This document shows, piece by piece, positions 1 to 64,000 of a stretch of 64,000 nucleotides of DNA (position 1 is the stretch's first letter; the number at the start of each line of letters is the position of its first letter). Origin of the DNA: Dysidea avara (Eukaryota > Porifera > Demospongiae > Dictyoceratida > Dysideidae); assembly GCF_963678975.1 (NCBI RefSeq), contig NC_089272.1, forward strand, positions 62,508,574 through 62,572,573. The letters run 5' to 3'. A program made the position numbers and the translations under genes. The notes beneath the pieces were generated by a model. That model was not told the origin of the DNA, searched no databases, and saw only the letters and a program-made list of their open reading frames with translations.

Positions 1-2100
1 ATGACGCTTGTTACCCGCGTGTATCGGTAGCTATGCACCGGTTACTTAATAGCTGCTTCAGCAGATTATAGCTATATCACCCCTCAACATTTTTTATTCA
101 TTGGCTTTGTTGACCCACGCAGAATCTAGTGGGAATATCTTACTGTATAGCTAATGGTTCACTTTAATATTATTGATGGCTGAGTTATGTATTTTTTATT
201 ATTGCTTGAAGGACAGCACAGTTGCATGGTGTGCCCAAGAAGAAAATGACAGAATTATAACACCATTAATACACATACAAATATCTGTTAGGCTAATTAT
301 TGATTAGTATATTTGTAAAGAATGTGTCATAGTAAGTGACATCCAGGAGGAATGTTGGTACATTGTAATGTTTAGATATACATTCCGAGAAAGTGTGTCA
401 CAGTTATTTTTACGTAGCTATTGTGGGTATTTTTGCACTTTAAAGTTAAAACCATGCTGAAGAAACACAGACTCAAAACTGTGCATTTTCACTGAGCCAG
501 ATTTCTACCAGCAAAGTTATCAATATACATGCCAACTAATGCAACTATACTGTAAGTACACTAAGCATCTACAAATAATTTATACAGTTGACAGTGGTTA
601 CATTATTGTAGCTTAGTACTGAAGTAGCTATGTCACAGCCTATACTAAATGGATATAATTTATTACGCACCATGCACCCATGGCCAATATACTCGGAATC
701 AATAGAAATGCTTAAAAAAGCATGTAACTATTATGCCACATGGTTATTACAAATAAACAGAAGCCATGGTATGCTAATAAGTGAATTCATTGACACAATT
801 ACAGTTTCATCATAAATAAGTGATTGGACTTAATGGAGCAAAACTAAATAACTGTTAAATTTCTAGCTATAGGTCTGATTATATATGTGCCTAGGGCATG
901 TTGGCACAAACAACACCCCACCGCATAACATCTTGTATCTCAATGCAGAGATACAACATTTTTATTCTGTAACTTTTATTTTAAAGCCACCTAAATTGTT
1001 AATAAATGCTGAAAATTTCATGGCCAAACAATAACGGAATAGCAAGTTATGACACATCAAAGTTTTAAAAATAGGCAATTTTTATGTGCCCACATGCCCT
1101 ATTTTCGTAGGCCTGATCACATAGAAAATATTGTTGAAGACTACACCACTGCATGGATTTGAATAGCCGTATCATTCTCTGTAAATTTGCACATTAATAT
1201 GTAGCTAAACCTGCTTAAAACATAATATGATATGATTATAAAGTATATGCATATTACATTTTATAGTTGATGCAGGCCGTGGACCTCATTGTAGAAATAC
1301 ACTGAATTTAGTAGCTATAGTCCATGTCCATTGGATAAGCTAAAAATTAATGCTGAATCCTTACATAATGTGACAGTTGGTGTACCACTTAAATTCATAA
1401 TAAAAATTCTATCTAAACTGTCCACACCAAACTCTCACAGCTATAGTTACAAAAAATGTCAAGTGAAAAAATTAATAATGCATTTACATAATTTGGTGAA
1501 AATGTTATATTTATAGGCATGTACAGTAGTTACACGTACGTTTGGCATGGGCTAGCAAGATGAGTGATAGCTATATATTTCAAAATTACATGTATATACA
1601 ATGTTAAACAGCATTCTAAAATCCCGTCCGCATTGTGACAGCTTACAAAGCACGATGTTAATTAGGGTCAGGCCACATTGGTTTATGCTCTATAGCTAGA
1701 TTACTTGCATTGATGTTCAAGCAAGTTGTGGCATTTATAGTTAAATCTATCTATATACGCACAGAAATGGCATATTATTTAATGAGGCAATGCTGTATTG
1801 TAATTAGCTACTTTAATCATAGATATTACAGGGGCTACATGTCAAGTGACTATCCCACAGCTCAAGTTGACATCCAGACTGACATTCAATAAAGTAATTC
1901 TATCCATCTGAGCACTCCTTTTTTCGAAATTAATGTGCTGTGATATGTTGTCACAGTAATAAGAGTTAGTAGACTATGGCTTTTGGTTGTTACAAATAGA
2001 AGCCATACAAACATATTCACGTAAGATAAAAACTTACTTCGCCCCAAGGCACTTGGCTACCAGTGGTGAACGCTCAATAGTCCTTATTTTGGCACCTTAA
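1..2100. other. AT-rich region without a recognisable gene
   Basis: Apart from the foldback element at 892-1101 I see no domain, splice pattern or RNA gene. The short open frames here (about 60 codons) have no recognisable similarity and a composition like the surrounding non-coding DNA. Confidence 0.6.
884..1109. mobile_element. Small foldback element, hAT-like ends
   Basis: About 210 bp (892-1101) bounded by inverted ends that begin TAGGGCATGTTGGCACA on the left and match 16 of 17 bases in reverse complement on the right. No coding capacity. I see no matching target duplication, so the exact borders are uncertain. TAGGG termini suggest a hAT-type MITE. Confidence 0.45.
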
Positions 2101-2199
2101 AAAAATGTACCACATTTTTTTTTACTATTTTTATCGACACACGTTGGACCAATGTGGTTACATAATTCACGTGACACTACTACTGTGTCATGTAGGTGA

Positions 2200-2405
2200 C
2201 TGGGTAAAATCCCCATTGTCTCGTCCCTCGCCTCCTCCTCTTGTAGGAGTACTCTACCAAAGCCAGACGAATCAGCACTGTCGTCCTTGTTGCCGCGAGT
2301 ATCTACGTGGTACCAGTACCACATCAGACACGTGGATGATCCGTCCGGAGTTACGAGTTCGAAGAAGCCGAACAGTATAGTTCAAGCTATTAAAGTGGAA
2401 TTTAA
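2200..2405 (+). other. Putative 5' untranslated exon and promoter of gene 1
   Basis: A GC-richer patch ending at a GTGAGTTG donor (exon end 2405). The same exon end and donor context occur upstream of gene 2 (ending 16303), and both contain the string GCCTCCTCCTCTT. The next exon would start at 2641, after a TTGTGCACAG acceptor, and carries the start codon. Conservation between the two duplicates is the main support. The transcription start is not visible. Confidence 0.5.
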
Positions 2406-2687
2406 GTGAGTTGAAAATGAAATGTATAGCTATGTGTGAATTAGTTAAACAGTAGTTGCAAACGCGTTGTGCAACTTTCGATATCGCTGGGCCTGGGCGA
2501 GTTAATTGTTTGCCAACACAAAATCATCGATCATCAGTGTTTAAGAACCATTTTAGTGTACACAGAAATTTGTTAGTTCAATTTCTATGATGCAATAGTA
2601 GCTACCTACGTTTGCTTACTGTGGCTTATGTTGTGCACAGCATACAAAGACACCCTGTAGCTACTGAATTGCAGTTAAACCAGCATC

Positions 2688-5600
2688 ATGTCAAGTCGCC
2701 ACTCCCATTGTGGTTCATACCGTCAACCATTGTTTGAAGGTCCAGTACAAGTGAAGTCTAGTCACCAGGTGAGTTAAGTGTGTACATCCATGTTATGTGT
2801 GTATGCATGAAGTTAAAACTTAACACATCTAAACAAAACTATGGGTATGTAGACATGTAGTTGTGTACATGTGGCCCACGTAGCTCTTTGTATGGCACAA
2901 TATGTTAGCTAGACTGCAGTGCTTGGAAACATGAGAGCTTACCATGTTACTCTGTTTATGCTGAATGTGCTGAATGTTTCAAAACTAATGACCTTTCAGA
3001 TGTTTCCAATATTCATTACATTCACAGGAATGGAGGAAAAGGTATCTGAAAACTTTTTGTGGTATCAGTGAAGGTGAACCAGCAAAGTTAATAGTCTACA
3101 AAGACAAAATATCCACACTTGATGCAAAATCTGTGATAAAGGAGATTCTATTTACAAATGTGAAGCGTATCAACTACACAAAGGATCGAGATAGGAGAAT
3201 TATTGACATAGAGCTGGTCAGCCAGGACAGAGATCAGTTTTCATTCTATGCAGAATCTTCTTTCTCAGATTTCACTATTTGGTTCAAATATTGTGGCTTT
3301 CTCCGTACCATACCATGTTACCCAATTCCAGATGTGCCACAAGAGAATTTGATCCCACAGCAGGCAATGAATCAGTATACTGACCCGAAGAAATTTAATG
3401 CCAGTAAGTTGTGAACAAATATACAGAAACATATACATGTTGCATGCAATTATTGTAAGAGAATTGTGACATTTGTGGCTTCCACAACCTGTTAATATTT
3501 ACTTGTCATTGCTATCACACAAGGTATTCAAGACCATGCATGAAAAGTAGTGGTAGTTTTCATATGTTGCCATTGCCATACAGTTTTATTCCACTGTGCC
3601 AGTAGAGTTTAGTGTGGGGGAGAACAGTGTGGGTTAGGGATGATCTCATCCCACTAACACTCCCATGACTTTTATACACTGTGTGTGTGGGTATTGGGCA
3701 ATAAATACTATTAAATAAGGCAATCATGAATGTGACAATTGAGGATAGTCATTTGTTACTAAATTTATATACTAAATATTTTTTTTGTACAGAGTTCATA
3801 TGGGTAGTTCACATACTTGTGGAAGGAATTGCAGAAAGTAACACTACCTTGGCTGGGCTATGTGTTATCGCAATTCGTGGCAGTGATGCCACATTCAATG
3901 TGCATGATTTTCGCACTGGGAAAAACTTGCTGTCTTGGGATCGAGGAGCAATAAGGCGATCTGGTTGCATGAAGTCACTTGTGTTCTTAGAGGCGGGAAG
4001 GAGATGTACAGGAGGTCCAGGATTGTTGTGGATGTATCATCCGATATCACAGGCTATGACACTGCGAAAATCCCTTCAAGAGTAAGTTACTTTATATGGT
4101 ATCAAATAACACCATGCCATATGGGGATTTTCATTTTATTGCAGTTTTTTGTACTATGGTCCTGAAAGTGTCACTCAACCAAGAGCAACAATCCAGATTT
4201 CATGTGATGCTCCAACTAGCAAAAGCTATCTTGATGATGAAATGTTTGACTCATTCCCACCATCTCATGAAGACCGGCACAGAGACCTTCCATCAGCAGC
4301 TGTTTCAAACATGAGAATACAACCTCTGCCACCACTGTTTGAGTATAACTTTCACGGTGCTCCTGACTCCCAACGTGCAGGGAATAAGTCAGTGTCATCC
4401 CAAGCCTCGGCAGACTCACAGTGTTCAAGTGGTTACTATTCTGAAAACAGTAGCTTGTCAGATTGTCGCAATGATGCTTTTCTGTCAAACACTAGCAAAC
4501 CACTTTATCCCAAGGGAACCTGCAAGCTTCTCAGGTGCAATGAAAAGAAACATAGAGGAAGCAGCAGCAGTACTGAAGATGACAGATGTCCTTCAACATT
4601 GAAACATTCAAAATATCACTGTACGTCAACCAAGTCATGTACTCACTCTTATCAGAACTGCTTCACGCATTCTTCTACAACCAATAACTATGAGAATGCC
4701 TCATCATTGAATACATCAGATGCTCCTCCTCTTCCACCAAAACCTATGAAGAAGAAAACTCCCATATATGAAAATCAAAGCACGTCTACCTTGTTTTCTA
4801 AAGCTTCTTCATCCAGTAGTAAACATCACAGAAGACAACATGAGCAGAATCTGTCATGTGAGCCACCACCACATATGCCAGAAAGATCAAACAGGTCTGT
4901 ACAACAGACTAAGAATCTGTTTTGCTTTGAGGCTGCATATAACAGTTAATGAGTATATGGGTGCACAAAATTTGTTCATACTTCACAATTCATAACTTTT
5001 ATTCAAATAAAAGTATGCTATGGCCAGGGCCGCCCACAGGGGGGGGGGGGGGGCAACTGGGGCATTTTGCCCCGGGCCCCAGCCTGAAAGGGGCCCCAGG
5101 AGGCACCATGAAGGGCCCCCTGAATACCTGTTTAAAAGATCGATATACTCTAATAGAACAGTCAGATCTAAATACTCTAATAATTAGAGCAGTCACAGTA
5201 TTCTTCAGAGGAGCAGTGTAGCAGGCTTATAGATAAGGAGATATGGTTGGTGATGGGTAGCTATTTGTGACCTTTTTTTTTTTTTTTTTTTTTTTTTTTG
5301 GTCTTTAACTTACAGCTTGGGTGAAGGGCCCCACTTTAACTCTTTGCCCTGGGCCCCTTAATTTCTCTGGGCGGCCCTGGCTATGGCCATGAAATTTTTG
5401 ATTTTCTGCCCCTTATACAAAATTAACTGGAGTTACAAGGAAATTTTGGCAAAAGAAAAACTCAATGAATCCACACTTCGTCAGCATTGAGGTTGATGAA
5501 AATCAAGATATCATAGGTTAAACACATATTTTATAGGGGTGCTTATGGATGCTTAAATTTAAACTGACTTGTCAAATTTGTCTAAATTTCGTAAAATGTA

Positions 5601-8434
5601 GTAATGCAGAATGTATAGATAGACTACTTCGATACTGAGATATGACCTATTCAAGTGAAGAGGTATGGTTTCTACCTTATACATAGTTTTTGCTGACTGG
5701 GCACATAAGTATGGCTTATGGTATTGGACCACAGCAAGATGAAATACTTGAATTTCATTGGCTACTTACAGGTATCTAAATCCTGTAGATCCCTTATTTA
5801 TGTCCCTGTCTCCGGGGTGATATAAAACACGGCAATACACATGGGTATTTAACTGGATACCATGGGCATTTAACTGGATAGCAAGTGCCATTACAAACAG
5901 GGAGGTGTATTGGGCTTTTTTATAACTAATGGATGCTGCATGTCTTGTGTCACAAGCAGCTGTGAAGGTACAACAAGCAGCAGTTAAGGTACAACAATGA
6001 GCTGTGGTCTAAATAAGTTAGAGATAGAAACACAAGCTTCTATGGAATTTATAAAAACCCTCAGGCCCTATAGTAACTAGTGTTGTTTTGGTTCTAAAGT
6101 ACTAGAATTAAATACACTTTTAGTACAGCTATTTAATTTTAGTTTTGGTACACTAGAACTAAACTAAATTTATGAATAATTTTGGTTCAAAAATTATAAC
6201 TAAACTAAAATTCTTTAAACTTCTGGTTCAAAAACTAAAACTAAACCAAAACCTTTTCAACTTTGAGTTCAAGAACTGGAACTAACTAAAAGGTTTCATG
6301 TAATCCTATGCCTAAAAGATTATTCCTATTAGCACTTTTCTTTGAAGATGCTGATGCTTGCAAATGATACACATACCACAAATGTGTTACCATTGATTCT
6401 GCTGATTAAGCATTTTTCTTTCTGCTATTTAAACTCAATTATTTAAAGCATTTGTTTATTTGTATAAAATGGCAAGTGGAGGTGGAAGACCAAAGTCAAG
6501 TGGAGTATGGGGCTACTTTAGGTTTGATAAGATCAATGACAAAAGTGTGTGTGATGTAAAAACTAATGATGGTTCAGTTTGTGGTAAAGAATTTAAAGGC
6601 CAGTCTTGATGAACGTGCCTGGGACAACTTTACTGCAACACAGTGGAAGCATTTAGAATTCATTCAACAACTACTTCAGCCATTTGCTCACCACACTAAC
6701 ATCACTTCAGCTGAAAACAGCACAACCATTGCAATGGTTATTCCTGTCCTTAAAGAACTAAACCTGCACTTTGAAGAAATGTGCAAAACCAGTGGAGTAG
6801 CTGTAGTATCCAGGAGAATGCTTATCGATTTAAACCGAAGATTTATGTTTGCTACCAATCCTGATATGCCTAATTTTGATCCAGTTTATGTATAGCAACC
6901 ACTTTGGTAAACCCTGCATATCGTAAGATACTGAATGATAAACAGCTAGAAAAGGCAAAAGAGTTCATATTACAACTAATGCATATTAACAGACACGCTG
7001 AAGAAACGGAACAATCGTCACCAGGAAGTCAAGAAAATGACAATGAAGAAATTAATTTGCCAATTTCAAATGATGATCAAGATGGACGGCCCCCACCTGC
7101 AAAACACTTTAAACATTTAGATCAAGTCAGTAGACTGCTAGATGAAGAAGACGGTGAACAGGACCATCAAGAGAACATATAAACCACAATATCGCTGGAG
7201 GAGCAACAATTGAATCGGTACATAGAATCCAGAGTTAGTAAAGATGATAAAAAATCGACCCTTTTGAGTTTTGGCAGAAGAAAAAAAAACGAGTTTCCAG
7301 ATCTGGCTTTAACTGCTTGCAAAATTCTCGCAACACCTGCATCATCAGCTCCTATTGAGAGAATTTTTTTCTTCAGGGGGAGAGGTTACCAGAGGTAAAA
7401 GAAATCGTTTAACAAACCATAATCTAGAACGAGAGATATTCTTGCGAAAGAACAAAATGTACATTCAAATATAATTTAAATTCTTGCTGTGCAATAGATG
7501 TGTGAAAGTGTGCAACTGGATATATTAATAACCTCTGTATGGCAAGGGTTGAATTTGGTTTCACTGATTCAGATTCAGATTGTAATAAAAACTGAACATA
7601 CTAGTAGTACACTAACTAAAACTAACTAAAATTGGGTACTGCAACTAATACTAACTAAAATTACAGAAGAGCTGGGTACTAGAACTAATACTAACTAAAA
7701 CTATAGTTAGCTGAGAGTACTAGAACTAAAACCAACTAAAATTGCAGGTATTTAATGATACTAGAACTAAACTAACTAAAACTACAGCTAACTAATAGTA
7801 CTAAAACTAGAATCAAACTAAAAGGATTTAGCAGTACTAAAACAACACTAATAGTAACGCCCTCGCTTTACTTGGGCACCACAACACAGGGCCTTTTGGG
7901 TTTCTAAATTCTGCAGAACCTTGTGTTTCAATGTCTAACTATTATCTAGAAACAATGTTGTTGCATTTAGACAATCAACATAAGCAGCTGTGTGTGACTG
8001 AACATACGTAGTAATAATTTACTTGTGTTTACAGGTCATATTCAGATTCAGAAGCCAGTAGTCTTCCTCCTACTCTGCCAAAGAATCAAATGGAATTGAT
8101 TGCTCTTCAGAGGTGCTCCCCAATTATAGTGGAGAAGTTAAATATTCCGGCTATTATCCCACACTTACTGGCAAAAGAGATGTTGACATACAGGGATACT
8201 CAAATTATGCTAAACCAATGCAACCCTGATGTTGATAAGGCTACACATCTTATCTGCTTTGTACTACCTAGACAAGGTGATGGTTTTTTTGAGAAATTTC
8301 TTCTTTGTCTTTGTGAATCAAAACTGGGAACTGGGCATAGTGACATTGTAAAATCATTAACAGCTACACTGAGTGAGGTTAAAGGAACTATTTCTGGACC
8401 TGGGAGGCCTGCTTCTGTAGAGACTATTTCTTAG
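2688..8434 (+). CDS. DOK-like adaptor with C-terminal CARD (gene 1)
   Basis: Five coding exons with GT-AG borders and consistent phases: 2688-2768, 3028-3403, 3793-4081, 4145-4894, 8035-8434; 631 aa. Exons 1-2 encode a PH domain (start GPVQVKS..EWRKRYLKTFCG). Exon 3 is an IRS/DOK-type PTB domain with the family signature IRRSG...LEAGRRCTGGPG, the region whose arginines bind phosphotyrosine. Exon 4 is a Ser-rich, low-complexity tail with an SH3-ligand stretch (APPLPPKPMKKK) and two YEN sites (NYENAS, IYENQ) of the type bound by Grb2-class SH2 domains. Exon 5 is a CARD (LICFVLPRQGDGFFEKFLLCL, then GTGHSDIV). DOK proteins are membrane-recruited kinase-substrate adaptors and CARDs make homotypic signalling contacts, so a cytoplasmic adaptor linking the two is inferred. 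If intron 4 is retained, translation stops at 4949, giving a CARD-less form. The last intron holds a MITE and a hAT transposon. Confidence 0.85.
5017..5387. mobile_element. hAT-like MITE in gene 1 intron 4
   Basis: Element 5025-5379 with inverted ends CAGGGCCGCCCA and an 8-bp target duplication GCTATGGC (5017-5024 and 5380-5387). It contains poly-G and poly-T runs and the recurrent core ATACTCTAATAGAACAGTCA. The matching intron of gene 2 (about 26850-26880) has an empty site, so the insertion postdates the gene duplication. Confidence 0.85.
6070..7858 (+). mobile_element. Decayed autonomous hAT transposon
   Basis: Element 6078-7850 flanked by a perfect 8-bp duplication ATAGTAAC (6070-6077 and 7851-7858). 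Ends are TAGTGTTGTTTT and its inverse. Both subterminal regions are packed with variants of ACTAGAACTAAA/ACTAACTAAAA, as expected for transposase-binding repeats. It sits in the last intron of gene 1 in the same orientation as the gene. Confidence 0.9.
6469..7475 (+). pseudogene. hAT transposase remnant (BED finger and dimerisation region)
   Basis: Starts at an ATG (6469) with a short BED-type zinc-finger beginning (GVWGYFRF...VCDVK). It jumps frame into a hAT catalytic-core piece (AWDNFTATQWKHLEFIQQLL, 6566-6895), an acidic linker (6904-7182), and the C-terminal hAT dimerisation region (PASSAPIERIFF, about 7320-7440), where a further frameshift occurs. Most of the central catalytic domain is missing, so it cannot encode active transposase. 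Within the element bounded at 6078-7850. Confidence 0.85.
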
Positions 8435-10513
8435 ATACATAAACCCTGTATATTTTGTGCTATAATGCAATGTTTGTTTATTTTTTAACCCATGACTACC
8501 AATGACCTAAACAATCAGATTGTGTATCAATATGTGTGAATACAATAATCTTTATAATTGATCTATGTAATTGTAATTATCAATTATTATTTTCTATGAA
8601 GACTGTATCATAAAAACGTTGTCATATGATACATTCTTGTGTGAGGACTGAACATTATAAGTTTTATACAGGTAAATCTGATCATTGCAACCATTGATAT
8701 CACCAGCAAAGTTCCCGATGCACATTGTATAGTTATATACAAATTTACTATTAAAGCTCTGCATACTACATCAAGCAGATGGTGCCATCTGCATACCACA
8801 TCAAGCAGATGGTGCCATACAGAAAACTGTATGACTGTCTATTACTCACAGCACTTAGTCAGCACAGCATGGACTACAATAGAAACAATTAGACAAGTAT
8901 ACCACATGTTTATGTGTGTGTAACTTGTGTGTGTAGTGTAGCGCGCGCGTGTGTGTATGCATGTGTTACAAGAGAGAAGATGATTTAATGAATAGACCAT
9001 CAAGGGGAATCATAACAAGATGTTCATGTGATAATGGAATTAGCATGTGGTGCTCCTGTTGGTAATATGAGTGCTCTATAAGAGTGTTTCAAAGAAATAA
9101 TTTTTTAGATGCTTGTCCAGCAGCATTTTATGGTAGTCTAAAACTGGATAAAAATGATTTGTTAATGGAAATGATTATAATGACTATTATCTGGCATGTA
9201 TTAATTCATGATAGTGGGCTCCATGGTCTACTGTAGCTACGTATGTACATCCATACAGCACATGATATGATGATACATTATTCTGGCTATCACTATTACA
9301 TATTACACTGTATATACACACACATTGGTGCAATGATGTGGAGTGGCTAGCAGTGGAACATGTGGTACTATTTCATATAAATTATCACTTAAGCTGTATC
9401 TATTGTACAACTACTTGATTGTGCCAATTGTGGCTTGTTTCACATGGTCATCATTACCATTCAATCAATACTCGCTGTGTATACTTTCTTGGATTAATGT
9501 TTCTTTTTTTGAATGCTTAGTGTGGTGTATGTGTGTTTCAGAGTTTGCGTACATGCTTGAATGAGCGTGTTTGTGCAGTGTGTGTGTGTGTATGTGTGTG
9601 TGTGACATGCGCACCTGTGTGAATACGGGCATCAGGAAAGGAGGAAGGTGTAATATTCTGTGTTATGCTCAACATTCCTAATCTGTGTGAGTCTGATGAT
9701 TTCTTAGAAAAACATTTCCCTACATTATCATTCGGGAGATTTCCTTAAACCATCAATTTGTGATGAATACTTTCAAAGTGGCCCATCATGCATGTCAGTA
9801 CAATCTGTTCACTAGTAATTGTGATGATGTACGTCATAACTGTTATATATACTGTATACTAGATATTCACGCACACACACTACACTCACACTATGTACAT
9901 ATTTTGTGGACAGTACATTACGCACACATGCAATACACTACACACATAATATTGCTAGATTTCTCCTAAGTCTCTTAGGAACACACCAACGATAAACTTT
10001 ACTCAGTACACCAAAAGTAACTGCTTGGTATATAAGCTACACATGTGCCCATACAGTCATACACATACACTACACACTCACCTAATGTATAGTGTTTTGA
10101 AAATTAACATGTACACAGCCGGCCGCAGGCATGCCCAAGTGTACTAATTTTAGAGCCAACATGTATAATTATAGTGAGTGATGTATTATACAGTTCATTG
10201 TGCTGGTCATAAAATTGGTTATTCAACTTGTGTTACTGTAGATATCACACTTTGCCACTTTCATTTCATCACTTTGTGTGAATAAATTTATTTGACCTAA
10301 GGACTGCTGCATATTGTAGTATGCCACATTCACTCTTGATAATGCCACCCTCTTCAATGCAGTGTCATTCAACAAAGTGTTACTTTGTTGCCTAGTGACA
10401 AAAAAAACAAAAACAGAACTACCCCTGCAGGCAATTCCCCATGGATTAACCCTTATTACAAAGAAATATTAAGAACAAGGAAGTTGTTTTGCATGCACCT
10501 TTACATGGACAAG
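8435..10513. other. 3' flank of gene 1, duplicated downstream of gene 2
   Basis: No gene. The sequence aligns almost throughout with 27712-30115 (for example CACATCAAGCAGATGGTGCC at 8765 and near 28030, and GTAACTGCTTGGTATATAAG near 10020 and 30095), so it belongs to the segmental duplication. It includes a local 28-bp direct repeat (8758-8815), present once beside gene 2, and TG-rich stretches at 8930-8965 and 9578-9603. Confidence 0.75.
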
Positions 10514-11369
10514 CAGTGGTGTATCTACAGCAGGGCTTTGTAGGGCCTAGGCCCTGCTAAATTTGGCTAGTGCCCTACCAAACTGAAGACTACGAAACCC
10601 ACAATCACCAGCTTTTCATGGGGAATTACACTATCTAAATTCTAACTAGTGAAACTTATTCTATACTAAATTACTCACCAAAAAGCTGTCATGAAATGAT
10701 GATTCTAATTAACGCCCACCAAATGAGCACGTGATTAAATCACCTGTTGGTGATATTGATAAGGACGTGTCCTCCTAGTGTTCTTGTAGGTTATAATCAC
10801 CATATCTAGATCCTTGTAGCGTTTCATCATGTATAAGGCAGATATTCTTTGGTCGAAGCTCAAAGGAATGGACTGTCAACCCGGACTGCTTTTAAATTTA
10901 CTAAATCTGTTTTAGTAATTTTTGTGTGTGTAATTAATTTTTCTGTATGTGTATGTGTGTAAATAGTCTTTCTTTTCCTTGCCATGCCCGCGTGCTGACC
11001 CAATTACCGGTCAGTTGTGCGGTCGCATGTTGTCCAAGGATCCACTTGCTTTTATTTTGTATACACCTTGTTCATCATAACTTGATAGTTAATAATAATG
11101 TAGTGTTGTCTTGTTCTAATGTTGTTAGCTATAGTGTTACTATACAATCTGAACAGGTTAGCGGGCTAAATATACAAATAAACTACTTTGTAAAAATCTA
11201 AAAGCTTGTTTTTTTTTTTGCAGCTGAAATGGCCTCAGGTGCATTTTTCAGCTGTTGAAATTCAAAATATTTTTTCTGCAGGCATGCCCCTGCCTTCAGC
11301 AGCCTTAGCTGAGGCCCTAGCTGTGTCCTACCAATGAAGAAAGTCCAGATACGCCACTGTCAGGACAAG
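10507..11369. mobile_element. Non-autonomous hAT-like element
   Basis: Inverted ends CAGTGGTGTATCTACAG (from 10514) and a right end whose complement reads CAGTGGCGTATCTGGAC, near 11343-11359. Flanked by GGACAAG at 10507-10513 and 11363-11369, allowing three extra bases outside the right terminus. About 850 bp with no recognisable coding domain. The terminal pattern CAGTGGYGTA also occurs at 22432 and 60856. Confidence 0.7.
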
Positions 11370-12350
11370 GTCATTTATTACTTCCTTTTATGTCTAGCTG
11401 ACACTGCAAATGTGTGACCTGACTAGGTATTGTAAAATATTATTGTTATACGTTACATAATGTAGTATCACAAAGCTGTATTGATGCATATCAGTTACTC
11501 TCTCTTGGTGCTCAGCTAAATACACAGTAAATGTGTGCTTATTTTCAGTAGTACAGTTTGAGTTAATTGAAATTTTTAGGTTCACAGAACTGTATTAAAG
11601 TTGTATAATTATTATCGACAGTGTGAAAACTTTCTAATTTTGATAAACTCTAAAAACATGCAGTCTGATGTAACACAACATCAGTACAGTAAGTCTTAAA
11701 AGTAAGCAATACCTTCCAATATTATACTACCAATTTTCTCACAATGTATAATATTACTATCTAATAATATTCATACATTAGTTGTGATGCAACCAAAGTA
11801 TATACCGTAATTCACTTTATTTTCATGCAAAAAAATGTAAAAATATTTTTGCATGATTTAGGTGAATGACTGCTCTAATTTCGATCTTACATAAAAATTA
11901 CTTTTCATAGTTTTGCAAAAGAAAATTATTTTACAACGAAAAAAAAAACAAATTACAGTATTAAGCTTCAATTAAGCATTATATTCTCTATGTAACAAAA
12001 TCTCTTCAAATTTAGTACACAAATGTAGTATGATTATACTAAAAAGGTTTCATACAAAACCAAATCTGGCAGAAAATTCTTAGAGGCAAGAGTGCTCTGC
12101 TGCTGATTAGCACAACGCATTGGTGTACAGTTTATGTAGGTTGTAGAATGTAAAAATTATTAATATTCTATTCCAGTACTGACCTTTGTGTGTGATGGTG
12201 TGGTTTGTGTTCACGTACCCTATATTTGCAGGCCCATGTGGTCACTAATTTTGGAAATCAAAACAATTTGATGGGATTCATGATGATAATAGAGCCAATA
12301 TAATAGCTGTACAGCTCACATTCCTTAATAATTTAAAAAGGGGTAGCTAT

Positions 12351-13238
12351 TAGGCCTGGGCCTATTATGCTGGCATAATTAGAGGAATAATGGGTGATTA
12401 ATTTTTCTAGGATAATTCTAGAATAATCGGAAGCTGTTGGGAATATTACAAGAATAATCGGCCAACTTTGTTGGAGATATCCTGGAGGACACTCAAGCGG
12501 TTCAGATTAAAGGTTCTGATTCACAGTATATGCATGTATGTTTAGCCCTTTTGGTTGATGTGTTTCTTCAATGACAGTTAAAACGTCCTAAAAATTTAAG
12601 CTGGTAATAGCCTGGTATCACATACTGTATATAAATAAATGCACATATACAGCAATAATTATACACAATTTACATACCACTGTAGATAAGGTTAACAGAC
12701 AAGGAAGCATTCAGGGTATAGTTGGTATTGAATTCCCAATTAATAGAACTGGAACCCACAATTATAAATATTCAACAGCATTGCACGTGTAGACAGTGAT
12801 TATGCAATCTCTACTTGTAGCAAAAGAAGCACTAGCTATTTGGAATTGCTCATACTGAATTCAGATTAAAGCTGCCACAAACATACCAAGAATTGTCACC
12901 CACCCACCCTCCCTTGGCTAATCATTGGCATCAACCTTCACTCAACCAATGCAATCATACGTGCTAGCACACCTGGTATAAATACATTATTTCGCATTTT
13001 GGGCACCCAGAGCATGGCACAGTCAGGCTGCTTGATGTGATTAAGTACTGGCTATACTATAGCAATAGAAATACAGCAGCTAACTTCAGGTCACTAGGGC
13101 AAATGCAGCACCTAGCATCTAGCAATGTCCTGGGCTGCCTCATTTATCCCCAAACTATGCATAGCTCTAATGCATGCCATTATGCAGTAGTGCATGCAGG
13201 CCAGCTGACGTAGGATGTTAGGTAAGAATAATAGGCCT
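12351..13238. mobile_element. Possible element related to the 48.07 kb repeat
   Basis: The left part begins TAGGCCTGGGCCTATTATGC, resembling the end of the well-bounded element at 48068 (TAGGCACCAGTCTATTATGC). A partial inverse (AATAATAGGCCT) lies at 13227-13238. No target duplication found. The right border is uncertain because a non-LTR remnant follows directly. Confidence 0.35.
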
Positions 13239-13243
13239 CATGC

Positions 13244-13885
13244 TTGGGAATAATGGCCCTAAACATTTTCAAAGATGTCCAAGAAAAGCAAGACTTGTTA
13301 GATAAAAGAATACAAGAAATAGAAGACAAATTAAAGAATGAAAAAGCCAATGCTCCTCAGTCTACCTCTCCAGTACCATTACCTACAACTAGGTTACCTC
13401 CAGTAACCAGTCTTCCAGATAAAAAGTTTAACGTAGTTGTGTATGGCATTCCTGAGTCACCTCCAAATACTGATAGGCAATCTCGCCAAAAGCACGATGT
13501 AGAACATGTACTCAAGTCCTTATCAGACTATGATGATGAAATCAAATCCTCAGCTGTCAAAGACATCTATCGTCTTGGAAAATTTAGAGACAACAGAACT
13601 AAGCCAAGACCATTACTAGTTAAATTTCTCCGCTCTATTGATGCCAGCAATGTACTTAGGAACAAATCAAAGCTCAAGTCAGGAATCTTTTTGAAATCCG
13701 ATCTGTCTGCTGATGAACGAGCAAAGGAGTCACTGCTATTATTGAAGGAGCGGTGGTCTCTAATCCAAAAGGGTGTTGAACGTAAGCGAATGACATTGCG
13801 GAACTTTAGCATTTTTGTTGATAACCAGGCCCATTGCAAAGTAGAAGGATCTCAGTTGGTATTCCAATCTCCTAGCTCCAATTGA
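13244..13885 (+). pseudogene. Non-LTR retrotransposon ORF1-like protein
   Basis: An open frame of 213 codons: N-terminal coiled coil (KDVQEKQDLLDKRIQEIEDK), a proline-rich linker, then an RNA-recognition-like region (KKFNVVVYGIPESP...DIYRLGKF) typical of ORF1 proteins of CR1/L1-type elements. The frame is open, but the adjoining ORF2 is broken and no 5' end is evident, so I treat it as part of a dead copy. The first in-frame ATG is at about 13253. Confidence 0.7.
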
Positions 13886-13974
13886 CTACTATGAACTACT
13901 AACTTTTATACCCAGAATAACTCAAATTTAACTTCCTTACACAATAACCCTGATTCTTCACACAATCTCAAAAT

Positions 13975-15780
13975 TATTAGTCTTAACTGCCATAGTATCA
14001 GAAGTGCATCAAAAAGAGCTAACCTTTTGGTCCTTTTAAATGAACACAAAGCCAACATCGTTATAGTATGTGAATCTCATCTAGATGAAACCTTCACCTC
14101 CTCTGAAATATTACCATCATCCTACAACATATTCAGAAGGGACAGAACCTTAGGTGGAGGAGGAGTATTCATTGGTTTAAAGAACCATCTCACTGCCATG
14201 GTTGAGAACTTATCAATTAACAGTGATGTCGAATTTATTTGGGTGAAACTACTAACACAGGAATCACAGACTGTTTTCATATGTTCTTTTATAGACCACC
14301 AAACTGTGAAATGGAGCCTTTATTATCATTAAATGAATCTTTAAAGGTAATAGCTGAAAAAGAAGCTAATTATCCTGTTATAATCTTAGGAGGAGATTTT
14401 AATCTACCTCATATATCATGGGACAATGGATGTGGTCGGGTTAATCCCAGCCCAGCTTATGGCCTACAAGTTAATAATACCTTATTAGATACAGTCAATG
14501 ATTTTCACTTGGAACAATTAGTACATGAAAATACTCATGATAATAATCACACTCTGGATCTGATCTTTTGTACTAATCCAGCTAGAGTTACATCTGTTTC
14601 TGTCATACCAGGGATATCTGATCATGAAGCTGTATTTTTTTGTTTTGATATGAAACCCCTCTGGTACCAAAACTCCAGTCACAGTGTCTATTTGTATCAC
14701 AGAGGAGATTTTGACAGAATAAGAGAGCGTGTATATATCAATTTTTCAACAGAATTTCTTATCCTCAGAGCCATATGCTAAATCTGTTGAAACAAACTGG
14801 ACAGAATTCAAGAATACCATTAAGCAACTTACGGATGAATTTATTCCTCAAAAACAAGTACAATCATCTAATCACATTCCATGGTTAAATCGTCAAATCA
14901 AGTACAAAATTAAAGAATGCAAACAACTTTACAATATTGCTAAAAGATCACAAACTCCCAGTGCCTGGGCATCTTATCATAAAATCAAGAATGAGATAAC
15001 TAAGGAAATCAGAACAGCCCACAGTAACTATCAGTGCCAGCTATTTGAGAATGACTCCAACAATACCTCTTAAAAGTTTTGGAAATATATCAAGAGCTTA
15101 AGGAAAGATCACGTAGGGGTATCAACACTATCTTCTGGTGGTAAACAAGTAACTGATAGTTTCGACAAGGCCAAACTTTTAAACAACCAGTTTCACTCAG
15201 TATTTACAAATGAAAATCTCACTGACATCCCAACTGCAGAATCTTTATATCCATCTATGCCTGAAATATAATTTTCTACTGAAGGAATTTTTAAATTACT
15301 TTGCGAACTAGCCACAAATAAATCACCTGGCCCAGATGAAATTCTATCAATGGTACTTAAACAGTGTTCTGCAGAAATCGCACCAATACTCCAAGTCATC
15401 TTTACCCAATCTATGTCAACTGGAACTGTTCCTGGTGATTGGCTTACTGCAAATGTTACACCAGTTTGTCCTATTTATCATCTGATGACCGAAATCAGTG
15501 TATACACTCTAGATCAGGAGAAGGTACAGAGGGCCACAAAATTGATCCATGATCTTCAAAACTGCATATACAATGATTGCCCCACTACTTTACCATATGA
15601 CTTAAATACCGTAGACTACATGGAGATAATTATGATAATGCTCTACCGGCTATTGCACAACCAATTCAATCTAGACACATCCGAGACTTATTATTGCAAC
15701 TGTGGCTACGTAATTGTGAAACAGACCAGGCTTTGGACCTTCTTTTACCACAATAAGGCTTCTTTTTTTCAACTGAATTA
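13975..15780 (+). pseudogene. Non-LTR retrotransposon ORF2: endonuclease plus deleted reverse transcriptase
   Basis: An apurinic-type endonuclease domain is spread over two frames: SLNCHSIRS start near 13980, CESHLDE, then after a frameshift near 14290 GGDFNLPHISWD and GISDHEAV. A linker follows (14729-15073, with a stop), then the reverse-transcriptase beginning NKSPGPDE (near 15320). Around 15480 the frame passes straight into the extreme C-terminal motif QRATKLIHDL, so nearly the whole catalytic palm is deleted. CR1/L2-like by order of domains. No poly-A tail found. Confidence 0.8.
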
Positions 15781-16019
15781 GAAGCCAATCAAATTAGCTA
15801 CCATCGTATCCATATCCCAAGGCACTTACGAGAAAGTAGCTAAATAGTTGTATTCAGGCTCCTGCATAAAACATCTGGCATCAGAGGGTATATGTATACA
15901 GATGTATATAACCTGCGATTTAAACTCCACTACATTATACACGTTGACTAATACGGTGATCACGTGACTAAAGTGAATTGACGGCTAGGCCACTGTAGCT
16001 ATACATCATGACAGTTATA

Positions 16020-16303
16020 CGTATTTCCGCCGAAATCCCCGGCGTCGCCTCCTCCTCTTCAAGTAGGGTATAATACTCGCTGTACCTGCTGTATGTGGTC
16101 TTACACTTAGAGCTCAACGAATCAATCCGTTGGTACTGTCACAGCTAAGTACTACGCACTGCAGCTAGTTTATACGCGGCGAGACGGTGACTCTGATAGG
16201 CTCTTAATGCGCAAATAGCTACTAGCTACTAGGCTGCTGCGTCACAATCAGCTGGCAGTTGTACTGAACCGCAAAGAAACCTCACAGAAAAAGTGGATAT
16301 CAA
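16020..16303 (+). other. Putative 5' untranslated exon and promoter of gene 2
   Basis: A GC-rich patch that matches the region upstream of gene 1 (shared GCCTCCTCCTCTT) and ends at the same donor context, GTGAGTTG at 16304. The next exon would begin at 19595 after TTGTACACAG and contains the start codon at 19659. Support is conservation between duplicates only. Confidence 0.5.
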
Positions 16304-16455
16304 GTGAGTTGAAAATAAAATGTATGTATGCGTATATAGCCTGTCAGTATTGCGAACGTGTTGTGCAATAGAGGGAGTTGCATCTCCTTGGTAACGTTAT
16401 GTAGTCGCCATGTTTTTTATCAATCAATTCAATTATAGGCAATGTTACAGGTGTA

Positions 16456-16848
16456 CATGGTTATAGGGATGCCACGACATAGAAATTTTTATGTCACATG
16501 TCATAGAGGTTTATGTCACGACATGTCATATGTCACGACATAATTAATGTTTCGCAACTGAAACTGTTATTTATGAAACTGTATAGTTATTTTGATTTAA
16601 ACATGCAAAAATATCAACTTAAACATCAGTAATATTAATTATGACATTGACAACCAACATTGCTCATACTTATTTGTCAATTTTTCTCATATTTATTGTA
16701 TCAAATTTGATCAAAATGAATGGAAAAGTGTGCATTATTAGGAGATATTTATGTCACGACATAAAGAAGCCTATGTCATATCATATCATGAAGCTTTATG
16801 TCACGACATGTCGTATGTCACGACTATCGTGGCATCCCTACATGGTTA
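16456..16848. mobile_element. hAT-like MITE with repeated ATGTCACGACAT motif
   Basis: Element 16464-16840, inverted ends TAGGGATGCCACGA, 8-bp target duplication CATGGTTA on both sides. Both ends carry several copies of a palindromic TATGTCACGACATA-like motif, probably subterminal transposase-binding repeats. In the 5' intron of gene 2. Confidence 0.88.
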
Positions 16849-17372
16849 TACAACAATAAAAGTGAGTTAGTGTACAATTGCACTAAAGGTAATCTAGTAA
16901 GTACCAGACCCCTTAACACATTAACTTAACATTAAAAGTAAGTACTTATTGTTACTTATATAATTACAATTAGCTAGCTGCTAAGTGTATCAAAGTTGGG
17001 TGGCTTGGGATGTTTGGAGCAGATGCTTCAAGGACATATAAAATGGAAACCATGTTGGTTGTCTGGATCAAAGTTTCTCATAAAATGTTGCCATAGGATT
17101 TTAGTTAGTTGAAGTTTAATGGTAACAAAAGGTTGAGTTAGCTAAGTCAATTACTAGCTGGTAAGCTGTTGAAAGCTCAAGGAAGTCTGTTGAAGAATGT
17201 ACTTCAGTAGGGTATGTGATGTGTAGGTGATGGTAGGTCACATTTGCTAACTAATGAGGCAAATGTCAACTATCATCTCCTACACATGCACATACATTAC
17301 AGGAGTGCATGCTCAACACATTTACAGCACATCACATATTATGTACAAATACACACTTTACTGTAGTGTTAA

Positions 17373-17771
17373 ATAGCTACTAGTGCTGGGCGGTATTGAA
17401 AATAGCAAACAGTATACCTTCCATAAAAAGTATCACGGTATTAATGTAAAAGCCAATAGTATTAAAGTAACTGCCATTTACCTCAACAAAAGCACCAAAT
17501 ACCCATGGTAGCTCAGCAAACCTCAGGTACAAATTACCGCAAACAAACTTGTTTACATAGTTTGGTTAACTGACTACATCAGCACCTGCCTACAAACATT
17601 GTCACATGTCTGGTTACCTTCTAAATGTGGGATGAAACAAGCCCACAGGGAGGCCATAGTGCCCAGACAGTATGGTGGTATTAAAAAAAAACAGGCAGTA
17701 TCAAAACTGGTATGACTTAAATATCACAGATTACTAACAATACCAGTATATCGCCCAGCTCTAATAGCTAC
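17373..17771. mobile_element. hAT-like MITE
   Basis: Element 17381-17763 with inverted ends TAGTGCTGGGCGGTAT and TAGAGCTGGGCGATAT (read inward) and a perfect 8-bp duplication ATAGCTAC (17373-17380, 17764-17771). No coding capacity. In the 5' intron of gene 2. Confidence 0.9.
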
Positions 17772-18379
17772 ACAAGGAATTTTAGATGTCAGAACATGAT
17801 ATGTAGAAAAGATATCAGGATTCAGACAGAGTAGTTAATTCATGGAAAGAGAACTGAGGCTGGACACGTAGCTGCTATCTAGCGGGTCCAGCTACGGGCT
17901 ATCTAGGGCTCACAACCAGCTAATACGAAAGTAAATTTATAGCAAGGTCTTTATATTCAACACCGGTGGCAGAGGAAGTAGTTTATGTGAGAGAGGGCTA
18001 ACCAGAGTATAGAATCTGTGGCTGCTGAGGGGCACAGCCCCCAGAAGCTGCAGCCAATTTTAGGTTTTGCATGTCTCAAAGTTCACCAGAATGCGCAATT
18101 TGAAGCACTATCACAACTTTTTAGTCAAAAGTATTTAAAACTGGGTATTTGCATATTATAAACTCTTGGAAAATGTTGACTACAGGGTTAATAAACATAC
18201 AGTATTTATAAGCAGTTCAAAATAGCCTTTTAGACACCTGGAAACACTTGGTACACCAACTCTCTCAAGTAAGAGGTCAGTGGTTTGATCCCACTGTAGG
18301 CAAAAAAATTTTTTTCGTTTTTCAGATTACTTTTAGGAACACATCTTTATGAAGCACTTTTGACTACTCTATTAGGGTA

Positions 18380-18870
18380 CTATTTGCCATCATCATTTCA
18401 GAACTGTGTTAACTTTATTCGAAGTGAGATCAAAAATTGCTGAATCTTTCTGCAGACACATTTTGACTTGGCTGCTGCTGCTTCAATCTCTTCTTCAAGA
18501 AGAATACTTTTGACAAGAGATTGCCCAGAATGATCAGGGGAATCTTGAACGCTGACCACTTTAGTTGTTTTTACTTAAGTTTTTATGTTTTCCCTTGCCA
18601 CACCCACTTGTGTGGCATTTTATTGCCTTATCCATGGTTGTGTGTGTCCAAGGACTCACTCGCTAGTTAGCTTGTAACATAACTTTGTTATTCATCACTA
18701 TTGATGATTTTTCTCTCTTTGAGCGTTCTATTAGAGTATATCGATCTTTTGCATGGTTTTCAGCCCCACTCCAGGAAGGTGAAATATCATTCCGAGGGGG
18801 GCTAAGCCCCCTCACCCCCCCTTTCCACTGCTTATGTTCAACACCACAGTGCTGTACAGCCACATCCAGC
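18380..18870 (+). repeat. 3' fragment of the repeat found at 52.7-53.2 kb
   Basis: Aligns in opposite orientation with 52735-53160: shared pieces include GAACTGTGTTAACTTTATTC, a CTGCAGACACATTTTGAC-like stretch and the tail CACACCCACTTGTGTGGCAT. It ends in the recurrent core CTATTAGAGTATATCGATC followed by G/C runs. Probably the 3' end of a retroelement family, inserted in the 5' intron of gene 2. Confidence 0.6.
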
Positions 18871-19658
18871 CATCGCAAGGTGAGCCAGAGCTGCTATAAT
18901 TGCTGAGATCACTAATACTAGTTGCTTGGAAATGTAGCTAGACTAGCTATACCTAGTCTGCATGGCCAGACCCTAGCTACTCCAAATGCCCCATTCTCTC
19001 GTAGCAGGCACTTATAATCTCTAATCAATAAGCGCTGTGTGGAGAGTAGGGTCTGGCCACGCGAGACTAAGCTAGCTATACCTAACTCTGACTAATTTTA
19101 ACAGTGAAAGTTGAATACACTTTTTAATTTCACTCCAGAGTCAGTCTACTTTAGCTGCCTGTGCTACCAATTTTTAGCCAGTTGTGAGCCTTGGATAGAG
19201 CCCAATTGATCTCTAAACACTGCCAGTTCAGCTTTGGTTTTTTTTCCAGGCTACAAACCTTACATATGTATACTTCTCTATACCGGGATGCAATACGAAT
19301 CTGCCTGATATTATATTTTTGTAACTGAAATCTAGATTCCTTACTAAATTCAGCTGATATACCATCATTACCATGTACAACTCTAGCCTGGTATAGCAAC
19401 CTATTATGTTAAGGATATGCAACTGCTCTATTATGTTGATAGCTGCATAGCACTAGGTTTTTCCTACCAGGAAACTGTTTACCAACACAATCATAGCACG
19501 TTTGCAAACCATCTAGTGTGCACAGAAAATGAAAATTTCCATATGATACAATATGTAGTAGCTATCTGCTTACTGTCTTTTATGTTGTACACAGCAGGCT
19601 GGTACATAGCACATTAAAGACACATAATCACTACTGTCAACTACAACCAAACCAATAA

Positions 19659-22600
19659 ATGTCAAGCTGCACTTATTGTAGCCCCCGTCAACCATTATTT
19701 GAAGGACCAGTACAAGTGAAGTCTTGTCAACATGTGAGTTGCATGTGCATATGTATGTATAAGATCACCTGCTTAGGTGTGTGTTTGACATAATGTGCTC
19801 ACAGTAATTCTATTAATCTACATTGGTGTGCTAATATACAACCGTATGTACACAGTGATGTGCAAGCAAAAAAAGGGATGCAGTAATATAATAATACTGT
19901 ATGAATGAATTGCAGTTTGTATCTGAACTTGTCAATTGGAGAACACAAAACATATTGTAATGCACTAGTATACTTGGTAACATGGCAGCTTACCACATTA
20001 CTGTTTGGATGTTTCAAAACTAATGACCTTTACTAATATTCATCACATTCACAGGAATGGAGAAAAAAGTACCTACAAGCTTTTTGTGGTATCAGTGAAG
20101 CTGAACCAGCAAAGTTAATGGTCTACAAAGACAAAGGATCCACACTTGATGGAAAATCTGTGATACAGGAGATTCTATTTACAGATGTGAAGCGTATCAA
20201 CTACACAAAGGATCGAGATAGGAGAATTATTGATGTAGAGCTGGTCAGCCAGGATAGAGATCAGTTTTCATTCTATGCAGAATCTTCTTTCTCAGATTTC
20301 ACTGTTTGGTTCAAATATTGTGGCTTTCTCTGTACCATTCCATGTTACCCGATTCCAGATGTGCCACAAGAGAATTTGATCTCAGAACAGGAAATGAATC
20401 AGTATACTGACCCTAAAAAATTTGATGCCAGTAAGTTGTGAACACAGTGCATGTATAATATATACATGTACATAAACATAATTAAAAGCTGCAATTAGTA
20501 TAGGTAATCATAGGCGGCGGAAAGGGGGGGGGCTAGGGGGCTAAAGCCCCCCCTAGGTCTGCTGAGGGGGGGCTTAGCCCCCCCTCAGAATGATATCACA
20601 CCGAAATTATCTTTCTTGGAGTGGGGCTGAAAACCGTGATAAAGATCGAGATACTCTAATAGAGCAGTCACACTAATAAAGTAGTCAGTGTGTAGCGAGC
20701 TATGTAAGGATTTTTATGTAGTTTATCAGCTAGAAATGGTAGCTGGTGAGGTGGAAAGCTCTTGTGAGCTGGTTGTGACCTTTTTTTTTTTTTTTTTTTT
20801 TTTTTTGGTCTCACCTTACCAAACTATAGAAAGAAGTCTGGGTCAGCTCAGCGAAGCCCCCCCTCATATCAACTACTTCCTCCACCGCTGTAGGTAATCA
20901 CACACATTTGAGTGTAATTAGGGAATAATTGTATGAGTAACAATCAAAATTGCACGAGGCAAAGCCGAGTGCAATTTTGGCTGTTACGAGTACAATTATT
21001 CCATAATTACACGAAAATGCGTGATTGCCTATTAATCACATAGTGACCACCCTTCGTGGTTTGTAGTACACATCTATCATAGGCGGCGGAAAGGGGGGGA
21101 CTAGGGGGCTAAAGCCCCCCCTAGGTCTGCTGAGGGGGGGCTTAGCCCCCCCTCAGAATGATATCACACCGAAATTATCTTTCTTGGAGTGGGGCTGAAA
21201 ACCGTGATAAAGATCGAGATACTCTAATAGAGCAGTCACTCTAATAAAGTAATCAGTGTGTAGCGAGCTATGTAAGGATTTTTATGTAGTTTATCAGCTA
21301 GAAATGATAGCTGGTGAGGTGGAAAGCTGTTGTGAGTTCGTTGTGACCTTTTTTTTTTTTTTTTTTTTTTGGTCTCACCTTACCAAACTATAGAAATAAG
21401 TCTGGGTCAGCTCAGCGGAGCCCCCCCTCATATCAACTACTTCCTCCGCCGCTGACATCTATCCAGTTCTATGTGGCCATTAACTTCTACCAGGTGATTG
21501 CATCATCCTTCCTTGTATTACATCATTTGTTGTTGCACTTAAAAGGCTTTGTGCATCAGGGATTCTGATTGGCTACTCAAAATGTCTACATATGTTACAC
21601 TTAAAAGGCTTCTATTGTCAGCTTCTTTGATTGGCTATTCATCATATCACTTTCTTGTTGTACTTAAAAGGTTTCTGTTATTCTGCTATTTTATTGGCTA
21701 CTTTACAGTGCAATTACAGAAACAAGGCCATGCGATTTGGGATTAATTGCACTCCTACTATTGAGACTAATGTATGGCAAATTAAATCACTATGTAATTA
21801 GTACTAGTAATAGCATGGGTAGCAGTGAAATTAGGGATAAATACCACGAGTGTTGTATTGGAAATGGGGATAAATTTCACGAGGTGAAGCCGAGTGAAAT
21901 TTACCATTTCCGATACAACACTCGTGGTATTTATCCCAAATTTCACTGCTATACCCATGCTATTCCCAGTTAATACCATACTCGCTGCATATACGCATGC
22001 TGCACATTAGCGTTGCTATGTACGCAACTTGTCGCTATGTACTAAACACACGTCAACACTAATTGGCGCTACATTGTTAACGTAAATTCTAGCCAATGAA
22101 ATTGCAATTACAACTTTTTCACTGCTACCAGTGAAATACAGGATAAATTCCACTGCTACTATTGAGACTTTTGTATGGGCAGTGAAACAGGTATGGTATT
22201 ATTAAGAAAATTGTGATGTTCATGGCTTCTGTTATTATTAATAAGTTTGTCAGCAGCGTAAACACACAAGACCATGCATGATAGCAAGAGTAAATAATGG
22301 GAGATTTATTTACTCTTGCATTATTTTTAGCATTACAGTATTTACTCTTGATGATAGTACTAGTTCTTAGTATGTTGGCATTGCCTTACAGTTTTATTGT
22401 ACCGTGCATAGGCAGATCTAGGAGACACTGCCAGTGGCGTAGCCAGGAAAAAATTTTTACTGAGGCAATGTTTATACATTGACCAAATTGAGAGGGTCTG
22501 CTTCTGACTCAAACTGATTCACAAATATTTTGAAGTATGGGTGGTACAGCATTTGCAGGTTGACTATCTGGTTGGAAGGAGGAAACTGTTTCAGAAGACT

Positions 22601-25600
22601 GGGCATTTTTCTACATGTCATAAGTAATGCTCCAGCATAGTTAATGCTACAGTATACCATGCTTCAACTATTAGACTAGTTTAATTGCATTCAATACAAC
22701 TTACTGCAAAGATATTTTGAGCGGCCCGGGCCAGGCCAACCATACATGGACTGCAACGGAGGTCATAGTCATGCACACTACTTTTTTATTGATCTGATGT
22801 GTTGTTTAAGTCAGAGATAATTATCTCTTTCATGTAATGCTCAACTGCATGTGCTAAGCATGTCAAGATAGGAAGTTTGGGGGAATGCTCCCTCAAGGAA
22901 ATTTTTGAAATATTGCTTTGAAATGGCTTTTTTTATTGTAGCTGCTAATGCATATTAATATACATGATCAATTAACTCAATGTAATGCCATGCAGTTGAC
23001 TCGTTAGAACTTTTGAAAAGTAATGTAAAGACAATTAACATAGATGTAAATGATCAAGCAGTGTAATGAGAACAGCGGCAATAATCTGTATTGAATGCTC
23101 TATTAGAAAATATTACAATGACTGCTCTATTAGAGTATCTTGATCTTTTACAAATTTAAGCCACACAAAATCTGTAGTACTAAACAGGGCTGGAGCCTAT
23201 GGTGACATGGTGCTGGACCACGTTTCAGCTACTGGGGTACAGTAATGCTGTCTAGTAACGTTTGAGTAGAAAATTCGGGATGCCAAAACTCAGGCCTGCT
23301 CAGCCTGTTGTTGAGCATTTTTACCAAGGCAGCTGCCTCGGTTGCCTCAATGGTAGCTATACCACTGAATGCTAGGAGAGAATGAGGGGCGCAAGGTGTT
23401 ATAGGATAAAATCCACTAAGAAGAGAAGAATAGAACTTGGAACTCTAGTAAACAAGTTATAATTATTCATTTACATAACTTTTTGTTTGGTGTAGCTAGG
23501 GCATACACTTTCTAAGACTCTATAGGATATCTTCTGGGAGCATTTTTTCATAGATATTTAGCTAGCAAATGCATGCTTTGAAAACATAAATTGGTTAGAC
23601 AAACCTGTTTGATGGTAAAGTGTACTAAACATTAGGTAGTATTAGAGTAGTGACTGCTGTATTAGAGTATCTTGATCTTTAGCACAAAATTTCAATTTAT
23701 TAACTCATTTGTCTAGTTTATAACTGTCAAATGCATTTATAAGTGGTCTTCTATTTGCCTATTGGCTTTCTACAGTGTGAATGCATGATTCTTGTTTCTG
23801 GTGCCAATATAGTCCTGCAAATTAATGGGTGGCAAGAGAGGGTCGGATGGGGGGATCCCCTATTGGCCCCCCTCAGATCTGCCTATGGCACCACATATCC
23901 TAGTACAGTTCAGTGGGGGGAGAACAGTGTGGCTTGAGGATGATCGCATCCCACTATCCCTCCCATGACTTGTATACACTATATGTGACCAGATTTGCAA
24001 AAAGGTACCTTTTTCACACACACAATTTGACCCATTTTTTGAACTTTGAAGCTTCATAACGTTTTGATCATTTCGTATAATTGGCTGAAATTTCCATGAA
24101 TGTAGCTACAGTATTTGGCTGCAGTTGGATACTTAGAGCAAGTTAATCAGTGTAAGAAGTCAATTGTTACATCATTTTGTTTGCTAGTATGTAAAATGTG
24201 TTGAAAAGGTACTTTTTCGCAAATCCAGTCACAATTGTGTGGGTATTGGGCAATAAACACAGTTAAATAAGGCAACTATGAATGTGACAATTGAGGTAGG
24301 AATCTTGGTTCTATTGTAAAACCGCAATATTTTGATGAAACGATATCAGTATCGTCTAAAATTCTTGAAAACGATATTATCGTGATATCATGATTACCGC
24401 AGTGTTCTCCAATAATATTGTATTAACTATTGTAACACGTAGTAGAACATCACACTGCTGCTGTTGTAGTTCCAGGAAAGAGAAGGATACAGGGAAGATC
24501 CAGATTATAGATCCAAGTAATAGAACAAGACTCTAATAGAGCAGTCACCCATATAATAGAGCAGTCAAGTACACTCTAATAAAGTAATTATGATAGTAGA
24601 TTGTGATAAGAAACTTGATGATTTGGATTTTTGAATATTTCTACACATTGTAGCAGTAAATTATTATAAAATGTGGTGATGCAAAACTGAGTATGAGCCT
24701 CTATTGCCAGTCAGCGGTCTTTTAGTAATGGTACATGCCATACGTATGTTATTTTATATACATCCATTCATGCTGCTGCAGGTTATGCCACTTGGTGTAG
24801 TTTCATAGCTAGTAGAGCACCTGTCAAAATATGAAAAGAATATCGTGATAATTAGTAATATCGTGATATATTCCCATGATATATCGTGATAGTAAAATTT
24901 CAATACTGCCCATCCCTATATTAAGGATATTCATTTGTCACTAAATTTATATAGTAAATATTTTTTGTACAGAGTTCATGTGGGTAGTTCACATACTTGT
25001 GGAAGGAGTTGCAGAAAGTAACACTACCTTGGCTGGGCTACGTGTTATCACAATTCGTGGCAGTGATGCCACATTCAATGTGCATGACTTTCATACCGGG
25101 AAACACTTGCTGTCTTGGGATCAAGGAGCAATAAGGCAATCTGGTTGTCTGAAGTCACTTGTGTTTTTAGAGGCGGGAAGGAGATGTACAGGAGGTCCAG
25201 GATTGTTGTGGATGCATCATCCGATATCACAGGCTATGATACTGCGAAAATCCCTTCAAGAGTAAGTTACTTTATATGGTATCAAATAACACCATGCCAT
25301 ATGGGGATTTTTATTTTATTGCAGTTTTCTGTACTATGGTCCTGAAAGTGTCACTCAACCAAGAGCAACAACCCAGATTTCATGTGATGCTCCAACTAGC
25401 AAAAGCTATCTTAATAATAAAATGTTTGACTCATTCCCACCATCTCATGAAGACCGGCACAAAGACCTTCTATCAGCAGCTGTTTCAAGCATGAGAATAC
25501 AACCACTGCCACCACTGTATGAGTACAACTTTCATGGTGTTTCTGACTCCCAACGTGCCGGGATTAAGTCAGTGTCATCCCAAGCCTCAGCAGACTCACA

Positions 25601-27711
25601 ATATTCAAGTGGTTACTATTCTGAAAACAGTAGCTTGTCAGATTGTCGCAATGATGCTTTTTTGTCAAACACTAGCAAACCACTTTATCCCAAGGGAACC
25701 TGCAAGCTTCTCAGGTGCAATGAAAAGAAGCATAGAGAAAGCAGCAGCAGTACTGAAGATGACAAATGTCCTTCAGCATTGAAACATTCAAAGTGTATGT
25801 CAACCAAATCATGTACTCACTCGTATCAGAACTGCTTCAAACATTCTTCTACAACCAATAACTATGAGAATGCCTCATCATTGAATACATCAGATGCTCC
25901 TCCCCTTCCACCAAAACCTATGAAGAAGAAAACTCCCATATATGAAAACCGAGACACACCTACATTGTTTTCTTCATCCAGTAGTAAACATCACAGAAGA
26001 CAACATAATGAGCAGGGTCTGTCATGTGAACCGCCACCACATATGCCAGAAAGACCAAACAGGTCTGTACCACAGACTACAACTTAAATAAGAATCTGTT
26101 TTGGTTGCATATAACAGTTAATGAGTTTATGGGATTAGATAAATCTTTTATTTCTATGTTCTAAATTGATGATAGCTAGTTTAGAGCACTGTTGGTGAGA
26201 GTTGAAAACAGCAATTGATGGATAAGTCAGTATAATCATAGAAAAGCCAACAAAGATTTAGTACGCATAGATATGGTCCATATTACTGTATTCACTAGCA
26301 GGGGCGGATCCAGACTTATAGAAAGGGGGGGTCAAAAATGAACTAAGGCACTACACTGTCTCTGGTTTGATAAGGTGAGACCAAAAAAAAAACAAAAGGT
26401 CACAGCCAGCTGACAATAGCTGCCCACCTCACCAACCACACATTTATAGCTGATAAAGTACATAAAAATCCTTAAATAGCTCACTACACACTGTTCTAAT
26501 ACTGTGACTGCTTTGTTAGAGTGACTGCTCTATTAGAGTATCTCGATCTTGGTATACTAAAAATTTTTGGAGGGGGGTCAAGAGCCCCTTTGACTCCCCC
26601 CCCCCCCCCCCACTGTATCCACCCCTGTTCACTAGGTAGCAGTGTCACAATCAATTCAAGGCCTGAAGGTTGTTTTCGAATGTAAATTATCATCAAATCT
26701 TTTATCAGTACATCTCAAAGTTACTTTAGTGTGTAATTATCCAGAGTTACTTTACCAGAGAATATTGAATAGTAAATATGTGCAATGATAGAGCATGTAT
26801 AGGCACACAAAATTTGTTCATATTTCACAATTGGTAACTTTATTCAAACTGCACTATATGGCCGTTAAATTTCTAATTTTTCCGCTCCCCTTATACAAAA
26901 CTAACTGGAGTTTATGAGGAAATTTTGACAAAAGGAAAGCTCGATGAATCCACCACTTCATCAGCATTGAAGAATTTTAATGTTGATATAAATCAAGAAA
27001 TCATAGATTAAACACAAACTTTTAGGAACACTTATGGATGTTTGATAAAGTAAAATTATAGGAATTTAATTGATTCGTCAAATTCATCATTTTTTCTTTC
27101 ATCAAAATTTTGTGTCCTACAGTATAACAAATTGCAGATAGAGTACGTATTTCAGTGGTGAGGTCCTGTTCAGGTGAAGGGATATATTTCGTGTCCTTAT
27201 ACATACTTACCGAGCATATAATTATAATAACTATTTGTGCATATGGTACTAGAAACAATGTTGGTGTATTTAAACTGTCAACGTAGTAACAATAGTTTAC
27301 TTGTGTTACAGGTCACATTCAGACTCAGAAGCCAGTAGTCTTCCTCCTACTCTGTCAAAGAATCAAATGGAATTGATTGCTCTTCAGAGGTGCTCCCCAA
27401 TCATAGTGGAGAAGTTAAATATTCCAGCTATTGTGCCACACCTGCTGGCAAAAGAGATGTTAACATACAGGGATACTCAAATTATGCTAAACCAAAGCAA
27501 CCCTGACGTTGATAAAGCTATGCACCTTATCTGCTTTGTACTACCTAGACAAGGTGATGGCTTTTTTGAGAAATTTCTTCTTTGTCTTTGTGAATCAAAA
27601 CTGGGAACTGGGCATAGTGACATTGTAAAATCACTAACAGCTACACTGAGTGAGGTTAAAGGAACTATTTCTGGGCCTGTGAGGCCTACATTTGTAGACA
27701 CTATTCCATAG
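19659..27711 (+). CDS. DOK-like adaptor with C-terminal CARD (gene 2)
   Basis: Duplicate of gene 1 with the same five coding exons and intron phases: 19659-19733, 20055-20430, 24973-25261, 25325-26062, 27312-27711; 625 aa. Domain order is PH, IRS-type PTB, Ser/Pro-rich tail, CARD. The tail keeps the SH3 ligand APPLPPKPMKKK and the two YEN sites. Differences from gene 1 include IRQSG in place of IRRSG just before the LEAGRRC motif, so one basic residue of the PTB signature is lost, and a few codons deleted in the tail. Intron 2 has expanded to about 4.5 kb through insertion of at least five elements. Retention of intron 4 would stop translation at 26087, before the CARD. Expected to act as gene 1 does, possibly with altered phosphotyrosine binding (inference). 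Confidence 0.85.
20501..20899. mobile_element. 9-bp-TSD MITE, copy 1
   Basis: Element 20510-20890, ends ATAGGCGGCGGAAAG and (inverse) CAGCGGTGGAGGAAG, 9-bp duplication TAGGTAATC at 20501-20509 and 20891-20899. A nine-base duplication points to a Mutator-like family. The interior has mirrored runs of GGGGGGCTTAGCCCCCC, the core ATACTCTAATAGAGCAGTCA and a poly-T run. Inserted at the outer edge of a palindrome arm (20891-21031). Confidence 0.88.
20891..21031. repeat. Large palindrome with conserved loop, copy A
   Basis: Arms of about 60 nt (TAGGTAATCACACACATTT against AAATGCGTGATTGCCTA, and GTAACAATCAAAATTGCAC against its inverse) around the 13-nt loop GAGGCAAAGCCGA at 20956-20968. The left arm begins at the target duplication of MITE copy 1, so the MITE landed in the arm. 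Confidence 0.8.
21070..21463. mobile_element. 9-bp-TSD MITE, copy 2
   Basis: Element 21079-21454, ends ATAGGCGGCGGAAAG and (inverse) CAGCGGCGGAGGAAG, duplication ACATCTATC on both sides. More than 90 percent alike to copy 1, in the same orientation, starting 188 bp after copy 1 ends. Same interior core and poly-T run. Confidence 0.9.
21535..21710. repeat. Tandem repeat, about 60 bp, three diverged units
   Basis: Three successive units each contain CTTAAAAGG(C/T)TT and, some 25 bases later, TGATTGGCTA or a close variant (starts near 21538, 21599, 21661). No coding sense. In intron 2 of gene 2. Confidence 0.7.
21808..21965. repeat. Large palindrome with conserved loop, copy B
   Basis: Arms of about 70 nt (AATAGCATGGGTAGCAGTGA ... 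GGGATAAATACCACGAGTGT against their inverse) around the 13-nt loop GAGGTGAAGCCGA at 21881-21893. The arms are unrelated to copy A, but the loop differs by only two bases. Confidence 0.85.
22418..23379. mobile_element. Non-autonomous hAT-like element
   Basis: Element 22426-23371 between 8-bp duplications CTAGGAGA. Ends contain CAGTGGCGTAGCCA (from 22432) and the inverse of CAGTGGTATAGCTACC. Contains TGACTGCTCTATTAGAGTAT (near 23120) and a G/C mirror patch. No recognisable protein. In intron 2 of gene 2. Confidence 0.75.
23984..24233. mobile_element. 250-bp inverted-repeat element (TGTGACC ends)
   Basis: Ends TGTGACCAGATTTGCAAAA and (inverse of right end) TGTGACTGGATTTGCGAAAA. Same family as the longer element at 29262. 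The equivalent intron of gene 1 (near 3680) lacks it, so insertion followed duplication. Target duplication not clear. Confidence 0.75.
24289..24926. mobile_element. hAT-like element with GATATCGTGATAT-type repeats
   Basis: Element about 24297-24918. The inverse of its right end reads TAGGGATGGGCAGTATTG, and the flanks AATTGAGG/TATTAAGG are a decayed 8-bp duplication (6 of 8). The uninterrupted site is visible in gene 1 at about 3737-3750 (ACAATTGAGGATAGTCATTT), which fixes the borders. Contains two copies of TAATAGAGCAGTCA. Confidence 0.8.
26291..26635. mobile_element. hAT-like MITE in gene 2 intron 4
   Basis: Element 26299-26627, ends CAGGGGCGGATCCAGA and (inverse) CAGGGGTGGATACAG, perfect 8-bp duplication TTCACTAG. 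The interior shares the poly-A and TGACTGCTCTATTAGAGTAT block with the 9-bp-TSD MITEs although the ends differ. Confidence 0.9.
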
Positions 27712-29939
27712 ATAGCAAACCCTGTATATTTTGTGCAATAATACAACATTTGCTTATTTTAACCAATGACTTGAACAATTAAATTGTGCATCAATATGTG
27801 TGAGTATAATGATCTTTGTAACTGTATGATCTGCATAATTGTAATCATCATTTATTTGCTGTGGAGACTGTATATCATATTAACACTGTCTAATAACATT
27901 AACACATATTCTTGTGAGAAGGTTATGCACAAAAACCTGAGTAGTGCAATCATCACCAGAAAAGTCATGCTTTTGGTAATACACAATGTAGTTATATACA
28001 ATTTTCTTGTGGTATAAAAACTCTGCATACCACATCAAGCAGATAGTGTCATAGAAAATGTATATCAGTCTAATGCTCACACACCTAGTCAACACAGCAT
28101 GGACTACAACAGAAACAATTAGACAAGTACCACATATGCTCATGTCATGCAGTTGTGCGTGTGTGTGTGTGTGTGTGTGTTACAGGAGAGAAGATTTTTT
28201 TTGAATAAATCATCAAAGGGAACTTAACAAGACATTCATGTGATAATGGAATTAGCATGTGATGCCACATCAATACCCTGTTGGTAATATGAGTGCTCTA
28301 AAGCTGGATAAAAATGGCTTGTAAAGTAATGTAATTGTTCATACGTCTTATAGATAGCCTTTTCAATTGCATGTACTTGGCTACCTGTAACTTGACTTGT
28401 GAATGTGGTATCACCCTGAAATTTGGTCCCCTTATATATACCCTTAACATAGCACTATGGCTTGAAGGTGATAAGTTGAAAACATGAGGAGTTATGCATA
28501 TGATTAGTCAAACTTGACAATTTGGAAAGGCTATAAGATCCCTTTTCACAGACTGGGTCACATTATAATGACTAATATTGGGTATGTATTAATTCATGAT
28601 TGTGAGCTCCGTGGTCTACTGTGGCTATGTACTGTACGTAAATCCATACAGCACATGAAATGATGGTGAAATATTCTGACTATCACCATAGTGTATTATT
28701 TCAGTTATCACTATTACATATTATATACACACATGGGTGCAATGATGTGAAGTAGCTAGTGGTATAGAACATGTGATAATACTTCATATAAATTATCACT
28801 TAATCTGTATCTGCTGTACAACTATTTGATCATGCCAATTGTGGTTCATTTCACATGGTCAAAATTACCATTCAATCAATACTCGCTGTGTATACATACT
28901 ATCTTGGATTAAAGTTTCAATTTTTGAATGCTTAGTGTGATGTATGTGTGCTTGTGTGTATGCTTGCATGAGTGTGTTTGTGCAATGTGTGTATGTGTAC
29001 ATACAGGCATGAGGAAAGGAGGAAAGTTAATATTCTGTGTAATGCTCAACATTCCTGATATATATGTGTGAGTCGGATGACGTCTTAGAAAAACATTTCA
29101 CTATGTCGAGATTTCCTTAACCCATTAATTTGTGGTGAATACTTTCAAAGTGGCCCATCATGCATGTCGGTACAATCTGTTGCCTGTATTCCATAATAAT
29201 TGTGGGATGGTTTTTGTATTGTGTTGCAGCTGCTATAACTGTTATAATACTGTATACCATATGTGACCGGATCTGCGAAAACCCGACATAATGGCGCAAG
29301 CCTATAAATTTTCAGTCTATAAGCCATTGATTTGCAATGGGTAAAATATTTGCGTAATCGAAAAAAGAATTCATAATTTTTTAAAACGCTTTGTTCTTTG
29401 TGAAGGAAGGGTCGTATGATAAAAACCTGGATATCATCTTATTCGCCTACTCAAGCGGAGTTCAAAAATCGTTGTTCCGTTGCAGTAGACTAAAGGATAC
29501 GCAAGTTATGGGCGTTTGTTTACGTCACGTCGAAACGATCGTACGCGATCGATTTTTCTTCACTGATTTCGTCTCTGTGTGCAGTGAAGAATGGTAGCAG
29601 AAGACAACTCTTACCCAGTAATGGACTCCCCTATTCATGGCGAACACAATGGTGCAAGTTGTAACTCTGTATTGCATTGTATTTGTAAGTTACAGCCGTT
29701 TTTGTAAGCGCATGTAATTTATTTTCCCATGCAATACTTGCTGTACAAATCGATCTTTCTGTTGTTGCTACTTTGTAGGGCTGTAACAAAAGTTGTTGCC
29801 ATATGAGGCTGAAACTTGGCCAGAGCATACACTTGGCTAAGTATATTATAGATATTCAATAATAAAGAATTTGAAAAATGCGCCATTATGTCGGGTTTTC
29901 GCAGATCCGGTCACATATAGCTACGCACCACACACTACA

Positions 29940-29972
<33 letters not shown>

Positions 29973-30118
29973 ATTTATGTACAGTACATTACGCACACAT
30001 ACAATACACCACACACATATTGCTAGATCCCTCCAAAGTCTCTTAGGAACATACCAATGATATAGACTTTAATCAGTCATGACACCAAAAAGTAACTGCT
30101 TGGTATATAAGCTACACA
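27712..30118. other. 3' flank of gene 2, copy of the gene 1 flank
   Basis: No gene. Aligns with 8435-10045 apart from insertions, of which 29262-29915 is the largest. Includes a GT run at about 28157-28181. Homology stops where the tetranucleotide tail of a SINE begins near 30120, which marks the duplication boundary or a later insertion there. Confidence 0.75.
29262..29915. mobile_element. Inverted-repeat element with 37-bp perfect termini
   Basis: 654 bp with identical 37-bp inverted ends starting TGTGACCGGATCTGCGAAAA. Flanking TA on both sides fits a TA target duplication. The gene 1 flank (near 9860) has no insertion here. No recognisable transposase; the longest open frame (29391-29597) has no known motif. 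Confidence 0.85.
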
Positions 30119-30119
30119 T

Positions 30120-30720
<601 letters not shown>

Positions 30721-30894
30721 TCATGTTTACACAGCATAATTATGTCAAATGATGCTATGTACAGAGTTTATAAATTGGACACTTTAATGTGATCAATTTC
30801 TACTTAGACACCACAGTTAGTGCTGGAATGTTAACAATTGCTGGGTAACTATGCAGACGTCAATCATTGATGTACCACTCTGCGTGGGCAGTTC

Positions 30895-31100
30895 AAAGGC
30901 GTGGGCAGTTCAAAGTCACCGCCAGTGCCATAATTTGTATATTGCACTGCTGCAGACCGCAGCAAGTACATTATAACTTATAACGCACTGGTTGCGGTTT
31001 TGTAGACCACAACGAGTGCATTATAAGTTATAATGCACCGACCGCAGTGCAATATACAGATATTGCACTGGCTGCGGTTTTGTGCAGCATAGCACAAGTG
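30895..31100. repeat. Cluster of short palindromes and direct repeats
   Basis: Repeated GCATTATAAGTTATAATGCA-type palindromes, GCGGTTTTGTAGACCAC/GCGGTTTTGTGCAGC blocks, and a direct repeat GGCGTGGGCAGTTCAAAG (twice near 30885-30917). Cruciform-prone. No protein or RNA family recognised. Confidence 0.6.
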
Positions 31101-31827
31101 CCGGTGGCGAAGACCACTACGACACCTCACCTAATAGGTGGAAAGACACTTCACAGATCACTCGAATTCTTTTATAGCCCGACATGTAAAGGTCAATTGT
31201 GGGCCATAACGTCACCAATACGTATAATGTTTACAAGCAGCCAATGGCGATCGAAAAAGCCAACGCGGGTGGCCACAACTCTAGTCTACATATATATAAA
31301 CGTACTTATACACCTTACTAGTCTGGTGCCATCTTAGCCCAGATTAAACTGTAGTCCACTTCGACAATGACTCAATAAAACAAATATATTCTAAATAATA
31401 CTAACCTTTACGTTCGATTGTGGGAACCAGTTTTGTCATGCCACCAGATTCGAGTTTAGCCAGTGTGAATAGTAAGAATTAGACTCGTATCGTTTAGTAG
31501 TTAGGTTTTGTTTACTTAAACCGTCTATTTAGCTGCTTTTTTCGCTCGAGAGAATCACTATGACGATTAGTCTGGCGCTTAGTGTATATGGCGATTGAGT
31601 GATCACGCTGGCATGCTGAGCACTACATGATGAGAGTCGAACAGCGAATGCAGGTTAGTGATATAACCCATAGCGTACTAGCTTTCAATATCTCAGGTGG
31701 CTGCAGGGGGAACGTCATCGCAACGTCCAGCTTGGTTACCCACAATCGATGTTAGAAACCTGGCCTTTATAAGTGTTACAGCTGTCTTGTGAGACTCTCC
31801 CCACCTATTAGGTGAGTGGTACATAAC

Positions 31828-32328
31828 AGTTATACAACGTTCACTCGCAGCGGCGGAGGAAGTAGTTGATATGAGGGGGGGGCTCCGCTGGGCTGACCCA
31901 GACTTATTTCTATAGTTTGGTAAGGTGAGACCAAAAAAAAAAAAAAAAAAAAAGGTCACAACCAACTGACAAGAGTTTTCCACCTCACCAGCTACCATTT
32001 CTAGCTGATAAACTACATAAAAATCCTTACATAGCTCACTGCACACTGACTACTTTATTAGAGTGACTGCTCTATTAGAGTATCTCGATCTTTATCACGG
32101 TCTTCAAGAAAGATAATTTCGTTTTGATATCATTCTGAGGGGGGGCTAAGCCCCCCCTCAACAGACCGAAGGGGGGCTTTAGCCCCCTAGCCCCCCCCTT
32201 TCCGCCGCCTATGTTCACTCGTGCTCTGCCTGTATAAACGCACTTGCCTTCGGGCCTGACGGCCCTCAGGCTCGTGCGTTTATATCAGGCAGAGCACTCG
32301 TGGCCGTTGTATAACTATATAATATGAC
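31828..32328. repeat. Palindrome interrupted by a MITE
   Basis: Removing the MITE joins AGTTATACAACG (31828-31840 region) to GTGCTCTGCCTGTATAAACG, which pairs with the inverse on the right (CGTTTATATCAGGCAGAGCA then CCGTTGTATAACT, to about 32318). Arms about 45 nt. The loop of about 30 nt is GC-rich and itself partly self-complementary. Confidence 0.75.
31839..32221. mobile_element. 9-bp-TSD MITE, copy 3 (inverted)
   Basis: Element 31848-32212, same family as copies 1-2 but in opposite orientation, with 9-bp duplication GTTCACTCG. Interior carries poly-A, TGACTGCTCTATTAGAGTAT and the GGGGGGCTTTAGCCCCC mirror. It interrupts the left arm of the palindrome that continues to about 32325. Confidence 0.9.
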
Positions 32329-32329
32329 G

Positions 32330-33420
32330 CTCTAAACCAAATATGGACATTAATTTTATGGATGACTGATAATGGTTCACTCTCACGATTCTTCATTGAC
32401 AAAGCTACGCAGTAGATACACTACATAAATATAACATGAGAGTATAATGTAATCAGCATACTGCGCCCTGCTAAAGCAATCCCCTAGACATAGCTAATCT
32501 ACAATGGCAAATCATTGAGCTAAATTGTATATAAAGTTTACTTAATTTCCTTACCATTTGCACCGTGGGGTAATGAAAACAACAAACATGTGTTGTGGTT
32601 TCAAGCAGGCAGCGCATGCAATTCAAGAAAAAGGTTTTATTACAAAACGTGTGCAAGTAAGCTGACAACAGCCTAGGCATCTGTATTGCTAGTGTATTTT
32701 CTGGTGTTTGAACAAAGTGAATTAGCAAGAAAATAAGCTCCCACGTGAATATGTTAGTAGTGTCACGTGATGCATGGTATATAAGGATGTGTGGTGTGTA
32801 TTAAATTCATTCTAGGCCATGTGTGTGATCAGGTTGGCTCCCAACCCTCCCATCCCATTAGATTTTTTCTCCTTAATGATGTTGTAGATGAGTGACCTGC
32901 AGCAGCTTCAGGACTTGAATGAATTGTATGCATACATAGCAGAGTGAGTCATTTTTGGTTTTTCCTGAGTGGAAAAAATCCACCAGGTTTTCCCAAGAGC
33001 TATCCTGGGGCTGGATGGCTCTGAATTTTTTTTTCAGCTTATTTTATGTTTGGCTAGCCCTCATTCTGCTCTTGTTTGTGATCTTTGTAGTTATGATAGT
33101 GAAGGAATTATTAGTTGTAATGTGCTAATTGTGTTTTTTGTCTTTTACAAGTGTTATTAGTTATAGCCAACCAGCTTGTGGTGGCACAAACCTAAGGTGG
33201 TAATGGGTGATAGTTTTGCATGCATCACGTGTAAAAGTACTAGTATGGTGTGGGAGGCTACTATTCTTAAATAGAAAACTTTCTGCTACTGTATAATTAT
33301 AGTGTTGGGTAGCTAGTGGTGATTATAAGTTAGGACGTGAACAGTGCTACATCACCTTACATGCACATCTTGTTTACCACAACGAGACATGACTCAGCGT
33401 AGGGTAAGTTTTAACTAGCG
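32330..33420. other. Intergenic region upstream of gene 3
   Basis: No gene recognised. The immediate upstream DNA of gene 3 (33418-33560) is GC-richer, with GGCGCGCGTTT and a possible TATA-like TATATAAATA at 33470-33479 about 90 bases before the start codon, which could be the core promoter. Confidence 0.4.
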
Positions 33421-33563
33421 GCGCGCGTTTCTGACTAACTCCGTTTCGGTACGCGCGGCGCAAGGCGAACTATATAAATACTGTTCGGTTTTCAGCTTCT
33501 GATGAAATCACTACAGCAGTGAAGGATTGGGCAAGGGTTAGCACATAAGGAAGCGACGAGATC

Positions 33564-36500
33564 ATGACAGGACGCGTGATACATTCTGGACCTATTTATG
33601 TTAAAGGGAAAGTAAGTTTCTCGCATGCAGCCACTCCTTGCATACTAGACGCTGCCATGGGCACTCTCTCAGTACTACGCCGTGCACTGCAGGCATACTG
33701 TGCATATAGCACGGTTGGAATTGGATCTCCTGATCTGAACTTTTTCCTCTTTTTATATTCTTTAATAATGTAATTTAATTATAGTGTAAGTCTTGCCAGG
33801 GCTCTTCCGATACTTAACTTATCGTCATGACTACTACTCTGTGGGCCTCGCTGTAAATGCATGGTAGCTACCCTCCTAGGCCCCTGTATGTATATATTGT
33901 CTTGATCAATAAGACGTCTTCTTTCTTCTGTCCTAATTAAATAAACTTAGTAGACAATGAAAACACGGGTAGCTAAACCGGCTGATCACTCAAAGGCTTG
34001 CTGTCAGACCTTCAGTGCTATAGTCACTGTATTATAAAAGCAGTAACAATGCATTCTTAAATATGACTATTCGTTGTACTTTCCCAACAATTCACGATGC
34101 ACAAGTACATAGCTAGTAATTAATTATACATTAGGCCAAGACAAATAAATTTTATGTTTCACGGATGCGGCGGGTCAAAATTTCCGGTTTCCAAAATAAT
34201 GTAAATCACGTGACCATTTCAACATGGCTGGTGAATGTTCTTTGTCGATAAACTCGTCCTTAAATGAGTGGTTGAGTGTTGTATTAAAGCGAGGCTTAGT
34301 AATTATTAAGAATAGAGTGATAGTACAATGTTCCTGCGAAGAAACGTTTAGAGCTCTTGTTAGAAAAGTCGCACCGGAATTGGAAGAGGAAAGAGTGAAA
34401 AGGGTGGTGATTTCTGCAGATGAAAAGTTTGTTGACGTCCACGAAGTAGCTATGGAGGCACCTATCAGTGTTTGTAGGTTATTTAATTGTAAACATTGCT
34501 GTATATACTTCGAAAGTGCTGATTCCACGTCAGCATATGATAAAATCATAAAATCAATATTATACATAAACTCTAATTCCGTTAGTGTATAAACTTGACA
34601 GGCACCATTCTTTTTTTATTTTTCGACCTGCCGGGTCACCTTTGAGGGGAAAATAATCCATGAAACATAAGATTTGTTTGGTATGGCCTTATGTAGCTAT
34701 GCATGCAGCCTTGGAATGATATATTTTAATGTTGTATGGGGTTGCACCATGTTTATTGCATGTAGCTAAGTATGCTAAACCAGTGCTGCATACTGTAACT
34801 GAACAGTGCACGAATACTACTACAGCAGTTATATACGTAATACATTATTATAATTGTCCGCATTACAGAGCAAGACAACACACTTACGGGCTTCTTGTCA
34901 AGGCTCAACCCAGCCAGCCAAACTAGAGCTTTTTACAAATGAGACCATGGACAAGAAGTTACTGGACATATTATTCACTGAAGTAAAGAAGATAGAAGTG
35001 GTTGATGAAGAGTCTAAGAGGTTCATTGCTGTGACAACACAGAATGATGAAAGTCTAACATTTTACGTCAAATCACAAACTGAGCATAAAAAATGGGTGG
35101 ACTTTTGCCGTCTATTGGCCATTATTCCTACCTACTTCATCCCAGATCCATCACGTTACTCTTTACTACAGATGGAATTCTATAATAAAGAATTATCCAT
35201 TCAGAGACATAATGCAGGTATAGCACTGTAACTATCTTTGTATGTGACACTGTCTTATGTGATTCCTTGTTTACCACATTACAACTTATCTTGTGACAGA
35301 ACAATTTGCTAAACAACATCTATAGTCATGGGAATATTTAGCTTTTCCCTTATTTCTTTGGGGGTGGGGGAAGTTATACATTTACTGTAGCTGCTTTAGG
35401 GAAAATCTGAGACAGGCATAAACAATTGATAAGAAACAGACTTTAAGTCTGGCCAGTGCGGTTTACTTTATTGTACAAATATGCACCAATATTTATTCAT
35501 CATTTTGTAAGCTGGCCTTACATCTGTATAGAAGAACAAAGGTGCCTACAAAATTTCATTTATTTCATTTCCTTACAGAGGAAGCTTGGGTGGTGTACAT
35601 TATTAATGAAGGCGTGGGGCACACCTTGGGAAGTAAAGGATTTCACATCATCACCATTGGAAAAGATTCTACACTCAATATTCTTGACTATGACACTGAG
35701 GCAGTTCAAGTCACTTGGGATCAGGATAAAATCAGGAGATCAGGTTGTGTAGAATCTTTGGTGTTTGTTGAAGCTGGAAGAAGATGTCATGGTGGCCCAG
35801 GAATGTTGTGGATGTATTGCCCTGGATTTGCTTTGAGTTTTAGAAGGTGTCTCCATAGGTGAGATCATTAACCAAAACGATATATGTGGTTTTCATGTGG
35901 TCAGACAGGGGATTGTTGTGGTAGCAATGTTGTTAGTGATAAGCGTAAACAACATACACTAAACATGTTTGTCTCATTGACCTTATATCCAACAAAAAAT
36001 CCCACTTGTATTATTTTTTTCTGTAGTTTCCTTTTTGATAAAGCAAAAAGAGGTCACCCTATATCACCCAGTGCGACTGTTAACTCAGGAGCTGACTTGG
36101 TTTCCATTGATTCCAGCATCAGAGCAAGCCGTGATGGACTCAATGACTTTAATAACAGTTATGAGCAGAATGGCTCTTTTTCCAGTCAGCCTCACCCAAG
36201 TCCCCAAGACCACAGGAGACTTACATGTAGCAGCAGTTTGCCAAGTGAGGTCTCTGCCTCGGTAAAATCTCACCCACTACTAAAAATATCAAAAAGTTCA
36301 CCACCACCATTATTATCATATGTACACCCAAAGCCAGGTGAGAAACATATGCAATTCTTCAATCTTTAAAAATCCTTTTTTGCTACAGGTTGCTATCAAG
36401 AGCAAAATGACTATGCAAGTGTTCCTCTGAGCAAGCCACCAATTGTGTCCAGAAAATGTAAGCCTCCTATACCTCCAAGAACCACACGAAAAACATCAAG

Positions 36501-37715
36501 TGAAGAAGACAAGTGCATGAAGAATCCAGCTAGTTCCCATTGTAGTGCTGATGTGTCTATTCCAAGCAGCGAGATCATTACCCGATCTCGATCTCACACT
36601 GTAGATGAATCCAGTGTTAATCCACATGGTGATGGATATCGTAGACGGCTCAAAACACATGAAATGGTTGTACTCAAGGATAAAAACCAAGCAAGGTTTG
36701 TGCATAAAACTCCATGTAATTTAAAATTGTTTTGCATTATAAGCAATTAATCATTTCAGGTTCTGTATAGTTCTGTAAATAGGGTAAAGATAGAAATCCT
36801 GACAAGTGTAGTTCCATCCCTCTAAGTATACATTTGTGAAGTGGCTGGTTTTACTGTACATTTATTATACCTATACATTAATAGGAACATGTTACAGACC
36901 ACCAATCCACTGCACAGTCCTGATCATATTGGGGAACTAGTGCTAATGGGATGTTCAGTAGAGCTACATAATAAGTTGGACATCACCAGTATACTACCAT
37001 TCCTTAGTTCCCAGTATCTGCTAACCCGTGATGACACAGATGTGCTTACAAATGCTACCACCACTAATAATTCTAAGATTAGCCATTTGTTGAAAGTGTT
37101 GCCCAGAAAAGACAAAGGATGGTTTGACAAGTTTTTATACTGTCTTCATCATTCATCTGAAGGAAATGGTCATGCTGGGCTGGTAGAAGAACTGGAGAGT
37201 AAATTTGATGAGCTGAGCAAAACAGCTATCACCAGTGACAAAGAGAAGAATACAAAGGAAGTACCCAAAGAAAATTATGAGGTATGCTAAGCACTATTGT
37301 ATGAGACACCTGTTAACATACGTCACTATTCTCATTTTCAGACTTATCCAATTTATTTGGAATTGCCAAATGAGTCATCTCCATACACAATTAGTGTGAT
37401 GCCAACAGATTTGGTGGAGTCTGTTATGGAGAAAATTGGCAGAAAGCTGAGTGAGTTGTTTGTTAACATATAAAAGACACAAAATTACCTGGGCTGCACA
37501 AGCATGATCAGGGGCTTTACTAACCATTAGATGACATAGCTAAATAACAATAATAAAATTGTGTTCATGTGGTTTAAGTTTGGGTTTTTTTTGTAGACAT
37601 CAAGAATCCTTTTGATATCATACTGAAAGTAGCTGGTTCACAAAGGCTAGATTCAAGGAGGTCTCTTATGGAATCGAAAGTCTTTAGGAACAGCCGTTTA
37701 TCGATGGTACTGTAG
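33564..37715 (+). CDS. DOK-like adaptor with CARD and C-terminal ubiquitin-fold-like module (gene 3)
   Basis: Eight coding exons, all GT-AG and in phase: 33564-33611, 34869-35217, 35579-35858, 36027-36337, 36389-36695, 36885-37281, 37342-37450, 37597-37715; 639 aa. Order: PH domain (SGPIYVKGK..., FTEVKKIEVV), IRS-type PTB (WDQDKIRRSG...VEAGRRCHGGPG), Ser-rich tail with SYEQN, DYASVP and the SH3 ligand KPPIPPRTTRK, CARD (SHLLKVLPRKDKGWFDKFLY, EGNGHAGLV), then about 75 residues starting TYPIYLELPNESSPYTISVM and ending FDIILKVAGSQRL...RLSMVL. The last part resembles the Ras-binding ubiquitin fold of PI3-kinases (pattern ILKVxG then a short acidic/basic loop); this call is tentative. First three exons keep the intron phases of genes 1 and 2. 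A 122-codon element lies in intron 1. Confidence 0.82.
34131..34691 (+). mobile_element. Inverted-repeat element with internal open frame
   Basis: About 560 bp in intron 1 of gene 3, with imperfect inverted ends of about 35 bp (left contains TTTTATGTTTCACGGAT, the inverse of the right contains TCTTATGTTTCATGGAT). Target duplication not resolved. Encloses the open frame 34224-34592. Confidence 0.6.
34224..34592 (+). CDS. Hypothetical 122-aa protein inside an inverted-repeat element
   Basis: Uninterrupted frame from ATG (MAGECSLS) to stop, occupying most of the element at 34131-34691. Has a mixed, protein-like composition with a CNCKHCC-like cysteine cluster (FNCKHCCIYFE) and basic/acidic helices. 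I recognise no family, and the opposite strand is also open over much of it. Could be an accessory gene of the transposon, captured host sequence or a chance frame. Confidence 0.3.
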   Translation: MAGECSLSINSSLNEWLSVVLKRGLVIIKNRVIVQCSCEETFRALVRKVAPELEEERVKRVVISADEKFVDVHEVAMEAPISVCRLFNCKHCCIYFESADSTSAYDKIIKSILYINSNSVSV

Positions 37716-39450
37716 CACAAGATGCCAGCAAGTAACTTTCTCTATAGCAACAATTGATCATTGACTTAGTTAGTATAAACATAATCGACTTCGCAATCGC
37801 CTTAAATATAAGTATACACACTTTTGTAATCAATTCACAATGTCACATCAACACATTATCATGTTGTAAAATATGCTGTGTTAAGTATTAACATGCAACC
37901 CATCCTTCACACCATAATATTTGGGAATAATTGTATTGTATAAATATATGGGCACTGCATGTAATATGGTGGGCTTTTCTTGTTGCTATGCTACAGACTA
38001 TCCTATTATACATATCTGTGTGTGCCATAATAAGTGGTAGAATGTTTATTATTTTGAGACCAGGCCATGTTTGGAATTGGTATACATTATTTCTACACTC
38101 TAGCTGGAGTAGCAAACATCAGTAACATGGTATGTGTACATCACATCACTACACACAGTACATCATCTATTATTATTTGTGTAACCTCATTAGTCAGGTG
38201 ACTACATAGGCAGGCCATTTTGTTTTAAAACAATATAGGTAGATTTTGGGAAATTTATATGCTTGTGGGGAGTTGTTTAGGGCCTTTACAAAATTGTATG
38301 GTTTCTCACTTGACAGGTTTCTTTGTTCTAAAAGTGTAACATTGAAATACCCTACACAGGGTATAATTGTACTAAGCATGACACTGCAACATTGGTTAGA
38401 TCATAACATGAATAAAGTACATGTAGACCAGCTACGTATGATATGATACATAGTGCACAGCAGGACATGTACAACCTAATACTTCACCTACTGTACCATA
38501 AGCCCATCTACAGCTAGTCAGTAATAATGTGACATATTAAAGCAAACAAATTCATCAGTACACATGTACAGTTTGCGTTTCTGTTTAGAATCACTCAAAA
38601 TACTTTATTACATGCTGATTAATTTTGTGTTTTTTACATAAATATTGTGTGTTTGTGTACACAAATGGGATGGAACACTGTTAAACACATACTGGGTATC
38701 TAGGTGAAATCAGATATGCAGGTAAAAGCCTTTTCCAGCACATTCAAAACAATGATTCATTCCACATAATTGTATGCTCAAAAGGTTAGTTACATAGATA
38801 CAGAAATACTAGTAAAGTTGTGCACTTACCATAAACTATGCTTTAGGCAAACTAGTTTATCTTGACATGTTAATGAATCTAAAGCATTACCATTTATAAC
38901 TAATGGTTTTCTACAATAAAGCGCTCACATGAAATAATTTATAATTAATTTGATGAGGTTGGAAACTCTAAGGATGCATGGGACACAATCAACTTATTCA
39001 AGTAATAAACTCCTAATTAGGCAATGGTATTAACTAAGCTACGTATTATATGATTGTTCCGAATAAATAATGAAGTATCTATTAATCTGGGAGATTAAGT
39101 TGTAGTGATACTTACGCACTCTGCATGCTCTCATTTTAACTGTTGGAGTATTCAATTTTGTCAAAATGACGGTGGCACCAAAAGGCATAGTCTTTTTAAC
39201 GGTGCTTCCTTTCCTACACATACAATGCTACTACAAATTAAAAGGCAGACACAGTACCAGGACAATAAAAGTTGGGTACAAAGCAAAACAACTCCCTCAA
39301 ACCAAACGTTTCATTTTTTGCTCATATACATAGTATTGCCACCCCTTGAGCAGATGCTAACCTAATATAAATTCTAACCTTGACAGATATACATACAAAT
39401 ATGGATTTTAGATACACAGTTAATTAACATCATGATCAGATATGACACTA
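37716..39450. repeat. 3' flank of gene 3, related to 40.2-41.8 kb
   Basis: No gene. Two blocks recur about 2 kb downstream in the same order and orientation: 38240-38425 against 40200-40375 (ACATTGAAATACCCTAC/TCATCAAAATATCCTAC, shared ATAATTGTA) and 39005-39340 against 41515-41755 (ACTCCTAATTAGGCAAT/GCTCCTAATCAGGTAAT, shared TTTGTCAAAATRAC). Diverged local duplication. Confidence 0.6.
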
Positions 39451-39845
39451 CAGATGGTAAATTTTTACCCCAAATAAGGCTTAACATATAATGTAGCAGT
39501 AATGGACTGTTACTGCCAAATTTTCGACAATTATTATTATTAACCTTTTGAGTAACGTTAACTGTTTAGGCCATGCAGGTACAACATTAGTAAAATAGTG
39601 AGCTAAACATTTGATGTAATAAGCAAACATTGCTCTCAGACCAACAGACAAGAGTTAGTGCTTAGTAAAACAATGGAGACAAAAGTTCATGAGCCTTTTA
39701 GGCAGAGTACTGCAGCATAGCATCATATACGTGGGTAAGATTATAAGCATAATAAGCTGGTGTCTTCTTACAATGTGTTAATAGGATATTAAGATTATGT
39801 ACTGCATTGTGCTAAGCTGTTTACACACAAAATGTTACCATATCA

Positions 39846-39871
39846 CACACACACACACACACACACATACA

Positions 39872-39939
<68 letters not shown>

Positions 39940-40195
39940 CACACACAAAACAACAATAAAGCCTTTAGCTGCTGTGCTAGCACAGTCAGTGGACCAGCAC
40001 TGCGCCACCTGTGTGCTACTCAAGTGCTAGGAGTCAGTGCAGGTAAATCCTACTGGGGCAGGACTAGTAACCCACAGGAGGCTGTGCCTTGTACCACAGG
40101 TGAAGGTGTAGGCACCCAAAGTCCCACCTGGAACTTCACTCACTGTGTGAGACATGGAGAGTTGGCATTTGCTTCCCCAGTTAATACCAGGTTGT
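39846..40195 (-). mobile_element. Truncated copy of the tetranucleotide-tailed SINE
   Basis: CA run, ACGC array (about 39872-39927), CA run, then unique sequence matching the body of the SINE at 30230-30415 (for example AGCTGCTGTGCTAGCA against AGCTGCCATGCTAGCA, and TTAATACCAGGT). The tRNA-like head is missing. Long apparent open frames in the array are repeat artefacts. Confidence 0.6.
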
Positions 40196-40199
40196 ATAT

Positions 40200-42200
40200 A
40201 TTTCAGTATGTAGGGGTTTATTTAGGGACTTCCCACAAGGTCGAATAGCTTCTCATTAGACAGATTTATATTAGCTATGTCATCAAAATATCCTACAAAA
40301 GGAATAATTGTAAAAAGCATCACGTTGCACATTACAACATTGGTGGTTAACTGCATCAATAAAGTACAATGGCACGGGTACACATGTATTGTAGTTGTTT
40401 GTGCTTACAGCTTAACCTGGTACAGTGTTGTAGGTTTACTGTACATTGTACTAGCTCAGGTATGAAAGATTGGATTATACAATAAACAATAAATATAAAG
40501 AATCTATTAATGTGCATCCCAAGCAGTTACCACACATGCAAAGTGTCAAAACCGGACAACAGAGAAATTACACTATGAAATGCAGTGACATTCCTCCCTA
40601 TACAAGTACTAAACACAGTTGCTCCTATTATATTCTCTTTATAAGCACAATGTTATGTATGATATACTATATGCTCAATGATTGAGCATTATCACTCTTT
40701 GCAATTGCATATTGTATCCCCTATTTGCTATGAGTTTATTAGTGATCACAATGGTTTAAGTATTGCTAGCCACTGGAATCACTGAAATTGTACATGAGAT
40801 ATATACATAAACTGTATTACTCATTATTATACTCATACAAAAGTATGGGAAAAATTTGTTGGGAGCATCAGCCTACAAGCTGTAATTATACCTTGAATGG
40901 TCTGTATGATAAAACATGTGCTTGGGGTCTGCCAGGGGCAGCCCCCACAGAAAAAAATATTATGACTGCATTTTCAGCGGTTTCACCTAACAGTTTCTCT
41001 TAAAGTATCTCCATCATTTTATCTTATTTGCTACACATGTGAATATGTGTGTGTGTATGTCACATGTTATGGACAGACCATGCACCAGTAGTTTTCGTGA
41101 AGCAGTGCACTGATGCACATTGTGTTATATATACCACCTTCTTAAGATTGTTACATTTTAAGCATTGATTTCCAGGGATTTAGACTTTTCCTTTTGCAGT
41201 GACCTGTCATCGCTGAACAATATCTTAGGTACTTAGCCAGTTTTATTTTAGTGCTTGTTTCCCATTACTACAACTTTTGTACTTGATTACAATACATGTA
41301 TGTACATGCATGCATATAGTATACACAGAACTACAACCAGTAAATCATGCACTGATCATGAACCATGATACTGGTTTATCCTGATGTATGTAGATATCAA
41401 CAGCTAATCAGCATAAATGCGTAACCAATTGCAATAGATACCCTCTGTCATAAAGAGCCCACATAATAATTCAATTTGTCTTAACTTTAAGGATGGGAAA
41501 CATGCAGGGAATCAGGTAAATGAGCTCCTAATCAGGTAATTGTGAAGTGGGATGATTTTGTGCTGAAGAAATCTGGTACAATTTGTCAAAATAACAGTGA
41601 CACTAAAAGGTATAGCCTGTAAAATGGATGCTTCCTCTACATTATATACAAGTACTACAAGAAAGGGAGGACATACGTAGTCACACAGTAGGACAAGAAA
41701 TAAATATACAAGGCTACAAAACACTGTACCTCAGACTACATTAATTTTTTATGCTCATAAGTATATTCATACTAAAACCCTTTTCTCAGATTCTGACTTC
41801 ATATAAGCTTTAAAACTTGTGTAGCTACAAATACAATTATCATAAAATATAGGGATAAGTGATACATATTGACATAGGTAATGAGAATATCACAATGTAA
41901 CACTAGAGCTCGTGAATTTTGATATCCCAGAATACCATAGCTATGGTAGTTCATGATTGCTCTGTTAGACAGTTAGAGTACAATAAATACTCCAATATAG
42001 CAGTCACTATTGTGATACAGGGTACATGATGTATCACAAATCCCAATAATACATATATTTTCCCCACAATTTAAATTTAAACTCACACTAGAACAAATAT
42101 GTTATCTGACCATTTGCTGCAGCTGTATGCAACAAGTATGCACTTAGGTACATGTACATATATAAATGTGCTGAATCTAATTACAGGGTGGGCACCAAAT
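40200..42200. repeat. Diverged duplicate of the gene 3 flank
   Basis: Carries the second copies of the blocks listed at 37716-39450. Otherwise AT-rich with no gene. A partial CTCTAATAGAGCAGTCA-like pair sits at 41958-42007. Confidence 0.5.
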
Positions 42201-42204
42201 ATAT

Positions 42205-42735
42205 TCTCATGTACAGGGTGGGTAGTTGCAATTTAATTCTATTTTAACCATGCATCAAGACATATTTCACCAGAACATATCTGTGTACGGTATTGTATAT
42301 AGATATAGAGAAGAAATCAAGGCATCATCTTCACTACGCAGGACTTGTACTGTAGTTCAGTATATTCTTCTTATATATAACAACCACTGCTTTCCTTTCA
42401 ACTATCCACATTTAGCATTCTCAGCCCCTAGACTTTCAAATCTCCAAGAGTTCTGTAGTTTAGCCACCCCGGTTGTGCTCTGAGCATAAAGTGCCTCTTT
42501 TAAAATACAAATGTTTTTCTTCATCTTCTTCACACATTAGGACCACAGTTCCATTTTTGTGTCAATGTCAATATCTTCAGTACACTAATAATTTGGGTTA
42601 CTGTCCATTCTATTGTTGTGTAACTCTTAGGTTTAAACTTGTTTATGTACATCTTTATCACGTCTGATAGAGTTCTACCAAACATTTCTGTCTTCTCAGT
42701 CAGTAGTTCAAACGCTAGCTCAACAGATGTTCTTT
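42205..42735 (-). pseudogene. Pseudogene of the CARD-helical family (C-terminal part)
   Basis: Aligns with the C-terminal half of the - strand gene at 57818-58385: shared CTCATGTACAG at the 3' end, GAAATCAAGGCATCATCTT, and the protein stretch FELLTEKTEMFGRTLSD against CELLTEKTEKFGKALSD. Several frameshifts and stops. The N-terminal CARD is missing. Confidence 0.85.
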
Positions 42736-42764
42736 TAAACTGCAAATTTGACACACAAGTCAGC

Positions 42765-43145
42765 ACTCACCAGTGACAAACAGGAAGTTACAAGGATTGT
42801 ACTCAAAGTGGATGGACTCAAAGTAAATTGTGAAGTACTAGACACATGTTAGTCTTATCCAAATGGAATTGCCAAATTTATGGATCAAGTTTAATGTGAT
42901 GCCAACAGATTTGGTTGAGTCTCTCATGGAGAGAATTAGCAGAAAGCTTAGTAATAATGAGTTGTTTGCTATTGTTGCCAATAAATATTTAACAGTCATA
43001 AAAGTCCCTGAGCTGATCGGAGACCTGAACCACTGATCACAAAAATAATTGTGTGGGTTTTGTTGTAGACATCAAGAATTTCTTTGATATCACACTAAAA
43101 GTAGCTGGTTCACAAAGGCTAGATTCAAGGAGGTCTCTTAGGGGA
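42765..43145 (+). pseudogene. Pseudogene of gene 3 (last exons)
   Basis: Matches the end of gene 3 exon 6 (CACCAGTGACAAA), exon 7 (GGAATTGCCAAAT, GTGATGCCAACAGATTTGGT) and, after an intron-like gap with TTTTGTTGTAG, exon 8 (ACATCAAGAATTTCTTTGAT, GTAGCTGGTTCACAAAGGCT). Intron retained, so it is a DNA-level duplicate and not a processed copy. Abuts the preceding - strand pseudogene. Confidence 0.88.
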
Positions 43146-43963
43146 ACTAATACAACCCTGTTGTTTCCTTTGATCTGAGGTGTCAAAGTGGTATACATAA
43201 AAAACAGTGTGAAAAGATCCAAGTAAATTCTATACTTGCCATATAGAACAGTTCATGCAGCCACAGTTCTGTAACAGGTATAGTTATAGAACAGCACCAT
43301 CAGCACGTGATATGGTAACCCAAGGACTCATGATCCAGGTGGGGTGGCTAGCTACCCACCATGCATGGCCTTGCAGCCACTCAGACATGCACACTCTTTC
43401 GTTATTTTACATATTATATCAATATGAACTAAATCCCTGCATTTCATTGGATTCCATGCTAGTTGGCTGCCCAGTCTATAACCTTATAGTAGATGGTAGC
43501 AGTATACATTATGATAATGGGCAGTATTGGTTATCACCAGGCAGAGGAGTTCTTGAAGGAAAATATGGGATCTGCTTTAGGGCTGAGTCAATTATATCTT
43601 TTATAATTGCAGCAAGTCACCCTAGGGCTGTGGCACAATGCAACTGCCTCAAAATTAGTTTAAGCTAAAGTAGTGAAAAACATACAGGATATTATAACTA
43701 CAACTACACAAAATTTTTTGGAATTTTCAACTAGAGTAGGGACCATAGCACATCGATAAAAAGTACTGAAACAAGCAGGGATATAACACTTCTTATTGTT
43801 TTACTGTGATTTAATATCATGCACTACTCCAACTTGTTTCATTACTTTTTATCGATGCGCTATGGTCCGGGTTTTACTCTTTTCACCACCTTTCATAACC
43901 CTTACGTAATATTAAGCTCAAAAGCATCCAGACTTCCTACTGTAGTTGTTGCTCTCTCTCTTC

Positions 43964-44107
43964 GACTTTAGGGCACGCATCTAGTAGTTGCCGCGAGTAG
44001 TCGACTTTAGGGGATGCGTCCAGTAGTTGCCGCGAGTAGTAGACTTTAGGGGAAGCGTCCAGTAGTTGTCACGAGTAGTAGACTTTAGGGGAAGCGTCTA
44101 GTAGTGT
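43964..44107. repeat. 39-bp tandem repeat, four units
   Basis: Units start with GACTTTAGGG at 43964, 44003, 44042 and 44081, each with GCGTCCAGTAGTTGCCGCGA or a variant. Followed by GTTAGGGTTAGGGTTAG (44112-44127), identical in kind to the animal telomere repeat but only about three units. Confidence 0.85.
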
Positions 44108-44244
44108 TAGCGTTAGGGTTAGGGTTAGAGTTCAGCTTTGGTTTCTTCTTCACCTTTAGGGTTAGGTTCTTCTTACTATATACAGCTTATTTCGTTAGTC
44201 ACATTTATAAGATACAAAAGAAGGGAACCAAAGGAGCTAGCAGT

Positions 44245-44317
44245 GGTAGCATAATCGGTAGCATAATCGGTAGCACACTGGACCATCACACTGGGATCCT
44301 GGGTTCGATTCCCCTTC
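44245..44317 (+). ncRNA. tRNA-like sequence (SINE head or tRNA fossil)
   Basis: Has a B-box-like GGTTCGATTCC (44312-44322 region) preceded by a short stem (CTGGGATCCTGG) and A-box-like TGGTAGCATAATCGG, in which GTAGCATAATCG is duplicated. A clean cloverleaf is not evident, so it is probably tRNA-derived and not a functional gene. Confidence 0.4.
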
Positions 44318-44494
44318 AATACTGCACTATTTTTTTTTCGCCTTTTTGGTTCACCGTCTTTTGTCTAAGTTCTGTAGGGTTATGAAATAGGGTGAAAAGA
44401 GTGATACCCGCTATGGTCCCTACCGTAGTTGAAAATTCCAAAAATTTTTGTGTATTTGTTTGTTAACTTTTTTTGTAAAATAAAATTATTGTGA

Positions 44495-44960
44495 CTGGTG
44501 AACCCACGCATACCACGTCAAAAGAAAGAAACGCCACCGCGCTAGCTGCCAATTATCATCTAAAAAGTGAAGTATCCATTACGCTTCGTTTCAGCTATGT
44601 TCAACCCGTTACACAGTATTACGAACCAAGAACTATTCGAAAAGCACCTCTGCAATCAAAGTAGCCACTATAAAAATATGGATGATTTCCATTACAAAGG
44701 GAAGCCATGCATCACACGCTACCATTAAATCAACACCTTTTGCTGTCAACAAAGATGACTGGGACACAAAGGAGGACAATGGTAAGTCCATGAAGAATGC
44801 ATTGCACACACTGCGGCATGCCAAAAGGCACGTGTCCGGTTGAGGCAACATCGAACAGTAAAAATATCAAGCCTGTAGCCTTAACCATTATTGAGTTACG
44901 CTTGTCTGTAGAGGCATCAGTCAGTCAGTCAGTCAGTCAGTAGAAAGTTCCGTTTAATAA
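44495..44960 (+). repeat. Dispersed repeat with CAGT tail, copy 1
   Basis: Shares with 46590-47165 the ordered motifs GAACCCACRCATA, ACAAAGGAGGACAA(T/A)GGTAA, GCC(A)AAAAGGCAC and a terminal GGCATCA(G/A)TCAGTCAG block, here with five CAGT units. Looks like a short interspersed or non-autonomous element. No coding sense. Confidence 0.6.
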
Positions 44961-46589
44961 TTTTTTAAAAAATTGCATAGCAACTTGTTTGAAGTGTTTC
45001 AGGTTGATCTGAAGGCTTGTTTGGGCCTGCTTCATCATCATCAGGGAAAAGTGAGGCTAGTTTTTGGGTGACATTTTTTTCAAGGACCATGCCTACACCT
45101 TTGTGATCCCTACCATACAGTACTATCGTACTGTATGATAACCTTTAAGGTAATATTTCTTCCTGTGGGGCATGTGACTAGTAGGAGATGATAGCTCACA
45201 TTTACTTATTCAATGGAGCAAACCTAAAGTATCATCTCCCACATATCACATATACAGAGAGGAATGTGCAGTCAGTATGTGCACAGGTGTTACAGGTGTA
45301 TTACAGTTTGTTTTAGCCACTAGTGTTAACTCATGATCAGCTTGTACTGGGATTACAAAATACATTATATGTTTACAAGGGCATGCTACTAGCTATGTGC
45401 TTCACTGTACAAGCTAGACGATAACATTGTCAGCTCTTCCCTGATGTAATATAGCTACCAAGACATTCAAGACTCTCATCTTAAAATCTGGGCAAATCAG
45501 CCACCTTGGTTTATTTCTGGATCAGTGCCTGTAACCTGTTCAATATAGAACACACTGAGACACTGGATGACCACATACAATGGCAAGGTGATGGATTTCA
45601 AGACCACTTGGCGAGTTTCAAATTGTTTCATACCACAGGTTGAAGGCAGTTCTCTATACCAGTCAAAGCATCATCATGCTAGTGCTACGTGTATGCAAAA
45701 TATAGCACTCAAAGAGTAGTCTTGAGATGAAATATAGTACTCGGCTTTGCCTTGTGTTTGTCTCTTGCCCACTCTTTAGCATACCATATTTTGTGTATGA
45801 TATGCACTGCCGGTGGTGCTTTAACATGCACTTGTTGAGATCGATTGTGGTATTAAGTTTACAGTAGTGTTGTGAAAGTATACACAGGGAGTCCTTGGAC
45901 TAAATTAAGTAAGAAAGTTAGTTCTATATAACATAAACCCTAGACACCTGACTCAATGTTACATAACACACATGACCACAAATTTATTCATGGCTATTAT
46001 AATTAATTCATGATTATTATAGTGGGTACTTATCCCAGTACTTGATTACTTGTCTATGCTAGCTCAGTACTTAGCTCAGTACTTGAGTACTTAGCTTAGT
46101 GAGTACTTGGAACCCACAATCCATCTTTTCGCATGCTCTTAATTGTGTTGTTCTGAGTACATTCGAATCCTCACTACAGTAGTGCCTTGTCATTATTCTT
46201 GCATCATTTTCCAGTGTCCACTATCAAATTCACATGGTCCAATGTAAATACACTTATGAAGCAAGCCTGCACATATGTAGGTGAGTAAAGGAGTAGTGTA
46301 GCACTAGCAAAGCCATTTAACGTGATGACAATGACATGAATGCATGTTGCGTATGTAAATAGAAATGCGAGGAAGTTTATTTGCAGTATGTGTTTATGGC
46401 AGAGTAACTAGCACTAAAATATGCCTAACATAATAGAGAAAGAATGGAAGACAAATCAATACACGTATTGAATTTACCAGGTCACGAGGTGAGAGTCAAA
46501 TATTATGTTAGAATTTCTGTGGCGCCTTGATGTATACCATTATTACCAATTTAATGTAGCTACCTATAACATATGACATTAAAAAATTC
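44961..46589. other. Intergenic DNA with one conserved-loop palindrome
   Basis: No gene. A decayed palindrome at about 45685-45810 carries CTCGGCTTTGCCTTGTG (45739-45755), the reverse complement of the GAGGCAAAGCCGA-type loop seen at 20956 and 21881. A TAC-TTAG-rich stretch (GAGTACTTAGC-like repeats) lies at 46022-46110. Confidence 0.55.
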
Positions 46590-47165
46590 TATATCGTGAC
46601 ACCTGTAGAACCCACACATATGCATCAAATCAACAAAGTACGTGTGGAATCAGGTGCATGGCTGAACGCCTGCCCCCATCCATCAATTAAGCGAAGTGGT
46701 CATTGCACTTCATTTTCAACCAATTACACAGCATTCAATACTAAACAAGGAACAGTACTGGAACTCTGCAATCGATCCAGTCACTACGGGGTTACTGTTG
46801 ATTTCAAGTCTATTGAGAAATTGTGTTTGCATAAAGAATGACTTCCACCTCAACTTACTAAATATACAAGATTTTTCAATGGAGATGAAATGTACAGTAT
46901 AAACGTGACAGTCAGCCACAGAGAAGCCATTTTATGCTACTACAAATCGATACCTTGGGCTCCAGAAAAAGGAAGAAATACAATACAAAGGAGGACAAAG
47001 GTAAATCCATGATGCATACTTGTAACTATGTACTGCAGTTTACTAAAAGGCACCTAGTGATGTCTAGTCACAGTGAAAAAATAAAGCACGTAGCCTTAGG
47101 CATTATACTTGTCTGAAGGCATCAATCAGTCAGTTAGTCAGAAGAAAATTCCACCAACCTATCGG
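46590..47165 (+). repeat. Dispersed repeat with CAGT tail, copy 2
   Basis: Second copy of the family at 44495 (same ordered motifs; tail ATCAATCAGTCAGTTAGTCAG near 47124). Diverged. Open frames inside it are short and unlike known proteins. Confidence 0.6.
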
Positions 47166-47593
47166 GTCACACTGAAGGTACTTTTAGCCTTGACTATATT
47201 ACATACATATATCTAACCAATACTGCCAAGGCACCATGAAGGTATTGTAAGGCTATACAGTTTCTAGTCAATATTTTTTGTGAGGAAGAGCAAACCTCCA
47301 AGATCCTTAATATATATATATATATATATAGTACTATTGTACTGTATGATTTACTAAACGTCCCGCTGAAGGTGCTAAATGTGTAAATAGGTGAGGCATT
47401 GACAAGTAAGTTATTTTATTAGCCATACAATGTTTACAAATTTGAAACCAGATCATACCACTTTGGAATTGCTGAATTACTTAGTGATGTATACTTTTTA
47501 TTGTGCACACTAACATGTACATCATTATGTACAGTGCCATGTTGATCAGACATATGTATGCTTATTATACCACCATACATTTGATATATATAT

Positions 47594-47909
47594 ATATATA
47601 TTAGGGCTCAAACGAATATTCGAATATTCGAATACCATTTCTGGTATTCGAATATTCGTTTCAAAGGATGTATATAACATCACTGGTAGAGTACATGGAA
47701 ATTCTTGATCCTACATAAGCATATCTATGACATAAATGATCAAATCATGTTGATTCTGAATTGTATTAAAGAGACATCTTGTACAGCCGCAGGATTATTG
47801 ATATCTCATCCATATCAATGTTGAAAAAGAATATTCGAATATTCGGTAGTTGTGAATAAAGAATATTCGAATAGTAAAAACCACTATTTGTTTGAGCCCT
47901 AATATATAT
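47594..47909. mobile_element. hAT-like MITE with ATTCGAATATTCG repeats
   Basis: Element 47602-47901, ends TAGGGCTCAAACGAATA and (inverse) TAGGGCTCAAACAAATA, flanked by ATATATAT on both sides. The target was a TA repeat, so the 8-bp duplication is suggestive only. Both ends carry multiple GAATATTCGAATA palindromes. Confidence 0.8.
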
Positions 47910-48059
47910 ATCCAACTTTATATATATACATATGTAAGTCAGGGTATACCACTTTGCAAATAGTACAGGTGACACTACATACTACCGATTGTACACACCA
48001 TAAATTAACTTAGCTGCCTATACACTAAATACAAAATCACTGATAAGTACATACACACT

Positions 48060-48569
48060 CTTAGCAATAGGCACCAGTCTATTATGCTGGCACAATATTG
48101 AGCACAATAGGAGCTTTGAAGCACTAAGCACAATGCTAGTATAATGGGTAGATTTTTGCAATACTGTAAATTATCATCAGCGGAAAAGATTGAAATACTT
48201 AGCTACTCTACAGTATTTGTAACCTTGTGTACTTTCCTATACTTCTCTTCACACACAAAAAGAATTAAAGTAGTGGTGTGTGGCCTTATTAGTAATTCTA
48301 GACCAACGAGATACATAATTTAACCATTTGACATAATAAACTGCTATATAAATGAATTATTTTTAAATGGTTAACTTTGAACAATTTCTCACAAGCCAAA
48401 CATTATCATTATCCATATACAGAAAGTGCAAAACTGTTAGTTAAACATGAAGTTGAGGCAAAGAGTTTGACCATAATTGTGAGCATAATAGGTAAACTTT
48501 TGAGCACTGCAACATACGTAGCATAATAAGTGAAATGAAAAGCATAATAGGCTGGTGCCTACTTAGCAG
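48060..48569. mobile_element. Non-autonomous element with TAGGCACCAG ends
   Basis: Element 48068-48561; 21-bp inverted ends TAGGCACCAG(T/C)CTATTATGCT, flanked by CTTAGCAA and CTTAGCAG (7 of 8). AGCATAATAGG-type repeats recur inside. Related to the end at 12351. Confidence 0.82.
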
Positions 48570-49746
48570 TGAAGAACTCAATCATTGTGATTGTGAATTT
48601 AACTTTTAATTGTGTTGTAGTACACAGCACCACCACCTAAGCAGCCCCATTGTGTGACAGTGCGAAAATATTTAACAAATTACAATCAAAATTTATGTTG
48701 CCATAGATCTTATATACTATGTACCCAGGATTGCGTACTGCTAGTTTTCATAGGAACAATCTGTGTTGTGCTCATTAACACTTTACCTTTGTAGTCTACT
48801 GCACAAATGTTGTACTAGCGAAATACTACTGGAGTTCTACAGCACCGTACCTGCTACCCTCTACAGTTCTAATGCATGGCTAGAGGACAGGTCCTGATTA
48901 CCAAACATCGAAGCCGGCAAATTAAACTTCTTGTACAAGTTGCAATAGTATCTGCTTTGTATTTCTCAAAAGATGCTAAGCCTTGTGGCTTTAGCGCTTG
49001 TTAAATACCTCAAGATATCACTTACTATGATGCTGTTTGTTGAGTGGATACAGATGGACGGTTTAACATAGGCATGATGATTGTAGCTTGGTTATCTGAG
49101 TTGCTACACAATGAAATATATTGGCGACAACATATCATGAAGGTTGGGGCTTGTAAAATCATTTTCACGATGTACATGCTGTATTTCAAGCATTTTCCTG
49201 GTATTTAGTCTATTGATAGGTGTTCTAGTACATCCTTTTACTGCCGGACATTGAAGAGGTTAAATCCTTCGTATTGCAAATGACAAGAGGTGGCCAGTTT
49301 CACAGGAAACGTTCACGATAACTAACAGAACACGTACAATGTGGAATGTACATGTTTGTAATATATGTGTTAACAAACTCGGTATGTATCCCAGTATATA
49401 ATATCTATGATGTTGCACATTAATACCATTGTGTCAGTACCAGCCATGGATGGTTTCAAGACACTTGAGACACTTTGAGTTTTAGAAAAAACAGTACATA
49501 TTCATGACATAATTAAACTCCCATCAACTTTATACTATACCATTCAGTCCATTCTAAATAAGTAAATCTACACATACAGTACAGACTAAATATTGCATAT
49601 ATAGCTACAGAGACGTAGGGTATATGTTCTCTATCAGACGTATTGTAAAAAAAATAACAATATGTTCTCTATCAGACGTATTGTAAAAAAAATAACAATG
49701 ACACTCACCCCTATGTGTAAACTCCATGCGTATATAGTGCATAGCG
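48570..49746. other. Intergenic region with a 38-bp tandem duplication
   Basis: No gene seen. Two identical 38-bp units (49623-49660 and 49661-49698; TATGTTCTCTATCAGACGTA...) lie just 3' of the CARD-helical gene. Confidence 0.7.
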
Positions 49747-50871
49747 CTATAGTTTAGTTCTCATATTAATCCAGTCAATCCATGCTGCAAGGCAACGATC
49801 ACCAACTTTGACACGATGGTCAATAATATCATACATTGATTTGAGCAATATAGTTTTTTCGCTGCACATTTTCTGTAACCTAGATAAGTAATGTTTACCC
49901 ATATCTATAACTTTTCTCCTCTTGCAAATCCATTCATGGGCATTTTCTGTCTCTTTACCTTTTAATTTCCAAGCCTTCTGAATTTCTGCCATTTTGTTAA
50001 TCTCTTCAGAATAAAGTGCATCCTTTAACACAGTCATCCACTTCTCCATTGTCCTTATACACTTTGCCCATTCTTCCTTTTCTTTGCTCATATCAATATC
50101 TTCTGTACACTCAGTGATTTCTTCAATGATCTGTATTATTTCTAGCTCAATAGGTGTCAGCAGTGCTCGTGAGTCAGCATCTCGTTTCCTCTTCTTGAAA
50201 TTGTCTATGTAATACTTTATAAGGTCTGATAATGCTATACTGAAGTCCTTCGTATTCTGGATCAACTCCTCACATGATCGCATCAAACCAACTTGATTTA
50301 ACATCACTTTGTGGTTGTACTTCACAATATCCAGTTCATTTTTCAATTCAACTATTGGCTGTATTATTGGTCTCATATCCTCTGCAATGTCTGGACATAG
50401 TCTTGGTATGGGTGGAGTCTCAAGGATGATCTTATGAATTGACCGTGACACACCACTAGGAACGTGCGTGCTGATTCTACGCTCAACTAACCCAGGAGCA
50501 GCTCCATGGGCACTACCGCTCTGTATCAGTAAATTACGGTTTAATTCTAGTTTGTCGGCTAAGTCACCATGGCCTGTTCCTTGACTACTCCTTCTCAGAC
50601 TTGAGATGAACAAGTTCCACCAGTTCTTTCCTTTAGTAGGCAAGTTGTGAACAAGGTAATCAACTTTCTCATCATTTGTAAAACTTCTGTTTTGAAGCGT
50701 ATCTTTATCGTGACGTGTAAGCAGATCTCTCTGGTTTAAGTATGGAAATATAGCTCTCACTTCCAACTTAATGCGAAGTAATTCGTGGCAGTAACACAAT
50801 GCTCTTTCCTCCGGTTCCTGATTATCTAGATCATTACAAGAGGCGGTGTCACGCTCGTCACGATCACTCAT
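49747..50871 (-). CDS. CARD protein with long helical C-terminal region
   Basis: Single-exon gene, 374 aa from the ATG at 50871 (MSDRDERD); an upstream TTG in frame is not a likely start. Residues about 20-105 form a CARD (CYCHELLRIKLEVRAIFPYL, LLTRHDKDTL, LVHNLPTKGKNWWNLFISSL, GTGHGDL). Residues about 170-374 are predicted by eye to be helical, rich in E/K/D with regular hydrophobics and Trp residues (ALSDLIKYYIDNFKKRKR, AEIQKAWKLKGKE, WIDWINMRTKL). I recognise no family for this part. CARDs act by homotypic assembly, so it may be an effector or regulator partner of the DOK-CARD adaptors. Paralogues: 57818-59009 and the pseudogene at 42205. Confidence 0.85.
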   Translation of the reverse strand: MSDRDERDTASCNDLDNQEPEERALCYCHELLRIKLEVRAIFPYLNQRDLLTRHDKDTLQNRSFTNDEKVDYLVHNLPTKGKNWWNLFISSLRRSSQGTGHGDLADKLELNRNLLIQSGSAHGAAPGLVERRISTHVPSGVSRSIHKIILETPPIPRLCPDIAEDMRPIIQPIVELKNELDIVKYNHKVMLNQVGLMRSCEELIQNTKDFSIALSDLIKYYIDNFKKRKRDADSRALLTPIELEIIQIIEEITECTEDIDMSKEKEEWAKCIRTMEKWMTVLKDALYSEEINKMAEIQKAWKLKGKETENAHEWICKRRKVIDMGKHYLSRLQKMCSEKTILLKSMYDIIDHRVKVGDRCLAAWIDWINMRTKL

Positions 50872-51582
50872 TATTAATTTTGTTACTTTAATCAATACAT
50901 GTAGACTCTCGTGTACTCTCGCATACGGTATTATAATCCATCATTAGATATTCAGAAAGACAGAAATGAGTTATTTTCCCTACCGTCCGTTTACGAGCAA
51001 AGTCTATCCCACCCCAGGGGTCCTGTGCGAGGTCCTATGCATACACAAACTGGAGATTTGACAACTGTGCCTAGCTTGCCCCATGCATCCCTGGCCCCAA
51101 GGTGACATAGACCGTACCTGTAGCTATGCAAGCTATGCAGTACTGTACTAAAGTTATGCAGGGTTTAGGGAGGGCCGGGGATTTAAAAAAAAGAAATTGT
51201 ATCAAATTTCCCAGTTTTTAATTTTTTTTATTTAGTATTAGCTAATGCACAAGTGCTGAAGGTCTGTAGGATACCTGCCTTCTACTATGACATAGTAGAC
51301 TAGTACAGTACTGCATAGCTACAGGTACAGAATTAAAATTGCATGCCCTGGTCTAGCTACTAGCTCTGGGTGGCAGGAGTCACAGAAGCATTAGCCTATA
51401 TGTTTAGTTTGTTTTCCAATATGAATTTACTTTAGTTATTGGCTTTCCAAATGCTGCTCTATGACCTTATTACAGACATTAATAATGAATTGATGATTAA
51501 CCGTCAGTTTTAAACTCCAGCTAGCAACAACACAGCACATTCTTCTCACCTCTGAACCACAATGTGTTGACTGCTACCTAGC
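50872..51582. other. Intergenic region, likely promoter side of the CARD-helical gene
   Basis: No gene. Lies between the divergent CARD-helical gene (- strand) and a + strand DOK-CARD pseudogene. No clear core promoter motif. Confidence 0.45.
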
Positions 51583-52435
51583 TGATCTCAGTCTCACACT
51601 GTAGGTTTATTCACAGGATGATGGATATTGTAGACGGCTCAAAACACATGAAATGGTTGTACTCAAGGATAAAAACCAAGCAAGGCTTGTGCAGACAATA
51701 AAACTCTTAGTCTCTGTATAGCTCTGTAAAAAGAGCAAAGACATTAATCCTACTGTACATGTTGTCATTATTATACTTAGTAGGAACATGCTTATTTATT
51801 TATTATTTATTATTGATACTGTGCAGACCTCCATTAGGGAGTATAAAGCACAGATGCACACAAGAAAACATACATAAACACAAAGTATACAACATTTTAG
51901 TCTATAGCTGGGTTAATACAAAAATAGTCTACAATCCTTTTCTTAAAGTCATCTATATTGCTTGCTTCTATTACAGTAGCTGGGAGGCTGCTCCATATTT
52001 TAATAGTGGCAGGAAACAATGAGTGAGAATATATGTTTAAGTGAGCTGACACCTGTCTGAATCTTAGAGAGTGCCCTCTTGTGCATGTAGTTACTGACAT
52101 TGGAAGGTGGTGACTGGGAATGGAAATTTCATTATGCAAAATTTTAAAAAGCATGAGATTTCTCGCCTACATTCCAAAGACGTCCATCCAAGTGAGTTCA
52201 ACATCCCTGTGACACTAGATGTAAAGCCATAATCACCAGTCACAAATCTTGCAGCTCTACGCTGCACCGATTCAACTAAATTAATGTTTGTATTCGTAAA
52301 CGATGACCACACAACACTAGAATATTCCTCAACTGGTCTTATCATAGATTTATAGTTCACCCTAGATGGGCAAGAACCAATGTTGCAGACTACCAATCCA
52401 CTGCACAGTCCTTCATGATCATATTGCTAATCAGA
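51583..52435 (+). pseudogene. DOK-CARD pseudogene split by a retrotransposon
   Basis: 51583-51790 matches the end of gene 3 exon 5 plus the next intron up to the exon 6 acceptor (GACGGCTCAAAACACATGAA, AACCAAGCAAGG, then TAGGAACATG). The match resumes at about 52381 (TTGCAGACTACCAATCCACT, CACTGCACAGTCCT), in the first codons of the CARD exon, then decays. A non-LTR retrotransposon fragment separates the two halves. Confidence 0.85.
51791..52380 (-). mobile_element. Non-LTR retrotransposon 3' fragment
   Basis: On the - strand, encodes the C-terminal end of a reverse-transcriptase ORF2: NYKSMIRPVEEYSSVVW and NLVESVQRRAARFVTGDYG (52091-52396), then, after a frameshift, LRFRQVSAHLNIYSHSLFPA and WSSLPATVIEASNIDDFK (51897-52154). 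Ends in a TTATTTATTTATTATTTATT-type tail (plus strand 51791-51812), as expected for a 5'-truncated insertion. Confidence 0.88.
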
Positions 52436-52734
52436 GATGGAGAACAGTACAACATAAGTGGGAAGTCATGTGGAGTGGCTGTAAGTTACATAATGTTTTA
52501 AAATCATTAACTGTACCTTAGTGTGTAAAACACACTAACATGCGAAGAATGTCAATACTAGGGGGGTCTTGGAGCATGCCCCCCACAGGAAAATTGTGAG
52601 CTTTAAATGCTTTGAGATTGAATCTGAGAATATTTTCAGTGGTACATGTGTACTCAAATAGGATATTGCTATTATATAACAATTAATGACTATCATTAAG
52701 ATGCTATACATACGGCAGTAAATGTAGGCATTTC

Positions 52735-54300
52735 AGACAGGCTCATGGAGTGGGACTGAAAACCATGCAAAAGTTCGATATACTCTAATAGAATGCTCAA
52801 AGAGAGAAAAACCATCAATATTAATGAATAACATAGTTATGTTACAAAATAAATAGCTAACTAATGAGTGAGTCCTCAGACACACACATGACCATGGATA
52901 AGGCAATAAAATGCCACACAAGGGGTGTGGCAAGGGAAAATAACACAAAAACTTAAGTATTAAAAAAAGAACTAAAGTGGTCAGCTTTCAAGATCCCCCC
53001 AATCATTCTGGGCAATCTCTTGCCAAAAATATTCTTTTTGAAGAAGAGATTGGCAGCCAAGTCAAAAATGTGTCTGCAGGAAGATTTAGCAATCTTGATC
53101 TCACTTTGAATAAAGTTAACACAGTTCTGAAATGATGACAGAGATGATGGCAAGTAGTGACCTAAAACACTGCAGTTCAATTGTATCATAAAAACAAGTT
53201 AAGGAAGTCATAGACAATTGAATTCTGATTGAAGCTCCTGGTACTCTCTCTTCCCTTGTTTTCTATCCCTAGCAGAGTTGAGATGCCCTTCTGAGTCTAA
53301 GGGACATGTTAATTCTAACAAGGCTATTGAGTTGTTTCCTTCATTATAAAGAACAATGTCTGGTCAGTACAGAGTAGTAAGTAGAGAAGGAGGGATTGGA
53401 CAGTCACTTGTGCACATACCAGGTAAGTCAGCATAAACTGAAACTGTGCTTAGTTTTGAAAAAGAAATTTTAGCAAGTTCAATAGACAAATGGTGTAGAA
53501 CTTTGTTATGGCGATATGTGAAGCAGCCCTGTGTCAAGGCACTGGGACATCCACACAAAACACGAGCAGTGGTATATAAGCTGAGTGCAACCACATAGTG
53601 TGCACTTCTTCCCACATTTTATATGCCAACGTTTTAAGTTGACTGATGTGGGAAGGGTGTCTGAGGAAGCACAGAGAATAAATGAGAATTGACCTGGGTT
53701 GCATAACTTGCATCCAAGAAACAATTTGTTCCAGGTTCCACAGCAAGATTCAATAGTCACAGAATTTTTCAATTTACCTTGGACAGGTAGTATTTTCAAA
53801 TGGTTATCATATTATGAGTGCTCATAATTTTTTTGCCTGCAAGTAAAGGTAACAAGCCATTGGAAGGGATGTTAATTGTGAACGTGATTTAGACAAAATG
53901 GAATAGTCAGCATCTTGTATTTGCAAATAGGCATTCCCCAAACGTAATTGCAAACCCAGTTCCTGAAGTTGGTGGTCACTGGAGGCACTAATACAGGATA
54001 GGAAGCTCAATATTTTGCCTGTCTTGACACTTGGGAAATGCTAGGGCAGTCCACACCTGGATAGTAAAGGATATATCACGGGTAGCACTTCTTGGAAGGC
54101 TCAACCATTTCTTAAGATGACGAACAGTTATGTTTTCCATTTTAGTAATGGCCCTTTAGTGACAGCATCTACTGATAGATGGAAGCGAAGGGGAAAAACA
54201 ATGTAATTGCGGTAGAGCCAAAGCTTGTACTCACCACGGATGGGTAACACATCAGTAGCAGATAATAGTTGAGATAGTAAGTTGCATAACAGAACCAATT
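52735..54300 (-). pseudogene. Decayed retroelement-like coding region
   Basis: On the - strand a broken frame reads GCFTYRHNKVLHHLSIEL, VYADLPG (53364-53615), then, after a stop, PDIVLYNEGNNSIALLELTC (about 53280-53360). This pattern (RHN..V, DLPG, PDIV, ELTCP) is familiar to me from the C-terminal region of reverse-transcriptase-like polyproteins abundant in sponge and cnidarian genomes. The identity of the parent element is not certain. Its 3' part is repeated at 18380-18870. Confidence 0.5.
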
Positions 54301-54534
54301 ACTCATGTGATTCCACTGAATGTTCTATTAGAGTAGTTAGGTGACTGCTCTACTAGAGTATGACTGATGCAGTATGCCATTCTTTAGCACAAATTCTAGC
54401 AAATCAAGGTAAAATAAGTTGGCTAATGATTACAACAATTGCTTTAATTTAGTAACTGGGCTTTGGAAAAAAGTGAGGGGGCAGTTCACTTGTAAAAGTA
54501 GGGGGAGGCAGTTGCCCCCTCTGTCCCCCTATTT

Positions 54535-57500
54535 TTCCGCCCCTGATACCACCTGTTTCCAAGTTTTCTTATTTGAAAAGTGTGTTGAAGCTTCAATAGC
54601 AGGCATACCATTAATAAGTGAAAATTATAACATGGCTATTATACAGCTTTTACAAAATAGATTTGGAAGAAAAGAAGTCATTGTAGATTCCCTATAATGC
54701 CAATTGCAAGTTACAAAACTTATTCCAAGGGTAGTTAATAACAAGTTTGCTGAAGTTCAAAAGGTATCTGAAACAATTGAGAGATTGCTGAGACAATTAT
54801 CACAGGGTGAAATAATCAATGATCAACAAATCTTAGTACAACAGATAATTTCCAAGTTTCCTACAGAAGCTATATATATATATAGCTAGGCTTGAGGATT
54901 ATAAATTATTATCAACCTGCTGTTCCTTGGAACATGAAGTCTTTGACAGAAGCCATTTGTCAGTATGTGACAATATACAAGAAAATGTACAACGTTATGT
55001 GTATAACACCAAGAGTTCATATTATATAATATATTATGAACTCTTGATAACACTAACCTTTACGTTAAAGGCCAGCAGTTTGTGTCAAAACATGTTACAA
55101 GTAGTTACAAGCCTTCTAGTTCTTCCTCAGATGTTTCCCACAGGTCAGATGTGCTGGCTGCTAATTCACAGAGAAGGCGTATTGAGAACAGTTGTACTGA
55201 ACCTACTTTGCCATGTATTTTTTGTAGAGGTGGCCACTTCAATGATAAGTATGATAGATTTTTTGAGAGAAAACATTGAGAGAATGGCTCATCAGAAACG
55301 TTGTTTTATATGTTTAAAAGTAGGCCATATATGTATGGATTGTCCTAGTTCACTGCTTAAATCATGTTATTATTGTGGTACAAGTAATTTCCATAATAGA
55401 TGCATATGTCCTAAGAAGTTTGGAACATCTGATGTGAATGTAATGGTTCCTGAACTGCCTGTGAATAACAAAGAGGAGAGTGTTAAACCTTCTAACAGTG
55501 ACTAGTTTGCAGTATCAAACTCTTTAACTACTACTACTCCCTCATTATTGGCCTCTGGTGAGAGAGTAGTAAGAGTACTGTTACAGACAGCAACTGTTCT
55601 TGTACAGCATCATGATGGAATGACAACTACTACTGCTTGTGTTTTGTTGGATGGTGCCAGAAATCTCTGGATGCTTTCCAGTGATAATATAGCCAAATCT
55701 AGATGGGATCGTAAACATTCCAGCTGGAAGTACTATCTCGTCACCCCCAACTATGTCCCAAAATTAATCTGAGCCGATTAACAGGTCAATATGTGTTGTC
55801 TCCAATGTACAAAGTATGAAATCTGCTAACTTCTCCTTAGGCAACATGTCTAAAAATTCAATATCCTTTTGTAACAACGGGGTCCTCTGGATGTTTCCTG
55901 TAATCTGGGGGAGAACATTATCAACAGGTTTGTGCCATCTTTCAATTTGACCTTAAATTGAACAACATAATAGGTCAGTAGCTTTACTAGCTCCAAATGT
56001 GGAAACAGAAAACATTTCCTGATGTTCTGACCTTAAGATCAATTGTTTAACTAAATTATTAGTCATCTTCTGTTCATCAGGATGGAAATCTTGGTACACT
56101 TTTGGCTGCTACAAGGTTACGTCATGTGGAAGATTATCAGAGAGCTTACATTGTAGTGTTAGCGTTTCCTCAGTAAAAATCCAGACTTGGAAACATTTTG
56201 GAGTTTAGAATTGGTGGGAATTGCTGACCCTATTGACAGAGAAGGTAATAATGAAGCCCTGGAGAAGTTTTGTGAAACCATCAAATTTGTGGATGGGAGG
56301 TACAAAGTCACCTATCCTTGGAAGAGAGATAAATCTGAGTTACCTGATAACAGTAAAGTTGCTATGAGAAGGATGAAGTTGCTAGTTCATCGACTAGAGG
56401 GTGATGTTTCATTACTACAATCCTATGATAATGTGATTCAACAACAGTTAGCATAAGGAATTATTGAAACAGCACAAGATAGAAATACAGCACTTATAAA
56501 TACATATTACTTACCTCATCATCCAGTGTTAACTCCATCGAAGTCTACTACAAAGGTACGTATTGTTTATGACCCTTCCTCTAAGGAAAAGTTGGGTACT
56601 CTAACAGTTTGAATGAGTATTTACATAGGGGACCAGTAAATTTGCCATGGTTGGGCTCCTCCTGAGATTTCGAACTTATCCTGTTGTTATTTTGGCAGAC
56701 ATCGAGAAAGCTTTTCTCCAAGTAGCAATCCAGGAGGTAGACAGAGATATGACAGGCTTAAGGATCCAAATAAGTTAGAAGTGGAGAACAATTTGTGTAT
56801 CCTTCGTTTTGCAGAGTACCATTTGGGTTGATATGTAGCCCATTTTTATTGGCAGCAACCATCAAATTTCATTTGAAGAGAGAAGGATCACCCATTGCAT
56901 TACATATTTTACATAATATTCATGTAGATAATGTTCAAATAGGAGTGGATAGTGTTAATGATACTCATGCAATTTATGAAGAAGCCAAACGCATATGTAA
57001 GAAAGCTGCCATAAATTTACATGAATGGAATTCAAATTGTTCTGAGTTTTAGAATGTCCTCCAAATGGAGAGAGGTTTATTACAAGTAGTACAACTAAAG
57101 TTCTCGGTTTGTTTTGGGATCCAGTGGGAGACACTCTTATTGTTCCAGGACTTAATAAAGTTCCAGCAAGCACTATTACAACTAAACGTGATGTTCTTCA
57201 CAGTGTTGCTAGGATATTTGACCCACTAGGATTTCTTTCACTGATAATGATTCATGGAAAGTTGTTTTTACAGAAACTGTAGGTTGCTAATCAGTCATGG
57301 GATGAGCCAATAAGTACAGATCTCAAGTCAGAATGGAGTTAAGTGTTACAATTGGTGATAGAGATACCTGGTCAAAAGATTCCTAGATTTGTGAAGACTG
57401 CAAAGAGTGGTAACCAGCTATTGTGATGCTTCAACAAAGGCCTACGCTACTGTTATGTATTTGAGAATCAGAGATAAAAGTTTTCCAACTAAGTTTTAAA

Positions 57501-57700
57501 TTTCAAAGATCTGGTTGGTACCTGTTGGGCAGAGTAAAAAGAAAATATCTAAACATCTTTGGAATTACTAGCTGTTCTCATGGGAGTTAGAGTAGGTAAA
57601 TTTGTTGTGAAAAAATTGGGATTAGAAATAGCTGAAAAGATTTTGTTCTCTGTGTTCTATACTGGCTTAAGAACAAGAATTCAGATATTTTCAATATAGT
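54535..57700 (+). mobile_element. Decayed BEL/Pao-type LTR retroelement
   Basis: Order of remnants: gag with zinc knuckles (CIFCRGGHFN near 55210; CFICLKVGHICMDC and CYYCGTSNFHNRCICP, 55300-55420), a protease-like piece (55548-55720), reverse transcriptase (56480-57050; FCRVPFGLICSPFLL at 56810), connection region (RIFDPLGFLSL near 57215) and an RNase H-like start (CDAS near 57425). Many stops and frameshifts. No integrase and no long terminal repeats found, so it is a truncated, inactive copy. About 55725-56090 does not fit the expected + strand order. Confidence 0.8.
55009..55066. repeat. Short foldback CAAGAGTTCATA...TATGAACTCTTG
   Basis: A 50-base near-perfect hairpin lying in the gag region of the retroelement, with the same arm sequence (AACCAAGAGTTCATAATATA) as the foldback at 30566-30650 inside the SINE body. 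A tiny dispersed foldback family is inferred. Confidence 0.55.
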
Positions 57701-57817
57701 ATAATTAATTTTCACCATGCACTTGCTTTATGCAACAAGAAGCATAATTATACACTCTGGTGCTGTATATGTAAAATATGTGTAATAATTAATTACTCTA
57801 TAATGCAAACACCAAGT

Positions 57818-59009
57818 TCATGTATTCTCATGTACAGAATGGATGGTTACAATTTTAATTCGTTGTTCTATCCATTTTATCCATGCATCCAGACATATTC
57901 CACCAGCCTCAACACGTGTGTGTACGGCATCATATATAGAAGAAATCAAGGCATCATCTTGACTACGCAGGGCTTGTAGGTCAGTGAGATATTTCTTTCC
58001 TGTATCAACCACTGCTTTCCTTTCAACTATCCACAGTTCAGCGTTCTTTGCTTCTGTACCTTCAAGTTTCCAAGCCTTCTGTAGTTTAGCCATCTCAGCT
58101 GTGTTCTGAGAATAAAGTGCCTCTTTTAAAATACAAAGATTTTTCTTCATCTTCTCCACACATTGAGACCATAACCTAATTTCTTTGTCAATGTCAATAT
58201 CTTCAGTACACTCAGCGATGTCTTCAATGATTCGCATTACAGTTCGTTCTACTGGACTTAAGTCTTTTTGTTTCTTAGTTTTAAACTTGTCTATGTACAT
58301 CTCTATTAAGTCTGATAGGGCTTTACCAAACTTTTCTGTCTTTTCAGTCAATAGCTCACAAACTTGCAGTAGCCCAATTTGGTTACACATAACTTTATAA
58401 CAATATTCAACATTGTCTAATTTATCTTTTAGTTGTATAATAGGAGAAAGAATATCTGCTATGTCTGGCCTTAATGTTGCAATATCAGGGGTGGGTTTGG
58501 CAACAGAAGTACCAGCAAGAGGTTCATTGCCAGCTTTAGAGAGTGGCTCATAGTCATAGTCGGGTACATAGTCATGCATAGCTAGAGCAATTCCACTAGG
58601 GACATGTATACTTGTGCTACGTTTGCGGTGAAACAAGCCGCCATCTTGATATGGACTGCCTCCTGCATACAGTCCAGCTGCATCATACATTAACCTCTTT
58701 AAATGATGTTCTAAGGTACTTGCCACGTAGTCATGAGCAGTTCCTGAAGTGCTTTCCTTCAGACTGAGTACAAACTTGCTCCACCATCCAGCACCCTTGG
58801 TTGGTAGTATATCTATTATGTAATCTACTTTTGCCTCCTTTGATCTGTGTTCTTCTGTTAAGAGATGCCTGTCACCTGGTGTTGAGGTTTCTTCCATTCA
58901 GTAAGGAGACGATAGCACTAACATTCAGCTTCTTCCTAAGCAAGTCGTGACATTTATTTAGTGCTTCCTCCTGTAGATTTTCCCTATCAGTAGTTGATTT
59001 AGCCGCCAT
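57818..59009 (-). pseudogene. CARD-helical gene, frameshifted inside the CARD
   Basis: From ATG at 59009 (MAAKSTTDREN) the frame encodes the start of a CARD (CHDLLRKKLNVSAIVSLLNG) and meets TGA at 58874-58872. The rest of the CARD (HLLTEEHRSKEAKVDYIIDI, LPTKGAGWWSKFVLSLKEST) and a long helical region continue in another frame to a stop at 57818. Alignment to the 49747 gene shows that a 1-2 base change at 58872-58880 explains the break. The remaining 350 codons are open and conserved (ALSDLIEMYIDKF, LQKAWKLEGTEAKNAE), which argues for a recent lesion, a sequencing error, or an unrecognised start or splice. Confidence 0.75.
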
Positions 59010-59299
59010 ATCATGCCACACTATATAGAGTAGCTAGCTGATGGCTGACCGGGCGATCGCAGGGCCGGATATACTGATTATGTCAGTCATAAGAGCTCTT
59101 GGCTGCTTCTCGATAGAGTACGTACATGCATCTTGTAGTCTATTATCAGATCGCATCAGTAGTTACCTCCAGTTGCCCTTGAAATCTTGTATGGTGACGA
59201 GTCAAAATGTTAGAAGTCGTTACGACACACCCAGTCGAAGTTTGCATACACGCCCACTCATAACTTTGTTTACCTGACAAGAAACTTACGAGGCTACAC

Positions 59300-59745
59300 T
59301 AGTAACTTTTTTAGCCATGAAACCACCATGAATAATCTATGAATTTTATGAATCACACATGAATTTATCCTGAAAAGCGTTCACGGTATATTCATAGTGT
59401 TGGGAAATTCCCATGAATTTATTACAATACTCCATGAAATACAAATGGATTTACACACAAGGGAAACATCAGTGATCCTGCATTCCTTATGAAAAGTGCA
59501 TGAATTGCTTTGTTACCTATGAAAATATTTTTCCATTCTACATGGCCATGGAAACCCTATGAAAACAATTTTATCACTTCTTGGTGGCACTCTATGAAAT
59601 GCACGTGAACTTCACAAGTAGATAATTTACATCACATTGATGATTTGCTATGCCATGAAATTCTGTACAACCTATGAAATAACCATGAATATAACTTGTG
59701 TGGAGTACAGTCTACGAAAACCCTCGCGAAAATCACATGAATTGT
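59300..59745. repeat. Region saturated with ATGAA motifs
   Basis: More than 15 occurrences of (C/T)ATGAA in about 430 bases at irregular spacing (for example CATGAATAATCTATGAATTT near 59328). No open frame explains it. Possibly a decayed minisatellite or a repeat-rich element. Confidence 0.6.
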
Positions 59746-60780
59746 TAGTAACTCTAATTAATGCACACCACGCGGTACTGCTTAGTAACCGGGAATTGCT
59801 AAGTTCACCCTGTTCAATGTTGAGTCACGTGATCTTATGTTCTATTATTAGAACTATAAACACTGACTGCTCGAATTTAATAGACGTATTATCAATCGTA
59901 GTATATTTTATGGAAGCCTGAACAGTTGGATGGACGAAAGCGACTACCCTTCCATATCTCATCAGTCCCCCTCAGGCAGTGCATCTGAAACTTGTGACTC
60001 GCCAGTACAGAGAAATTACTACACATTGTGACACCAATCATAGTATTATCTGTGCCAGCTAGACTCAGGTGATGGCAGAGATCAGTAGAGCTAATAGAGA
60101 GCCTGAACTTGGATTGAATATAATGTAAGATGCACCTATATCGATGTTGTGCTTAGGTGTGAACTTGTCAGCCTGCAACAGTGCATACAGTGGGACTCGT
60201 CACAATTTTTTTCTCTTATCCCTACCAGATGTAGAATTGTAGCCTGCAAAGTGCCCGCACATCTAGCACTGCCAGGCCTATTTTCAGGCTAATACCCTGC
60301 TTCAAGTGAGTAGCTAATCACTCATTCTGGCCAGTATATACAACCACTCAACCAAGCCAATAGCCCATGCACAGTTCTAAGGGTTTCCGAACCGGTCAGC
60401 TTTTTAAATCTCTAAGACAAGGTGTATTACTACTTCTAGTGATCAAACTACATAAACTGCTTCTCTCCAGTCCTTCCAAGTCTTAAATGTGTTAAGCACC
60501 TCTAAAATAATTATCCATTATTAAGCTATTGACTTCTGCAACTGTTCGATAATGCATCAAGTCTTTCTGTATACTTGATTTAACTGTAAACAGTGTTTTT
60601 ATTCATGTTGAGCTAAAATTGCTTAACTAAAATGTCTCAGAATGGACCCCCACCTCTGATAGGCTTTTCTGCCTTTGAATTGGAAACCAGTCAACAAATT
60701 GTTTAGAACTGCCCCTGCAATAGCCTGTACTGCACTGGCTGACCACTCAACCCAACCAGTAAGAGCAGAACTACTGGTCA
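59746..60780. other. Intergenic region without recognised features
   Basis: No gene, clear repeat pair or RNA seen. Confidence 0.5.
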
Positions 60781-61496
60781 TAGGAGGCGGAAGGATGCTA
60801 AAGTTGGGGGTGCCCAAAATTTATGGTGGTAGTAGTAGGTGTGAAGCATGCTAATCAGTGGTGTAACTAGACTTTTACCAAGGGCCCAGTGCAATAAGTC
60901 ACAAGTAAAGCTATTAAAGTAGTCGAATTATCGAAACAATAATTATTTCTAGAGGCGCTTATACCGATAACCTGTCAGTTTGAAGTGATTTCACAATAAT
61001 GAAAGGTAATATAGCTGTTTTGCAGCCAAAAATGTGTGCTGTTGTCAAGGTTTCGATTGGTTATTTGGTGAAATAATCTTTTTCTACTACTCTATTGATA
61101 ATTCCGTGGGCGTGACTTGATTGCTGACACCCCGGTTTAGTTATGCCACTGATGCTAATTCTAGGGGGGTCTGGGTGCTTCCCCCCCCCAGGAAAATTTT
61201 GAAAATTAAGTGTCAGGAGATTGAATTTGGAGGCATTTTTGGTGGTTTTAGCTATAAATCAAATACAAGTACTATTACTTTTATTTTAATACATGCTGAC
61301 TGCTCTATTGGGGTGACTTCTCTATTAGAGTATTTCGATCATGATTGACAAGTTTCCGGAAGTTCACGTGACGACTGTTGCACAATACAGCTTTGAGTTG
61401 GGGGTGCTCAGCACCCCCAGTAAAATAGTTGGGGGTGCTCAGCACCCCCAGTAAAATAGTTGGGGGTGCTGGAGCACCCCCTCTTCCGCCGCCTAT
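60780..61496. mobile_element. Composite element with ATAGGNGGCGGAAG ends
   Basis: Left end ATAGGAGGCGGAAG at 60780 and the inverse of ATAGGCGGCGGAAGAG at 61481-61496, like the ends of the 9-bp-TSD MITEs. Interior: a nested hAT-like MITE (60856-61151), the core GACTTCTCTATTAGAGTAT, and three tandem units GTTGGGGGTGCTCAGCACCC (61398-61470). No target duplication seen, so the outer element may be rearranged. Confidence 0.5.
60848..61159. mobile_element. Nested hAT-like MITE
   Basis: Element 60856-61151, ends CAGTGGTGTAACTAGAC and (inverse) CAGTGGCATAACTAAAC, perfect 8-bp duplication ATGCTAAT. Inserted in an older element. Confidence 0.9.
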
Positions 61497-61548
61497 GTAA
61501 TTTATAGACATACTCGATGATGGTTACTTGTGGTCAGCAGCAGTGAAC

Positions 61549-61902
61549 GTTCTTACTAGTGCTGAAACGAATAGCAATTTTTACTATTCGAATAGTTGTG
61601 GAAAAAAAACCACCGAATATTCGATTATTCTTTAAGCTTGTACTTCAATTGAACAAGTACTGAAACCTTCTGTTAGGGAGCAAGGTAAGGCCTAAGAGCT
61701 ATTTCTGCCTTTTCTATAATAGAATTTTTACAGCATAGATACATCACTTCATTCACAATCCTAAGTTTCAAGGCTGGCTTTTCATCTGAATATAGTGCAC
61801 AAGGTGTTAACGATTATTCGAATAGTGTGTTAACGAATCGAATAGTGTCATGCCGACCGAATAGTCAAATAACCGAATAATTGTTTCAGCACTAGTTCTT
61901 AC
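61549..61902. mobile_element. hAT-like MITE with ATTCGAATAG repeats
   Basis: Element 61557-61894, ends TAGTGCTGAAACGAATA and (inverse) TAGTGCTGAAACAATTA, perfect 8-bp duplication GTTCTTAC. Multiple CGAATAG/CTATTCG motifs inside. Related in end and internal motif to the element at 47602. Confidence 0.9.
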
Positions 61903-62128
61903 TATGTGTTGTTCACATAATTGGACGAGTCCTAGGAGTATCATATAAATATGCTCATTCTGCTTATTATACTTAATGTGCTGAAAAGTTTTGTCTCAGA
62001 CATTACATTGGTTGTATGATATTACAAGGCACTATGACAATCAGAAAAATCAGGGTGGATGTCTTTCAAGAAAATAAAATTTAACTTGGCTATCTGAGAT
62101 TAAATATTAGGGTATTTTTCATGGCTAA

Positions 62129-62382
62129 TAGGGCCTAATGTATTTCGTGGACTGGACTCACAGACTGAGCTGGAAACAGCTTCTTAACAATAATCCAGGG
62201 ATTACCTATCTCTTCTAATCAAGGATCTTGTTCTTCCAGTAGGCTGCAGTTAATAGTGACTCCAACCTTACAAGAGATAGATAATGGCTGGATTATTGTT
62301 AAGCTGCTTCCAGCTCAGTCTGTGAGTCCAGTCTGCAAGTCCAGTCTGCAAGTCCAGTCTGCAAGTCCATTCCACAAAATTT
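62129..62382. mobile_element. Foldback element with long inverted arms
   Basis: Arms of about 100 bp (GGACTCACAGACTGAGCTGG ... TTAACAATAATCCAG) face their inverse (CTGGATTATTGTTAA ... CAGCTCAGTCTGTGAGTCC). The right arm ends in a short tandem array of GCAAGTCCAGTCT (three units). Outer flanks GGCCTAATG and TTAGGCC are also inverse. Confidence 0.8.
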
Positions 62383-62535
62383 ATTAGGCCTGGCTATAGG
62401 GCCATTTTTAAAACAAAAAATATTTATAGTAAAATAAACTCTGAGTCAGCTAATACATACTTGTCTGCATTTGTTATGGCTAAAGTGGTTAGCTATACAC
62501 TTGTGCATTTGTTACACTTGTTGGTATTTATGTAG

Positions 62536-63760
62536 AAACTTAACATCACTGAAGAATCTATCAAAGCTCGCATCATTCTGAAAACGATTGAAAATTTGAC
62601 ATATAATTTGACAGATGCTGATGTTCCATTAGCACAGCAGCTGAGGATTGACTTGAATGATTTATATTGGAAGTATCATGCACAGCTCCCAAAGTCTGAA
62701 GGATTATTGTTGCGCCCAAACTCAAAGAGTTTATTGCAGTATGCATGTAGAAAAATAAGAAGAGCTAAATTGACCTTGCAGTGTTCTACCATGAAGAAAT
62801 TGAAGCAAAGAAAGAAAAGATCTTCAGAAAGGGTTGGAATTAAGGCAGATAGGTTGGCCAAAAGTGTAAGCTATACTGATGTGCAATTTTCTGAAGTGAA
62901 TATTGATGTTTGTTTTCATGTAGGCTAGTGGTATTAAAATGCAAGGTGCAAAGCCAGCAACAGAAGGTAGAAACGCACGTCGAAAGTGCTATAAGTGTTC
63001 AGGATGCATAGCAAAAAGAATGTGATGTCTGTTAATACTGTAAGGATAAGCCTAAGTATGGTGGACCAGACACTCTGAAGCAATGCTGTGTCAAACGAAA
63101 ATGTACCATGATATCTACTTGGAATAACAGCAAAAAGACGGTACGATAATGACAAATGGTTTTACCTGTTATTATTTATTCTATAATCAGGACAACATAC
63201 TATCATTTATGACAAACAGTGGTCAAACAATAGTAATGATGGTTGGCGATGGGAACTGTTTTTATAGAGGAATTTCTTATCAGTTATTTGGAACATAAGA
63301 GGAGCACCCCACAGTACAGAGGTTGTGTATCATATGGAAAATCTAACAAAGAGATTTTTTCAATTTGTCTAATCCCAAGTATAAACGAAGCCACAAGAGA
63401 AGTGCAAATTAAACATGTATGAGAACCAAAAACTTGGGCTACCCATGTTGAAGTACTTGCTACTGCCACTATATTTCAAACGCCAGTACTGAAGACTCAG
63501 AGGGCTTTAAATGGAGAGTGGTAAAACCCATCTGTAGCTCAAGAATGTGCAATTTGTGATTTCCTGTATTACCTGATGTTGATGCAAGCATTGCTTACTG
63601 ATGCCAGACCACTTTGAGCTTATGTACTTTGAAAATCATCATTATGATGCAGTTGTGTCTTTGACTACTGGAAAAGTTTGCACAGATCATCCTGTTTTAG
63701 CAGGCACTCATGATCAGAGTTCTATGATTGAACTCGCAAGTTGAATTTTGTCATTTTTGG
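62536..63760 (+). pseudogene. CXXC zinc finger - OTU protease gene, broken
   Basis: First part open (62536-62866): a basic helical stretch ending LAKS at a GTAAGC donor. After an acceptor near 62923 comes a CXXC-type DNA-binding finger (KCYKCSGC, then after a one-base frame change KECDVC, a stop, YCKDKPKYGG, QCCVKRKC; 62975-63105). After a second intron-like gap (63139-63190) an OTU cysteine-protease core follows (MVGDGNCFYRGISYQLFG, 63238-63294) with stops and frameshifts, and the C-terminal catalytic-His region (HFELMYFENHHYDAVVSLTT, about 63610-63670). OTU proteases remove ubiquitin and CXXC fingers bind CpG DNA. The breaks make this copy inactive. Confidence 0.75.
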
Positions 63761-64000
63761 TACCTATTATGTATGGCATGTTGTTCCTTCGTGTGTTTGT
63801 TACTTCTACTCTTTTATATTACTGTAATATATCAGTGTTACATACTAGTGCATTCTTGTGGTATAAAGATTTCATGATATTATTCCAATACAAACACTGT
63901 GTAGAGTTTATTTGACACTTCTGCTGGTGATATAGAAAAGGATGTAGAAGAAGAATGGTGGTGTGAAGATGCTACTCACTATAGCTAGTTTGCTCACTGA
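63761..64000. other. Region after the CXXC-OTU pseudogene
   Basis: No further domain recognised. An acidic stretch (about 63920-63960) could be the C-terminal end of the same gene. Confidence 0.3.

Follow-up and report, generated by a model that had tools for sequence, protein, structure and literature searches.

A family of putative DOK-CARD adaptors is encoded in a 64,000-nucleotide stretch of the genome of the demosponge Dysidea avara (C1:62508574-62572573 of a 550.8 Mb assembly; hereafter the window). Three genes in the window share one domain order, in which a PH domain is followed by an IRS/DOK-type PTB, a Pro/Tyr tail and a CARD. We put at about 60% the reading that genes 1-3 encode true DOK-CARD adaptors belonging to a family that expanded locally in Dysidea avara, and that they serve to recruit a CARD scaffold, guided by phosphotyrosine and the membrane. 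What is new, as judged from the predicted proteins, is a DOK adaptor with an added C-terminal assembly domain, multiplied in a cluster.

An earlier note on this DNA had described three complete multi-exon genes with a single architecture, and this was confirmed at the level of predicted gene structure when the genes were rebuilt from the DNA. Each frame is open from ATG to stop and all introns are GT-AG. Gene 1 has five exons (631 aa), gene 2 five (625 aa) and gene 3 eight (639 aa), as follows.

2688..2768, plus strand: gene 1 exon 1, with the start codon and the first strand of the PH domain (GPVQVK)
3028..3403, plus strand: gene 1 exon 2, remaining PH domain and linker (PH fold recognised through the model of paralogue P0002)
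3793..4081, plus strand: gene 1 exon 3, IRS/DOK-type PTB with Arg207 and Arg222 present
4145..4894, plus strand: gene 1 exon 4, Pro/Ser/Tyr tail with PPLPPKP between YENA and YENQ
8035..8434, plus strand: gene 1 exon 5, CARD and stop
19659..19733, plus strand: gene 2 exon 1
20055..20430, plus strand: gene 2 exon 2, PH
24973..25261, plus strand: gene 2 exon 3, PTB with both arginines
25325..26062, plus strand: gene 2 exon 4, tail with four YxN motifs and PPLPPKP
27312..27711, plus strand: gene 2 exon 5, CARD and stop
33564..33611, plus strand: gene 3 exon 1, missing from the NCBI model, whose first residue is residue 43 of the model used here
34869..35217, plus strand: gene 3 exon 2, PH
35579..35858, plus strand: gene 3 exon 3, PTB with both arginines
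36027..36337, plus strand: gene 3 exon 4, tail
36389..36695, plus strand: gene 3 exon 5, tail with PPIPPR
36885..37281, plus strand: gene 3 exon 6, CARD (the exon modelled by AlphaFold2)
37342..37450, plus strand: gene 3 exon 7, C-terminal extension without assigned domain, contained in P0001
37597..37715, plus strand: gene 3 exon 8, ending in the stop

The predicted splicing shows PH, PTB, tail and CARD lying in one open frame. The incoming intron phases of genes 1 and 2 are 0, 0, 1, 2, 2. Gene 3 agrees with them in phase wherever it shares a junction, and its additions are one tail intron and two exons downstream of the CARD exon. At the protein level gene 1 is 89% identical to gene 2 and 33% identical to gene 3. 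A GP[VI]xV motif is common to the three genes and to the Dysidea protein P0002, which maps inside the same cluster (C1:62256 kb) and whose phases on the DNA are 1 (PH/PTB), 2 (PTB/tail) and 2 (tail/CARD). The claim that the shared exon phases reflect an inherited structure was supported, also outside the three genes on which it had been made.

Two NCBI proteins were returned by protein searches. The gene 3 query gave P0001, 'uncharacterized protein [Dysidea avara]', which is 100% identical to gene 3 across the covered 93% and begins at residue 43, without exon 1 and the start of exon 2. The gene 1 query gave P0002, with 43% identity across 96%. Both models contain the tail-to-CARD junction, and both are annotated 'uncharacterized protein'. 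Genes 1 and 2 were not returned although the database contains NCBI Dysidea avara proteins, and they may be annotated otherwise in NCBI or be unannotated. As to relatives in other species, these non-exhaustive searches returned P0001 and P0002 only, both from Dysidea avara. The gene 3 query missed P0002, the gene 1 query missed P0001, and a further protein query containing gene 3 likewise missed P0001. Because known members were missed too, the absence of hits for genes 1 and 2 or for other species carries little weight.

In profile searches the CARD and IRS assignments stood in all three genes, with Pfam E values for genes 1, 2 and 3 of 1.7e-4, 1.4e-4 and 5.8e-6 (CARD) and 9.9e-4, 0.074 and 1.1e-4 (IRS); only gene 3 passed the curated cut-offs for both, genes 1 and 2 falling under them. 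The PH assignment of the earlier note did not stand in the same way, the domain being under the Pfam cut-off by sequence in every one of the three. The domains are diverged, yet two of three per gene can be found by sequence, since IRS and CARD match Pfam and only PH is under its cut-off. PH was recognised in the structure model of the paralogue P0002, not in the models of genes 1-3, and on this ground the proteins are taken to have the N-terminal PH domain of the DOK adaptor family. The predicted N-terminal half of P0002 resembles the PH-PTB structures of IRS-1 and Dok7, within a full-length model that is poor overall (pLDDT 54.0, pTM 0.32); one structure-match list for this model holds mostly PH domains and says nothing on the PTB. 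A profile of four PTBs matches the structures of IRS-1 (2.1e-6) and Dok1 (7e-4).

The CARD lies in the last exon of genes 1 and 2, with about 37 residues downstream of the Pfam match, and in the third-last exon of gene 3. The AlphaFold2 model of the gene 3 CARD exon is a six-helix CARD with a broken helix 1 (helices at 12-22, 24-30, 33-42, 48-55, 61-74, 79-89 and 96-122). It matches the Apaf-1 CARD in Foldseek, and nearly all of the 50 matches listed out of 128 are CARD structures (best E 0.02). The alignment behind this model, which is of gene 3 only, also included the CARDs of genes 1 and 2. The death-fold assignment of the last domain survived fold prediction, a CARD being predicted for both gene 3 and P0002.

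The family is much larger than the three genes. The gene 1 PTB exon matches 18 places in the genome, two of which are halves of one broken PTB; together with two PTBs found only by profile in fetched sequence, this gives 19 DOK-like PTB loci. At 16 of the 19 a same-strand CARD exon lies 1.3 to 4.9 kb downstream. Fourteen of these CARD-bearing loci are on C1:62.13-62.55 Mb and two on C8; one of the two C8 CARDs is interrupted by a stop, and at one C1 locus the PTB is broken and CARD pieces are present. The CARD-less loci are a C3 gene, a C7 gene and a C1 copy with stops. None of 13 Pfam IRS loci had a listed CARD exon within 10 kb, the CARD lists scoring a limited number of candidates. At two other loci (C1:62137 and C1:62163 kb) two CARD exons follow one another, and a single spliced product containing both is only putative. 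Several minus-strand members face a plus-strand member head to head (62132/62137, 62159/62163, 62467/62473 and 62503/gene 1, in kb), a layout which suggests that a divergent minus/plus pair was duplicated.

PH, PTB and CARD exons diverged together across many duplications. For the 12 loci at which all three exons were available, Mantel correlations of distances were 0.744 (PTB and CARD), 0.867 (PH and CARD) and 0.708 (PH and PTB), values that are inflated by near-copy members, with 0 of 5000 permutations as high in each comparison. When gene 1 is compared with gene 2, dN/dS is lowest in the CARD core (0.10 on 14 changes) and highest in the PTB (0.66 on 16 changes), where constraint is only weak; the PH domain has 0.52 and the tail 0.33, all four values coming from small counts. 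Because the CARD is the most constrained part in this pair, a reading of it as a dead appendage is disfavoured.

These data bear on whether the CARD is part of the protein at all. It is very improbable that adjacent DOK and CARD genes were joined by prediction alone, with no fusion. Gene 1 has 3.1 kb of intron ahead of its CARD exon and gene 2 has 1.2 kb, and each of the three genes has a Met in frame that could start a separate protein: in genes 1 and 2 it immediately precedes the CARD core (NQMEL), and in gene 3 it is residue two of the CARD exon. Against this, the tail/CARD junction is in phase 2 in genes 1-3 and P0002, order and strand are the same at 16 of the 19 loci, the three domains co-diverge, and two NCBI models contain the fusion. 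Phases, conserved order and co-divergence disfavour the artefact. We also consider it quite unlikely that the genes make mainly CARD-less DOK proteins by read-through into alternative last exons, with the CARD isoform minor or condition-specific. The donor before the CARD exon is non-consensus in all three genes (GTCTGT in genes 1 and 2, GTTTGT in gene 3) and reading through it meets an in-frame stop after 8 to 18 codons, so that isoforms with a short CARD-less end are possible; gene 1, and only gene 1, also has an AATAAA about 110 bases past the donor. The strong constraint on the CARD core between genes 1 and 2 and the use of the fused form in both NCBI models found speak against CARD-less proteins as the main product.

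A tree built from 30 CARDs groups the 15 DOK-linked ones with five CARDs that have no PTB in the fetched sequence, all five from C1:62.07-63.44 Mb. The support of this 20-CARD group is 94/87, below the starred level of the tool, with the bootstrap unsettled. The remaining ten CARDs (from elsewhere on C1, and from C6, C7 and C10) fall on the opposite side of the tree. The DOK-linked CARDs are mixed with the five others and need four label changes on the tree; a single origin of the CARD is one possibility among others. One of the CARDs grouping with those of the DOK-CARD genes lies in the window itself:

49750..50868, minus strand: single-exon gene for a CARD and helical protein

Its CARD is 41% identical to that of gene 3. 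The CARD was probably gained by exon capture from neighbouring C1 CARD genes; we infer capture from, or exchange with, such neighbours as the simplest reading of the tree. The C3 gene (C3:20313 kb) encodes PH and PTB domains together with a tail containing six YxN motifs. No CARD was recognised within 3,043 bases downstream of it, where the top open stretch scored 4.6 bits (E 0.09). This gene may be an example of the CARD-less state; alternatively, a CARD near it may have decayed or diverged.

The arginines that we take to contact phosphotyrosine (212/227 in IRS-1, 207/222 in Dok1) are kept at both positions of the PTB alignment in genes 1, 2 and 3. The pair is kept in 9 of 17 aligned PTBs, which include the CARD-less C3 and C7 genes, and 8 of the 17 lack at least one. 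At least one arginine is absent in four of five minus-strand C1 members aligned versus one of eight plus-strand members, and both are absent in the C1 members at 62265, 62467 and 62503 kb. The tails of genes 1 and 2 contain three and four YxN motifs of the Grb2-SH2 type, respectively, versus 0.7 expected. They also have PPLPPKP, and both YxN and PxxP are above shuffles. The gene 3 tail has PPIPPR, no YxN, and PxxP no higher than shuffles. IRS family tails are rich in YxxM motifs. An IRS-family rather than a DOK tail is disfavoured, since neither genes 1-3 nor P0002 have any YxxM in their tails; two occur in the C3 gene, which lacks a CARD.

These features can be arranged in a working model. 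The PH domain would keep the protein at phosphoinositide membranes, and the PTB would dock onto a phosphotyrosine motif, either in an activated receptor or in a kinase substrate. After phosphorylation on Tyr-x-Asn the tail would recruit Grb2-type SH2 proteins, and its PPLPPK motif SH3 proteins. The C-terminal CARDs, thereby crowded, could nucleate or cap a CARD assembly, for which the possible partners are CARD-bearing NLRs, caspases and BCL10-like proteins. Such wiring of receptor tyrosine phosphorylation to CARD assembly is plausible, and the arginine pair of genes 1-3 and the Tyr-x-Asn motifs of genes 1 and 2 count in its favour. Two points speak against one uniform role of the family: 8 of the 17 PTBs are short of one or both arginines, and Tyr-x-Asn is absent from gene 3.

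For the most part, DOK proteins act as negative regulators. The sponge proteins might likewise be brakes, the membrane-held CARD capping or sequestering CARD assemblies and bringing in phosphatases or inhibitory SH2 proteins, which we regard as somewhat unlikely. Several members without the phosphotyrosine-contact arginines still have a CARD exon downstream, as a decoy might, and mammalian Dok3 binds Card9 and brings PP1 to dephosphorylate it, lowering its activity (PMC7550416, in the part available). The YxN and PPLPPK sites of genes 1 and 2, read as recruiting sites, and the two other loci with two consecutive CARD exons speak against a brake; neither is decisive. We favour a positive recruiting role, with inhibition as its close rival.

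To our knowledge, DOK proteins end in the tail. The sponge proteins are like the DOK adaptors (Dok1-7, especially Dok3) in the succession of PH, IRS-type PTB and Tyr/Pro tail, in the PTB arginine pair (genes 1-3) and in the YxN motifs (genes 1 and 2); unlike them, they add a C-terminal CARD, with two CARD exons consecutively at two loci. In the CARD9/CARMA family an N-terminal CARD is followed by a coiled coil, as described for Card9 itself in the available part of PMC10383035, whereas the CARD of genes 1-3 is in the last or third-last exon. In mammals, too, a DOK adaptor (Dok3) is tied to a protein of CARD signalling, Card9 (PMC10383035, PMC7550416, both as far as available), but they are two proteins, and according to the former Dok3 PH/PTB contacts the Card9 coiled coil, not the Card9 CARD; the sponge proteins carry their CARD within the same chain, at the C-terminus. 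According to PMC2575513, artificial PTB-DED and SH2-DED chimeras (Howard et al. 2003 PNAS) divert the signal of tyrosine kinases to apoptosis. They too fuse a phosphotyrosine-binding domain to a death-fold domain, but are engineered and carry a DED instead of a CARD, and the portion of PMC2575513 available mentions neither PH nor a DOK tail. The amphioxus 'direct connection' immune proteins of the same source likewise have death-fold domains shuffled onto novel partners; in that portion, no DOK or IRS-PTB partner is among them, and the paper uses the word PTB a single time, for the artificial chimera. The Dysidea avara genome paper counts 39 CARD genes, and neither DOK nor PTB appears as a word in its main text, as available (PMC12909245). 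The earlier note had known of no described protein joining DOK and CARD, and in agreement with it no DOK-CARD or PTB-CARD protein was found in the titles and abstract starts of the articles listed by searches of open-licence PMC.

Tentatively, the locus could also be read as a natural counterpart of the engineered PTB-death-domain switch, made by exon capture and expanded into a diversified kinase-to-CARD locus. Its members are diverse in having one or two CARD exons, arginine-bearing or arginine-less PTBs, and divergent minus/plus pairs. If this is true, the locus could serve as a tunable interface between kinases and CARDs, in the manner of an immune gene cluster.

Several proteins usually stand between receptor tyrosine kinase signalling and the cell death or inflammation that CARDs drive. 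A natural link within one chain, present in many copies in the sponge, would mean that the two networks came together outside bilaterians. The DOK-CARD proteins would then parallel, in evolutionary terms, the link between Dok3 and Card9. They would also allow a direct question: whether kinase activity alone triggers or blocks CARD assembly.

Head-to-head DOK-CARD pairs, each made up of one minus-strand and one plus-strand gene, recur on the contig that carries the window (62130-62140, 62156-62167 and 62465-62476 kb). Among the five minus-strand DOK-CARD members that were aligned, four lack at least one of the phosphotyrosine-contact arginines of the PTB domain. On another contig of the assembly, C3, a DOK-like gene at 20310-20315 kb has six YxN (Tyr-x-Asn) motifs and no CARD was recognised in it; it is a possible CARD-less relative.

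The following features accompany genes 1 to 3 in the window:

6467-7470 (+), broken frames in intron 4 of gene 1
13235-15781 (+), probable non-LTR retroelement remains
about 30126-30230, long stretch of ACGC simple repeat in the interval from gene 2 to gene 3
34224-34592 (+), ATG-initiated open frame of 122 codons within intron 1 of gene 3
42857-43139 and 51605-51715, fragments resembling parts of gene 3 (its 3' exons and its exon 5)
49750-50868 (-), first CARD-plus-helical protein
57821-59033 (-), second CARD-plus-helical protein

The broken frames resemble the remnant of a hAT-type transposase. The single piece of them that was searched had no match in Pfam, and nothing matching them was found at the gene 2 locus. 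The retroelement assignment is accompanied by an Exo_endo_phos_2 match at 14227-14778 (Pfam search, 7.4e-13). The 122-codon frame was also searched against Pfam, with no match. The fragments resembling gene 3 are probably leftovers of a partial duplication.

The two CARD-plus-helical proteins are a related pair with 42% identity. The CARD of the second seems to be divided between two exons, and that of the first was placed by the CARD tree as kin to the CARDs of the DOK-CARD proteins.
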